Positions 1 to 64,000 of a stretch of 64,000 bases of DNA are shown piece by piece (the first letter of the stretch is position 1; each line of letters starts with the position of its first letter). The stretch spans positions 5,162,727-5,226,726 of the forward strand of contig OY987245.1 of NCBI GenBank assembly GCA_963920765.1, in the 5' to 3' direction. Source of the DNA: Ulota crispa (lineage: Eukaryota; Streptophyta; Bryopsida; Orthotrichales; Orthotrichaceae). Position numbers and translations under genes: made by a program. The notes under the pieces were generated by a model. That model was not told the DNA's origin. It made no database searches and saw nothing but the letters and a program-made list of their open reading frames with translations.

Positions 1-1075
1 ACTTGATTCACTTAAAATAAAATATTTCTCACTTTTGTTCACTCTTGTATCCTATTTGGTTTATAGTTGACAAATCACTCACAAACTACAATAATCCCAT
101 TTGAGAAATCTCTTAAAATTTATAAATCACATAAACTTCATGATTCATTACTTTTTTAACTAAATTTTGTTTATAAACAATTCTATACAAAATTTTATTA
201 AGATTTCATTTTAGTTTATGCAGAAATAATTCATCAAATCACAATCTAGAAACCAAATATTAACTCAACTTCCAACTTAGCACATACTCAGTTCAACTCA
301 TACGCACGCAGATAAAAATTTCCAATTAGGTATAAGTTCATTCATAACTTAGGTCCACTTTCAATCACAAACTTGGTAATTATTGTGTATACACTCAAAC
401 ACTAAGAAATTCCAACTTGGTTTTATAGCACCCTCTTTTAGCTAATCAATAAGTTTTTGAACACAACACCGCATATGTGTTGTGTTTTTTTGAATTTCTT
501 CTTGTGGTTGTAAATGTTTAAGTTTTTGTGATTATTTCAATTATGAAGCCTTGTTTTTTTTTGGAGATATCTTCCAAGACTTGAGTTATGTTACTCAATT
601 TGAACTTCATTTATCAAACTATTGTTGGTGTGGACTTAGAAATCACAACTACAATGTCATGATTTCTACCAATTATATTTCTATATTTTCTTAAATGTTT
701 GTAGTACTACCAACATTTAGAAAATATAATTATGATTGCTATTGATGACGTTTTTCATAAAAAGATGTGTAATTTATTTTTTTTACTTTTGAAAGTATGA
801 ATTACATAAATGTTGATCATCACATAGAAAAAATATCAGATTTCAAAATGCACGTTTCAAGAGTAGAAAGTGATGAAGTTTGACCACATAAGGATATGAT
901 ATGTTTTTTTAAAGGATTAACTACAAAGCGGATATTGATAAGTGATTACACATTTTACTTGCATGAAAACATGAACACTCATGGTAGAGAGTGATCCTTA
1001 CAATCATAGCCAATGTGATCCTTCACACAATATGTGACAACACTCACAAGTCATAATTGATTAACAAAATCCACA
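1..1075. other. AT-rich intergenic DNA, no gene seen
   Basis: No open frame with coding character is visible on either strand. The only structure seen is a short imperfect inverted repeat at about 672-731, with arms reading TATATTTTCTTAAATGTT and its near complement, which could be a small MITE remnant or chance in AT-rich DNA. Confidence 0.6.
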
Positions 1076-1084
1076 AATAATGTA

Positions 1085-1488
1085 GGGGAAATTACAAATA
1101 GGGGCTTAAAAACATACAATATTACAAATAGGGGTGCAGTTTCAAAATAATTACAAATAGGAGCATAATTTCAAAAAAAAATTGTAATTTTTTGTAATTT
1201 TTTTGGTTTGGATATTGGTTGATTTAGACATATCACATTAAATTTTAGCTAGCTTTCAAAAAAAATGAAAATCTTCAAAAATTACCATCTCCTTTGAAAG
1301 ATCTTTAAATATTTAGGAAGCTAGCTAAAATTTAATGTGATGTGTTTAAATCAACCAATGTCCAAAACAAAAAAATTACAAAAAATTACAATTTTTTTTA
1401 AAAATTGTGCTCCTATTTGTAATTATTTTGAAACTGCGCCCCTATCTGTAATGATTTACATTTTCATGCCCCTATTTATAATTTTCCC
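1085..1488. mobile_element. Mutator-like long-TIR foldback MITE with 9-bp TSD
   Basis: A 404-bp element made of two inverted arms of about 175 bp around a short spacer. The ends read GGGGAAATTACAAATA and its near complement, and the arms contain repeats of ATTACAAATAGGGG. It is flanked by a perfect 9-bp direct repeat, AATAATGTA (1076-1084 and 1489-1497). Long terminal inverted repeats with a 9-bp target duplication are characteristic of Mutator-like elements. No transposase is encoded. Confidence 0.85.
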
Positions 1489-1827
1489 AATAATGTATGA
1501 TATGGTGCATTAAAATCTCACCAAATTCATAGCAAAAATTATAAACAAATTCACGTTATCTTATTAACGACCAAGCAACCAATATGTGATCGATTCCTAC
1601 TGTATTTGGGGACCATGTGGTCGTTAATGGGTTAATGCAACCTAGCATTAACAAGTTTTGAAGCAATAAACTTTAGAGTACCTCTAGTGGAACAAGGCAA
1701 TGGATGCACCAAATAGAGCCTTTTTAAAACCTGTGATTTTTCAAAGTTTTAATTCCTCGCAATTAACTGCCACAGTAATGTAGGAATTATGATAACTAAC
1801 ATCAAAGAAAATTATCATGCACCATTA
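1489..1827. other. Intergenic DNA with a tiny TTAA-flanked inverted repeat
   Basis: No gene is seen. At 1564-1627 a TTAA followed by CGACCA pairs with TGGTCG followed by TTAA, giving an interval of about 56 bp. It may be a deleted TTAA-type element or chance. Confidence 0.4.
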
Positions 1828-2135
1828 AGGTAGGAGCACCGATAAACATCAAACTAAGGGTTTTGAACATGATGACTATTAATCAACATCTAGCAAATTA
1901 TAGGATCTTATTAGGAACAGAAAAAACTCATACTTTCAAATGTATTATTTGGATATTGTGAGAATAAGTTGTGAATTTTTAAAGAGCAAACTGCCATTGC
2001 ACCCATAATCACTTTTAAGATTTCATGTTCACATGTTGTACATCCTTGTCATTACATCTATTCACTTCCATAGATTTTCCAAGATTTTAGAAGTGAAGGT
2101 TATGGGGACACTGACGCTTATGTGTGTTCCTACCT
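1828..2135. mobile_element. TA-flanked MITE, family B (copy 1)
   Basis: About 308 bp with a left end AGGTAGGAGCACC and a right end related to GGGTGTNCCTACCT. The interior is clearly homologous to 12099-12389 and 47662-47966, sharing stretches such as ATTATTTGGATATTGTGAGA and TGTACATCCTTGT. The left flank is TA; the right flank has lost the exact TA. The family is assigned as Tc1/mariner-like only from the TA target site proven for the 47662 copy. Confidence 0.75.
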
Positions 2136-2355
2136 ACTGCACTTGTTGGGGCATTATTCATCAAAGGCTAAAGAGTTGCCCAAAAGAGATAGGTGATATT
2201 AGATAGTACCTTGACAAGAATTCAATATTTGACAATCTTGGAAATAAGGAGGTTCATCCATAGTTTTGCAATAAAAAATGCAACAATGTTGCAAGGGCTA
2301 TTTTTGTCTTCCATCAACGCTTTTAGTTTTGATGTACTGCTAGAAAGGCTCTTAA

Positions 2356-3244
2356 CCCTTTAGAGACCACCAAACCATATTTTGGTTTGGTAGAGTGGTT
2401 TTTGGCTTATAAAGCAAAATTGTTCAACTACTTGGAAACCAATCTTGAAGAACGCTTGTGCTCACAAGAATTTTGCATTCAACCAAATATAAAACAATGA
2501 AATCAGGTATGTGAGTTGATAAATAATGATGTTTATACCACATGGCCTCAAAATACGTATCCATATTTGGTCAAAGATGGATCAAAGCAACAACACAATA
2601 CATCAAACATTCAAGAAGAATATCAAATTTCAATTGTGCGATCCTAAATTCCTCAAGAAATATGCTTGTATTGTCTCTCTATACGGTGGTAGTATAATTG
2701 TACTATTTGAAGATCTTTTAAAATGGTGCTATCATTTCATATTAAAAATTTGTCGTCTTACATTTAAGGCCAATTCTTTATTGTTTCACTAATTGGACTT
2801 TGCATAGCATTTATTAATTTTCTTGTAAGTTTGTTTTAGGGTAGCAAATAAAGTGGGATTTTTGACTTTTGTCCACTTAGCTACACCTTGTGATTGTTAT
2901 TTTTATCCATTTTGTGTGAAAATAGTCTCATTGGAAAGTTGAGAAACCCTGCTTTTTAGAAATATAAGGCTCTTCTCAAACAAAGCTTGTATGTAGTAAG
3001 ATTCAAAACCACACAAGCACAAAAACTAGAGATTTTCCACCTACAACTCACTCAATCATTATAATATTTCACCTCCAACGGTAGATCTAGTTGAAATTTT
3101 GATACTTTATAGTAAACAAGGTGTAGTTCCCATTTGTATGGTTGGATTATTGAAATCAGGCCCATATTTGATTCAACCGCCAATCCAATCTTACTACCGC
3201 GGTTTCTAATGAATTTTGTGAAAATGTGTGTGGTCTTTAAAGGG
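2356..3244. mobile_element. TTAA-flanked piggyBac-like non-autonomous element
   Basis: An 889-bp interval with TTAA on both sides (2352-2355, 3245-3248). The ends read CCCTTTAGAGACCAC and, on the other side, the complement of CCCTTTAAAGACCAC. No coding region with transposase character is visible inside. The interior does not obviously match the other copies in this window. Confidence 0.65.
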
Positions 3245-3248
3245 TTAA

Positions 3249-4304
3249 GATCACTAACAATGATACATGAGCAAGGTTTACTTTGTTATTTTTTGTCCAT
3301 GCAAGCAGATTTGTTTACAAAACTAGTCCACCTAGATTCTTGCCTCCAATAAACACTCCCAGTGCCTAGAGTCAAATTCAATTTTAGAAATACCTATAAT
3401 CAACACTTAGTCCAGAATTCATAGTTTTCACAAACAACTCCAAGATATAAATAAAGACACTAACAGAACTTGAAATTCCTTTGCAAGTGTCAACAATGCT
3501 GAACAAAAATTAAGACTTATAATAAACATCCAATTTTAGTTGCAGTCACCTTCCATCTCCTGCGATCAATGAAGAAAATAGATGAAATACATGTGCTATA
3601 AGAGACTTCAAAGAAGCAAATGGAACCCAAAATTGAGCAGAAAAATATACGTAACAAGAGAAATCGTGCAAAATACAGATCATATGCATATAGTTCGTCT
3701 TTGGAACTCGAAAAAATGCCTTGACATCGCCTTTCTCATATGTACACCAAGTCCGTATGTCTTCAACCCTAAACCGTCTGTACAGCTCTCTCAGTGAATC
3801 TATATGAAACTCCCTACATCCGGCAAGCAGAAATTTACAACTCAACCATTGAGCTTGCAATACAAAGCTGCGCATAGCTTTCCCAAAATCCCAGGTTCAA
3901 GGTTCGTTGCAGACGCGGCCCGCCGACACAAATATTTTATGAATCTTCAGTACTCACATAAAGATGGAGAATACACCTTCTTCCCAGATTTTGTAGGTTT
4001 TGCAGGTTTTGCATGAAAGTCACTTGCAGGTAAACCCTGCACCTTCTAATTCATCGTCCACAAGGGAGGGGTTCTAGAAGGGTATGGTTGCAGAAACAGG
4101 CTCACGAAGTGTTGAAAAACACAAATACAACTCCTCCAAACTTGGAGCTAGATGAGTAGGCCAGACTACATGACGTGTGCAGTTCGGATAATGGCCTTGA
4201 AAATGGTATATACCATCATCGTCTTGCAAACTACGAGTTTCGGTCAAAATCCTTAGATTTAAATTTTTCTGAGCTTCAGCTGGGTGGTAAGGTACTAATA
4301 CCAC
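3249..4304. other. Intergenic stretch, no confident gene
   Basis: Base composition rises from AT-rich to balanced towards the kinase gene island. Several frames are open for 70-110 codons on both strands (for example minus 3546-3875 and 4074-4304), but none has recognisable motifs or skewed third positions. Possible untranslated or decayed gene sequence. Confidence 0.4.
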
Positions 4305-4395
4305 TCACCAAAACTGGCTTAACTTTGACCGCCTTGTAACCATGGCTCTCCGAGTGTTGTTGTTGTTCAAGCTGTGCCGCCGTCCTGCTGATCCA

Positions 4396-4470
4396 ATACC
4401 TGTCCCAAAGCCTGAACCCGAACCCAAACCTGAACCTGCACCTGAACCACCAGAACCGAAACTTGAACCC
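4396..4470. repeat. Degenerate 6/12-bp tandem repeat with two alternative low-complexity frames
   Basis: The plus strand is a run of CCTGAACCCGAA-like units. Read on plus it lies inside a 105-codon ORF (ATG 4342 to stop 4659) with a hydrophobic start followed by Pro-Glu-Pro-Lys repeats. Read on minus it lies in an ORF (4535 to 4305) giving Gly-Ser repeats like a glycine-rich wall protein. Neither reading has supporting domains, and the minus reading lacks a good ATG. I therefore call it only as a repeat with a weak possibility of a small Pro-rich or Gly-rich protein. Confidence 0.45.
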
Positions 4471-4659
4471 CTCCTGCTGTGTCTACCCTCCAAGCTCTCC
4501 CTCTGCAAGAATCCCCCTGCAAATCTTAGCACCAAGCAACTAAACAGGTGGCCAGTAGTCCAAAGGAGAGATCCAAACCCATCTCACTCGGCTCTGTATT
4601 CCGACTTTATACATAATGTTCTGCCACGTTTCAATCCTACATTAGTTGAAACCCACTGA

Positions 4660-5016
4660 CAATCCCCCGTGGAAGAAACTTATAGACTGGCACTAGAAAA
4701 GATGAAATGGAGAGCCTCGTATTACACGGCTAAGGTTGAACAGCCCATGGCACGGCACAACACACTCTGGCACCCGTGTGATTTGATGTGAGATCCGCAT
4801 TGGGTGGCAAAATCCTCTCTCCCCTCCTGAACGAGCTCTTCCTTCTCGAAGCCTACGCAAATCCCCATCAATTGGCATATTATTACTCTTGCATTCGTTG
4901 CCTGGGCACTCACTGATCACAGTGCTGATATTCCCCTCAAGACGCAAGATACTCTCGTGCCAAGGCTAAGATGTTCCATTCAACCATCTCTAATTGCACG
5001 CCATGTAATGACACAC
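4660..5016. other. Intergenic DNA, nothing identified
   Basis: Balanced composition. Two overlapping minus-strand frames are open between 4693 and 4947, but neither shows a recognisable motif. Confidence 0.4.
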
Positions 5017-5018
5017 TA

Positions 5019-5403
5019 GGGGTAGTCACACCTTCACCCCATTCTCAATCTTCAGAAAATGGGGATACGGCACTCTCTCCTTGATTTGCAGAAGCCCCAT
5101 TCTTTGAAAATATAGAAGTTTTTTTCTTCACCTCTAGAGGAGAAGAATGGGCATGAATTTTTACCATGTGAAGTTTTTATCTATGCATATCTCTTTTTCA
5201 CCTTGCTCTTCTTGCTTTCATCCTTCTTGTGGCTAGAGACCTCAATTGATTGTGCGAATGCTACTTGTTTTCTTAATGCATCATTGTTTTAAGCAAACTC
5301 ATTCTCCATTCTCCACCGCCCACAAAAGAGGAGTCACACCTTCATGGAGAAGTGCATACTTCCACTCCACAAGTTCTCATTCTTCATACAAGTTTCATAC
5401 CCC
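5019..5403. mobile_element. TA-flanked MITE, family C (copy 1)
   Basis: A 385-bp element starting GGGGTAGTCACACCTTC and ending in the complement of a similar sequence, with TA on both sides (5017-5018, 5404-5405). The interior contains the CACCCCATTCTCAATCTTCAG and CACCTCTAGAGGAGAAGAATG segments also found in the copy at 58984-59398 and, more diverged, at 10774-11246. Non-autonomous. Confidence 0.75.
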
Positions 5404-5826
5404 TACTGGCCTAATCTACCCTCCCAACCCGTAATGTTGTGTACGCGTCTGAATTTGACAACTTCCACATGTCTGAACACATGTGGGCAGTGCAATTACA
5501 GAAGGTTGAGTGTAGAACTTAGAATCTGGTTTACATTACAAGGATAATACCGAACTACAGTATCATAGCTGCATTGAAACGCATTTCCGGAAATCTGACG
5601 AATCTCCAACTTAACGGTTTGTTGTATGACGTGAAAGCCGTGCCAAGCCCTCTAAGATTTCGGGAAACGGATTTCATTGCAGCTGTTTAGGGTTTCGAAC
5701 CAGACTCTCAAGTGACCGAGGATACCGATGGAAAACACAAGCGAGGAGCTGAGTTGAACACTCTAATCCCAGGAGCGTTAAGATTCGAGGCGTGAAGAAT
5801 CAGTAGGCGAAACGTGAATTAAGCAA
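5404..5826. other. 3' flank of the kinase gene
   Basis: Balanced composition and no coding frame. This is likely to hold the 3' untranslated region of the minus-strand kinase gene. Confidence 0.4.
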
Positions 5827-8102
5827 TTATTTGAAAGAAGATAGATGTGATGAGATGAGATGAGATGAGATGGGATAGGATGGAGATTGTACCGAGCTTT
5901 CGAGGAGCGGCGACTTATCACCCGAATACTCAATCAAGACCCGCCCGTCCTCCTTGATCGCGAGATACTCCACACAGAAGGGGCCTTGGCTTCGCCGCGG
6001 ATCGTGCGAGGGAAGGGGATGCTTGGTAAACATGGCAGGAGTTCGCAACGTCACACACCACTCCGCCGTCAACGTGATGTCGTCGTCGATCGTGAACTCA
6101 CGGTTGCTCCGGGCGTTGTACCACCACAGACCTTTCTTCCACAAGAATGCGCCGTTCAGCGTCGCCTCGATCTTGTTCAAGCCGAAGTTCTTGGGCGTCG
6201 GCCAGATCTTGCACCGCAACGCGATTCTGTTGTTGTTTCCCACCGTGCACTTCACGAGGATCGTGTTGTCTTTGATCTCGTACGTGGGGATCCTGGCAAA
6301 GCCACCACCACCATAGGGTTTTCAAAAATACGTCTTGGAAATCACGCCAAGTATTACCAAAACAGTCACATTCTTGGAAAACCCTACCTTAGCCCAAAAA
6401 TGATAAGCATGAGATAGTTTGAAAGTGTGACACGTGTGTTGTAGTCCACGATGACAAGGTGGCAAGTGTGCAAAAGGACCAAAACCAGCTCAAAGCTATG
6501 TGAATTGGAACAACGGATGGGAGAAGTGGCGAAACCCTGCTTACCCGCTGCAGCTCCGAGCGAAGACCGACGGCGCAATGGAGCGGTCGTTGAAGGAGCT
6601 GAAAGTGGAGCCATTGGTGCAAGTGAAATCCAGCGTCGTCTACAAACAGAAACAGCGACGTGAGAAAAACTCTGGAAAGTTTTGACATTGGAAAACGATG
6701 AGGAAGGGAACGGGGGATGGATGAGGCAACTGACATCAAGGCTGCTTTCGGAGCTGCCAGAGTACTCCTTACAATTGGCGTTGTGCAACCACACAACCAC
6801 TTCTTTCATGGAGGGCCGCTTCTCCTGCCGGTCCTCCACGCACATCTGCGCCACTTTCACCACATCGTACAGCTGCTCGTAGATCACGTCCGTGGGGCTG
6901 ATCCTTGCGTCCACCATGCGGGGCAGCAGGTGCCGCATGACGGGCTCCTCAATATCTAAAAAATCCTTGCACCACGTCACGAGGCTGACGCGCTGCTGGA
7001 TGGCGCGCCGGCCAGTGATAAGCTCCAACAGCACCACGCCATAGCTGTACACGTCGATCTTGTCACATGGCACGCCACTGATGAGGTACACAGGGTCCAC
7101 GTAGCCGTGCGTGCCGCGGACGCGCGTGGAGACCGTGACCTGGTGATCAGGGTGTAGAGGTTTGCTCAAGCCGAAGTCGGCAATCTTCGCCTGCATGTCC
7201 TCGTCGAACAAGATGTTTCCAGCTTTGATGTCGCGATGCACCAGGGAAGGGTTGGCGTGACTGTGCAGATACTCCAGCCCCTGCGCCAACTCCGCCGCGC
7301 ACTGCATGCGCGCCTTCCAATCCAGGTGCGACTCGTCGTTGCCTCCGTGCAAATGCTGGTCGAGGGTGCCGTTAGGCATATACTCGTACACGAGAAAGAG
7401 GTCGTCCTCGTCGATGCAGAATCCAAGGAGCGCGACGAGGTTGCGGTGGTGCAACCGCGAGATGGCATTGAGCTCCGCCCAAAACTCCTTCTCCACAACC
7501 TCCTGGCTACGATTGTCAAAGTTGTGGAGCTGCAACACATTGTTGCCCTTCTGGAGGCGCTTCACGGCCAAGGGGCGCGGCGGATCCTCAGGAAGCGAGT
7601 TCGCGAAGTAGACGACTCCCTGCCCGCCTTTCCCAAGCTCCCGCTTGAAATTCTCTGTCATGGCTTGGATTTCTACCAACGTGTACTCCCGCACCACGCC
7701 CACGGTCGACGTGCGATACAACAAGCGCGGGCTGCTGGTGGTGGACGGGGTGAGCGGCGGCGGCGGCAGCGTCTGGGGCTCCGGCACTAACACGATCTCC
7801 TTGCCAGTCGTGACTTTCTGGCTCGCCTTCCAGAACAGCCCCGTGGTGACCCCCACTATGAAGATGAGTAGGAGCGAGAACGCGCTGGTGAGACTGTTCT
7901 CCATCTCCCGCCGGCTCCCGAAACTATAATACTCCTGCGGCTTGTGCGACCACGCAGGGAATTTTTCGCCGCGGCTATACAACGCCCCCACGTCGCCGCT
8001 CACATAGTCCGCCATAGCCAGAACGCTAGCGACCAGCCAAGCATGCCATGCATCGACTCTAGAGAGAGATCTCATCGCGCTCGATAGCACACTCCTCCGC
8101 AT
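5827..8102 (-). CDS. Receptor-like Ser/Thr kinase with unrecognised C-terminal extension (three exons)
   Basis: Single-pass membrane receptor-like kinase of the plant RLK/Pelle family; expected to sit in the plasma membrane and phosphorylate Ser/Thr of unknown partners. Exon 1 (8102-6735) encodes a signal-peptide-like start (hydrophobic run near residues 20-32), a short ectodomain, a membrane segment (about 73-92), a Pro-rich juxtamembrane region and a kinase domain (about 153-440). Catalytic features are intact: glycine loop GKGGQGVV (157-164), Lys181, Glu210, HRD 289-291 and DFG 309-311, so it is an active-type RD kinase. The unspliced frame runs on to 6384 with poor codon use. A better model splices at 6734-6640 and 6544-6293 into GC3-rich exon 2 (6639-6545) and exon 3 (6292-5827), giving about 642 aa. 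Donor 1 (GTCAGT) is weak; donor 2 (GTAAGC) and acceptor 1 (pyrimidine-rich, TTTGTAG) are good. The roughly 185-aa tail has six Cys and no family I recognise; it could be a separate gene. Confidence 0.85.
5844..5880. repeat. GATGA pentanucleotide microsatellite
   Basis: Several units of GATGA or its variants. It is translated in the last codons of the minus-strand kinase model as a Ser-Ser-His-Leu repeat. Confidence 0.8.
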
Positions 8103-8706
8103 CCCTGCCCACTCTCTAGAATCCTAAACCTCATTCCCAATCACCTCGTTCAAATCCCGTCCTTTCCAAATTCGCCCTACCCCTGTTGCGTTGACCTCGT
8201 GAGTGACATACCCTCTACGGAATCATGCAAGTGCCGGCGCGACGAACAGCTTCGCACTACACGAGCTTCCAGACCACAGCTATCTCTCTCTCTCCTCCAC
8301 CACCGCAAACCATCCCTCACAGGACTGCATCACCAACAACAACTGTGCAGCATCAGCTAGAGCTTGCAACTCCCGCTCTCAGCACATCCCCCGTTTCGCA
8401 TTCTCCTGCTTCCGCAAACATGGCAAAAGCCATTTCGATCCCGGCTTGACCTGTGGCCCCACCAACCGAATCAATTCTCCAGCCAGCTGCAACCACATCA
8501 GTACTAAAAGTCCGGCCACTAAGGTACTACACACAAAGGGTACTACTACCTATCGTTGATCAATGCGAACCTTCCAATAATTCACCTTCGGCCGGGCAAT
8601 TTGTTCTCAAAGTACTGGGAATGAGTGGGACTCCACGGATGCGCGCTTGTCGCGAAACACGCCACTGCTAGAGCCATCGAGACAGCTATGTTCGACGTCG
8701 GCCAGT

Positions 8707-8741
8707 AGCGAAGGGAAGGGAAGGGAAAGGGAAAGGGAATT
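8707..8741 (+). repeat. GGGAAA purine-rich microsatellite
   Basis: Repeats of GGGAA and GGGAAA on the plus strand upstream of the kinase gene. On the gene's strand this is a pyrimidine tract, common in plant 5' leader regions. Confidence 0.75.
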
Positions 8742-8820
8742 CTGTGCAGGTGTGCCGTCGCTGCCAGCAATGGCTGCTGCAGGGGAGTGCAGGCGAGAGA
8801 GTGACGAGGGGGCGCTGGCA

Positions 8821-8836
8821 GGGGAGGGAGGGAGGG
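8821..8836 (+). promoter_or_regulatory. Candidate G-quadruplex motif
   Basis: Four runs of at least three G separated by single A residues (GGGGAGGGAGGGAGGG). This satisfies the usual one-base-loop quadruplex rule. It lies about 720 bp 5' of the kinase start codon, on the strand opposite the gene. Confidence 0.5.
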
Positions 8837-9088
8837 AGAATCCCTGCGGCTCTGCGACAAAGGGGGGTGCAGCGAATGTGGATGCGGGGGAGGAGGTGAC
8901 GGCTGCGATCGCGCGATGGCTACGGTCACGAGCGCTAGACGGCTAGAGCGCCGGCTGCCATGTGTCGCCCCGGTTGGCCCGGCCAAGCCTCGCAACGACC
9001 CCGTAAACTGGCTCTTTGTTCGGAACTCCGCTGCCTCGGGAGGTTTCCTTCGTGAATCGTGATCTCCAGGGGGGGCGGTTCACGTTAA

Positions 9089-9780
9089 CCCTTAAAGGTC
9101 CGTGCATTCAAAAAGTAGTAACTTTCGAAATATCAATTTTTGGTATGTGGTTTGAACTGAGAGCTTCTTCAGCCTTTCGCGTCACACAGTGCACGCAAAG
9201 ACTTGCTTGGAGAGTGCTTTTTGTTTTAAAGAGAGCAGTTCCGGTTTGGAGGGCTAGCCTTCCTCTCCAAACACGCACGTCAAACCTTAAAAGCAGGATA
9301 AAAATAAGCACTTGCGATGACCTTCATGCTTTTTTGGAACTGCAAACGAATCAGATTGAGCCACAACTTGCAAACTTGCAAAAATCAAGCACGCTAAGAA
9401 TTAGAGAAGACATTGGAAATTGCAGTTTCAGAAAAGAAGTTTGAGGAGCCCAGCCTTCATTTCGCACGTGGCGCGTCCCCGCTGGACCCGGATTCCGGCT
9501 TCTCGCTAGCCCAAGCCCGCTGCTTTGCAGTGTGGTGAGAAAGGCAAGAGGTGCTCTAAGATAATGAAGCTTGACAAGTTTCTTTTCTTTTTCATTTAAT
9601 GTTTTTGAAAAATATCAAAAATTGAAAGAGTTATTGCCATTGAAAACTCCAAGTGTTAAACTCCAAATAACACAATATGGTGTGTTTTTCATTCATATTT
9701 TTCACTCTTTAAATGCATTTTAAATTTAAACTACAAAACTATTTTCTCATTCTATCATTCATTTATGGTAGAAATTATAA

Positions 9781-9879
<99 letters not shown>

Positions 9880-10399
9880 GTATATTAGTTAATATGATTT
9901 TATTTCCACATTTAGCTTTACAAAATCACAATAATTTGAATTTTCCACCAAACAAAAAATTTAACGTAAATAGAAAACGAATGTGTCTTCTAGCAAAGCA
10001 TATCAAAATTTTATAAATTAATTAAATATAAGGATAAACTTGGTTTGACAGTCAAACTTGACTTAAATTCTTTGTTGTGGCTGTTTTGGGTGTAAACAAT
10101 AAAATCACCAATGGAATTTTTTTTCACTCTAATCTATTATGCTGCTTGTACCTCTTGTAAAAATTTCAAATAATTTGAATTTCTTTTGCTATTTTAACTG
10201 ATTTATGTTCATTTTTTGAAAAAAGAATGATAGCAATTACAATTTCTCATGAAATAAATTGAAATTTCTTGGAGTGATATATTGTTCATAGCTTCAAGCA
10301 ATAAAAATACTAAATTGTTGTTTGGACACACTTTAAAAGGAAAAATTGAGCTTCAACATGAAGTTTGACCATTTCAAAATGGATCAAGTCCTTTAGGGG
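9089..10399. mobile_element. TTAA-flanked piggyBac-like element with internal TA microsatellite
   Basis: A 1311-bp interval bounded by TTAA (9085-9088, 10400-10403). The left end CCCTTAAAGGTCC matches the complement of the right end, CCCCTAAAGGACTTG. The inside is mostly AT-rich, but about 9440-9540 is GC-rich like the neighbouring gene island, so it may have captured host DNA or the element may be composite. The open frame at 9016-9444 crosses the left boundary and is not credible. Confidence 0.6.
9786..9892. repeat. TA dinucleotide microsatellite
   Basis: About 100 bp of TA repeats with occasional TG interruptions. An open frame across it is only the translation of the repeat. Confidence 0.95.
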
Positions 10400-10403
10400 T
10401 TAA

Positions 10404-10771
10404 AGCATTGCCACTGCAAATGCAAGAACAGACACAAATGTCATTGTTGAGGGAAGGGAGAATTTTTGAACTCCATTGCATCCATGCCAAGGTCTTTCCA
10501 AATATCTTGGGCAACACTAAAAGCTCCCATTCACGCTACTCTCTAGCTCTTTTGCGTCCACATTACAACTCACGAGAGGACTCAAACCTGATGACGGCTT
10601 GTTCCTGGTCGTTTCCTTTTCTGGTGCTAGAGAGAAGAAGAGATGAAGTAGTGTGAGCGAGCAATGGAAGTGTTCCCCAAATAACGGAGCCGATACGTGA
10701 AGTGGCCCGCTTGGTAGCTCATCAAATTTGTGGTCGCGTTCAGTGTTGCGGGAGAGCGCTAGCAATGCTCT
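10404..10771. other. Intergenic DNA, nothing identified
   Basis: Mixed composition; short open frames on both strands without motifs. Confidence 0.4.
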
Positions 10772-10773
10772 TA

Positions 10774-11246
10774 GGGGTAGTCACACCTTCTCTACCCTAT
10801 TCTCAATCTTTGTATAGTGGGGAGTGGGGACGTGGCATGGGGACGTGGCATTATCTTTTTGATTTGTGGAGGCCTCAATTATTGTAAAATTGAGAAGTTC
10901 TTTTCAATTCTAGATAAAAAGAATGAGAATGAAGAAGTTTTTGCACTTGAGGTTTTTATTCATGAAAGTTTCTTTTTCACCTTATTCTTCTTGCTTTCAT
11001 CCTCCTTGTAGTTGGAGACCTTGGTTGAGTGTGTGAATGCAACTTGCTTTCTTGCTCCATCACCATTTTGAGGTAAATTCATTCTCTATTCTTCATCACC
11101 CAGAAAAGAAAAATCACACATTCTTCATGAAGAAAAGAAAAATCACACATTCTTCATGAAGAACTGTTCCCATTGTCTCCTATTTTCACTCCACAACTTC
11201 TCATTCTTCATAAAAGTTTCATTCTTGAAGAAAGTGTGATTGACCC
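10774..11246. mobile_element. TA-flanked MITE, family C (copy 2)
   Basis: A 473-bp copy starting GGGGTAGTCACACCTTC with TA flanks (10772-10773, 11247-11248). It contains a local tandem duplication of about 30 bp at 11101-11160 (unit with AAATCACACATTCTTCATGA). Otherwise it is homologous to 5019-5403. Confidence 0.7.
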
Positions 11247-11248
11247 TA

Positions 11249-12096
11249 TTGTGTTTCACGTCCCAACTCAGGTCAATGGTAGCAGTTCCCAACTCTATTG
11301 AATTGTAAAGGGAAAAAACTACTAAATAAACAAAACTCAACAAAAGAAATTGTTGAAAGCAAAGGGCGGTCACATTTTTGAAATACCAGCTCTTAGAGCA
11401 ACTTAAACCTTGTATTCCTACTACGACAACTTTTGAAAAAAGAATAATGGAGTATCTCATAGGCTTTTGAAAGTGAACTTCACATGACATTTGAAAGAAC
11501 CAAGACTTTGAACCTGAGAATGATATAATGTGCAACCACATGTTTAGAGTTTGGGTTTTGCATTGGATATTCAATAAAATTTTAATCTTTAATTTTGGCC
11601 TTTACAATGGGTAAATATTGGGATATAGAATTGAATTGGACTTATAGAGCTGGGACATGGAATAAAGTGTCATTGTCTAGAAGGTATAATAGCCTAAGCT
11701 AGTGTTCTAAAAATTTTGTTTTCATAAATCTAGCAAGGCCTTTGCATGTTATGTCCTCCCTATGTACTATAGGACATCTTGCTTGTACTCATTTCTATTC
11801 CTATCTATCATAGTTCTAACTTTGAAACTTTTTTGGGTATGGAATGACTTGATTTCTATCCAAATCAAACCCCTACTAATCTATTTTTTCACTTAAACCT
11901 TTATTAACATTAGTTGGATTGCCAAAGCATGAAATCCTTGAATCATTCTATGTTATGCAACATATTTTGTACTCTATTGGTAAAAAAAAATTGTGAGGTT
12001 TGTTTTATAACATATTGAATTAAATTTATGATGCTCTATTGCCTTTTGTAATGATCAAAATTAATGAAATATAAGAACATTTACAAAATCAAGTAC
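11249..12096. other. AT-rich intergenic DNA, nothing identified
   Basis: No coding frame with plausible composition and no repeat recognised within this window. Confidence 0.5.
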
Positions 12097-12098
12097 TA

Positions 12099-12389
12099 AG
12101 GTAGTAGCACCCATAACCGTCAAATTAAGGGTTTGAACATGATGATTATTAATAAACATCTAGCAAATTATAGGATCCTATCAGCAAGAGAAAAATGATG
12201 AGTTTGCACTCATGTATTATTTGGATATTGTGAGAATAAGTTGTGAATCTTTAAAAAGTCAATTGCAATTGCACCTAATACCAATACTAAGGTTTCATTT
12301 TCACATGTTGTACATCCTTGTAATTACATATATTCACTTCCACATATTTTCCAAAATTTTAGAGGTGATGGTTATGGGTGTTGCTACCT
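12099..12389. mobile_element. TA-flanked MITE, family B (copy 2)
   Basis: A 291-bp element with ends AGGTAGTAGCACCCATAA and GGGTGTTGCTACCT, flanked by TA (12097-12098, 12390-12391). The interior is homologous to 1828-2135 and 47662-47966. Confidence 0.8.
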
Positions 12390-12391
12390 TA

Positions 12392-12637
12392 CACAAAGTT
12401 ATTCCAATTACACTAATAATGTTGGCTTATAATACTTCAACACACAAATAAATTTACAAAACTCATTATCAAGAAAATACACAATAGCTAAGGTAAACTT
12501 AATATTTTATGGGGTATAATATTTAAATTCTATCTCAAATAATGTGAGTGCCGTTTTGAATTTGGTAAGCCATCTAATTACCCAATTGATTCAACAATAT
12601 AGTGGTCCAATTCTAAAGAGACTTTGTGAGCATGCAG
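12392..12637. other. AT-rich intergenic DNA
   Basis: Nothing recognised. Confidence 0.4.
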
Positions 12638-12768
12638 TCAAGGTTTAATTTTCTGGCAAAAATTTGCCACCTCTAACAAATTGATCTCAATCTTATTAGT
12701 TCCCTCCAGATATTCTCCATTGAGCAGCGGACAACAAAGCACCCATTCACCAGAAAATTAAACCTTGA
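12638..12768. mobile_element. 131-bp MITE-like element with perfect 19-bp inverted ends
   Basis: The sequence TCAAGGTTTAATTTTCTGG at 12638-12656 is exactly complementary to 12750-12768. TGCA occurs next to both ends, offset by one base on the left, so a 4-bp duplication is possible but not secure. The family is not assigned. Confidence 0.5.
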
Positions 12769-13879
12769 TGCAATATAGAAGAGTGCATGAAGGATTTTGT
12801 TTTAAATGGACTCAATTAAGGAGGATGCTCAATCAAGTTGCTCCCTAAGGAATGGCAAGAGGTTGTATCCAAAACCTTTTTTAGAGAATCAAGGCAAGAG
12901 GCATGCCTCACCTTCATACTAATTAGATGTAACTAATCAAAATTCATCCAAATTAGTGTGGAAGGTCTTGCACTAATCAAACTCTTGCACTAAATGAAAC
13001 CACTCTTATTTTCAATTCTAACATAGTTTTGAAGAAAAATACTAGATAAACAAATTTCCTACAACCCATATTTGAAAATAGGATTTTTGAGACTATAGAT
13101 GTCTTATGCCTTTTTAAAGCTAAATTGTGCTAAGTTGTCAAATAAAATATAATATGATCATAAATGAGCTAGGATTTTGAGAATCATATTACAAGATGAA
13201 CTCCCATTATTCATAAAAATATTGAATGAAAACGTCAAATTTAGATGAAAGCGAGATGACAAATATATTCAAAATACGCGTAAGTGTATAAGTAACTTAT
13301 ATGGCGTTAACATAAGCTTAGTTTTCATTTTCACCATTCTATCTCTCTCAACTAATGTAAAGAAAAGAGCTGAAATATGCCTACCCATGGGGATTCCCTA
13401 GATGTACCCTAGAGATGGGTATTACTGTAGAGATCAGCTGCAGAATCCCACTTGAAAATTAATGAAATAAAGGTGATTGGTGTGGGCCAGGGAGGATGCT
13501 GTACTGAGCGTCTGAGCCGCCCACCAGCTTTAATAGCCTAGCTATTATGAGACAAATTAAATGCTCTTGGCGTTTACCTTGCTCTTTCTTCATTATGCAC
13601 TTTATTGTTTCTCATGAATAAGTTAGTGTACCCTAAACCTGCTTCATGCCTCCATCTTCTCAGACAAGGCATAGAATTGATACCCTGTGGGGATGTATTT
13701 TGAGGTGTATGGAAGATTTTTTTAATTTTTTTTAGAAACAAACCTATCATTAGAGCCAATAAACGACAAGAAATCTGGAGAGGTTGTCACGTAATATTAG
13801 CTCCTTCTTGCAGATTGTATTGTAAATATAAATAAACAAGTAAAATGGTATAGCGTATATCTACACAATTCTTTTGCAT
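12769..13879. other. Intergenic DNA, nothing identified
   Basis: No coding frame above background and no repeat matched elsewhere in the window. Confidence 0.5.
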
Positions 13880-13882
13880 TTA

Positions 13883-14280
13883 GAGCATCTTTAGCATTGT
13901 TTGCCACACACAAGGCGTCAAACAAGGCTTGGAGTGCTGCAATTTACTTGACAAGTACAACATTGGGTTGGGTTGGAGACCCAACACTTGTCGCGATCTT
14001 GACCTAAACCTAATCCCTACTCCCCGTGACGCCCAAGGGAACTTGCCAACAAACAAAAGTGATTCTTGTTTCCTTCTAATATTTGTGAGGGAGAAGATTA
14101 ACTTTCCAAGAAGAGATGCAAGATTTAAGCTTGTTAGAGCATGGAGAAGTCACTTTTTGTGTTGGAATACATGTTTAGGAAGACCTCTCCATGTGACAAG
14201 GCCATGCAGACCTTGTTTCCAAGGCCAACCAAGCTAGGGCCCAATAGTTGGCCATCTAGCAAGGAAGGCTATAGATACTC
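13883..14280. mobile_element. Harbinger/Tourist-like MITE (TTA target site)
   Basis: A 398-bp interval flanked by TTA (13880-13882, 14281-14283). The left end GAGCATCTTTAGC pairs with the complement of the right end, GAGTATCTATAGCC. A TTA duplication is typical of PIF/Harbinger elements. The inverted repeats are imperfect, so an older insertion is likely. Confidence 0.55.
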
Positions 14281-14283
14281 TTA

Positions 14284-15402
14284 GACGGCCTTGACAATTA
14301 AGTTGCCTTACCCCAAAAAAGTTACCTCATGACTCATTGCTTGACTACTTAGAGATACATTCAACTCTTTGTTTACTAGGATTTCACATGATTTACAACT
14401 TGGACGGGTCTAATTTGTTTTTGTGTAAATTCATTGTTGTTGCTAGGCCCTTTAAAAATCTGTTAAGTGTTAGTAAAATAAAAATGATTATAGTATCAAT
14501 AAGTATTTAAATTGTGTAAAATGTCAAGAAATTAGTGTGGGCCAACCTAAATGCAATACTTAATGTAGTTTTCAAATAGAAGTTAGAATAAATGGAAATA
14601 TCTCTTATCTATGAGCTCCTTATATATAAAAGTCAAAATACAACTTCTCTCTCCTTCCTAGCATTTGGTGGCTAAAATCCAACATTTCCCATTTTCAACC
14701 ACTTCTTCACTGGATTGCAGTCATTGCACCATATCTTTTCTATATTTACATCCATTTGTAATATCTTTACAATTTGGATTTTTTTCCTGAAAAATTTAAC
14801 CAATTTTTAGCAGAAAGTTTCAAATTCAACCGCTTTTTGCATTTTGAACTCGCTGACGATACAATAAATGCCAGTTCTCCCCGCTCCACGGACATTGCTC
14901 CTTCCAATGTCCCCAGAATTAGTCAACTACAAAATAAAACCCAAGTTTGTCATTTTTTTGAGTTAGCAAAAAAAATCAGAGCATAACATTCAGTAGCCTG
15001 AAGAGAGGCTGCCTTTTCCTCTTTTCAGGTGTTGTCCACAAACTTCATCTTGACATTTTATTTTTTATTTTTTTTTATTTTTATTCTTTTTTTATTTTTT
15101 ATTTTTTATTTTTGACATGTCTGACCCCCTCAATGTGTGTGCACTAAACTAAGCCTCTTTTTCATAAGCTTTGACAAATTCAACCAAGTGTCCCCATAGC
15201 TAAAAAAGGAAGTGGAATATTCCACACCATTCTCTTGGAGGGAGGGCAACTTTTACTAATGCTACTGAATGTTATGGGAGTACATTGTAAGCCCACAAAC
15301 TCATACCTATAGCTTAACATAAAAAGTGGGCCAAAGATTTGTTCCAATTTACCAAAGTATTCATTGCAAAGTTTTTAATTTTTATCCAAAATTTGAGGTT
15401 GT
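14284..15402. other. AT-rich intergenic DNA with a T-rich tract
   Basis: No gene is seen. About 15056-15115 is a low-complexity TTTTTATTTT tract. Confidence 0.5.
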
Positions 15403-15406
15403 TTAA

Positions 15407-16338
15407 CCCCCTAAAGGCCCAAGCCCTTTTTTCTATGAAAGTCACTCAAAACTGCCACTTTTGGGGGAATGAGTAGAAAGGTATGAAAACATGTTTTTTT
15501 GGAAAATCCAACCGTAGGATCTTGCCCTGGAATACGGCGGGTAATTGCAAAAGAAAAATTCAGCTTATTCTAAATGTAAATGAGTGAGGTATTCACATCT
15601 AAAGTCAGAAAAAAAGTTTTTTCCCTGCTGCCCAAAAAATTCATAAGCCTTTGACTTCTCCTATATCAAAAAAATTTCTTTACACAAAGTTGAAGTTTAT
15701 TCCTCCCATGTAGGAGACCAAGTTAGGTAAGTGTGGGAGAATTTTCAAATGAATTGGAGGTGTGATACATACTTTGTAAAATCTTGCAATACCCGAAGGC
15801 CATGAAATTTGCATATACACTAGGCAAACTTGGAGGATTTATGTAAAATTGAGAAATCTGAATAACTTTGATCCAAATGGTGAAAACCAAGGAATCTTAG
15901 TCTACTACAACTTGGAAAAAAAAAGTAAAAGAAAAAACCCCAAGGACCAAATTTAACAAGGGGCAAAAGGAATGGAGGTTTGGGAATCCCATACCTGCCT
16001 GAAAACCAAAACTTTTCACTCATAAATTAGAATTGAATGATTCAAAGCTTCCCACATTTGTAAAAATCTAAAGAATCAATTTCAGATTTTTAATTTTGAG
16101 TGAAATTTTTAAAGAAGTTTTTTGGGCTGCCCAAATTGCCTACACTCCCATGTTGTTCAGAAATTCATGCATAACTTCTTCAATAAATGTCAAAATGAAG
16201 AAAAAAGTAGATGTGCACGTACATCTTTGAATTCCACACAATCCTCAAAAGTTTCAAAAAAATTATAAAAACTGGTTTAGTCACAGGTACATGCCCAAGG
16301 TCCATTTGTCCCTCAAGGGGACACTTGGGCTTTTAGGG
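15407..16338 (+). mobile_element. TTAA-flanked element, 930-bp family A1 (copy 1)
   Basis: A 932-bp copy flanked by TTAA (15403-15406, 16339-16342). The left end is CCCCCTAAAGGCCCAAGCCC, and the right end carries a subterminal palindrome (GTCCCTCAAGGGGAC) before CTTGGGC. It is homologous throughout to 20132-21064 (inverted), 23079-24006 and 34196-35128. The length is almost constant (928-933 bp), so these are a homogeneous non-autonomous family. No transposase. Confidence 0.9.
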
Positions 16339-16342
16339 TTAA

Positions 16343-17828
16343 CTTTTCCTCATATTTTCTTGCAAAGGATTGTTGGCAACTATTATTGAGATAAATTGAC
16401 ATCTGTTAATAAATGAGCTAGTGGAAATTTCCAAAAATTATAATAATTTGAATTTTGGAGGTGAAGAATTTTAAATAGGAAAGAAAATTGAATAAGACCA
16501 TAAAGCAGTCGATGAGAGAAAAATAATGGAGACTTTTTTTTATCTTCTTATCCAAATAGAGTGAATTTTAGCTTGCAATCTTTTTACTAGATATGATTTC
16601 AACCTATTAGAGTCTATAGAGGCTAGCAAATACTTGGGGGTTGGTGTAGAGTTGGATGCATATAGATGGGCAAATATGGGTTTAGAATGTGGTTGAGACG
16701 TTTTTAGGTGCTGGCAATTTACATTTTCAAGAATTGTTGTCCTTATTACTACAATTGTATTCAGTTCTTGCACTTGCCTCTTGCGTGTAACTCTTAGAAG
16801 AGAATTCTTCACTCCTACTTTTGAATTTCTAACTTCTGATCTTTGTGGCTAAGTTACCATGGCTAAAACCTTAAAGTTTTATAATTTTTTTGTAGTTAAG
16901 CTTGGGGCAGGCGTATTTAGATTTAGTGTAATGGGCATTTTTCATCATCAACTTGAACTCAATTATAGGAACATGAAAGAATGCTGATGGTGAGCATTTT
17001 TGCCAGGTTCATTACTTCCCAAATATACATTGAAATTCACCGTTCCGAGCTAATCTGCAACTATATGGCATTAGAGGAATTTAATATAAGTAATTGATCA
17101 ATAATAAATAATATTGGAAGAATAAAAAACTCTATAATTTAGAAGTAAGGCAATGATACCAATGAGCATTGAAGAAAAAACTAGTCCACTAGGAAGATAG
17201 TTAAAAAAAAAGCTTTCTAAATGCTAGTAAGTAGTCTTCATAATTGTGGCCAAATTAGGCAAAGGTTTTACCAACTTTTCTTAATTCATCGGATAATAAC
17301 AAGGCAGTGTGGAGTTTGAGTTTAAACCCCTAAGACTACAAGGGGATGGGTAGTATGTAGATTGGAAGCTTTCAAGATTAAATAAACGACTGATTACAAA
17401 AAAATTGAAATAAGATCTTCATCTATGCAATTTATTTATTTATTTATTTTTCCATCTTTGCATGAACTAATTTAGAGCTTTGCATAAAAACAGTGAAGCA
17501 TCTGACCATCAAACTAGTTTGAAGTCATTCGTAGTCCACATTCTAAACTTGTGCACTCTTAGAGGTAATGTCCCTGGAGATTTTGAGCTTCCTAAGTAAA
17601 AATCCTACATTTCTCATTTTGAGCCGGATTTTTAGTGCATGCACACGGTACTGCCTATATACTTCTACTATATCTATAAGTTTTGTAGAAATCTAACAGG
17701 TTTTTATACTAATTTTTCCAATTTCAACCAGTTTTTTTTACATTTCATTTGGCTAACTTTCTATATTTCTTTAGATCTCCCTATCATTACTGGAAGGTTG
17801 AACACATATACTAGTGCTTTTTTAGCCT
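16343..17828. other. AT-rich intergenic DNA, nothing identified
   Basis: A minus-strand frame of 90 codons (16812-16540) has no motif or codon bias. A short ATTT repeat sits near 17430-17450. Confidence 0.5.
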
Positions 17829-17832
17829 TTAA

Positions 17833-18544
17833 CTTCTAAAGGCCTAAGCACTATATTTTGGCAACATAGCAATTTTGGGCAACTCACTACAAGTGGATGT
17901 TTCATCTTCACACATGATGTGCCCAAGGAGTAGCTTTAGGGTCCAACTATTTTCATAACTTTTGACCACATGGTTCACAAGTTATTGCATGATATGTTTT
18001 TTTTAGAATCTAGGCACCTTGGGCAGTTAAAAAAAACTTCTTTAGAATTTATTTATTTATTTTTTGGAACTGGTTCTTGGACTTATATGTACTTGGGAAG
18101 CTTTGAATCATTCAATTTAGATTAAGGAAACAAAATTTATAAGAAATTTTAGTTTGTGGGTAGGAATGGAATCTCTCAAATTAAACTGTTCCTACTAGCA
18201 AACTAAAACTCCTTATAACTTTCATCTCATTAATTGAAATCAAATGATTCAAAGCTTCCCACATACATATAAGTCAAAAGAACCAATTCCAAAAAAAATC
18301 AAAAAAAGTATAATTTTTAAAGAAGTTTTTTTAGCTGCCCAAGTTGTCTGGAGTTCTATAAAAACATATCATGCAATAACTTTTGAACCATGTAGTTAAA
18401 AGTTATGAAAATTGTTGGATCCTAAAGCTACTCCTTGGACACATCATGTGTGAAAAGTTCAAAGAAAAAAAGTAATAATTCCACTTGTAGTGAGCTGCCC
18501 AAAATCTAAATTGTCCCCTAAAGGGACAAATGGGCTTCTAGGGG
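17833..18544. mobile_element. TTAA-flanked foldback element
   Basis: A 712-bp interval with TTAA at 17829-17832 and 18545-18548. The ends are CTTCTAAAGGCCTAAGC and the complement of CCCCTAGAAGCCCA. The two halves are inverted copies of each other over several hundred bases (for example GGGCARCTCACTACAAGTGG near both ends), giving a potential long hairpin. The internal part shares the GAATCATTCAA segment of family A1. Confidence 0.75.
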
Positions 18545-18548
18545 TTAA

Positions 18549-19322
18549 CCTCTAAGCGTCTTTCTAACAAAATTTTGCATACCTCCAATATGGAACCTTC
18601 AGCACATTCCCTCAATTTTTAGAAGTTGAACAAGTATTCATACAATCTAAACCAGCCATTCTGTACCCAACTATCAATCAAAAGTTTAAGGCTAGTCTGA
18701 TTTCAAATCCAAGTAAATCTGCAAAATCCCCACCGTCAAGAATCTTGTATTTGTTAATTTGGGTAGCATTTCACAATGTGAATTTTGGATTTTGATGTGA
18801 TTTTTTCCCAATAAAAAAAAAAATATCTAATGGTTGATCCCATGAGACCATGTCTAGCTATACTTGATGGAAAAAAAAACTCCTCAAATGGGAACAAACT
18901 CCAAAACTTATGGTCATTCAAAGTAAGTGGATCTAGTTGGCTCATTACTTTAAAGCTACAAAAACCTTGCCCAATTGAGAGAAAAAAAAGTGACACTTCA
19001 CCAACCTTCTCCCTTATATATGGGAGAGTGTGCTTTCAACCCATCCCATCCAAAATTCCTCCATCCACAATGCAATGTACAATGCCTATATACACTCCCA
19101 CTAATAGTTTTAATATTAAAAATAGTAAATTCAAATGTTTGGGTGCAAAATCTAGAGGTTTCAAGGAACAACAAGCCAATCCAAATTTTTTGTTGGACTT
19201 TTAACTCCATTTGGACTTCAGTGACAAACCATAAATTTGAGCATGCAATACCCCTTTTTTGTCTACTTTTACACCTCCAAGAACCCCATTTGGCCATATT
19301 GGGCTCTTTGGTCCTTTAGGGG
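18549..19322. mobile_element. TTAA-flanked element abutting its neighbour
   Basis: A 774-bp interval sharing the TTAA at 18545-18548 with the previous element and ending with CCTTTAGGGG before TTAA at 19323-19326. The left end CCTCTAAGCGTC matches the right end only partly, so one boundary may belong to another insertion. Confidence 0.5.
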
Positions 19323-19326
19323 TTAA

Positions 19327-19709
19327 GGTAATTAGGAAAACCCATTGGTTGTAAGCTTAGGTGTGATGCAAAATAGTTGCTTGTTTTTCTAATGACAGTT
19401 GCCCTAAAATCCCATTGACACAGTCAGAGACTCAGAGTGGTGGAAATAGTCTGCTGCCAGCTCATCTCATCATCAGGCATCATGCATTCATGGCACCAAT
19501 TCCCATGCAGGCTCAAACCCCAAGAGCACCACCTTCGCTTCGTAAGCGTAACTGACCATTCGTCACAGGCCATCAGTCTCTCCAGTCAGCAGCCCAGCAC
19601 CCCCCTACCCACTAGTCACTACTTCCATCATGGGTCCCATGAAAATCTCGGAATTGGCTGGCAGTGCCTGTAAAAGTGGCTACATTTAGGGAAAATACAC
19701 CCCAAGTTA
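19327..19709. other. Intergenic DNA, nothing identified
   Basis: Slightly less AT-rich than its surroundings; no credible coding frame. Confidence 0.4.
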
Positions 19710-19711
19710 TA

Positions 19712-20084
19712 AGGTAGCCGCACCCATGGGCATGACGTCCCCATGTGCGTTACTGACAAAGTCAAAGTGGTTATGGGTACTGAAATGATAGTTATGAGTA
19801 ACAAAGTGATGGTTGTGGGTGATTCCATGATGGTTTTGAGTACCCATCTCACTATTTAAGACCAACAAGCCTTGTTTTTAGCATCTCTTACACATGGTTC
19901 TTACAATTTCAGTGATTTTGGACTTTGAAAAATCTTTGTGAACAAATGTTTGCAGTTGGAACCTTGAAATTGATACCAATATTTTTAGTTTCCATTTCCT
20001 ATCTTACAGTATTTTTTTCAAAGTTAGTCAATTGTTTTACCTCCTCCAAAACCCTTATTTCCACGCTTATGGGTGCGCCTACCT
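19712..20084. mobile_element. TA-flanked MITE, family B2 (copy 1)
   Basis: A 373-bp element with ends AGGTAGCCGCACCCATGGG and the complement of AGGTAGGCGCACCCATAAG, flanked by TA (19710-19711, 20085-20086). The interior matches the inverted copy at 53022-53476 over long stretches (for example TTTGAAAAATCTTTGTGAAC). The ends are shared with family B but the interior differs. Confidence 0.8.
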
Positions 20085-20131
20085 TATATGTAGCTACTTC
20101 CAAATGTGCACACCCAAACCCAAGGTTTTAA

Positions 20132-21064
20132 CCCCTAAAGGACCAATTGTCCCCTTGGGGGACAGTTGGGATTTCGGGCATGTACTTACAACTAAACTTC
20201 TTTGTATGATTTTTTGAAACTTTTATGGAAGATGAGAAATTCAAAAATCTACGTGGGTATCTAATTTTTTTGTCATTCTGACATATATTGAAGAAGTTAT
20301 GCATGAATTTCTGAAAAACAATGGAGATCGGGCAACCAAAAACTTTTCTAAAAATAACAAATTTTCACAATAAAATTCTAAAATTCGTTCTTTAGATTTA
20401 TGCATATGTGGGGAGCTTTGAATCATTCAATTTCAATTTATGATTGAAAAGTTTTAGTTTGCAGGCAAGTACAAAACTCCCATACCTCCATTCCTTTTGC
20501 CTTTGGTGCTTTACTTTTTTGTGCTCTTTGTGAATTTTTTTTTGACTTTTTTTTTCCTTGTTGTAGTAGACTAAGATTCCTTGATTTCCACCATTTGGAT
20601 CAAAGTAATTCACATTTCACAATTTTACATAAATCCTCCAATTTTGCCTAGTGTATATGCAAATTTGATGGCTTTACGGCATTGCAGGATTTAAAAAAAT
20701 ATGATTCACACCTCCAATTCATTTGAAAATTATCCCACACTTACCTAACTTGGTCTTCTACATGGGAAAAATAAACCTCACATTTGTGTAGAGCATTTTT
20801 ATTTATTTAGAGGCAATCAAAGGCTTCTGAAATTTTTGGGCACCAAAGAAAAAACTTTTTTTTTCACTTCAAAAGTCAATATCTCACTCCTCTACATCTA
20901 GAATGAGCTAATGTTTTTTCCACAAGTACCTCCCATAGTCTAGGGCAAGATCTTACAGTTGGATTTCCAAAAATAATTGTTTTTCCTACCTTTGTACTCA
21001 TTCCCCCAAAAGTGATAGTTTTTCAGTAACTTTCACTAAAAAAAAAGGCTTGGTCCTTTAGGGG
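20132..21064 (-). mobile_element. TTAA-flanked element, 930-bp family A1 (copy 2, inverted)
   Basis: A 933-bp copy flanked by TTAA (20128-20131, 21065-21068), with ends CCCCTAAAGGACCAATTG and GGCTTGGTCCTTTAGGGG. It lies in inverted orientation relative to 15407-16338 and has the same length as the copy at 34196-35128. A subterminal palindrome GTCCCCTTGGGGGAC lies just inside the left end. Confidence 0.92.
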
Positions 21065-21085
21065 TTAAGTTAGACATCATGTTAG

Positions 21086-21727
21086 CCCCTAAATGCCCAA
21101 GGCCTTTTTGAGCTTCTTGAGATTTTCATGAAACTGAACAGTCAATTTGCATTCTCATAAATTTCATCAAGTTTTTTCCAATTGTAACCGTTCAAATTCA
21201 AACTAAACATGTTAGGGATTACATGGAAAAAGAAAACACAACAATATCATTTATAGGTTGAAAGATTATAATGTTAGAAGATGAGGGTGTAAAAAATGCA
21301 AAAGTGACTTGAAGTCTTCCAATCCTCATTTCACATGTCAAATTAAAAAAGTTGGTCACCAAAAAAATATGAGGTTTAAGATCCTTACATGACTAACTTT
21401 AATTAATTTACGGCTTTCAAAATCTACCGCTTTATTTTTTTTAAATGAACTTCTAATGTGGATTTTTCTCCAACCTCTAGTGGATTTGAGGGTCATTTTT
21501 AAGATTTTCTAATACTAGAAATCCCAAGATTGCAGTGGACATCCTTGTACAAAATCTTAAGTAGAAAAATCATCAACATTCATTTTGAAAATCAGATTTT
21601 TGATATTGAAAATAGACTTCAAAAAAAATTGAATTGAAAAGAAAACCTAAAAATAATAATTTGATAAGATTGTATTCATCCTCAAAGTTTTGTAAACATC
21701 CAATTGGGTGCCTTGGACATTTAGGGG
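21086..21727 (+). mobile_element. TTAA-flanked element, 645-bp family A2 (copy 1)
   Basis: A 642-bp copy with ends CCCCTAAATGCCCAAGGCC and GGTGCCTTGGACATTTAGGGG. The right flank is TTAA (21728-21731) and the left is TTAG. It is homologous to 59923-60568 (inverted) and to the split copy 39815-41201. Confidence 0.85.
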
Positions 21728-21874
21728 TTAAATGACACTTATTAGCATATGTGGTAAATGTTTTTTTAATCCACTTCACCAAATATGCTAATTAGGTCAC
21801 TCCACACCACTTGCTCAATATTCACACTATAATATTTAACTCGTATGCAATGGTTTATAAATTTGTTCACTTAA

Positions 21875-23074
21875 CCCCTAAAGGACCATTGTCCCTTCGG
21901 GGGACAAATGGGATTTCGGGCAGGTACCTACGGCTTCAATTTTTGTCTTAATTTTTTGAAACTTTTTTTGAAGATAGAATTTGTTGTACAAATCCCTTGA
22001 GAATTTTTTCATTGTCCTTTTCAACGCAATAAAGAAAATAATACACAGCTATTTTAGTAAACAAAGGGTACATGTTATACAAATCAAGATTTCTTGGCAC
22101 AATTTTCTCAATATCCTCAAGTAAATCGAAGTTTTTTTCTATTGGGTTTTGTTGAACCATGTCCAGATCTTTGCTCATATTTAATTGTTTGTTCATATTT
22201 TTATTAGTTTAGTTTTATTTATTGAGGCGAGTAAACTATAAGTATCATTCAAAAATGAAAACACATTAGCTTTTGGGGAATAAATTTTTTATTCCAATTA
22301 ATGCTAGGGAGCAAAGGTTATGCCCAAATAAGCACAAATTTGGGGACTAGGGGCAGCAAAAAAAATTCTTATAAAAACTTGAAAAAAAAATTAATTTTCT
22401 TCTCTTATAGATTATATCTTTGTCTACATCTGAAGCTTTGATTCAATCCATTTGGACTAGTTATGAGAAAGTTATGGACAATCTTGTTTTTTGGGCAACT
22501 CAAGCACCTTCTTGAAAAAATAACTTATAAACTTCATTTTTGAATGCAGGTCTAACACTTTTTCAAAAAAAACCGTTGGAGAGGGTGAAGTTTGCTTTCT
22601 AGAACAATCTCACCATTGGGATTATTGCATTTCAATTCTAGTCTAGGGTTGTTAACAATTTAAGTTTTTGTTCAATTTCATACCTTCTTCTACCTAATGT
22701 TTTTTTAAAGAATGAAAATTAAGTTTTTCTTTAAAAAGAATTTTCCCAAGATTCCCAACTCAACTTCCCACCATGCAAAAATAGAATTCCAAACTCTATG
22801 GTGCACAAATTTTAAGTTAAAAATGTTCAAAGTTAAAAAATATAGTCAAGCAAGGTGCAAAGGAAGTTCTTTTTTACTTTTTAAATGCACATATCTTCCA
22901 ATCTATGTGGTTAAAGTTATTGAGTTTTGTACAACACATTCTTATAGTAGTCTAGTACAAGATTCTATAGTCAGATATGCAAAATGCCTAATTTTCAAAC
23001 TTTTTTACTCTTTGCCATAGAGGTGGCAGTTTTGAGTGTTTTTTGATAGAATAAAGGCCATGGTCCTTTAGGGG
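21875..23074 (-). mobile_element. TTAA-flanked element, 1200 bp
   Basis: A 1200-bp interval flanked by TTAA (21871-21874, 23075-23078) with ends CCCCTAAAGGACCATTGTCC and GGTCCTTTAGGGG. The subterminal palindrome GTCCCTTCGGGGGAC lies inside the left end. About 70 bp of the left end resemble family A1, while the interior is largely different, suggesting a related family. Confidence 0.8.
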
Positions 23075-23078
23075 TTAA

Positions 23079-24006
23079 CCACTACAAGCCCAAGCCCTTT
23101 TTTATGTAAAAATCACTGAAAACTGCCACTTTTGGAGGAATGAGTGGAATAGTAGGAAAACAAGTTTGTTTTGGAAATCCAACTATAGGATCTTGTTCTA
23201 CACTATGGGAGGTACTTCCATAAAAAATCAGCTCAATTTAGATGTAGAGGAGTAAGATATTGACATCTAAAGTGCAAAAATAAGTTTTTTTCCCTGCTGC
23301 CCAAAAATTTCAGAAGCCTTTGACCTCTCCTCTATCAAAAAAGTTGCTCTGCAAAGTTGAGGTTTATTTTTCCCATGTAGGAGACCAAGTTAGGTAAGTG
23401 TGGGAGAATTTTCAAATGAATTGGACGCGTGGATCATAATTTGTAAAATATTACAGTGCTTTAAGGCCATGAAATTTGCATATACACTAGGCAAAATTGG
23501 AGGATTTATGTAGAATTGAGAAATCTAAATTACTTTGATCCAAACAGTGAAAACCAAGGAATCTTAATCTACTCCAACTTGGAAAAAAAAAGTAAAAGAA
23601 AAATTGAAAGCACAAAATTTAACAAGGGGCAAAAGAAATAGAGATGTGGAAATCCAATACCTACCCGCAAACTAAAACTTCTTACTCATCAATCAAAATC
23701 GAATGATTCAAAGCTTTCCACATATATAATAATAAAAAGAACCAACTTCAGATTTTTTTAATTAAAAAATACAATTTTAAAGAAGTTTTTTGAGCTGCCT
23801 GAACTGCATGCCCTCCTTTGTTGTTCAGAAGTTCATGCATAACTTCTTCAATAGTTGTCGGAATGAAGAAAAAATTGGATGTGCACGTACATCTTTGAAT
23901 TCTCCACCATCCACAAAATTTTGAAAATATTATAAAAACTGATTTAGTCATAGATACATGCCCAAGGTCCATTTGTCCCTCAAGGGGACACTTGGGCCTG
24001 TAGGGG
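23079..24006 (+). mobile_element. TTAA-flanked element, 930-bp family A1 (copy 3)
   Basis: A 928-bp copy sharing the TTAA at 23075-23078 with the element on its left, with TTAA at 24007-24010 on its right. It is homologous along its length to the other A1 copies. The left end is diverged (CCACTACAAGCCCAAGCCC). Confidence 0.88.
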
Positions 24007-24010
24007 TTAA

Positions 24011-24421
24011 TAGAATTATTGTGGGGAACTTGCAACTTTGCTGAATAATGGCAGAGAATCCTCATTCATGCCGGGGCCACACTGCTAAAGAAACCGGCAA
24101 GTTAAGCAAGCAATTTTCAAAACAGTCGATTTAAGCAGCCGGTTTCTAGAATTTGGGCCACACTGCTTTTCAGCATACTTCTAGCTGATTTCCAACTTTC
24201 TAGGTCACCTTGGTTTCTGAATCGTGAGCAGTAGGTATCAAGCTTCAATTTAATATTAAATTAAAGTCAAGGATTCTACTTAAAAAAGAACTATGGTGGA
24301 AACTGTCGGTTTGAGGGCTGTAGAAACTGAAGTTTTAAACTGGAGGTTCAAAACTGAAAAGTGTCCCCAAAAGTAGAGAATGTGGGCATCAAAGTCGAAC
24401 TGACCAAGAACTGCCAGTTTC
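24011..24421. other. Intergenic DNA with recurring ACCGG(C)/GCCGGTTT motifs
   Basis: No gene. Short repeats of GGGCCACACTGCT (24074, 24163) and inverted GAAACCGGC/GCCGGTTTC occur, probably remains of an older element. Confidence 0.35.
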
Positions 24422-24424
24422 TAA

Positions 24425-24581
24425 GGGCCTCCTTCTATGCAAGGGGATGGTCGGTCATTCTTGAAATACTGCACCAATAATCAGTTGGATGGGTGTTCAG
24501 AAAAACCGGAACTCCATCCAACCAATTATCGGTGGGGTATTTTAAGAATGACCGGCCACCCCCTTGCATGGAAGGAGGCCC
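24425..24581. mobile_element. Harbinger/Tourist-like hairpin MITE
   Basis: A 157-bp element beginning GGGCCTCCTTC and ending GAAGGAGGCCC, with arms of about 68 bp that pair closely. It is flanked by TAA on both sides (24422-24424, 24582-24584). GGGCC ends with a 3-bp TWA duplication are typical of Tourist-type MITEs. Confidence 0.8.
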
Positions 24582-24701
24582 TAAGTCTCGTGTGACTCAG
24601 CCTTCAGGGGCCAAGGCTCGGCATGATGGCTCTACAAGGAGTGATTTCCTAAAGCTCTTCCGTTGGTTGCGTAACACACACCTAAGAATGCAAGCACTTA
24701 A

Positions 24702-26020
24702 CCCCTAAGGTAGGAGGCACAAAACCGACCATCTAAGGGCTCATTTCCCTTATTCAAGGTTTTTTGTAGATGGGAGGATTTTCAATTCATTATTCATACA
24801 AAGAGAAATAGATGCGGAATGTAACACAAGTTGTTTCATATTTTTTGAAGCATTTTTGAATTATTTATGAATTTTCAAAATGCATGTGTCATAGGTTTCT
24901 ATTTATGACCCTAGATTTATCAAGAACCATTCACTTGCAAGTTGTTTAGAGATTTGGGGAAGCAAGGAGAATGATTGGCTCTTTGCAATTAAAAACAACT
25001 TTTTTTCCATGCTTTTGATGACAAAACCACCTCATGTCCATTTCACTACAGCCTATATGGTGGTTCAAAATGCCTGGGCAGTTTTTGAGCCTCCTACCTT
25101 AGATGACCAAGCCTTGATTATTAAAGCAATATAGCAATTTTGGGCACGTACTTGTGATTGGAGGGTTTTGTATTTTGGGCTGGAATTTTTGCAGATTGTG
25201 GGAATAAGATTTATCTTTCATATGCACTAAACTTCATAACATTTGGAAATATGAATAAGAAGATATGGCCAAAATGTGGTTTTTTTTCACTCAACGGGTA
25301 GTCTAGGCATATTTTAGAAAATCACCATTTTTGGAAACAAAAATTCAAAATTGGCCTAGGAGATTTATGTGAACGTGGAAAGCATGGAATCATTCCAATT
25401 TCAATCAATGAGATGAAAGTTATGAAGAGTTTTTGCTTGCTAGCAATTATGAACTCTCTACTCTAAAATAAACTTTGGAGTCCTCTATTTTACTCAGTTT
25501 TCAATGTTTTGGAAAAAAATTGAAACAAGAGGATGTCAATTTTTTATTACAACATAAAATTGTTGGGATTGGCATTTTTCATTTCCATAAATAAATTCTT
25601 AACAATTGAATGTTTTGAATCATTCTCTACTTTTATTTACTTACTATTTTTTCTCATGTGTTTTACAACCCCAAACAATTTGAAACTTTTTGACATGCAG
25701 TCTATTTAGGTGAAATAAGGAATCTAGAGAAGCACCACCCACACATCCTTTTTTCTGTAGGAATTTCACCTTTTGAAGGGTAGCTATCTAGTTTTTCACA
25801 AGACCAAAAAAAAAGTTTTTGAATATTCAAACTATTCTACTTTGCAATCCCCATGGTGGAAAATTCTAAATTTTTTTCCACATTTCCTAAAACTATTCTT
25901 CTACAAAATCTTCTGGTCACATATGCGTAAAAATGTTTTTGTTTTTCAGATTTAGTTGATGCTCTAACAATGGCATTTTTGGAGAGTTTTTGGTGAAAAC
26001 ACTGCTTGGTCCTTCAGGGG
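24702..26020. mobile_element. TTAA-type element interrupted by a TA-type MITE in its terminal repeat
   Basis: The left end is TTAA (24698-24701) plus CCCCTA, then a nested element (24708-25099), then GATGACCAAGCC. Removing the insert restores an end resembling CCCCTAAAGGACCAAGCC. The right end is GCTTGGTCCTTCAGGGG (to 26020), followed by TTCA, a decayed TTAA. The interior shows the TTTTGGGCACGTACTTGTGA segment near the left end. Confidence 0.75.
24708..25099. mobile_element. TA-flanked MITE nested in a TTAA element
   Basis: A 392-bp element with ends AGGTAGGAGGCAC and GAGCCTCCTACCT, flanked by TA (24706-24707, 25100-25101). It has family-B-type ends but a different interior. It is younger than the element it interrupts. 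Confidence 0.8.
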
Positions 26021-26173
26021 TTCAGGAAGAAATGAATATAACCATCATGTGTGCATGTTCACCAGTAACATCTACTAGTATTAGTAAATTTCTTCCAAGT
26101 TTTGGCACAAATGGTGTTTGCTTGAGAAGGATTTGGCAATTCCATCCATGTTTTCTTTTCTTTTTTGTTTTAA

Positions 26174-26413
26174 CCCTTAAACGATCATTCACCATAGTCC
26201 ATAGGGCATAGTATATATGTTGACGTATAATTGTCATTTTTTACCAATAAGAAATTATAATTTGGGATCTCAAGTAGCTCACTAAAACCGTACTGATCTA
26301 TTCTCCAACTTCTTTGTTGGTCTCAAATGTAATAGAGGTGTGGATCCATTCCAAACATAAGAAAAATAACCCATATTGTACTGGTTGCACACGGCCTTTC
26401 AGTCGTTTAAGGG
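26174..26413 (+). mobile_element. TTAA-flanked MITE, 225-240-bp family D (copy 1)
   Basis: A 240-bp copy flanked by TTAA (26170-26173, 26414-26417) with ends CCCTTAAACGATCA and AGTCGTTTAAGGG. The interior (AATTTGGGATCTC, GTGTGGATCCATTCCAAA) matches 33099-33322, 47578-48027, 62691-62916 and 63515-63723. Confidence 0.9.
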
Positions 26414-26554
26414 TTAAGGGAGCCACTGCAAAAATGATAAGATTCCACAACCGTTTGCCAATAAAAAAATTGATGCCTACAAGTCTCTTGCGTTGCGTTG
26501 TTTGGCAAGCATTGTGCTGGTTTTGTTGTTCCCAACTCTCATTTGGAAAAATTT

Positions 26555-26760
26555 AAGCCCTCTAGAAGGCTCTTAAGAGATGTGCTTATAGAGAAAATTT
26601 CTGACCATTTTAGAGGTCAGAGGTTAGTCATGTAATTAGATCATATGACACACTATACTAACCACTAAAAATTAAAACTTAAAAATAATTTTTTTTCTTA
26701 CTATTTTTTTACCTTTATTATATAGCGGGCATGCATTCATAAGGGCCTTATGGAGGGCTC
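26555..26760. mobile_element. Possible hAT-like MITE
   Basis: A 206-bp interval with imperfect inverted ends (AAGCCCTCTAGAAGGCTCTTA against GAGCCCTCCATAAGGCCCTTA). It is flanked by AAAAATTT and AAAATTTT, an approximate 8-bp duplication. Assignment to hAT is by target-site length only. Confidence 0.45.
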
Positions 26761-27395
26761 AAAATTTTGCTAACGATTGTTTTATAGTTGTGTGGTCATG
26801 TCTTTTTTGTTCTATCCCTAACCGCAATTTTTAAACTGGCTAAAATTTGCAAAATTCCTGCCAAAAAAATACGCAGCTCAAAACTTGTAAACTTGTGCAC
26901 TTCAGAGTGCCAAATTTGAAAATTTTAACTTTTTACCACTGATTCTAAAGTTGAAAATCGTATTTGAGGTCTCTGATTCCCTGAGTCTTTGGATAGGGCT
27001 TTTGTATTTTCTACTTGTAATGAATTTTCAAAAAAACAAAAAATAAAAAAAAGTAAGAGAAAAACAATTATATCTGTGCATGTCAAGCACGCTAGATACC
27101 CTCTCTCTATAAGTTTTCTTTCATTTTGAGCCTTTTAAGACCCAGTGGCTGCTATGATGTTAATTGACACACTCGTATTGAGCTTCTCCAAGGTCTCCCA
27201 AAGACCTCTAGAACTGCCAAACAAGGTTTTTTTTTACTGACACAAGTGAAAGGAATTTCATTGCAATAAAAAAGTACTAGAACCTCAGCTATCCTCAGCT
27301 AAAAACGGTCTACAAACAGACAAGAGAAAGAACACACAAGACTAAACAATGATACAAAGGACAATTAAAAGAATGCCACACTAGGGCTTTGAAGT
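26761..27395. other. AT-rich intergenic DNA, nothing identified
   Basis: No credible gene. Short homopolymer tracts only. Confidence 0.45.
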
Positions 27396-27399
27396 GCAT

Positions 27400-27868
27400 A
27401 ACGCGTTATTTGTTAAATTGGAAAAACAATACATTTTGGGACTTCTGAAGGTTTTAGGTGATCATCTAAAATTGAGCTCACAATGTTTTTTTGGTGCACG
27501 ACTACATGTGAGGAGGATTTTGCGAGGGAAAAGAATCTTAGTGACTTAGACTGAATTTGATACCTTTGAATCTGATTTAAGGTAACTTTTTGGGTTTAAG
27601 GTGGAGTACAAAAACGCTTTATATGTGATTTTTGGGAATATGCTTACAAAGTGGGACTTTCGGATTTTTGAAGCTTTTAGTACACTTTCAGGAGTATTCC
27701 TAAAATTGGTCCACATGGCCTCACTTGAGAGGAGGAATCAGCAAGGGAAATTTTTTAGTGGCTCAGGCAAAATTTGATACCTTCAAATCTGGTTTAAGGT
27801 AACTTTTTGAGTTTTAGGTGGGTACAAAATTGGACCTCCGTTTTTCCCAATTTAACAAATAACGCGTT
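27400..27868. mobile_element. Family E element with 4-bp TSD (copy 1)
   Basis: A 469-bp element with inverted ends AACGCGTTATTTGTTAAATT, flanked by GCAT (27396-27399, 27869-27872). The interior contains GGTTTAAGGTAACTTTTTGRG twice as direct repeats. It shares end sequence with 44733-44997, 50771-50890 and 53798-54096. Confidence 0.85.
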
Positions 27869-28153
27869 GCATAGTTCAAGGGTGACTAAGCGCTTGGCTG
27901 CAATGGATCAAATTTTCTGATGAAAACGAGGGTTACACCACACATTAAAAAATATAGTTACCTAGCCAAAGTGCTGGTTGCACTGAGAACATCTCCATCC
28001 ATATGGGAAAAAAACAGGTTAAGAAGACTTTTGGATGAAAAGGGAGTAATCAATGCACAAAAGATTCTTATGGGCAAAGCAAAAATCACAAATTTTTAAT
28101 GTATGGTAACTCTTTTAGGTATAAGTTTTTCTTTCACGATTAGTAAGTCCTTC

Positions 28154-28300
28154 AAAGTTTGCCATGTTTGTATAGATACCCTTGGTTTTTGAGATATTAC
28201 ACATATACCTTTGGACCATAATTTTCAAACATTTTTTTGGTATGCAAGCTACTTCCTTCACAACCAATATTAAAGCAAGAAGTACCTATAGCGGTTGAGA
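28154..28300. mobile_element. Partial family F foldback
   Basis: TTTGTATAGATACCCTTGGT through CTTTGGACCATAATTTTCA matches one arm of the foldback elements at 44505-45034 and 56366-56637. The second arm is not recognisable here. Confidence 0.5.
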
Positions 28301-28398
28301 AATGCAAGCGTAGAAGCTTGTTTGGATGGTCCTTGGAAGAATGCATGACACACCTTGAGATGTGGGCCAATCTCCTTGAATGAAGGCTTGGTAACTTA

Positions 28399-28757
28399 GA
28401 GCATCTCCTTCCCCACTTGCGTGGAGAAGCCCCTAGAAATGAGGTTTGGAGGGGATGGGAACATGAAGTAGCGAGGTAGGGCATGAAATTCCCTTGCAAC
28501 ACGGCGTGAAGTTCCTTGCAACCCGGTTTGGACGTTGGAAATCAAGCCTAGGGATGTCAAACACTCACAGCGCATGTGCGAGGGGCCGCAAAGGGTTTCA
28601 ATATAAAGCTGAAATTTGCTATGAATGTGGCTCAACTTCAAGGCCCGCACTTGTACACCTGTACATTGACAAGTAGAGTGATGTTGAAAACTTGAAACAA
28701 AGAAGCCTTTACGGGTTGCACCCGCGGGGCTCACTTTACGGGTGGCAGGAGGTGCTC
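28399..28757. mobile_element. Harbinger/Tourist-like MITE (TTA target site)
   Basis: A 359-bp interval flanked by TTA (28396-28398, 28758-28760) with ends GAGCATCTCCTTCCC and the complement of GAGCACCTCCTGCC. It is more GC-rich than its surroundings, and its open frames on both strands have no motifs. Confidence 0.6.
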
Positions 28758-28815
28758 TTAGCCTCTTACAGTGCATGAGAATTGGAGCTGCTTGTGATGA
28801 CCAAGTGAGAACTTA

Positions 28816-29222
28816 AGGTAGGAGCACCTTAATCGGACACTTTTGTTACATCAATTCACCAAGAGTTTGTATGGAGATTCTGAGAATGTAGAAGGGATAG
28901 GAAACCTATAAAGAGTGTTGAAAAATTATTTTTGGAATTTGCTAAGGTTGTATGAATAAACTACAAATTATTAAAGGTAACTCCCTAGATACACCTATTG
29001 TGAACACTAGACCCCCATTGAATTGCTTGTATTGAAATGCAAATGTGACATCAAAAAGATCCAATCACATGCTGCCACCTACACAATTTGTGTTCCAATA
29101 CTCAATTACGATGAACAACTTTAGCTGACTTGCATGTCTGATTTGGGTAACTAATGGATCTGAAACGGACTCATTTATAGGTGTCCGAGAACAAATCCTG
29201 TCCATTTAAGGTGAACCTACCT
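28816..29222. mobile_element. TA-flanked MITE with family-B-type ends
   Basis: A 407-bp interval with ends AGGTAGGAGCACCTTAATCG and the complement of AGGTAGGTTCACCTTAAATG, flanked by TA (28814-28815, 29223-29224). The interior is not matched elsewhere in the window. Confidence 0.7.
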
Positions 29223-29224
29223 TA

Positions 29225-32200
29225 CTAAACTCCAATCTAACATGCATTTCCATGCACTTCCATGCAGTCAGACGAGGCCAGCAGCCAACTGAACTGGAGA
29301 TTCCGTCTCAGAGACGGAAGTGCTGTTTTTGACATCATGGGGTGAGAGAAATAGAACCTGTAGGGAGACGCAATTCTGTCATGATTCGGCAGCTTTCATG
29401 CTGCCCTGCTGCACACGGCGCCAAGCTCAAACACTTGGGCACACGGAAACTCTGGACTGAGACTCCTTCAAATTTACAAAAAAATATGGTATTTTATCAA
29501 AGTCAAGGGCCAAGAGCATCGACCCTCAGGAGTCAGGGCATCTCACCAGTTCTCCACCCGACCTCAAAAACTTCATGACTGGGAAAAAAACAAAGGCCTT
29601 TGTTTTTAGTGTTGGACACTTGATTCCACCACCTCAGTCTCCAAATATTTACTTTAGCTATTGACAAGTCTCATTGTTTGTAAAAGCAAGTAGATCCTCC
29701 ATCATTGATATTTTAATTTATTAGTTGTATAAGAAAAAGCTGTACTTGAAAGGGTTGTTGTGTACAGAAAAATTGCAAATTTTGCCACATTAGCAAATTA
29801 TGAACCTTTTAGATGCCCTCTCCAATCCCCTTTCAAGGGACCTCAATAAAGGTTTTAATTTATACTTTGAGATATGGAAAATATTTTACAACCTACTTTT
29901 CCCAATCCAAAACTTTGAGTGCAATGATGGCTAAGAGCCTTGTGCCCCAATGGAAACAAGGCAACCATTCAATTATGATGGTGCACAATGCCAAAAATCA
30001 TTAAAAAATTGTGACTCTATACTTGATTGTGTCAACTCAAGTTTGGAATACCGTGTTAAATCCATGCCTTTGGTTTGCTTAATGCTTGTACAATAGAAAA
30101 GTCAAATAATGTAGCAATACTTCACACACACTTCTAATGTATCCAACCTAGACTAAATACATTTCAAAAGAATCACAAATTAAGGGGCATTTGGAGGGCT
30201 CATTATTCTGATAGTGATTGAAATATCTTCTCTACTAACTTTCATCCAAATATTGTTACACATAATGCTTCCTCCACAGGAATCATGATCCATTTTTATT
30301 ATTTTTAAACTAAGAGTTGTCATTATCAAATTGAGATAAACCCGCATAGTGGATGTTGGATGTCATAGAGGGCTCAATCTTCAAGACCATTTTGGACCAT
30401 TTTCACCTGTTCAATTTACAAGAAATGGCGGTTCTCCCCAAATGTTGCTTAAACTCCTGCTCTGGTTCCCCAACATAAGCTGACTAGGTCAAGTAACACT
30501 GATGAAAATAAACAAAAACAAAAAAAAAACTGATAAAAAAACGTATTGAAATGTTGAAGTTTCTTGCTAGAGGAGGCAGATCTAAAGACATAGACTGGGT
30601 ATGAGTGCTGCATGAAACAAGCCTGAAAGCACGTCATGAATCCTTTCTGCTGTCAGGGAACTGCGGCTTTCACAACAGAAGGCTGAGATCAGAGTTTTTT
30701 TTTTCACCTACCAGACGCCGCCTGCCCTCCCAGGAATGGAGTATTAGTATTCTGAGTGTGAGAGAGGCCCATTGGTTCAATTTCTGATAGGGTGGTCTCA
30801 TGAGGCCCAAAAAAACACATTGGGTGAGACGTACCAAAGGTCGACATCTCAGCATTCTGTACATAACAGAAATAGAGGCACATTTTGAAATTGTCAATTC
30901 AAGGAAGAACTACCAAAGTAAACTATCCTTAACAATTCATGAAATAATAATTATATTATCAATTTTCAAAATTTTTGGAATGCCCTTGACTATTGTATGT
31001 ACCTTCCAAAGTAGTTTGTGACAATTTTGCTTGAGGTAAAATGCTGCCTATTATTACAACTTTAGAAAGTTTATGTTATAACAATAAAAACTTGTCTAAA
31101 TTTGTTTAAATTAAAAATATCTTTAAATCAAAAACATTACCCTAGTATCAACATGTTTGATTTAGGGAAGTTTAGCACCTTCTTTAGGTTGTCTACATGT
31201 TGATTTATAATAACATAGTTGCCCACACTTTTGATCATGCACTATGTTTTTTTCTTGATCTTTATTCCTTATTTTAATCTACTAGGGTTTGGTCTTGATC
31301 TTCATTCCTTGTTTATCTACTAGGGTGTGGTTTTGCAAAATTCTTGTATATTTGTTTAGCTTTGAGAATAGATTTGCAATGCTTTGTTGTACACATGTAG
31401 CTAAGCAAACAAGATTCTATTGGGATCTAGTTGTAGTTTGGACGTTGGGTGTTGACATGGGCATTTTTGGGACCTTTCCAGCAATTGGGATATTTTAGTT
31501 GTTTTGCAAAAATCAAGGATAAACAAGTGTTTTTTTGAATTTTAAAAGCATGTTTGATTTAACTACACTTGTGACACTTTTAGGACATAAGTGCTTGAAT
31601 TAGGGTTTGGAGACAATTTGGACTTAAAGTACACCAACCTTTCCCCTCTCACACATTAATTGGCTATGACTTCAACCTTTGATTAGATGTGGCATGTTGC
31701 CACAAATTTGAAGTAGACAATTATTTTTCTTGTTTATCCTTGGCTTGCTAAATTTCCTCTGTACAATTAAGTATAAATCCTACCATTTGTTGTAAATCCA
31801 ATTGATTTTCTAAATTACTTTCAACGTATTAGGTTTACTTTTTACAACAATAAAGCAAAGAATATGCAACACAAATTAGCATATGCAATGAGGAGGGAAG
31901 CTATTTAGTGAGCGTAGAGCCATGAGCCGTGAGTAGTGAGCCAAAAATTTTGAGCATAAATTTTTGTTGGTCAAAAAAATGAATAAAAAATAGGAAAAGT
32001 TGAACTCACTTGTTAAAAAAATCAAAAAATAGTGTCTCAAACAAAGGGTAAGAAAAAATAATCCTAGATCTGTGGAATTTACAAGGCCTATAACCACGGA
32101 ATTCCTAAACTATAAGCTATGCTAGAGGCATTTTGGAATTAAAAAATAGCAAATGATGAAGAGCAAGTATGTCTGTGCTTAAATAATATGGAAATCAAAT

Positions 32201-33094
32201 TGAAGAAATCACATTAAGAGTACCTTAATAAGAAAATTATCAAACAAGTTTAAATTTGAAATGGGTGATTTAAGAAAATCCAAGTTCAAAACATCTCCAA
32301 GCTTCAACATAAGCGTTAATTTTATATGAAATATACTCCAAAAGAAATAATTGGAGATTGGTTCTCACCTTGAACCAATTTGTATGTAATTGAAAGAAGA
32401 CAAACAAAAACACAATAATACACATGTATTAGACACTATTGTACACTACAGGCTTAGCAAATGAAGACTACTCTTTAATACGTACATACTCACCATGAAA
32501 TAAAAAATTGTATAGTTATAATTGCACAATAAATATAGCAAAAGATATATGAGCATGAAAAAGTTAACATTTCAAGCGTAAACAAGTTACTTAATAATGA
32601 GTATAAAATGGAAATTGTCTTATAGATAAGTACCTTACAACAATGACAATATAGGCTACTTTAGTATAGTGAAATGTAAACAAAAAATGAGCAGTACTTT
32701 AATGTAAGGCTTCATGAAAAGTTTTTGACTTTAGAGTGGCTAAAAAAAGAAGCATATATAAAAAGATCATAGCCTACATCTAACTCACAGACTACTATGA
32801 AAACATAATACAAATGTTTAAACTGTGCTTTTGCCTTGGTTTGCTAAGCTTGCCACTAAGCATCAATTTGAAATAATGACAAAAACACTCTTGAAATGAA
32901 CTAATGGTCAACATGTATTGTTCAACCTTGGTCTTAGAATGTAAATTTAGAAAAAATGATGCAACCAAATCTAGGTACGTTTTAGAATGAGTGTGACTTT
33001 CCAAATTCCACCTTGAACAAATTTGACAGATGCACAATTGTTGGACTCTTTTGTTGTTGGAGCTTGCATATTTTGGTAGATGGATTTTCTTGAC
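29225..33094. other. 3.9 kb of intergenic DNA without recognised genes or elements
   Basis: Read on both strands; open frames are short and AT-rich with no motif. No terminal inverted repeats or TTAA/CCCTAAA ends were found. It may hold old decayed elements. Confidence 0.45.
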
Positions 33095-33098
33095 TTAG

Positions 33099-33322
33099 CC
33101 CTAAGGACCATAGGGCATAGTATATATGCTGCCGTATATTTGGTATTTGCTACCAAAAAGAAGTTGTAATTTGGGATCTCCAATAGCTCACTAGAACAAC
33201 TTTGATCTATTCTCCAACTCCTTTGTTGATCTCAAATGTAGTAAAGGTGTGAATCTAGTCCAAATACAAGAAAAACACCTCGTATTCTATTGGTAGCAAC
33301 GACATGCTGAGTCCTTTAGGGG
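33099..33322 (+). mobile_element. Family D MITE (copy 2) with TTAG flanks
   Basis: A 224-bp copy homologous to 26174-26413, with ends CCCTAAGGACCA and GAGTCCTTTAGGGG. Both flanks read TTAG (33095-33098, 33323-33326) instead of TTAA. Confidence 0.85.
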
Positions 33323-33326
33323 TTAG

Positions 33327-33595
33327 TTTAGGATGCTTGTCAAGCATAACAAGTGTAAGAAATGTTGAAAGACCAAAGGCAACAAAGCTCTCTCTTCAAA
33401 TAGATGACAAGGCAAAATATCATGTTGTCCAGGCAACAAAAATATTATTTGTGTTACACAAATGCTCAAACTTTTCTTCACAATTATGATTGTAATAGAA
33501 GTTTTGAGAAGCTCTCCATACCAAGTAATGTAGACATATCCATTCCCAAGTGGCACTCAATTCCTCACCCTACTTTTGAGGCGTTCATCGTTCCT
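33327..33595. other. Intergenic DNA, nothing identified
   Basis: Short open frames on both strands without motifs. Confidence 0.4.
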
Positions 33596-33598
33596 CTT

Positions 33599-33718
33599 CA
33601 CTACAAGAAAACCATGGTCAAATCTACAAAAAGTTGACAAAGATTATGACCTAATCAACAAATTAGGTCACAATCTTTATCAACTTTTTGTAGATTCGAT
33701 CATGGTTTTCTTGTAGTG
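33599..33718. mobile_element. CACTA-type hairpin MITE
   Basis: A 120-bp near-perfect palindrome starting CACTACAAGAAAACCATGGT and ending in its complement, flanked by CTT on both sides (33596-33598, 33719-33721). CACTACAAGAAA ends with a 3-bp target duplication are diagnostic of CACTA (CMC/EnSpm) elements. The arms are about 57 bp with few mismatches, so the insertion looks young. Confidence 0.92.
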
Positions 33719-33748
33719 CTTGAATCCAAAATGGAGTTTTCAACGGTA

Positions 33749-34025
33749 CTTGCAGAAGCAAATCTTGTCACACGTAAGTTGTTAAACTGGTTTGAGAGGG
33801 TTGGGATTGGGACCATCAAGTGCCGTTATATGAACACATCCAAGCAATTTCAAGGTTAGTCTAGAGTTATTTTTAAAGTCCTTATGAGTTGCAAATCTGT
33901 TCCCTAATATAAAAATATTTAAGCTACTTTTGTCCACAAAAATGACGTTCCATAATAACTTGTTGAAAAGCTAACCCTACAAAAAAATTCCTAAATTTTT
34001 TGAGACCTTGAAATACCCCACAATA
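33749..34025 (+). repeat. Dispersed repeat family G (copy 1, uninterrupted)
   Basis: About 275 bp matching 46541-47075 (shared GAGGGTTGGGATTGGGACC and CAAATCTTGTCACA). This copy keeps a single TTAA at the place where the other copy carries a TTAA-flanked insertion. The nature of the parent element is unknown. Confidence 0.75.
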
Positions 34026-34195
34026 TGTCTACCTTAACAAATTCTCTCTTGGAAAATAGATATTTACTCACTAATCCATCTTCAAGGGGTTTATGCGGAT
34101 ATCAATCCCATAATTAGCATTTTCAAATTCAATTAAAAACAAACTTATATTTTGTTGCTTGTTTTATAAGCACTAATTAAAGTTACGTGCTTTAA

Positions 34196-35128
34196 CCCCT
34201 AAAGGACCAAGCCCTTTTTTCAGTGAAAGTTATTGAAAACTACCACTTTTGGGGGAATGAGTACAAAGATAGGAAAAACAATTATTTTTGGAAATCCAAC
34301 CGTAAGATCTTGCCCTAGACTATGGGAGGTACTTGTGGAAAAAACATTAGCTCATTCTAGATGTAGAGGAGTGAGATATTGACTTTTGAAGTGAAAAAAA
34401 AAGTTTTTTTCCCTGCTGCCCAAAAATTTCAGAAGCCTTTGATTGCCTCTAAATAAAAAAAAATGCTCTATGCAAATGTGAGGTTTATTTTTCCCATGTA
34501 GAAAACCAAGTTAGGTAAATGTGGGAGAATTTTCAAATGAATTGGAGGTGTGAATCATATTTTGTAAAATCTTGCAATGCCGTAAGGCCATCAAATTTGC
34601 ATATACACTAGGCAAAATTGGAGGATTTATGTAAAATTGTGAAATGTGAATTACTCTGATCCAAATGGTGGAAATCAAGGAATCTTAGTTTACTACAACA
34701 AGGAAAAAAAAAAGTCAAAAAACAAATTCACAAAGAACACAAAAAGTAAAGCACCAAAGGCAAAAGGAATGGAGGTATGGGAGTTTTGTACTTGCCCGCA
34801 AACTAAAACTTTTCAAACATAAATTGGAATTGAATGATTCAAAGCTCCCCACATATGTATAAATGTAAAGAACCAATTTCAGATTTTTATTTTGAAAAAA
34901 TGTTAGTTTTAGAAAAGTTTTTGCTTGCCCGATCTCCACCATTTTCCAGAAATTCATGCATAACTTTTTCAATAAATGTCAGAATGAAGAAAAAATTAGA
35001 TGCCCACGTAGGTCTTTGAATTCCTCATTTTCCATAAAAGTTTCAAAAAATCATACAAAGTAATTTAGTTGTAAGTACATGCCCGAAATCTCAATTGTCC
35101 CCCTAGGGGACAGTTGGTCCTTCAGGGG
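34196..35128 (+). mobile_element. TTAA-flanked element, 930-bp family A1 (copy 4)
   Basis: A 933-bp copy with left flank TTAA (34192-34195) and decayed right flank TGAA. The ends are CCCCTAAAGGACCAAGCCC and GGTCCTTCAGGGG, with the palindrome GTCCCCCTAGGGGAC subterminal on the right. It is the closest match in the window to 20132-21064. Confidence 0.9.
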
Positions 35129-35349
35129 TGAAACTAATGAACATACGGTGCATTGACATAATGGTTAAGTTACACATCAAAAGTCACGAGGTGTGACTTA
35201 GTCTAAGTTACAAATTAGCAATGACCATACTATTCTTGGCCGGACAAGGGGCAGCATTTTGATGACCTCCCAGAAGTACAGAAGGTTTAAGTTTTTTTTT
35301 CTTTGCATAGGCAGAATTGCAGACAGATAATATGCCGATTTTCCTCACA

Positions 35350-36660
35350 AACTACTGATCTCCTTTTGAGCCTCGAAGGTAGCCTTCGGAGCCGAAGGCT
35401 CATGCTGCAAGAGCAAAGGAGCTCGCAGCTTGTCGCTCTCTTGCATATTAGTACAAGGTTGCTTGAGGGACTTCGCTGTTTTCCTAGTGTAACTTAGGGC
35501 GAGAGTGTGAACTTTTTAGTATAAATCTCAAAGAAGGGTAACAAGTATGAGATTAGCAAGAGGGACCTAGGGTTTATATTAGTTCTAAGCTGCGTGCAAT
35601 TTAGGGCCGTCCTGTATATTTGCTTGTTAGTGGTCAATCTCTCTTGAGCTCCGGGCCAAGTCTTCAAAGCCGAAGGCAAGACTGGCAAGACTATGGAGCT
35701 CGCCAATGTTGCCGTTCCTCTTGCTTGTGCATCTGATTGTCGACGACAACAGTAAAACTACTCATGTTTCCTGAATTAACGACGTTGTGAGGTTAGACGG
35801 CTAGATACACAATCTCCTTTGGCACTTGGGTGGAAGCCTTCGAAGCCGAAGGCTTGAGCCGTGAGACCAAAGGAGTTCACCCATTCCTCTTTTTCTTGCT
35901 AACTCATCTTGGTACGTGATCTCCTTTGGCACTTGGGTGGAAGCCTTCGGGGCCAAAGGCTTGCGCCATGAAACCAAAGGAGTTCACCCATTCTTGTTAT
36001 TTCTTGCCAATTCATTTTGGTACGCGATCTCCCTTGGCGCTCAAATGCAAGCCTTCGGGGCTGAAGGCTTGCACCGTGAGACCAAAGCACTTACCCATTC
36101 CTCTTATTTCTTACCGATTCTTTTTTTGCTAGAGCTCTTGTGTGGCTCTTAGATCTTCAATTGCATGACCAGACCGTGCTTGGTGAGGTTAAGGCGGGGC
36201 AAAAGTCCTTGTTTTTTGCACATGTATGAGGAATCGAGAGTGGGTTGTATTGTGCATGCTGCAAGGAAGCAAGCCAAGCTGCTGAATTTTCTTTTGATGC
36301 GTGATCTTCTTGATGCTTGGGTGCAAGCTGTTGGGGCCAAAGATTCCAACTTTGAGACTAGAGAGGTCACTAGTTCCTCTCATTTCTTGCTGACCCTTTT
36401 ATTGCTAGAGCTCCTGCACGGCTCACATATTGTGTTGCCGAATTGTGCATTGTATGGTTAGGACGAGACAAGAGTCATTGTTTTGTGCACATGTGTGAGG
36501 AATAGGGAGTGGGTTGTTTCTTTGCCGTTAAGTGAAGGTAGGCCAAGTTGCCAATTTGCTTGTCAATGAGCAATTTGTTGTACACTTCAAGGCATGCCTT
36601 TGGGGTCAAGGGCAAGGGCTTTGTGCTCTCAGAGTTTGCTAGTTTGTTCTTTATTGTTAC
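35350..36660 (+). repeat. Degenerate tandem array with palindromic AAGCCTTCG core
   Basis: At least seven related units carry a palindromic core (type GAAGCCTTCGAAGCCGAAGG) near 35375, 35652, 35831, 35939, 36047, 36323 and 36590. Spacing is about 108 bp in the central copies and about 270-280 bp in outer copies, where a second shared block (TTTTGTGCACATGTGTGAGG type) is included. Each core can form a hairpin. Open frames through the array reflect the repeat, not a known protein. Function unknown; satellite-like. Confidence 0.85.
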
Positions 36661-37173
36661 TTGACTTCTAAATTCTTTGGATTTTTGATTGCAAAGAGCC
36701 CAATGTGAGGTTCATCATGAACAAAGATGAGCAAAATTTACATTGCTTAGAACAACATCGAGTATTTTTGCATGATTATTGTTCTTGCCAAAGAGGGGAG
36801 CTGCAAGCAACTTTTACTAAGAGCAAACTATTTTGCAATCTTGCTCCAGCCTTGCAGCCAAATGCTAGAGTTGCAAAGTAGCTATGTTTGTAGCATGCCT
36901 TGTTTTACAACTGAAACATATTTCTTCAATTTTATCTCATTATGATGTTGTTTTTAAGTTAATACATTGTGTGGTTGGTTGGAGTTAAGGGCTTTGTTGT
37001 GAATTCAAATTATTCTTGAAAGTATGCTCATGAGTTAGATGTTTGGCATTCTTCATGCTGGATTGTTGTGTGATTGGTGCTTCAATGTTTGTTACACAAT
37101 GGTTAATTTCTTCTTCATACATTGGTGCTCTTGCTAAATTTTCATTTGTCTATCATAGAGTCCTGAAGATTAC
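36661..37173. other. Intergenic DNA, possible intron upstream of the next ORF
   Basis: No coding frame. A pyrimidine-rich stretch ending in ATCATAG at about 37159 could be a splice acceptor for the following ORF. Confidence 0.35.
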
Positions 37174-37470
37174 ATGGAGCAGATGACATATGCATTATCA
37201 ATTGAATTTTTGGTAAACATGGTATTGGATGATTTAACTACTTTTTCAGTAGAGGATTGCATGGATGTTCTAGAGTCTTGCGTAGGGGAAGAAGGATTTT
37301 GTTTGCAACATCAAAGCAACATCATCCAAACAATTGAGGACATGCGCATTCTTCCCAAGGCTCTATCCAATATGATTGTTATTTTTGAGCAAAATTTGGA
37401 TAGCACAAGCAGACGCACAAAACAAAATAGATGGCACAAATGGACGTGTCCATCCACTATTGTTTTTTAG
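37174..37470 (+). CDS. Orphan 98-codon ORF, function unknown
   Basis: An ATG-initiated frame of 98 codons predicting a mostly helical, acidic then basic protein, with segments such as SIEFLVNMVLDDL, EDCMDVLESCV and QTIEDMRILPKALSN. It has no signal peptide or membrane segment. It reads more like protein than the surrounding AT-rich frames. The upstream sequence resembles a splice acceptor (ATCATAG), so it may be an internal or last exon, perhaps of a decayed transposon gene. I do not recognise the family. It lies just downstream of the tandem array and has no neighbouring exons I can define. Confidence 0.35.
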   Translation: MEQMTYALSIEFLVNMVLDDLTTFSVEDCMDVLESCVGEEGFCLQHQSNIIQTIEDMRILPKALSNMIVIFEQNLDSTSRRTKQNRWHKWTCPSTIVF

Positions 37471-37902
37471 GGTATTTTTAGGGCTTTTGACCTAACAAGG
37501 GAAGAATCAAATTATTATTCTTCATTTTTTACTATGAGATATTGCATTAATTTCACATTGCGACTTCATGTTGGCAATAATGATTATCACTAGCATATAG
37601 GAAGTAAGGTTTTTTTTATCATTTTTATAATCAACTATTAGTTGACTACATCAGATATACATAAGCTCAATCAAGCACTTTGGGCAAACAAGCAAGCCTA
37701 CAAATGGACGGTCCAATGTGACAGCATATTCTGTTTTTGACTTATCCATGATTTGTATAATGTGTATTTAGTTCATTATTTCTTCTTAAATCATTTGATT
37801 ACCTTAATTCTTGCAATTATATCTATGTATATAATAGATTAAGTGTTTGTTGGTCTGTATTAGATGTGTTTGTTTGTCAAGCAGTTCAAGTTATGAGCAT
37901 GG
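37471..37902. other. AT-rich intergenic DNA
   Basis: AAATGGACGTGTCC-like words recur at about 37438 and 37695; nothing else is seen. Confidence 0.35.
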
Positions 37903-38023
37903 TTAAGCATGGATTGAGAGCTCAAGCCTTAAAATTGAGAGCTCAAGTCATGAAGGTTAAGCATGAATCAAGAGCTCAAGTTGTGAAATTGAGAGCTCAA
38001 GTCTTGAATTCAAGAGCCCAAGT
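37903..38023 (+). repeat. Short tandem repeat encoding Leu-Arg-Ala-Gln-Val
   Basis: Five to six units of about 18-21 bp (type AAATTGAGAGCTCAAGT), all multiples of three, lie within an ORF (start near 37866, stop 38135). The translation is LRAQV repeats followed by a hydrophobic, Phe-rich tail. It may be only a minisatellite. Confidence 0.7.
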
Positions 38024-38135
38024 CAATGGCTATTGTGTCCATAGGACACGGGTCATACTGGTTTCTCTATGTTTTTTTTTTAATTTCTTTAAGTTTGTTT
38101 TCTTTTATCTTGTTTTTTACAGTTTTGTAGCTTAG

Positions 38136-39084
38136 TGTTACCCTTGATTTTCAAGAAATTCTAAACTTTATTATGTTAATAGATTAAGTTGACAAATTTT
38201 CTATTCAATTTTGAGTTCATAATTCCTTATCAACTTATATCTTGCCTTTCAAAAGTGTTCAATATTTGCGTATTGTTGATTTTTTATTTTCATTTTGAAT
38301 ATATTTACTATACGGTTTTAGGTCTTTTATCACACGGTTTTGGGAAAACTCAAAATTTTCCTCAAAAATTCAGGCTCATGCCTCACGGCTCACAAAATAA
38401 TATTCCCCTGCAATGAGTAGAATTGATCTACGCAACAAATTTTTAGCATATTTTATGATAGAATTGATATTGAGTCATAGCAATTATAGCTATGGCTTAG
38501 GCTACTATTTTTAGTGGAGCCATACTAGTCTCACGCCCATTCATCCGACCAATTATTTTTCCATATTATAAAAAATAACCTAGGGATTTTAGCTAAGAAC
38601 AAGGCTCCTTCCAAATGATATTTACCTACTACTCCAATTTGATAATTTTAACCGATCCAAGGTTTTGTATGTTCATGATGTGGAATTGGTCACAAAGGGG
38701 GCATTTACTGAAATGGGGAGTGGGCAAGATCTGGGTTTTTTTTGGATCATAGTCATAAGACCTTGGACTTATTTATGATCATTAGCCACAAGATCATAAG
38801 GTTGAAAGTTTGGAAAAGTATTTTTTGGACAAGTTGAATTTTGGGAAGCTATATGTGAACTTGGAATTGGCCATATGGCTTGTTGGAGTTCCTTGTGCTA
38901 AATAAATAAGTTTAGTGCTTCAAAAAAATTCATAGACTTTGGAAATGCAAAGAGTATAGTCAAAATAAAGTTTAAATGGAAATTTGCAAAAGTGCGTACA
39001 AAATCAAATTTTTGAAATTTCATAACTCCCTCACAAAACTTTGGATTGAAAAATGAACAGTCATGACATCCTTTGATGCCTTAT
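38136..39084. other. AT-rich intergenic DNA, nothing identified
   Basis: No credible gene or bounded repeat recognised. Confidence 0.45.
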
Positions 39085-39088
39085 TTAA

Positions 39089-39411
39089 CCCCTAAATCCT
39101 TGAGTGTCCCCTCGGGGGACAAATGAGATTTTGGGCATGTACCTATGACTAAACTACTTCGTGTGATTTTTTGAAACTTTTATAGAAGATGGGGAATTTG
39201 AAGATCCGTGTGCACATCTAATTTTTTTTCATTCTAACATTTTTTGAAGAAGTAAAAAATGTTAGAATGAAAAAAAAATTAGATGTGCACATGGGTCTTC
39301 AAATTTCCCATCTTCCGTAAAAATTTCAAAAAATCACACAAAGTAGTTTAGCCATAGGTACCTACCCAAAATCTCATTTGTCCCTCGAGGGGACACTCAG
39401 AGATTTAGGGG
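39089..39411. mobile_element. TTAA-flanked perfect-foldback derivative of family A1
   Basis: A 323-bp palindrome with TTAA on both sides (39085-39088, 39412-39415). Each arm of about 155 bp is the palindrome-bearing terminus of family A1 (subterminal GTCCCCTCGGGGGAC, then CATGTACCTATGACTAAACT). The arms pair with very few mismatches around a short loop. It is best read as two A1 ends joined head to head, so it is minimal and non-autonomous. Confidence 0.92.
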
Positions 39412-39415
39412 TTAA

Positions 39416-39810
39416 CTAAACATGAGATATTCATGTATTCATGAACTTTGTGGTGAAAAGAATTGGACTATGCAAAACATTGGGACTCTATGTGTGTAAA
39501 ATAATCAAGGCAAAATTTGATGAGATTTTTGAATTTTAGGCAAAGTATTAGTTGTCAATTTTTAAACCTTCTGATATTTCATTGGGAGACCTCTAGTTGG
39601 CTTTGTTTTGTGGTCATTGTTCATAGATTTTGCAAAATCCGTATTTGGTTAAATATGACACTTGACATGTCATGTTATGAAAGATATTTTTGTCTCTCTA
39701 AAACATTGAAAAACCAAATCGTATTGGCCAAGATTGTGTCACTATACTCAAAACCCCTCTAGCCAATGTTTGAAACTAGGTCCAAATTTTGTGCTTATGA
39801 TCCCTTCTCT
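39416..39810. other. Intergenic DNA, nothing identified
   Basis: One AT-rich 81-codon frame (39517-39762) without motifs. Confidence 0.4.
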
Positions 39811-39814
39811 TTAA

Positions 39815-41201
39815 CCCCTAAATGCCCAAAGCATTTTTTGAGCTTCTGGGAATTTGTTCTTTAAGTTGAACAAAAAGTCAAAATTTGGATAAGTGGTATT
39901 AGTTTTTTTTGAAATTGTAATTGTACAAAATCAAACTACATATGTTAGAGATCACATTGGGAAAGCAAACACAATAATATCATTTATGGATTGAGATATT
40001 ATAATATTTGATTAAGAGGGTGTTAAAACTGTGGAAATGACTTGAAGTCTTTCAATCCTCTTTTCACATGTCAAATCTAAAAAAGTGGTCACATGAAAAA
40101 TACAAGGTTAAAGGACATAACATACATAACTCCAATCAATTTACGGCTTTTCAAAATCTCCTCTACAATTTTTTTACGTGAATTTCTAATATATAATTTT
40201 CTCCAAGGTCTAACGTATTTGAGGCTCATTTCCAAGAGCTCTCAGCACTAATAAAGTCAAGATTACATGGTGATTGCAAGAAACACTAGTACTATCTGAT
40301 GTTCCCTTCACCTCTTGCTGGTGCTTTTTGGCTTGTAACTTTTGCTTAGCAAGTTCTTTTGAGCAAAAATTTCAGAGGCAAGTAAATGTCATAGTTATTG
40401 ATTTTTTATTATTTTTGCAATTTTTTGAAAATTATTTTACTATTTTTAAATAGCCCCCAAATAGGTGTCTACCTTGGCCATTTTGGGGGTTTATAGTACT
40501 ATTTTGGGTCCAAAAAAGAAAATCTCATGCCACAAATCAAGAAAGTTGTTCATCATAAAGCATTACATGGATATGTAGAAGGATTTTAGGAAATTGTGAA
40601 TTCTCTGCCTTCCACATGCTCTCAAAGTGGGCATCCTTTGGTCAAGCATTGGAGAAAGAGAACAAATTTTCTCCAAAAAGTGATTTCATCAATTCAAGTG
40701 TTTCAAATAGAGCAAAAATGGCTATTTTTTATTTTATTTTTTTGAACTTTTTTACCATTTTCTAAAAAGCAAAAAGAAAATTGTCATTTTATTGGTAATT
40801 TCTGTCCCTCTATTTTTAGGCATAACTTTTAGAATAAAATTTTTCTAGGTCTGAATTTTCACAAGTGTGCTACTTTAAGTACTTTACAAATTTTCCATAT
40901 TTTATTTTATTTAAAAATATTATTTCAAAAGCTCATAGTACTCCCTAGTATTGCATGTACTATGGCTCTTTGCAACAAAACCGGCTGGTCTTTCTTGCAA
41001 CTATCCTACAATGAACACCTTTGCCCAAAATCTTAAATAGAAAAACCACAATTGATCATTTACAAAATCAGTATTTTGATGTTAAAACTAGACTTCAAAA
41101 AGAATAGTTAGAAAACAAAATCTATAAAAAATAGTAACTTAGTTAGCTTTTATAGAAGTTCAAAGTCAACACCATAATGTGGTGCCTTGGGCACTTATGG
41201 G
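39815..41201 (+). mobile_element. TTAA-flanked family A2 copy split by an insertion
   Basis: A 1387-bp interval flanked by TTAA (39811-39814, 41202-41205) with ends CCCCTAAATGCCCAAAGC and GGTGCCTTGGGCACTTATGGG. The first 455 bp and last 195 bp match the family A2 copies at 21086-21727 and 59923-60568. The middle is an unrelated insertion. Confidence 0.82.
40271..41005. mobile_element. Insertion of about 735 bp inside a family A2 copy, perhaps hAT-like
   Basis: Defined by comparison with the two uninterrupted A2 copies. The ends show TGATTGCAAGAAA and, complemented, TAGTTGCAAGAAA. Imperfect direct repeats TACATGG/TACAATG flank it. Boundaries are good to about 10 bp; the superfamily is uncertain. 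Confidence 0.6.
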
Positions 41202-41205
41202 TTAA

Positions 41206-43605
41206 CCAACTCCCTTCTCTCTCTCATTGTGGGGGTCTTTGCATCTTTTTCCTACCAAATCATGTGAAGAAAATTTAGAGTAGTGCAATTTGCCATGCTC
41301 GTCTTGCCCTAACTTGAGAAAGAACCCACATATACTACACAGTACTTTTGTTGTATTGGTTCACAGTTCCAAAAAATAATTTGCCAAAAGGTACTCCTTG
41401 CATACAAATTTTATCAAAAATTTAGAAGAACATATGCAATTTTTAATTCACATTTGAATGCCCGAAATCGCTATTGTGCCAAAAATAAACGTTGTTTGGT
41501 CCTGTAAGAGTTAACATGCTACTTTCTATGACCAGAATGATGCTATAATCATACAAAGTGAAAGAAATAAATGCTTCATTTTCAATTTGGCATTTGAACT
41601 TTTCAACTTTCACATTGCTATTCTTATAACCATATGATACGATTTCTACTAAATACTTTGTATTTGTGGAAACATCACAATTGAATGCAATGTTTTTTGA
41701 ATGCATGTCCAATTTAACCATATAAATGATATATTTGATTGTTCAAAGGCAAAAAAATTCATTAGTTGTGTCAATGTATAATGTTTAGTACAAACAAGTT
41801 TTTCCATACAAGTGCAACACACTTCATGTTTCTCACAAATTACAATCAATCATTCTTGAACTTTGCAAAACCATTGCTTAAGGCATTTTCATTTGCCCTA
41901 TGACTTTTTCATGAATATGGTACGGTGTTACTAAAATCATTATATATTGGTTGAATCAAATGGCTCTTTTCATTATTTGTCATCTTCGAGTAGCTGACTG
42001 ACTGAAATCAATTGCAAGCAGACCTCTGAACAATTAAAATAAGGTTTTCCAGTATACAAAGTTGTTTAATTAACTTCCAAACATTGTCACTGAAAAGAAT
42101 ATTGTGCATGATTCATGGGAGGGGTCCCTATATGGTCTCAGGATTTGTGCAAAGCCTCATGATCACTAATTCATTATGGTCATGGGTTAGCACTTGTCCC
42201 ATAAGATTTTGTTGAATTAGCACAATTTGATTAGACACAAGCTCAAGGATTATGTACCATAACCTTTTACAAATATGAGAGAAGTAACTTATATGTTTGA
42301 ATCACACACCTTTGTGCAAATGCCTAACCAAGAATTAGGGCGGCTTTTCATTACAAGTTGAGGTTGGTTTTTGGTGTTTGATACTCCTAACTTCTCATTG
42401 GTTGATTCTTTGAAAAATGGTCTCAAAGTCTTTACATTACAATAGGAGTCAATACCAAATTTTCAGATTATATTTTAATATTTAAAAGACATGGTTTGAC
42501 ATAGCCCCTTTTTTTAATCAAAAATTAGTTCCTCTAGATATGGGAAGCCAACTCTTGACCCTGAAATTGTTTTCAGATTTTATTAAAACAAGATTATTTG
42601 AAATAAAAAAACATTATTTTGAGATAATCAACTCTTTAGGATGGAATTAAAATACCAACAGCTCTACTTTTATCCTTTATTTTTTTATCCCTTTCTCTCT
42701 CTTGAAAGTATCAAAATTTGCACGGACTCAGTTATTTATTTATTTATTTTTGGCTTTGAGGCCTTTACATATAAGAGAATTGACTCCATTATATTCATAT
42801 CGTAATGCGGTAATGGATGCTTGGGGTTGTTCTTTATGCTATTTAGGATGAAATTTTAGTTAAAATGACCCTCAGTTTTCATGCCCTCGACTCCTAGAGT
42901 AAAACAGCCCCTAAGTTGTTGGATGCAACTAGTTATGTCCATTAACCAATTGAAGAAGCTCATTGAGATGCTATCTAAAACAACCAGTCTTCCTCAACCC
43001 TGTTTCTTCGAGAAAGAGGAGGAAACGAAAAATAGCACAAACCATATCCATACTCCAATCCTGTGATAAGTCATCTGAATTTTATGCTGCAAATGATACA
43101 GGAAATCATGTAAACCTGACACCTGACCTGGTATTGTGCAGAAAAATCAAAGTTTTGACATTCTCAGCAGTCAGCAGTTGCTTTGATATTTGGGAGAAAG
43201 CCAAAAGAACTATCCCATTCCCAGGCATATTGTCCTGATCGGCATGTTCTTGGTAGTTGTTCCTGGAATGGACTCAATCTAAGTTAGATGAGTCACTTCA
43301 CAATTGAGGTCCATTTCTCTATAACGTCACAATTTTAGCACTTTTAAACATGCAAAGTTTCTCAAACAGTGGTCTTCAGAAAAAGAAGAAGATAAAAAGA
43401 ACCCCACCTGGTGAAAGCTTGACTCCTCATTTGAAGACATCGGCATTATGGTAGCACTCAGCAAGCATCTCAATCACCACGGTTTGTTCAGAGCAATTGC
43501 AGTTGCTAAGTAAGAAAAACAAGAGAATTCTACGGAAACAACAGTAACACGTAATTAGAAGATCTTGAAATCAGTATTCCGCACTGGTGGTCCAATTGGT
43601 TACAT
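41206..43605. other. 2.4 kb of intergenic DNA, no gene seen
   Basis: A right-end-like GGTCCTGTAAGAG followed by TTAA occurs at 41511-41514 without a partner. A TTTA microsatellite lies near 42733-42751. Otherwise only short unremarkable frames. Confidence 0.45.
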
Positions 43606-43608
43606 TTA

Positions 43609-43908
43609 GTGCATCTCCACCCTTCCTTGCCAAACTTGACACGTTAAAGGTGTACACTTAATTTTGAAGACCTTTCAAAATTCTTTTTCCTTACCTTGGC
43701 TCATATGATATGCCTCATAATAGTCAATTGATCAATTACCAAGTGGAATATAGGATAAAGTTTGCTAAACTTAGGATGCATAGTGTTTGAGGACCATTGC
43801 TTGATACATTAGGATTTTATGCCATGAAAATATTTTGAGGGGCTCATAGCACTTATCATCTAGATATGGCAAGTGTCAAACCCTTAGTGCATAAGGGTGG
43901 AAATACTC
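43609..43908. mobile_element. Harbinger/Tourist-like MITE (TTA target site)
   Basis: A 300-bp interval flanked by TTA (43606-43608, 43909-43911) with ends GTGCATCTCCACCCTT and the complement of GAGTATTTCCACCCTT. TTGCC and its complement continue the match. Confidence 0.65.
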
Positions 43909-43911
43909 TTA

Positions 43912-44504
43912 CAAGTTGGATTGGCCAAGACAATGTCAACATTGTTCATGGCCATTTTTGCTTTTTGAAGTTTGTGAAACTCATGGACAACAAGATTGAG
44001 CAGGATACACTTATAGAGTTCTATGTGTAGGAAATATTGTAATCCTTGAACAATTGTATTAATAATAGGTAACAACCTTTAGCAAGATATTGAGCACAAT
44101 CACAAGTTAGCACTCCTTATGGCTATTTTGGTTTTACTTATTGAGTGAGTGTTTCAAATTTTCTCACTTTGTCACTTCAACTTTTGGTCAAATTTTGACC
44201 AATTCTGAGAAAGTATCAATGAGCATGTAACTTTACTTATGCTCTTGAGTGTTGAAAGTGTTGTATAGCTCATAATTTAAAAAATAGGTTGATAGTTGAG
44301 TTGCACAATTTTGTAAAAACAAAAAAGTTTAATATTCAAGTTTGAAGAGCAAAGCAAGATGTACAACATCTTTTGTGTCCAAAAGCAAAAGCGAAACTGC
44401 TCATATGTTTTCTCAAAAATGACCAAAGATTACGTGACAAAATAAGCATAATTTTCTTAAGAAAATTTGACAAGTACTCTTGAAATCTGCTATACTTGTT
44501 ACAA
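43912..44504. other. AT-rich intergenic DNA, nothing identified
   Basis: No credible gene or repeat. Confidence 0.45.
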
Positions 44505-45034
44505 ATGTCTTCGGTTTTTCAGAAATTGCACAAATACCTTTGGACCATAATTTCTATAAGTTTGTTTTGTTGTGCAAGTAATTTTCTTCTCCCTTTGTGC
44601 ACACCTTGCGTTTTTCTTGTTTTGTTGCACTCCTTGCTTCAACATTGGTCATGAAGGAAGTGACATGAACTAGAAAACAAATGCTTGAAAATTATGACCC
44701 AAAGATGTTTGTGCAGTTTCTGAAGACCAAGAAATGCTATATTTGTTAAATTGGGAAAATGCAATTCCCAAATTGAACTTCACCTTAAACCCAAAAAAAT
44801 TCCTTAAACTAAATTTGAAGGTATCAGATTCACTCTGAGTCACTAAGATTTTTTCCCTTGCAAATTCCTCCTCTCAAGTGAGGGCATGAGTACCAAAAGA
44901 ACGTTGTTTAAACCTAAAGTTAGATGTAAGGTGATCACCTTAAATTTTCAGAAGTCCCAAATTTAAACATAGTTCCCAAATTAACAAATATGGCGTTAAG
45001 AGCATTTGTACAAATATTACAAATTTCAGGGGTA
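44505..45034. mobile_element. Family F foldback interrupted by family E
   Basis: The arms contain AAATTGCACAAATACCTTTGG and, near the right, the inverted GATGTTTGTGCAGTTTCTG, as in 56366-56637. The right arm is split by the family E element at 44733-44997 and resumes with GCATTTGTACAAATATTACA. Confidence 0.75.
44733..44997. mobile_element. Family E element with 4-bp TSD (copy 2)
   Basis: A 265-bp element with ends AATGCTATATTTGTTAAATT and the complement of AACGCCATATTTGTTAATTT, flanked by AAGA (44729-44732, 44998-45001). It is nested in a family F foldback, so it is younger than that element. Confidence 0.85.
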
Positions 45035-45240
45035 TCCATCAATTGCTCTTTTTCTTCAGCGTCTTTGCTTATCCAGCTTCTAGTGTGATTTTATATAAAT
45101 GGCACAATTAGAAGAAAAAAAAACTCTCAAGTTAGAGGTTGCAGCTGTCTTAGCTACTTCCTCTGAATTCCACGAATTCTGTTTGTTCTAGATTGTTTCA
45201 TGTATTTCTTTTTGAGATTGGGCTAAATTTTTTATCACCA

Positions 45241-45812
45241 AAACGAGTCCTGTAAACTCATTTACCACGGTAAATACAGGCTTGAGCATAAATTTTACAT
45301 TTCTTTCTCTACATCCCATGCCCCCCCCATGCGCCCATGTCCCCCCATGTGCCCATGTGCGGATGTGCCCATGTCCTCCAGGTGTCAATGTCCCACATGC
45401 GTCAATGTCCCACATGCGCCCATGTCCCACATGCGTCAATGTCCCACATGCGCCCATGTCCCACATGCGTCCATGTCCCCCATGCATGCGCCCATGTCCC
45501 CAAAGCCGGTAACACCGGTTAGTTAACGACCAAACAGGTCCAACATGAGTTTTTTTATAAATAGTAGACGAGTCCTGTAACCCCATTTACCAAGGTAAAT
45601 GCAAGCCTAAGTTTAATCTTTAAAAAAAATTCTAACCATCCCATGGCCCCCATGTGCTCATGTCTCTCATGCGCCCATGTCTCCCATGCGCTCATGTTCC
45701 CCATGTCCCCCATGTTTCCTATGCGTGCATGTCCCCATGTGGAGCCGGTAAGACAGGTAAAGGACGACCAAACAGACAGGTCAACGTGAGTTTTTTTAAA
45801 GATAGTAGATAA
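45241..45812. repeat. Tandem duplication containing a CATGTCCC minisatellite
   Basis: Two direct units (about 45241-45569 and 45570-45812) share ACGAGTCCTGTAA, ATTTACCAMGGTAAAT and CAGGTCMAMSTGAGTTTTTTT. Each contains a minisatellite of about 9/18 bp (type CCCATGTCCCACATGCG), longest in the first unit. The minus strand is open through each unit separately (45586-45188 and 45884-45555), with similar start and end peptides (KKTHV, FTVVNEFTGLV and FTLVNGVTGLV) around Gly/His/Met repeats. I cannot say whether this is coding. Confidence 0.75.
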
Positions 45813-46540
45813 CAATGCATATGTTGAATCGTTAAATAATAAAAAGAGTAAAAAAAAGAATTTTGACCTATTCAACAATGCCAAAAGAAAAGAGGTTCAA
45901 TTTGGACCCCTGGGTTCAGGTAAGCGTCACGTCAGCAAAGTAGTGATGAACTAAAAGATTCAAAGCCTGTACAAAATGACAAATGCATGACAAATGCATG
46001 AACACACACATTTGCAAAGGCTGTCTTCCTAGAAAAGACAAACATGACATCAAGTATGTTCATTACAACATTCAAGATACCCATAATTTATCAAAAGAAG
46101 AATTTTTATTTCAATGCATCCAAAAAATTTGAGAACGTTTGACAATATTTGGGAATACGTAATAACATCCGTATGATTAGGTTGTCTAGCATTCTTGATG
46201 CTTGACACACTTGTTTGTCTTATTAGACAAGTATACTTAACCTATCTAATAAGGCAACCTTGACATATATTTAAAATTCATGTCACTTCATCTGAAACTT
46301 GTAGCATTAATCAAGTAAAATCGATTCAAACTGAAATCTAGTTATATAACCTCACCTTGAACTTAGTTCAGAACTTGTCCCAAGTTCATGTATTCAAAAC
46401 CCGCGTCAAAGTCATCCAAAGGTAATCTCTTCTAAGGTAACCTACCCCATACTTTATCCCATACTTGAGTGGTTTCCAATATTGTACTCTACATTTGGAG
46501 TGTTTTTCACACACTCTTGTACCCAAAGTAGAGCATTGAA
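45813..46540. other. Intergenic DNA, nothing identified
   Basis: No credible gene or repeat. Confidence 0.45.
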
Positions 46541-47075
46541 TGTCACTTGCACAAACAAATCTTGTCACATGTTAACTTAACCTCTAAGCGTCACAGAGGA
46601 TGTTTTTTGGATCCTGATTCCAGGAGCACTTCAATTATCAAACTTTATAATCTCCATATCCGTGCGGTGGATTTCTACACAAATTATAGATTTGCATTTG
46701 TCAAGAAGTTGCCAACAAATTCCTACGGTGGATTTTGTAATTGTTGCTTACACTCCAAGTTATTCCATTTAGTTTAGAATGCTCTCCCAAATTTGTTATT
46801 TTGTTTGTGACGCTTAGAGGTTAAGAGCTAGTTTGGGAGGGTTGGGATTGGGACCGTCAAGTACATGTATAGGTACATATCCAAACAATTTTTAAGGTAG
46901 TTTAGAGTTGCTAATATGGACCTTATGAACTTTAACTTTGCCCTTTAATATAAAAGAATCTACAATACTTTTTTCCACAAAAATCACTTTTCATACATTT
47001 CACGATAGCTTATTGAAAGGCTAACCTAAATATTTTTTCCCTAAATTTCTCAAGGTCTTGAAGTACCCTAAACCC
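46541..47075 (+). repeat. Dispersed repeat family G (copy 2, interrupted)
   Basis: Matches 33749-34025 on both sides of the TTAA-flanked insertion at 46581-46820 (left ACTTGCACAAACAAATCTTG, right GGGAGGGTTGGGATTGGGAC). Confidence 0.75.
46581..46820. mobile_element. TTAA-flanked MITE with CCTCTAAGCGTCACA ends
   Basis: A 240-bp element with exact inverted ends CCTCTAAGCGTCACA, flanked by TTAA (46577-46580, 46821-46824). The paralogous sequence near 33780 has a single TTAA and no insert, which demonstrates TTAA duplication on insertion. Confidence 0.92.
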
Positions 47076-47573
47076 TTAAACGCTGGGTATGGGTAAGGTT
47101 ACCTTAGTGTTTGTTTAGTTTTGGCTTGTTTTTGAGAACCAGGGAAACGTCTCCATTTGTAGGTAGTTCGAAAAGTAAACACGTTTGACTTGAAAAGAGA
47201 GTATGGTAGGCCCTTTCTTAGCAAAAGCACAAATGAGTAGAAATGAGTGAGATCTCTTCCGATGGTACACTTCAGTTGTGATGAAGATACAAGCACTTGT
47301 AAGCACCTGAAGAAAGAGACTCATGGAGTTGTCTGGTTGAACAATTTCAAGACCAAAACTTTCATGACAGTAAGTTAGTGGCACTTTTTTTCTTGGCATT
47401 ATTTGAGATAATGATTCATTTGCACTTGGTGTTAGAAGTGGTGATAGCAAAATGAGTAGCAATATCACAAGAGATTTTGTCCTCTCCATAACACGGGCTT
47501 GCTTTTTGATATGGTATCTACTCAAACTTTCTCAAGGTATCTTCACGTAATGCAAAGTCTTCTCTTTTGTTGT
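47076..47573. other. Intergenic DNA, nothing identified
   Basis: A 136-codon minus frame (47525-47115) is open but has no recognised motif and AT-rich codons. Confidence 0.4.
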
Positions 47574-47577
47574 TTAA

Positions 47578-48027
47578 TCCTTAAAGGATTGAGAGTGTCA
47601 CTGTGACTAGTACAATACAGGGTATTTTTCTTGTATTTGGAACGGATCCACACCTCTACTAAGGTAAGAGCATCCATAAACGTCAGACTAAGGGTTTTGA
47701 ACATGATGACTATTAAGAAATAACTAGCAAATTCTAGGATCCTGTTAAGAATAGAAAAAAAATGAGTTTGCACTTTTGAATGTATTATTTGGATACTATG
47801 AGAATAAGTTGTGAATTTTTAAAGAGAAAATTGCCATTGCACCCATAACGGTTTCATGTTCACATATTGTACATCCTTGTAATTACATTCGTTCATTTCC
47901 ACAAATTTTCCAAGATTTCAAAGGTGACAATTATGAGGACACTAACACTTATGGGTGTCCCTACCTTACATTTGAAATCAACAAAGAAATTGAAGAATAG
48001 ATCAAAGTAGTTCTAGTACCTCTCCCT
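47578..48027 (-). mobile_element. Family D MITE (copy 3, inverted, interrupted)
   Basis: Left flank TTAA (47574-47577), left end TCCTTAAAGGATTGAGAG, then TTTTTCTTGTATTTGGAACG as in 62691-62916. The TA-type MITE at 47662-47966 interrupts it, after which the homology continues (ACATTTGAAATCAACAAAG) until it fades near 48027. The right end has been lost. Confidence 0.8.
47662..47966. mobile_element. TA-flanked MITE, family B (copy 3), nested
   Basis: A 305-bp element with ends AGGTAAGAGCATCCATAA and GGGTGTCCCTACCT, flanked by TA (47660-47661, 47967-47968). Uninterrupted family D copies read CACCTCTACTACATTTGAG at this place, so the target duplication is exactly TA. Confidence 0.92.
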
Positions 48028-48972
48028 CATAGGAAACTAACCACTATCCTTTTGCAACTCTATAATTTTTGATTCTTAACTTCTAAACACAAATGTGATA
48101 TCAATTTGAAAAGCTAACACCACCAAGTATAACACATAAAAATTTCACTAAAAACTAGGATTCTAACAAAAAACAATGGATTGTCAAAGTTGCGGCCTCA
48201 CTCTCACTAAAAGACATCCAACCATTCAATTTCCATATAACACAACTCTTTCAATAATGCTTCAAATAACTTGAGTGAGAGTAATTTGAAAAGCTAATCT
48301 TTCAACCTAGCATCTGTAGAAACTTCAAAACAAAGTGTCAAATTGACCAAAAGTTATGACTTTTCAAAGTTCCGGTTTCATTTTTCACTAAAGACAACCA
48401 ACCTCCCAACCTTTGTACCTTCATAACTTCATCTTCAAAGCTCCAAATCTCAAGTCTAATAGCTTTTTAGAAAGTTAAGACCAAGAAAAGACACTCTTCA
48501 AATTTTATTACAAAATAATGAACTAAAAATCAGCTATAGATTGTCAAAGTTTTAGCCTTACCTCAAATGACTTGGATATCCTCAAATTCAAACAATTATA
48601 ACTTTTGCATCATAACTTCAAATCAAAATTTCAAACACAATTAGAAAACATCTCCTTACAAAAAACAAGCTTTTAAAATTCATTGACAAAAATACGTCCA
48701 CTAGAAGTTATGCTCCTTTCAAGGCTTGGATTTCCTAATTGGTAGTTAACTCCTACACACACTTCATTCATACATGCCAAAAATAAACTTTCTTTCTCTC
48801 CTTATCTTTATCTAGTTTGAGAGGCACGTGTAATGCGTTAGCTTATCCTCTAACCTTTACCTAAAGCCCATTGAAGATATTGATCTTCTTAGCTTCTCAC
48901 ACTGTCCAAATCCTCTCATGCTTTCCAAATCCTCTTACACTTTCAAAATCTACTCATGTTTCCCTTAGTAGT
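48028..48972. other. AT-rich intergenic DNA, nothing identified
   Basis: Several CTTTCAAAGTT/CACTAAAAGACATCCAACC-like words recur at about 48185-48420, suggesting an old internal duplication. Confidence 0.4.
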
Positions 48973-48981
48973 TTTATTTAA

Positions 48982-49397
48982 GAAATTGATATGTGCACAT
49001 TGAGGGGTTGATATTTGCACACCCCCTGGGAGGTAAATTATAGATTTCTACCACCTAAAAGCTGAAGTTGAGAATTTTAAATTCAGATTTGGACTTAGAG
49101 ACCACGATTTAATCTAGAACCATTAAAAAATTGCAATTGAACAACATTCAATGAAAAAGCTTATCATTTTTTATAAACAAAAGTAAAAGTAACACTTTTC
49201 CCCCTAGCTAAGTTTTTTTTATTGAGTATTGTTCAATTGCAATTTTTTTTTTATGGTTCTAAACTAAATCATGGATCTCTAAGTCCAGATCTGAATTCAA
49301 AATTCTCAAATTCAACTTTTTGATGGTAGAAATTTATAATTTATCTTCCAAGGGGGTGTGCAAATATCAACTTCCCGGTGTGCACATATCAATTTCC
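48982..49397. mobile_element. Mutator-like long-TIR foldback with 9-bp TSD (second family)
   Basis: A 416-bp element with two arms of about 190 bp beginning GAAATTGATATGTGCACA, flanked by the 9-bp direct repeat TTTATTTAA (48973-48981, 49398-49406). It has the same architecture as 1085-1488 but a different arm sequence. Confidence 0.9.
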
Positions 49398-49406
49398 TTT
49401 ATTTAA

Positions 49407-49763
49407 TTGAAAGACAAAATACATCACCTATTGAAATCTAAACATATTTAGTAAAAATACAAATATCTACATGATGGAAGAATTTCCATTAGGACAACGT
49501 ACATCACATTGTTACCATAGGTGCATGCACAAGTGTAGCTTAGTTTGTGACAAATAATAAGATTGGTAATTGTTCCCTCTTTAGAACCCTTACAAGGGTA
49601 ACTCTGCACTATCCAAAAAATTAAAGATATTCATCAAAGTATCTCAACATATGGAAGTGTCTATCAAAACTTCTCTAAAAATTTAAAAAAGTATCAAACA
49701 AAAAATAGCCTTCATATAAGCCACTGACAAGTGCAAATGAAAGAGGATTTAAGAAACTAGGAT
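49407..49763. other. Intergenic DNA, nothing identified
   Basis: No credible gene or repeat. Confidence 0.4.
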
Positions 49764-49767
49764 TTAA

Positions 49768-50665
49768 CCCCTAAAAGCCCATTGTCCCTATGGGGGACGC
49801 AATGGATTTTGGATATGCATATTCTATTGGGATATTTGAATATTTTTTTCTCTTTTTTGGAATGATACTCTACAAAGGATATGTAAGTGTGTATATATAC
49901 ATGTATGTATAAATATATAAATAAATTAGACTTACAATTCAAAAAAATTTGATAGTTTACAAGTTTTTTTTTGTTCAAGGGATAGTTTGGGCATGCCATT
50001 TTTTGTTGAATTCTCTCAGGGGCCTCCAATGAGGACATGACCCTTCACAAGAGTATTTACAAAGAAATAATGTACCAATTAATTATATAATTGTATTAAA
50101 AAAATACACTAACTTTTGAATTGCAATAGCTACTAGAGAGTTGGTTTTACCATTTTTTTTTGTAGTTGTCAGAAAAGGTAAAGCCTTTCAATATGCCACT
50201 TGGAGTTTTATATTTCAATATTGGCCCTCATAATTTTTGGTTTGAAAAAAAACCCAAACGTATTGTAAAAGTTGAGCACATGTTTGTCATGTAGGGCCTT
50301 GTCAAGTGTGTTCCATGTCTTTGTTGTTCTTGAAAATTTGGGCAAACATGCCTAACATGGTTTAGAGCATGTTGTGCAAATATCTACAACACCCATGTTG
50401 TAAAAAAATTTCCACAACATGCAATTGAAGGGATTTGAAATTATAGATCAAAGGTCAATTTTTTTTAACACTAACTTCAAATGAACATATCTTTCATTCC
50501 GTGCAATCAAATCTTATATAACTTTCACCATGTCTTTTTGCACAAATCTAATACAAGATCTTACTATTAAATCTGTACAAAGTATTAAAAGATTACTCTG
50601 GAAATCAAATGTCTAAAAATGACATTTTTGAGTTTTTTCGAGAAAATGGGCTTGGGCCTATAGGG
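49768..50665. mobile_element. TTAA-flanked element, 898 bp
   Basis: Flanked by TTAA (49764-49767, 50666-50669), with ends CCCCTAAAAGCCCATTGTCC and the complement of CCCTATAGGCCCAAGCCC. The subterminal palindrome GTCCCTATGGGGGAC lies inside the left end. The interior is largely unlike family A1. Confidence 0.8.
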
Positions 50666-50770
50666 TTAACATTGCAAGTGCTTGCAGTGCATGTCTAATT
50701 CTGATATCGGCAACCTAGCAAACAAAACGGCTCCTACTTCCAACTTCAAAAACACTAAGTTCTCACCTAT

Positions 50771-50890
50771 AACACCATATTCATTAAATTGGGAAAACGA
50801 GATTCCCAAGTTATACCTTAATGGTCAGTTTAAGTTGGTCAACTTAAACTCAAAATGTTACAAAATTTCCAATTTAATAGATATGGTGTT
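50771..50890. mobile_element. Family E element with 4-bp TSD (copy 3)
   Basis: A 120-bp element with ends AACACCATATTCATTAAATT and the complement of AACACCATATCTATTAAATT, flanked by CTAT (50767-50770, 50891-50894). The shortest member seen. Confidence 0.85.
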
Positions 50891-50902
50891 CTATGCAATA
50901 TA

Positions 50903-51120
50903 AGGTAGAAGTACTCAATACCAACAATGTATCTAATGGCGTCACTCTTTACACAATGGGTCATTCTAGAACTTAAATCTAGGTAAAACATAGATAGCTT
51001 ATTGTTGTTAACCAAAATGATAAGCTATCTACAATGTACCTGGATTTAAGTTCTAAAATGACCACCTTATGTAAAGAGTGACGCCATTAGGTACACTATT
51101 GGTATTGGGTGCTCCTACCT
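50903..51120. mobile_element. TA-type foldback MITE with family-B-like ends
   Basis: A 218-bp hairpin with arms of about 95 bp, starting AGGTAGAAGTACTCAATACC and ending GGTATTGGGTGCTCCTACCT. The left flank is TA, the right TC. It lies 12 bp from the family E element at 50771-50890. Confidence 0.8.
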
Positions 51121-51130
51121 TCACTCTTAA

Positions 51131-51812
51131 ACAACCAAGGGGGTAAGGGCAAAACATAGATGCGTCCTAAAATGATGTTTTTGTAACTCTAATGAAGGTT
51201 GTTTCAAAAGAAAAAACCAGAATCATGATCTATAGTAATTATCCATACGATCAAACTAGTGCATTTTTTTTTGGCAATTTTTTGCCAATTGGTGACAGAG
51301 CTGTCTAGTTAGAACGCATCCTGGCATTTATAAGCCAATGTGCTTCTTTGCTTTCGAATTCGGCGACAACCGATTCTGTGAAAAAAAATGCCCTAGATCA
51401 AAAATTCAATTAAAAATTTGAACTCTTATTTAATGAATTTAGAAGCATTGACAATTTAATATTCATCAAAATTACAAATTTTATTCATAAAATTTAAAAA
51501 TTGGTATGAATGGTTAGAAATAGACATTCTATTCAATACTTCAAAAATGCAATCTTCTTGAAGGAGAGAACATTACTGGTTTCCCAAAATAGTAAATTTT
51601 GTAGCACTAGCAAATATTGAAGTGTTTGTCTTTGAAAAATTCTCCTTCATGGAATTAAACTTGAATTGACATAATTCAAGTTGGGTTGAAAAGTAGACTT
51701 GCATTCCTATATGAAAATATTTTTAGATTTTCCAAAAAATCTAATTTTTTTCCATTTCGGGCAGCCCGCAAAAAGGGCAGCTGCCATAAAATGGTCGATT
51801 GGGCGTTAGGAC
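51131..51812 (+). mobile_element. TTAA-type element, family A3 (copy 1), decayed ends
   Basis: Homologous to 61703-62484 (shared AGGGCAAAAYATARATG, AGTAATTATCCATAC and TTAATATTCATCAAAATTAC). The left flank is TTAA (51127-51130); the end motif is degenerate (ACAACCAAGG), as is the right end (GGGCGTTAGG). It carries the nested element at 51256-51396. Near 51667 it keeps a single TTAA at the site where the other copy has an insertion. Confidence 0.75.
51256..51396. mobile_element. 141-bp MITE with 6-bp TSD, nested
   Basis: Ends CTAGTGCATTTTTTTT and the complement of CTAGGGCATTTTTTTT, flanked by the direct repeat ATCAAA (51250-51255, 51397-51402). It is absent from the paralogous element at 61703-62484, which confirms insertion. 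The superfamily is not assigned. Confidence 0.78.
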
Positions 51813-53019
51813 CGCAGGATTTTCATTCTTTAGTGTCAATTCTTACCCGATAAAATAAGGTTTTGGTGGTGAGAGTTCAAACTGACACTGCAAAAATGAG
51901 GTTTCAATGTCATTAAAACAGAGAAGTGCACAAAACCATTAAGCCAGACATGTTGTCACTATCGTCATGTTCGTTTAAACAGCAAAGCTTCAAAACATTT
52001 GGCACTAATTCAGACGCCCATCTGGAACCTCACATCTAGGTCGGTCACGGTTTCAAGTTTTTAACGGTGTGCTTGAATGTTAACAAAATTTGGTGCTATC
52101 TAGAATGCCATTATAATAAAAAAACAAAAAAACAAAAAAACAAAAAAACAAAAAAACAAAAAAACAAAAAACAAAGAAAAACAACAGGAATGTTCATAAA
52201 GTTCAGCACATTTTCAACACCAAAACTGCTTGTGAGACCCGAAAAAACGACTTTGTAAACATTTTAATAATAAAACAAGGCTGTTGACAATTGCCAATCT
52301 TGTCCATTGTAAGGCCAATTAAAAAAAGAAGAAGTACAAAGTTGTTGCTCACCGCAACTCCTTCTTTCCAAGGTTTCAAAAACCTAAATGAGGTTAGCAG
52401 TTACAAACTTTTTTACAGACAAACTTCTAAAAACCGAATGTTTTAATTCCAAACTCTAATGGTTTGCACCAGAAGCATGTTCAAAACATCAGGTGCACCT
52501 TTAATGGAAACATATTTCCAGACGATAACAAGATTTCGATTAAAAAACTACACACATGTATGAAATCTTAGATTTGTAACAAAGAGGTTGTGCAAAAATA
52601 TCCAGCCAGACCAATACAAGCAAAACACAAAACAAAATTTGATGAGCTTGCAAATTACATTTCATTCATTGTGCAACTAGAGTTGGCACGCTAACTGGGT
52701 CTCTTCCCTACCCATTTTTTTTTTATAGGTCGTGGATATTGTGGCATTTATATGTCGATTCCATCCATGCAATGGACACACCCACATCTACTCTATCTTG
52801 TGAGCAAGTTCTAGGATTACTATTGGCAAGTTTTGTGATCTCGTGATCTCTTCACTAGTATATATTAAAAAAATCAGTTGCCGTAATTTTTTTTTAAAGC
52901 ATCATAGAGGTGCACATGAAGAAGCACATGTGGCTTGGGCTTAGTAACTTTGGCCTTTGGCACACCAATGAGGTGGTCATGAGTTCAAACTTAGGCTTTG
53001 AGCATGGTGTTTGTCACTA
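51813..53019. other. Intergenic DNA with an A-rich microsatellite
   Basis: No gene. 52118-52174 is a CAAAAAAA octanucleotide repeat. Confidence 0.5.
52118..52174 (+). repeat. CAAAAAAA microsatellite
   Basis: About seven units with period 8. The apparent Lys/Gln/Asn-rich frame across it is only the repeat. Confidence 0.9.
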
Positions 53020-53021
53020 TA

Positions 53022-53476
53022 AGGTAGAAACATCCATAATCTTGAAACTAAGGATTTTGGAGTAGGAAAATCAATTGATGAACTTTGAAAAAAAATTTGT
53101 TAAGTAAGGAAGAGGTAATAAAAAATGTTGGAATCAATTTAAAAGTTTCAATTGCAAACAATTGTTCACAAAGATTTTTCAAAGTTCAAAATCACTGAAA
53201 ATGTGTAGAGTTGTGTGTAGGAGATGCTAAAAAAGATGCTTACTAAAGTCTTTATTGTGCTCATACGCTCATAACACTAACTTTCTTAAAGAGTGACATG
53301 GGATACTTAAAACTATCATGCCAATCACCCAAAAGCATCACTTTGTCACCCATAATCATCACTTTGTTACTCTTAACCAATTTTTTTTGTATCTGTCAGT
53401 CACTCAAACAGGAACACAAGATCTCAGTGATAGGCAACGCTGATGGGGACACTCACTGAGAGGGTTGTCCCAACCT
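53022..53476. mobile_element. TA-flanked MITE, family B2 (copy 2, inverted)
   Basis: A 455-bp copy with TA flanks (53020-53021, 53477-53478) and ends AGGTAGAAACATCCATAA and, complemented, AGGTTGGGACAACCC. The interior is the inverse of 19712-20084, sharing GTTCACAAAGATTTTTCAAA and ATCATCACTTTGTTACTC. Confidence 0.75.
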
Positions 53477-53793
53477 TAAGGCAACCTAATTGTATGGCAA
53501 CCTAAATGCAATATTTAGTGTAAGGAGATTGACATGTGCCAAGCTGGCCCAATCGAAGCCTCAACGGAAAGCCCTCACGCATGCTTTCCTTGTACTGTAC
53601 TGTAAAATGTCAAAAGAAGATTTTAGAAGTTTATGAAGGTTTCTTCCTCTTGAGTCACAATCGATTTGCCCACTCGGACTTTTTGACTCAGGCAAGTGAC
53701 AAATCCCCCACTCGCACAGACAGTGACAACAGTAACCACCACAGAGTCCCCACAAGGGACGTCCCGCCAGCACTTCGAAGGTGTGAACATCGT
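53477..53793. other. Intergenic DNA, nothing identified
   Basis: Locally balanced composition. An 87-codon plus frame (53536-53799) and overlapping minus frames have no motif. Confidence 0.4.
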
Positions 53794-53797
53794 GGAT

Positions 53798-54015
53798 AAC
53801 GTCATATTCGTTAGTTTGGGAAAACAATGGGTACCATCTTGTATCTCACCTTAATCCAAAATAGCCACCTCAATTTGAATTGAGGAGGTCACCTCAAACC
53901 TAACTAATGAATTCTGTCCAAAATTTCAGAAGTTATGAACTTTCTGTCCAATATTTCATTTTATTAGAAACAGTCAACGGATTCCCAATTGAATGACTAT
54001 GGCGTTCTCTGGTAA

Positions 54016-54046
<31 letters not shown>

Positions 54047-54096
54047 CCAGAAGTTCCACTTTGTACGCTTTTTACCAAATTAACAAATATGACGTT
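53798..54096. mobile_element. Family E element with 4-bp TSD (copy 4)
   Basis: A 299-bp element with ends AACGTCATATTCGTTAGTTT and the complement of AACGTCATATTTGTTAATTT, flanked by GGAT (53794-53797, 54097-54100). An internal second end-like sequence (to 54006) and a tract of about 22 A residues (from 54024) suggest a composite or internally rearranged copy. Confidence 0.85.
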
Positions 54097-54100
54097 GGAT

Positions 54101-55282
54101 GCAGAAACACCCATATTCTTATTATTATTAGTTTCACGAGTTTTGGAGTAGGAGAAGACCACCCAGCATGACCCGCTCAAAACTGAATTATTTGCTCCTC
54201 AAAAGCCAGGATTTGGGGCTAGTCTTTGCTTGCCCAAGCTGGTGAGCGTGGACGAAGTCTACCTGACGAGGTAAAACTGAAGGCGAAATAATCTTGCGAG
54301 CTTGACCATGACGAAATCTATGAGAGTCTAGTGCGAACGAAGGTACGAGAGCCAGGGTACGTATTGCAGTGTTTCTAGCAACGTGAGTTCCTCATTTGTC
54401 GTAATGAGATTAGGGAGAATGGCATTGCATGATAGGGTACTGAGTGGAGCGTAATGGAGGTCGACATCTGTAGTGCAAGGGCGGTACTCTCGACGTGCGG
54501 TACTGGAAGTATAGGGACGAGAGAATAAGATTGTCAGCCGTCCTTAGGTTGCTCGCACCTTACTTTCCCTTACGACAATTCTCAAAGCGGCTCATTTAGC
54601 GGCGTTAATTTCCATTAGCGGCGTTAACAGATAGTTAGCTAGTCTCAAAGCTCTCCGTAGTCCATGAATAATCACGTTTATCACAACCTTTTGAAAATCA
54701 CAGTTTTCATGATACGAACCCAATGAGCTCCTTAATTTTCCGGGATCCATGACCAGTTCGATTTAGAGAACGAGATTGCAGGGAACTTAACAATAGAGAT
54801 TGTTTTAAGGATCAGCTACCGGATTGTGGGTCGATTGTGAGAGCACTACAAACAGAAAAGATGAGAGTTAGTGAATAGAATTACCGTTGTTGCCTCGGTT
54901 GGGACGAATTCTTACGCTGCGTTAAAAATCACGTAGGTCCGCTTTCGCCTTTCTGTTTGTTTGTTTTTTTTTTTTTTTTTTTTTTTTTTAGGGACCGTCT
55001 GAATAAATCTAAGAACCTTCTACAGTGCGTCAACATCGTCCTCTCGAGTTATTCCAAAGATGGGCACGCAGATTTCTGCTGTGGCGTTTTGTTGACCGTG
55101 GTCATGACCTTCAGGAGGTGTAACAACGGGACTTCTATCAGTCTGTGGTAATTGTGGATTCGTTGCGAATATGTTCGTCGTTGACAGGTTCTCATTGTAG
55201 AACATGCAAACATTTCGTGCAGAAAACCAGGAGCGCGTTAAGGGGTACTCGTTGGAGTTTGACATAGGACCACAATTCCGAC
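54101..55282 (+). promoter_or_regulatory. Upstream region of the F-box gene
   Basis: More balanced in composition than the flanking repeats. A T tract (54964-54989) directly followed by AG could be the 3' end of a 5'-leader intron, with a leader exon from 54992. TTAGCGGCGTTAA occurs twice near 54597-54627. An in-frame stop (TAG at 55265) precedes the start codon at 55283. No TATA box was assigned. Confidence 0.45.
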
Positions 55283-58074
55283 ATGCAAAGTGTCGGAGGT
55301 AGGTGCAATTCCTCCGTTGCACTGCAGACGAAGAGAAATCAGGCTACGCCAGAGTTGGATTTGGAGATATGGAGCAACCTACCACCCGAACTGGTTGCGA
55401 GAATTCTCGCGCTGCTACCGCTTACGGCGATCATCCGCACGCGGCTCGTCGACCAGCAATGGGACCGCGCTACTTACTCGGGTCGAATTCTGAGCGCTGG
55501 TGGTGGTGGCTCAGTCCGTGATGGACGACGCTCGTGGCTGTTTCTATTCGGCCCCGGTATGGACATGCAAACGTTCGACCCCGCGCGCGATGAATGGCAA
55601 ACGCTCACTGGCACGCTGCCCCGCTTCGCTATGAGCGTGCATAGAATCAGTGAACTGTCGCTGTGCGGCGCGGCCTCTGGGCTCATGGTGTACGCCATCC
55701 GGGCACCGAAGAGCCGGTTCATCCGGTTCGGTGTATTCAATCCCATCACGCGGTCGTGGAAGAGGCTGCCTCCGCTGCTCAAGCGACGCCAGCAGCCCGT
55801 CGTCGCCATGTTCGTTCCGGAAACGAATGGTTCGAGAGTCGGAGGAGGGGGTTACAAATTGGTGGTGGCGGGGGGCATGGAGTACGACGAGCGCGTAGCT
55901 ACCACGGAGGTTTACGACTCCAGAGCAGAGTGCTGGCGCACTACGTGTGCGAAGTTCAACAACCAGCCTGCGAGTCATGTGTGTGAGGAGATGCGGACGT
56001 CGACGGCGTTCTGCGACGGGACCGTCTACCACCTGCGCTTTAACCAACGACTGTGCTTCGATCCCCATCGAGGTAATCTCACAATTCCTTGAATCTTCAA
56101 GTCTCGTGCCATTGAATGTATCCCGAGGAACCCTAAATCTTAAATCACCGCGATGCCCAAATTGGGCCTCATGCTATTCAAGCATTTTGAGGAGCTCAAA
56201 CTTTTGACCAGTACGCTCCAACGTCAATTTTGTCGACTTGGCGGCAGCCATGTGTCAGAAATAGCGACATATTCTTCACACTGGTCTAATTTCAGTCCAC
56301 AACTAGGAAATTCCCCAATTGGGAAAACAAAGAATTAATATGGAAAAATTTCATCAATGTCTGAGGTTTGCAATATTTGCATAGATATCCTTGCTTTTCC
56401 AGAAATTGCACAAATATCCTTGGACCAAAATTTTCAGACATTTGTTTTGTTGTGCATGTCTCTTTCTTTATGAGCACATTGCTTCTTTTTTGTTTCAATA
56501 TATTCCCTTCTTCAACATTGGTCCTAAGGAATTTACAAACACAATAAACAAATGCCTAAAAATTATGGTCTAAAGGTATTTGTGCAATTTCTGGAAAAGC
56601 AAGGATATCTATGCAAATATAGCAAATTTTAAGGGTATCCACCAAATTTTCTTACTTAATAGGGGGTTGCAGATATCTCAAAAATTAGGGGGTTTCAGAT
56701 ATGCTGTTCACCACCAATTTCATTCACATGAATGAAATTGGTGAACAAGTTAGTCAAGCCACCGTTCATGTCCTTGCGTTCATGCATTCAAATATGCAAA
56801 TTGTAGTGAACTACTCACCACCCTTTCAACTTTGTCCACAATCACCAATCCCATAAGCTAATATGGACCCCTTGAACTCCACCATTGTCGTTTCTACTCT
56901 GGAATCCTTTGGCTCCACAATTGTTCGCTTCTAATCAGGGTCTCTTCAGCTCCACCATCGTAGCTTCTCCCACATCGCGATTCCTTGAATGACCTTGACA
57001 TGGCAATCAACTCTACATCCAAATTGTCTAAAGGCATGGAGCTAGCGGGAGAGGCAAGGAGGGAAAGGCTTCATGTTGTTCATGGGTGAACAAGCCATGA
57101 GGACCTCATGGAGGTCCTCATGGGTGGTTCACTTTTGTGACTTCATGTTCACCAATGAACAAAAACTAGTTCACAATCATTCGTTATCTATTTTTTTGAG
57201 ATATTTGAAACCCTGTATTTAAGAAACAAATGAACATGAACAAGTTTTTGTTCACCGCAGTGGACGTGCTGTCACGACCTCCAGAGATCATCATGACTTG
57301 TTCACTCCAATTTTTCACTAATCTTATTCACGTGAACAATTTTGGTGCAGAATGCCATAATTGAAACCCCTAATATTTAGGCCGCGCAACCTAAACAGCA
57401 ACAAAGTAGTGGGATTCGTTACACTATGATCAATCAAGTTAGCCGTTTTCAAACCATGAATCCGCGGTCCTAAACCCCTAAAATTCTGATATGACCCGGC
57501 TTGGTTGGTGACAGAGAATCACACGTTCATGGCGTACGACACCAAGACCGCACGGTGGCGACCGTTGCGAGTGACGCTACCACGGGACCTCGTTTTCACG
57601 GAATACCCGTCGCTGAAGCGCGTCTGGAAGGGGAGTGTTCACGTCGCGGACGTCTTCCCTCCCGTGCTGGTGGAATCCAACAAGCGGCTGCTGCTGATCG
57701 GGTTCCGGGAGGAAGTTCGATCTGCTTGCAGTGTCGCGGGGGCTGCCATTTGGGAGCTCGTGATCGGGAAGTCCAAGGCGTGGAGAATGGTGAGCGTGAT
57801 ACCGGATTCCCTCTTTCAGCGAGTGTTGTGCCCTGCGGCCGCGACCGAGGCGTCGGATTCCGCGAGTTCGTACTTGCAGTACGAGCTCCAGGGCGCCGCC
57901 CATGGAGAGCTCGTATATGTGTTCCGACCGACGGGCGGTGTCCTCCTTTGTGACTTGGCGCAGAGACCGCCGACGTGGCGATGCATTCGGCAGAATACGA
58001 TTGGCCGGTACTGGTCGTCGAGTTTACAGGGGTGCGTCATGGATCTGAGATTAGACGACACCGCCTTTCTCTGA
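55283..58074 (+). CDS. F-box/kelch-like protein (two exons)
   Basis: Predicted substrate-recognition subunit of an SCF ubiquitin ligase; such proteins bind SKP1 through the F-box and select targets through a beta-propeller-like C-terminus. Exon 1 (55283-56072) and exon 2 (57515-58074) join in frame at G|AG (a Glu codon) across a GT-AG intron (56073-57514), giving 449 aa, a usual length for plant F-box/kelch proteins. The F-box spans about residues 33-63 (LPPELVARILALLPL, then RLVDQQW). A kelch-like blade lies near 192-222 (AGGMEYDE, TTEVYDSRAECWR), and a second repeat starts exon 2 (FMAYDTKTARWRPL). There is no signal peptide or membrane segment. The ATG is the first after an in-frame TAG. 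Third positions are GC-rich throughout both exons. The specific orthologue and target are unknown. Confidence 0.92.
56366..56637. mobile_element. Family F foldback inside the F-box intron
   Basis: A 272-bp hairpin whose arms contain GAAATTGCACAAATATCCTTG and its inverse, starting TTTGCAATATTTGCATAGAT. Related arms are at 28154-28300 and 44505-45034. Confidence 0.8.
56651..57378. mobile_element. Second foldback-like element inside the F-box intron
   Basis: Inverted ends TTAGGGGGTTTCAGATATG and, complemented, TTAGGGGTTTCAATTATGG. They continue with TTCACATGAATGAAATTGGTG-like sequence near both ends and a direct repeat of GAGATATYTGAAACCC type inside. Boundaries are approximate and the family is unknown. 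Confidence 0.5.
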
Positions 58075-58233
58075 GCCTCCCGCCAATACTCCATGAGCGG
58101 CAGCGCTGAAGGCTACCGGAGCACACTTGCAAAGTCCGGCGCTTGGCAGTAGCAGCGGCGTCTTTACCAACACCAGATCGCTATTGAATTGACGAGAATT
58201 CATTATAGTGACACTTGATTGGTACAACAGCGG

Positions 58234-58704
58234 ATGGAATCACACAAGGAGCCCGAAAACACTGGTCCAAGAGAAAATGACAGAAAGTCCGACATCGTGA
58301 CGCATCCTGATCGCAGTGACACTTGTATCTCGGCAGATGCTCCAGTCGAAGTAAGCACAGATCCTGGCAACGGCAGTGCTGAGGATCGAACATTGTTCAT
58401 TCCCCTGAACGTCCTTGCAAAGGGAACCCCTCCTCTCCCTTCGGGTGATCCAAGCCCCGGGAAAAATCACGTTGCTGCTACATTGGTGGACGATGCTGGT
58501 GTCAAGGATCGGGTCGTAGTCTTCGAATCGCTGCTGGATACGAGCACGTCACCGCCGTCCACGGGCGATTCCAGTCGCAACAGGAACACGATCTCCACAA
58601 GAACTTCAATTAGGGTTTCAACTGTCAATGAGATCACACCAGATGAGAGCAGAGCGAGCACGTCAAGCAGCAATGGCAGTAGCGTCGATTCCCAGATCAA
58701 GTAG
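58234..58704 (+). CDS. Possible small Ser/Thr-rich disordered protein
   Basis: An ATG-initiated frame of 156 codons begins 160 bp after the F-box stop. The product is rich in Ser, Thr, Asp, Asn and Pro, has no signal peptide, membrane segment or recognisable domain, and would be intrinsically disordered. The sequence is balanced in composition, unlike the AT-rich repeats beyond 58980. CAACAG just upstream (to 58230) could be a splice acceptor, so it could also be an alternative last exon of the F-box gene. Equally, it may simply be open frame in that gene's 3' untranslated region. I do not recognise it. Confidence 0.35.
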   Translation: MESHKEPENTGPRENDRKSDIVTHPDRSDTCISADAPVEVSTDPGNGSAEDRTLFIPLNVLAKGTPPLPSGDPSPGKNHVAATLVDDAGVKDRVVVFESLLDTSTSPPSTGDSSRNRNTISTRTSIRVSTVNEITPDESRASTSSSNGSSVDSQIK

Positions 58705-58983
58705 AGGAGGTTAACTCTGGTCCATCTTGCAATGAAACTCGTTTCTGAAATTTCAAGGGTTTGTTTCAATTGGGAACCGCGCTTGCCCTGAGAGTTTCGG
58801 GAGAGGCGTTTTATTGCAATTGTGATTTAGGTCAGTGCCCTGAATTAGGGCTAAGATATCCTGATCAATGGTGCAGAGACTGTATGAAACGTCCAAGGCT
58901 TGCACCAGGTACATCATTCTCATGATTTGAAATCTTTTTCTCTCTCTCTTTTCTTCAAAGACTTCTTCTATTACAAATCAATA

Positions 58984-59398
58984 GGGGTAGTGACTTTCTT
59001 CACCCATTTCTCAATCTTCAGAGAATGGGGTTGTGGCACTCTCTCCTTGAATTTTGGACCCATACTCCTGAAGATTGAGAATTTTTTTCTTCACCTCTAG
59101 AGGAGAAGAATGGGGTGAAGAAATCTTTGTACACAAACTTTTCACCCACACTTGTCTTGTTTTTACCCTTGCTGGTTTCCATATACCTGTCATTTTCTTG
59201 TTTTTAACAATTGCTTTTCTGTGTTTTTGAAGTTGCTCCTTCTACTTTAGCTTCTCTTACTTTCATCATTCTTCATTCTTCACCACCCACAAAAAAAGAA
59301 TCACATCTTCATGGAGAAGTGCTCCCATTGACTCCTATTTTCACTCCTAAACTTCTCATTCTCAAAAGTTTTAGTCTAGGAGAAGGTGTGACTACCCC
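58984..59398. mobile_element. TA-flanked MITE, family C (copy 3)
   Basis: A 415-bp element with ends GGGGTAGTGACTTTCTTC and the complement of GGGGTAGTCACACCTTCTCC, flanked by TA (58982-58983, 59399-59400). Homologous to 5019-5403. Confidence 0.85.
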
Positions 59399-59400
59399 TA

Positions 59401-59918
59401 ATGACTCATACTGCAGTACCAACGTATAGAGCTCTTTGATGTGAAAGACGTCTTTTGACTGAAGTTCGTTTCCAAGGATCTTATGACCTATGAAGTTTGT
59501 GCGCAGTACGTTGTACAATTGTTGTCAAACACTTCCGTCAACCCTCGCACCGGTTGTCCCCTGCTTTTCAAGGGTTGAAACTAGGGAGTTAAGAATCCTC
59601 GCTATGGAAGTCGGTGACGCTTGTCACGTTACTGGAGTAGTGAATTCTTCTGTATTTTGAGTGAGGTGTGCGTTCAAGCAAATGAGAGAGCACGTACAAT
59701 GAAAATGCTGGTCACAAAAGCTTTATTAAACAGCACAGTTATCGTCATCACCGGCTTCCCCTGCTTTTCAAGGATTTAGGGTTGAAATTAGGTCATAGGA
59801 TTCCTTTGTAAAGCTTCACTCCTATGAATACAGCAGCGATTTCTGCACACAATTCAGCTGTTCCAAGTTAACATCATTGTATTATTCTCTTGCCATGACA
59901 CGTCTTCGCGTGGTTTGC
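59401..59918. other. Intergenic DNA with a short direct duplication
   Basis: CCCCTGCTTTTCAAGG with flanking sequence recurs at about 59559 and 59758 (including GGTTGAAAYTAGG), about 200 bp apart. No gene recognised. Confidence 0.5.
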
Positions 59919-59922
59919 TTAA

Positions 59923-60568
59923 CCCCTAAATGCCCAAGGCACCCAATTTGGGTGTTTGCAAACCTTTAAAGACAAATAAAATCTTATCAAATCACTATTT
60001 TTGGTATTTTGTTTTGAACACAAGTATGTATTGAAGTCTATTTTCAACATCAAAAATCTGATTTAAAAAATGAACATTGATGATTTTTCTACTCAAGATT
60101 TTGTACAATGTTGTCCATTGCAATCTTGAGTTTTCTAGTGTTGGAAGATCTTGAAAATGAGCTTCAAATACACTAGAGCTTGGAGAAAAATCTGCATTAG
60201 CAATCCATTTAAAAAAAATACATGAGTAGATTTTGAAAGCCGTGAATTGGTTGAGGTTAAACATGTAATGACCTTAAACCTCATATTTTTTTGATGACCA
60301 ACTTTTTAGATTTAACATGTGAAATGAGGATTAGAAAATTTCAAGTCACTTTTGCAGTTTTAACACCCTCATGTTCAAACATTATAATCTTTCAAAGTAT
60401 AAGTGATATTGTTGTGTTTTCTTTTTCCATGTAATCTCTAACATGTCAAAGTTTAAATTTGTACAATTAGAGTTAAAAAAAACTTGATGAGATTTATGAA
60501 AAGATTGGTTGATTGTTCACTTTCCTAAAAATGCCAAGAAGTTCAGAAAGGCCTTGGGCATTTAGGGG
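59923..60568 (-). mobile_element. TTAA-flanked element, 645-bp family A2 (copy 3, inverted)
   Basis: A 646-bp copy flanked by TTAA (59919-59922, 60569-60572) with ends CCCCTAAATGCCCAAGGCAC and GGCCTTGGGCATTTAGGGG. Homologous over its length to 21086-21727 in inverse orientation. Confidence 0.92.
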
Positions 60569-60572
60569 TTAA

Positions 60573-61499
60573 CCCCTAAATGTCCAAGCGTGTTTTTCTT
60601 GTTTTTAGAAGGTAGTTTTGAAGTTTTTGAATTGTCCTTGTAAGATCATTATTAAACATCAAAACAGAATTGTAACTGTTGAATCTTGAACTTCAAGGTT
60701 TCTAAATGGCACTACCCAAAAAGAATCCAAAATGGCCTCGCGGATTTTAAGATATTTGTGATTGAATGATGATGAGTATGGAATTTTTTGCTTTTTTTGG
60801 AGCTGCCTAAAACTCCTAATGCAAATTGGCAATTTTTGGATACAAAATTGGAAAACAACCACTCAAGATGCTTTAGTGTTTATTGTTGTTACTTCAAAAC
60901 CAATGGCCCCTCTTCCAAATCCATGACCACAATTTCACGAATGAGCCTGCAACGCACCTACCAAAATGCAATCGTCTAATACAAAGAAATTTTCAACTTC
61001 AATTGTTGACCAAAAATCATTACGAATGAAAGATTTTCATTGGTGAATAGATTCTAATTTTAATAACAAAGACATTCCGAGTGAAATTAGTCCAAAAGCA
61101 CTTTTAGATTTTGTTAGATGTCAAAATTTCAGAAAAAAGGCCCTTGTTGCCCAAGGGAGACTAGGGAGTGCCCAAGAGAAATCTTCACCTTTTGCTCAAC
61201 TTGATGCCCGCCTTTTCAATGTGGCAACTTCTCATAAGCTCTGTGACACTATTCACAACACTATTCATGATACTATTCACAACACTATTCATGATAAAAA
61301 ATGTATGCTTGTAGTAAACCTTCAAACAAAAATAAATGGAATAAGACATGGAGGAAGTTGAATTTGAATGAAGCTAACTTCAATGCACAACTTTTTCAGA
61401 AAAAAAAACCTCAAACAATAAAATCTGTGCCTTCAACAGGTTTCAAAGTTTCCTGAAATTTTTTGGACACCAGAATCTGGTGCCTTAGGCATTTAGGGG
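60573..61499. mobile_element. TTAA-flanked element abutting the previous copy
   Basis: A 927-bp interval sharing the TTAA at 60569-60572 with its left neighbour, with TTAA at 61500-61503 on the right. The ends are CCCCTAAATGTCCAAGCG and the complement of CCCCTAAATGCCTAAGGCAC. The right 80 bp resemble an A2 end. A short repeat of CACTATTCA/TGATACTATTCA type lies at 61249-61295. Confidence 0.8.
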
Positions 61500-61702
61500 T
61501 TAAGTGATATCTAAGTGTTTTCTCTTCATATTCGAGGACTCTCTGTATTGTGTACAAGTGATATAGTTTTTTTGTGGAACATTCCAAATAGCATGATGCT
61601 ATTTCAGAGTACAATTTTTTCATAGAGTTAAGATTTTCACTCTTAAAGAAAATGAACTTTGCCCACAATGGATTATAAGTTTAGTGCAAATCAAAGTTTT
61701 AA

Positions 61703-62484
61703 CCCCTAAATGTCCAAGGGGATAAGGGCAAAATATAAATGTGTTATAAAATGATACATTTGTAACTTTGGTAAAGTTTGCTTCAAAAGTGAAAACAAGA
61801 ACCATGATGTTTAGTAATTATCCATACAGTCAATCATTCAAAAAAGTTTTGGAATCTTATTTAATGAATTTGAAAGTATTTACCATTTAATATTCATCAA
61901 AATTACAAATTTTGTTCATAGAATTTAGAATTTGGTATGATTGGTTAAAAATAGACTTTCTATTCTAAAAATACATATATGCAATATTTTTGAAGGACAC
62001 ATTGTTAGCTTCCCAAAATAGTAAATTGTATAACATGAGCAAATATTGAAATGTTTGTTTTTGAAAAATTCTCCTTGGAGGAGTTTAACCCCTAAGCGCA
62101 TAGAGTTGAAACAAAAAAAACTTGACTTGTGTGCAATCAAATTGCCCATGTGGATTGAAAAATACAATCCACAAGATTGGACCATATGAATTGTTAGTGG
62201 AAAGTATCTCCATCATGCTAGACTAGCTTGGAAGTGGATTCACCAAATGTGCAATGAGATTATATTGGTCAAAATTGAGTTGACCCAGCTTTTTGAGCGA
62301 CATGATAATGTCTCTGAGGCGCTCAAGGGTTAACTTAAATTGACATGATTCAAATTGGGTTGGAAAGTAGACTTGCTTTCCTACATGATTTTTTTTTCAT
62401 TTTTTCAAAATATATATTTTTTCATCTTGGGCAACTCACAAAAAAGGGTAGCAACCAAAAAATGTTCAATTGGGTGTTTAGGGG
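61703..62484 (+). mobile_element. TTAA-flanked element, family A3 (copy 2), carrying a nested insertion
   Basis: A 782-bp interval flanked by TTAA (61699-61702, 62485-62488) with ends CCCCTAAATGTCCAAGGGG and the complement of CCCCTAAACACCCAATTG. Without the nested element at 62089-62329 and its extra TTAA it would be about 537 bp. Homologous to 51131-51812. Confidence 0.88.
62089..62329. mobile_element. TTAA-flanked MITE nested in a family A3 copy
   Basis: A 241-bp element with ends CCCCTAAGCGCATAGAG and the complement of CCCTTGAGCGCCTCAGAG, flanked by TTAA (62085-62088, 62330-62333). The paralogous site at about 51667 has one TTAA and no insert. Confidence 0.92.
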
Positions 62485-62690
62485 TTAAGTGATAGTAATG
62501 GATAGAGTACAAGTATCAAAATCCCCTACACAATTGATTGGATACATTTCTTATATTTTTCCAAATGTTTGTTGTAATTTGATACCAAAAACACATTTCC
62601 AATTTTTACACAATCGCGTTTGAAATGCATCAAACCAACATTGACATGCAAGTCTAAGTCTTTTTTTGCATAAACTAGTTCAACCCTTAA

Positions 62691-62916
62691 CCCTTAAACA
62701 ACCAAAAGGCCCTTTGTGACCAATACAATACGGGGTAGTTTCTTGTATTTGGAATGGATTTACACCTCTACTACATTTGAGACCAACAAAGAAGTTGAAG
62801 AATAGATCAATGCGGTTCTAGTGAGCTACTTGAGATCCCAAATTAAAATTTCTATATTGGTAGCAAATGACAATTACACGTCATCATATATACTATGTCC
62901 TATGGTTGTTTAAGGG
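62691..62916 (-). mobile_element. Family D MITE (copy 4, inverted)
   Basis: A 226-bp copy flanked by TTAA (62687-62690, 62917-62920) with ends CCCTTAAACAACCAAAAGG and the complement of CCCTTAAACAACCATAGG. It is the most complete inverted copy of the family and serves as the reference for the interrupted copy at 47578-48027. Confidence 0.9.
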
Positions 62917-62976
62917 TTAAAGGACCAAGCTACTATCTATACTACTAAGTGGGAGGATTTCCCTAAGTGCGCCCTT

Positions 62977-63009
62977 TTCTAGAACCTTCTAGAACCTTCT
63001 AGAACTTTC
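62977..63009. promoter_or_regulatory. Seven-unit heat-shock-element-like array
   Basis: Seven alternating TTC and GAA triplets, each separated by two bases (TTC-TA-GAA-CC repeated, ending in TTC), form a perfect extended heat-shock-factor consensus. Function is inferred from consensus only. No gene start is visible within about 1 kb on either side. Confidence 0.5.
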
Positions 63010-63164
63010 TGTTGTAAGTTGAAGCAACAAAGGACGCCCAAGATATAGAGCACCAAGTGTCTTCCAACCATGTTCATTTCCAAAATTTTGTAGAACTTTT
63101 TGGTGGAACTTGAAACAATAAATGATGCCTTGAATATAGAACACCTAACGCCCTCCAACCATGT
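63001..63164. repeat. Diverged tandem duplication, about 91-bp unit
   Basis: AGAACTTTCTGTTGTAAGTT...TCCAACCATGT (63001-63072) recurs as AGAACTTTTTGGTGGAACTT...TCCAACCATGT (63092-63164). The duplication lies directly next to the heat-shock-like array. Confidence 0.65.
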
Positions 63165-63454
63165 GCTAGAAATCAATCAAATGCCAAGCGCCTCCTAACA
63201 AAATAAAAAAGATTACCATTGTGATGAAAGCAACTAGAATTGTTGGTTTCAAAAAAGGAGCAAAATGATGGTGCATGTGGATTAGATTCTACACCAATTG
63301 TGAGATATTGATCTTTTGTATTTGTATAGTACATCAAGATTAGATTCTAGACCAATTGATTTGTGAAATTTGTAAAATTGAATGTTGCATTACTCATACA
63401 TGTCCTACTCACGCAAAGTGTGTGCCTCTACACTAGTAATACCTAATATATAGC
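63165..63454. other. AT-rich intergenic DNA
   Basis: GATTAGATTCTASACCAATTG recurs at about 63281 and 63340. Nothing else is recognised. Confidence 0.4.
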
Positions 63455-63504
63455 ACCTATACGTCAGCATATACACTATGTACTATGGTTGTTTAAGGGT
63501 TAAA
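63455..63504 (-). mobile_element. Family D terminal fragment
   Basis: The sequence up to TATGGTTGTTTAAGGGTTAAAGGACC repeats the right end and flank of the copy at 62691-62916 (62875-62930), indicating a truncated or duplicated piece. Confidence 0.6.
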
Positions 63505-63514
63505 GGACCGAGCT

Positions 63515-63723
63515 ACTATAATACATAGTATGTACGGTGCTATATGACTAGCATTTGCTACCAACAAAAAATTTAATTTGGGATCTTGACTACCTCACTA
63601 AAACAACATTGATCTATATTCTAACTTCTTTGTTGATCTCAAATGTAATAAAGGTGTGGATGCACTCCAAATACAAGAAAAATACCCCATATTGTATTGG
63701 TCGCAAATGGCTGCTTGGTTGTG
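63515..63723 (+). mobile_element. Family D MITE (copy 5)
   Basis: The interior matches 33099-33322 (GCATTTGCTACCAAC, TTTGGGATCTTGAC, CAAATACAAGAAAAATACCC). The right end is degenerate (TTGGTTGTG) before TTAA at 63724-63727; the left end is not clear. Confidence 0.75.
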
Positions 63724-63727
63724 TTAA

Positions 63728-64000
63728 AATGACTTGAATATGTAATCACTATCATTTTACCATTGTCTATCATATCTATCATGTCTAACTTTTAGTAGCA
63801 TTTCTTATACATTTAAAACAATTTTTTGGAAAAAAATTTGTATAGACAACATTGAAAAAGCCTTATGCCAATTTTTATAGAGCTTGAAATTCATGATGCT
63901 TGGATAAGGTCAATGCCTTCAGCAAGAAAAAAATGTTAACCATACCCAAGCATTGACCATAAACAAACACTCCATTTAATTGGACCCAACACAAATAAAA
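63728..64000. other. AT-rich intergenic DNA to the window end
   Basis: Nothing recognised. Confidence 0.4.

Follow-up and report, generated by a model that had tools for sequence, protein, structure and literature searches.

A large expansion, in a moss genome, of piggyBac, a transposon best known from animals, with mostly broken transposase genes

A stretch of 64,000 nucleotides of the genome of the moss Ulota crispa (hereafter the window; contig OY987245.1, positions 5,162,727 to 5,226,726) is rich in short elements with C-rich ends bounded by TTAA, which raises the question of what type of transposon produced them in a land plant. The initial annotation proposed piggyBac, a widely used vector that is known chiefly from animals, where the ends of the element start with CCC.

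About 20 elements in the window are bounded by TTAA and begin with CCC or CCT. When all pairs of ends were compared over the 12 bases inside TTAA, allowing up to three mismatches and a spacing of 120-1600 bp and requiring CC at the start of either end, 18 pairs were observed, against a mean of 0.09 and a maximum of 2 in 100 first-order Markov random controls, bearing out the roughly twenty CCCC/CCCT-TAAA intervals of the initial annotation. Dropping the CC condition left a modest excess (24 pairs; control mean 7.8, maximum 19) and, over 120-3000 bp, AATT pairs (67) outnumbered TTAA pairs (33), with 0-14 pairs for ten other tetramers. The signal in the window resides in the CC ends and not in TTAA pairs alone. 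Nineteen listed intervals, weaker candidates included, contain 14,518 bases (22.7% of the window). The length families claimed earlier (about 225-240, 540, 645, 930 and 1200 bp) were recovered as 234-249, approximately 541-545, 650-654, 935-942 and 1208 bp, with further elements of 331, 720, 897, 906, 1319 and 1395 bp. Likewise, the claim of TTAA on both sides stood for most intervals but not for 21082-21731 (left flank TTAG), 33095-33326 (TTAG at either flank) and 34192-35133 (right flank TGAA), where the site has decayed or differs.

Twenty-three candidate intervals were compared with other copies, in a set enriched for the 941-bp family, members of which had been collected with 20128-21068 as query. 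For six of the 23, the set contained one or more full-length copies flanked on either side by TTAA: the 941-bp query copy of this abundant family (20128-21068, plus strand; 28 copies), its 940-bp and 936-bp relatives (15403-16342, 26 copies; 23075-24010, 28 copies), a 942-bp member (34192-35133, minus strand, 93% to the query copy; 26 copies), the 654-bp element (59919-60572; one copy) and the 234-bp element with TIR CCCTTAAACAACC (62687-62920; one copy). At 63503-63723, repeat comparison showed a 234-bp family fragment together with a single intact end, its TTAA lying at 63500-63503. Single ends were reproduced at TTAA for the 897-bp element with TIR CCCTTTARAGACC (2352-3248; three HSPs, each end once), the 720-bp element, whose interior has long inverted arms (17829-18548; each end in two HSPs), the 1395-bp candidate, a longer relative of the 654-bp family (39811-41205; each end in five HSPs), and the 1208-bp element (21871-23078; left end in 45 HSPs, right end in 29, with no full-length partner among the compared copies). 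The interval 17829-19326 was rejected as one element, being a composite of the element 17829-18548 and further sequence at 18545-19326.

Repeat and copy comparisons identified the 650-bp element (21082-21731) and an approximately 232-bp element (33095-33326), the latter a relative of the 248-bp element at 26170-26417 (TIR CCCTTAAACGA; TIR pair and copy comparison), while a 331-bp foldback element (39085-39415) was recognized from its 149-nt arms, 91% complementary, and by copy comparison. Four intervals are supported by their own TIR pair: the 1319-bp candidate containing a TA repeat (9085-10403, TIRs CCCTTAAAGGTC / CCCCTAAAGGAC) and the 935-bp element (60569-61503), whose ends were reproduced in none of 29 and two HSPs, respectively, and the 248-bp element with TIR CCTCTAAGCGTC matching at 12/12 positions (46577-46824) and a 249-bp element (62085-62333), each with 0 HSPs in the comparison set. 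The last of these is nested in an element at 61699-62488, which measures approximately 541-545 bp when the insert is subtracted and whose TIRs differ at 3/12 positions. Neighbouring elements have a single TTAA in common in two cases, at 23075-23078 (1208-bp and 936-bp elements) and at 60569-60572 (654-bp and 935-bp elements). A foldback repeat at 48975-49404 was left out, as it is without TTAA/CCC ends; it adjoins two transposase loci (L042 and L052) but occurs elsewhere without them.

Multi-copy alignment placed the termini at TTAA, as the initial annotation had it: in a sample of 30 members of the 941-bp family, the consensus of which is gene-less, TTAA is present at the left end in all 30 and at both ends in 26, the value computed for these copies having a median of 2.95% (range 1.5-6.6%). 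Moreover, related unoccupied sites with contiguous flanks and a single gap-free 4-base slot were found for 12 of the 46 insertions examined, several of these resting on relatives with less than 80% identity; for the nested 249-bp element, such relatives lie at 51504-51807 and in L028 and L029. In relatives of three of the 46 insertions the slot is TTAA itself. A single 4-base slot in unoccupied relatives indicates that TTAA is the duplicated target, and TTAA thus behaves as the 4-base target site of the window elements. The slot often differs from TTAA in such relatives, reading TGGA in 33 of 51 at the L036 site and TGTT, ATAG or TGCT at sites related to 46577-46824. In these cases the elements must have inserted into copies in which the slot had changed to TTAA.

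These observations bear on two other superfamilies. PIF/Harbinger (Tourist-like) elements are common in plants, and their 3-base TTA/TAA duplication is contained in TTAA and could be read as such; this duplication is ruled out by the 4-base slots with contiguous flanks and by the whole TTAA on both flanks in the 26 of 30 copies, and the transposase associated with the elements (see below) is of the piggyBac type, leaving this explanation a practically negligible chance. Kolobok elements likewise duplicate TTAA and would fit the 4-base slot. Their termini are described as 5'-RR and YY-3' (PMC9587614), which is contradicted by the CC...GG termini observed here, starting with CCC or CCT; as the transposase found with such ends carries the DDE_Tnp_1_7 domain, a Kolobok origin is very improbable.

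A profile search for DDE_Tnp_1_7 (PF13843) yielded at least 120 matches over the cut-off in the genome, a lower bound since 116 of 528 candidates were scored; the 14 control genomes, which also lack U5, were apparently prokaryotes and uninformative on plants. None of the matches lies in the window, in agreement with the earlier statement that its elements carry no transposase. Stops occur in 110 of the 120 matches, and none of the 10 stop-free ones covers the full 349 profile positions. The L063 locus has a nearly full stop-free frame but carries Asn at the third catalytic position, as do L047 and L054. The active source elsewhere that the initial annotation implied was not recovered in intact form among these matches and, with stops in most transposases, its present activity is hypothetical.

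Assignment of the transposases themselves is clear, with hmmscan E-values of 6e-60 (L063) and 8.1e-63 (L062). The only PDB matches at E-values up to 1 were piggyBac 6x67 and piggyBat 9c0f. When aligned to the piggyBac chain, L062 places three aspartates on positions 268, 346 and 447, counted along the chain, the residues reported as the piggyBac active site (PMC7351741). The first catalytic Asp is kept in 19 of 21 loci and the third in 18 of 21; a motif search, in which decayed copies can fail, found the second in 11 of 20. No zinc-ribbon match was obtained in the two transposase proteins scanned, and one scan of viral contigs found no relatives of the transposase there.

Longer elements elsewhere in the assembly, with similar ends and the DDE_Tnp_1_7 domain, had been suggested as a check, and two were found with both ends. 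In L059 (1476-6502; 5,027 bp) and L060 (161-6170; 6,010 bp) the domain lies between C-rich ends with TTAA on both sides. Homology between L059 and L048 stops at the right TTAA, the left boundary lying outside L048. The L060 ends, CTCCTAAGCGCC and CCCCTAAGCACC, resemble those of the 248-bp CCTCTAAGCGTC family, and an end downstream of the L063 transposase, CCCTTTAGCGACC, resembles the 897-bp family. No pair of ends was seen in L062 or L064. At L055, the right end is TTAACCCCTAAAAGACCAAGCC and approximately 550 bp are homologous to the 941-bp family; a transposase followed by one half of this family recurs in constant order and orientation in four copies (L055, L056, C4:11.55 Mb and C6:0.987 Mb). 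Near L055, joined queries, whose upstream reach was perhaps too short, did not find the family's left half. A similar relation, in a single copy, links the L061 transposase to the 906-bp element (49764-50669), the right part of which shows approximately 70% identity to a stretch that lies downstream of the transposase and ends at position 7095 of L061. Within L061, the segment 1075-2000 was rejected as part of the transposase element; it is a separate small element also present in L002 and L023.

Sola3 uses TTAA as well, and it, or an undescribed TTAA-targeting superfamily, might have been responsible for moving the majority of the small families, the piggyBac genes of the genome then having no relation to them. 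Sequence ties to a transposase locus are indeed confined to the 941-bp (four copies) and 906-bp (one copy) families, the 234-, 248-, 650- and 897-bp families being tied by ends and target only. Against this stand the TTAA and C-rich ends common to all families and the likeness of the L060 and L063 ends to small families, which make such a separate origin quite unlikely. The 4-base TTAA target, the inverted-repeat termini starting with pyrimidines (CCC-type), the longer elements encoding DDE_Tnp_1_7 and the DDD residues aligned in L062 all support the piggyBac-type reading proposed at the outset. We consider, with a probability of roughly 0.92, that the elements of the window belong to piggyBac as non-autonomous, MITE-like transposons that arose by internal deletion and would be mobilized in trans by the DDD transposase of larger elements. 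Such a transposase, encoded by the 5.0-kb and 6.0-kb elements, would recognize CCCYTAAA-type ends and cut and paste elements into TTAA, duplicating the tetranucleotide. The small elements would be served in trans, presumably by piggyBac hairpin chemistry; the left half of the 941-bp family presumably has a like origin, and the timing of these events is likewise inferred.

The moss system resembles piggyBac of Trichoplusia ni and piggyBat in its TTAA target, transposase family and three catalytic aspartates aligned in L062; a candidate C-terminal cysteine-rich motif occurs in six of 20 loci, one of them with an internal stop. It differs in that the host is a land plant, the both-ended elements measure 5.0 and 6.0 kb, end motifs number in the thousands and residue identity among 21 transposase sequences of this single genome has a median of 35% (range 27-81%). 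Tentatively, and at somewhat less than even odds, piggyBac may have been long resident in the moss lineage, its old divergent transposase lineages repeatedly spawning high-copy derivatives, some maybe recent enough to be mobile, as one of the main DNA transposons here.

PiggyBac is listed among angiosperm MITE superfamilies (PMC10004981), and entries in the repeat tables of C-fern (PMC6890710) and feather grass (PMC8319324) include it with 1,230 copies at 0.00% and one copy of 75 bases, respectively. By contrast, the 275-Mb genome studied here contains 15,307 occurrences (7,666 + 7,641) of just one 18-base end motif with two free positions, and 0 of the reversed control; a second end motif occurs 288 + 280 times genome-wide (control, 1). 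No report of such piggyBac elements in bryophytes was found in the literature searched, coverage of which was partial. A plant genome with thousands of piggyBac end motifs and at least 120 transposase matches widens the range in which the superfamily thrives and makes plant-resident piggyBac transposases available for study. It also suggests that bryophyte repeat annotation should look for TTAA/CCCY families, and it opens the way to asking if mosses acquired these transposons by transfer or by inheritance. Insect piggyBac MITEs are short, gene-less, TTAA-flanked piggyBac derivatives, and the window elements share all of these features while differing in host kingdom and in falling into several length families that exist side by side in a single plant genome.

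The window (C4:5162727-5226726) belongs to an assembly that totals 274.8 Mb in 157 contigs. The initial annotation had reported about twenty TTAA-flanked, CCCYTAAA-ended elements in it, all without a transposase. These structures were recovered by a motif list and an all-pairs test, and the piggyBac transposase domain profile PF13843 (DDE_Tnp_1_7) gave no row in the window (116 of 528 candidates scored genome-wide). In the all-pairs test, 18 pairs of ends starting with CC were obtained; 100 first-order Markov controls averaged 0.09 such pairs, and none had more than 2. When CC was not required, the excess over the same controls was modest (24 pairs; control mean 7.8, maximum 19) and AATT outnumbered TTAA (67 and 33 pairs, respectively, in the tetramer comparison), so the signal resides in the CC ends. 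Together, the 19 intervals listed make up 22.7% of the window. Two pairs of neighbouring elements have a single TTAA in common, and a 249-bp element is nested within another of about 541-545 bp.

Throughout the genome, the 18-base end motif TTAACCCCTAAANGNCCA, in which two positions are free, is found at 7,666 sites on one strand and 7,641 on the other, with no occurrence of the reversed pattern. For the end motif of a 234-bp family, TTAACCCTTAAACNACCA, the corresponding counts are 288 and 280 (0 and 1 in the control), and the matches listed include six plus and minus pairs of it spanning 233-241 bp. As the window contains 13 ends of the first motif versus 3.6 at the genome mean, it is a rich stretch rather than a typical one.

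A genome search with one copy of the abundant 941-bp family (window 20128-21068, plus strand) yielded 9,010 first-look candidates. Among the 40 scored, the best 39 besides the query were 90-93% identical over nearly all 941 bases. Flanks were read for thirty copies, two of them from the window. TTAA is present on the left in 30/30 and on both sides in 26/30, and the multi-copy check places the termini at TTAA, as originally proposed; the outer flanks, judged by eye, vary between copies. Divergence from the consensus has a median of 2.95% (range 1.5-6.6%), a low value that describes a favoured sample and not the whole family, because the copies are best matches to a single query. The longest stop-free frame in the consensus, which was built with one row misoriented, is at most 61 codons. 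Locus L036 contains a self-insertion: the element of this family at 1501-2445 lies about 100 bp within a second member.

The flanks of 46 insertions (28 from sampled loci, 18 from the window) were joined and compared with the window and the sampled loci. Relatives spanned the join for 14 insertions, in 12 of which a gap-free 4-base slot was observed. The slot is TTAA itself in three cases (L012, L014 and window 62085-62333), the cleanest unoccupied site being that of L014 versus L036 (93% over 212 bases) and the relative of L012 being weak (69%). Elsewhere the slot reads TTGA in a relative of the L024 site and TGGA in 33 of the 51 L036-site relatives, while relatives of window 46577-46824 show TGTT, ATAG or TGCT. 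Two joins were uninformative: at window 21077 the boundary was misplaced, and at window 21871 the adjoining sequence is itself an element. Contiguous flanks around a 4-base slot indicate that TTAA is the target and is duplicated on insertion, and that the insertions went into copies in which the slot had turned into TTAA.

Genome-wide, scoring 116 of 528 candidates gave at least 120 PF13843 rows above the cut-off, distributed over contigs C1-C11; 10 of 120 are stop-free, and hmmscan confirmed the domain in loci L062, L063 and L064. At E values up to 1, L062 and L063 match no PDB entries other than piggyBac and piggyBat. The aspartates of TVDE, TDNFFT and GVDIVDQ in L062 fall, counted along the alignment, on chain positions 268, 346 and 447 of the piggyBac structure 6x67, the active-site residues named in the structure paper (PMC7351741). 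L063, the longest stop-free frame examined (3426-4733; 436 aa, profile positions 2-340 of 349), is probably inactive, since its third catalytic position is Asn; it is possibly a decayed copy or a retained non-catalytic one. Among translated loci, the first aspartate is found in 19/21 and the third in 18/21, while a motif search detected the second in 11/20 and a cysteine-rich tail in 6/20. In pairwise comparisons the 21 translated loci are 27-81% identical, with a median of 35%, indicating several divergent transposase lineages. In L061, a long four-base microsatellite (about 5500-6120) directly follows the transposase frame.

Longer elements with such ends, earlier suggested as the place to look for DDE_Tnp_1_7, do contain it: in L059 the domain lies within 5,027 bp bounded at TTAA by the ends CCCCTCATCGCCAA and CCCTTCATTGCCAA, and in L060 within 6,010 bp with ends CTCCTAAGCGCCCC and CCCCTAAGCACCCA. 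Homology between L059 and L048 stops at the right TTAA of the L059 element. The right end of L055 is TTAACCCCTAAAAGACCAAGCC, and over its final ~550 bases L055 is homologous to one half of the 941-bp family. L056 shares about 65% nucleotide identity with L055 across the transposase region and carries this half at the corresponding position, also in the same orientation; its extreme end lies beyond the sampled locus. The same order, transposase followed by this half, recurs at C4:11.55 Mb, a PF13843 row, and at C6:0.987 Mb, which lacks such a row and matches L055 DNA from the domain end onward. It is very unlikely that chance alone would put this half in that position and orientation four times. 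Joined queries, whose reach upstream was perhaps insufficient, did not find the other half near L055. In L061, the sequence 3' of the transposase, ending in CCCCTAAAGGCCC, is ~70% identical to the right part of window 49764-50669; this is a single copy, and the sequence may instead belong to a neighbouring element.

Target and ends are established here. As outlined in PMC7351741, established piggyBac chemistry comprises end cutting, TTAA hairpins, seamless excision and insertion at TTAA. By analogy, the transposase would cut the element ends and form TTAA hairpins, and the element would be excised seamlessly and then inserted at TTAA; the small elements would presumably be mobilised in trans.

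Traces of piggyBac in plants are already known: a review places PiggyBac among angiosperm MITE superfamilies (PMC10004981), repeat tables give 1,230 copies (0.00%) in C-fern (PMC6890710) and 1 copy in feather grass (PMC8319324), and a survey summarizes it as present in all taxonomic groups studied (PMC4438587). In one moss genome paper and two others, the word occurs only as 'piggybacking' or 'piggybacked' (PMC10619864, PMC12531127, PMC9919379). No report of such an expansion in a moss, bryophyte or land plant was found in the open-access literature, a scope that makes this absence weak. On this evidence, the elements belong to the piggyBac superfamily, and for a land plant their expansion is large.

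The window also holds a foldback repeat of ~430 bp (48975-49404) with TGTGCACATATCAA-type ends and without TTAA/CCC, which is likewise present in L029 and L037 and adjoins the transposase loci L042 and L052. Inverted arms of two x 207 nt, 85% complementary with 12-nt spacing, lie at 1074-1499, and tandem arrays at 35812-36125 (107-bp unit) and 45324-45740 (17-bp unit). Open frames encode a protein kinase domain (6384-8102, minus strand) and F-box/kelch matches (55283-56092, plus strand). Light-harvesting genes were found in the genome, and eight light-harvesting protein matches with near-equal profile scores lie within 0.4 Mb at C4:21.39-21.77 Mb. The likely host is a moss: among single-domain PDB relatives of the protein of locus L068, the best are 8htu, presumably from Physcomitrium patens, and 7xqp, with the multi-domain chain 9vfj scoring higher as a whole. 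The entry 7xqp is listed as a P. patens structure (PMC12589708).
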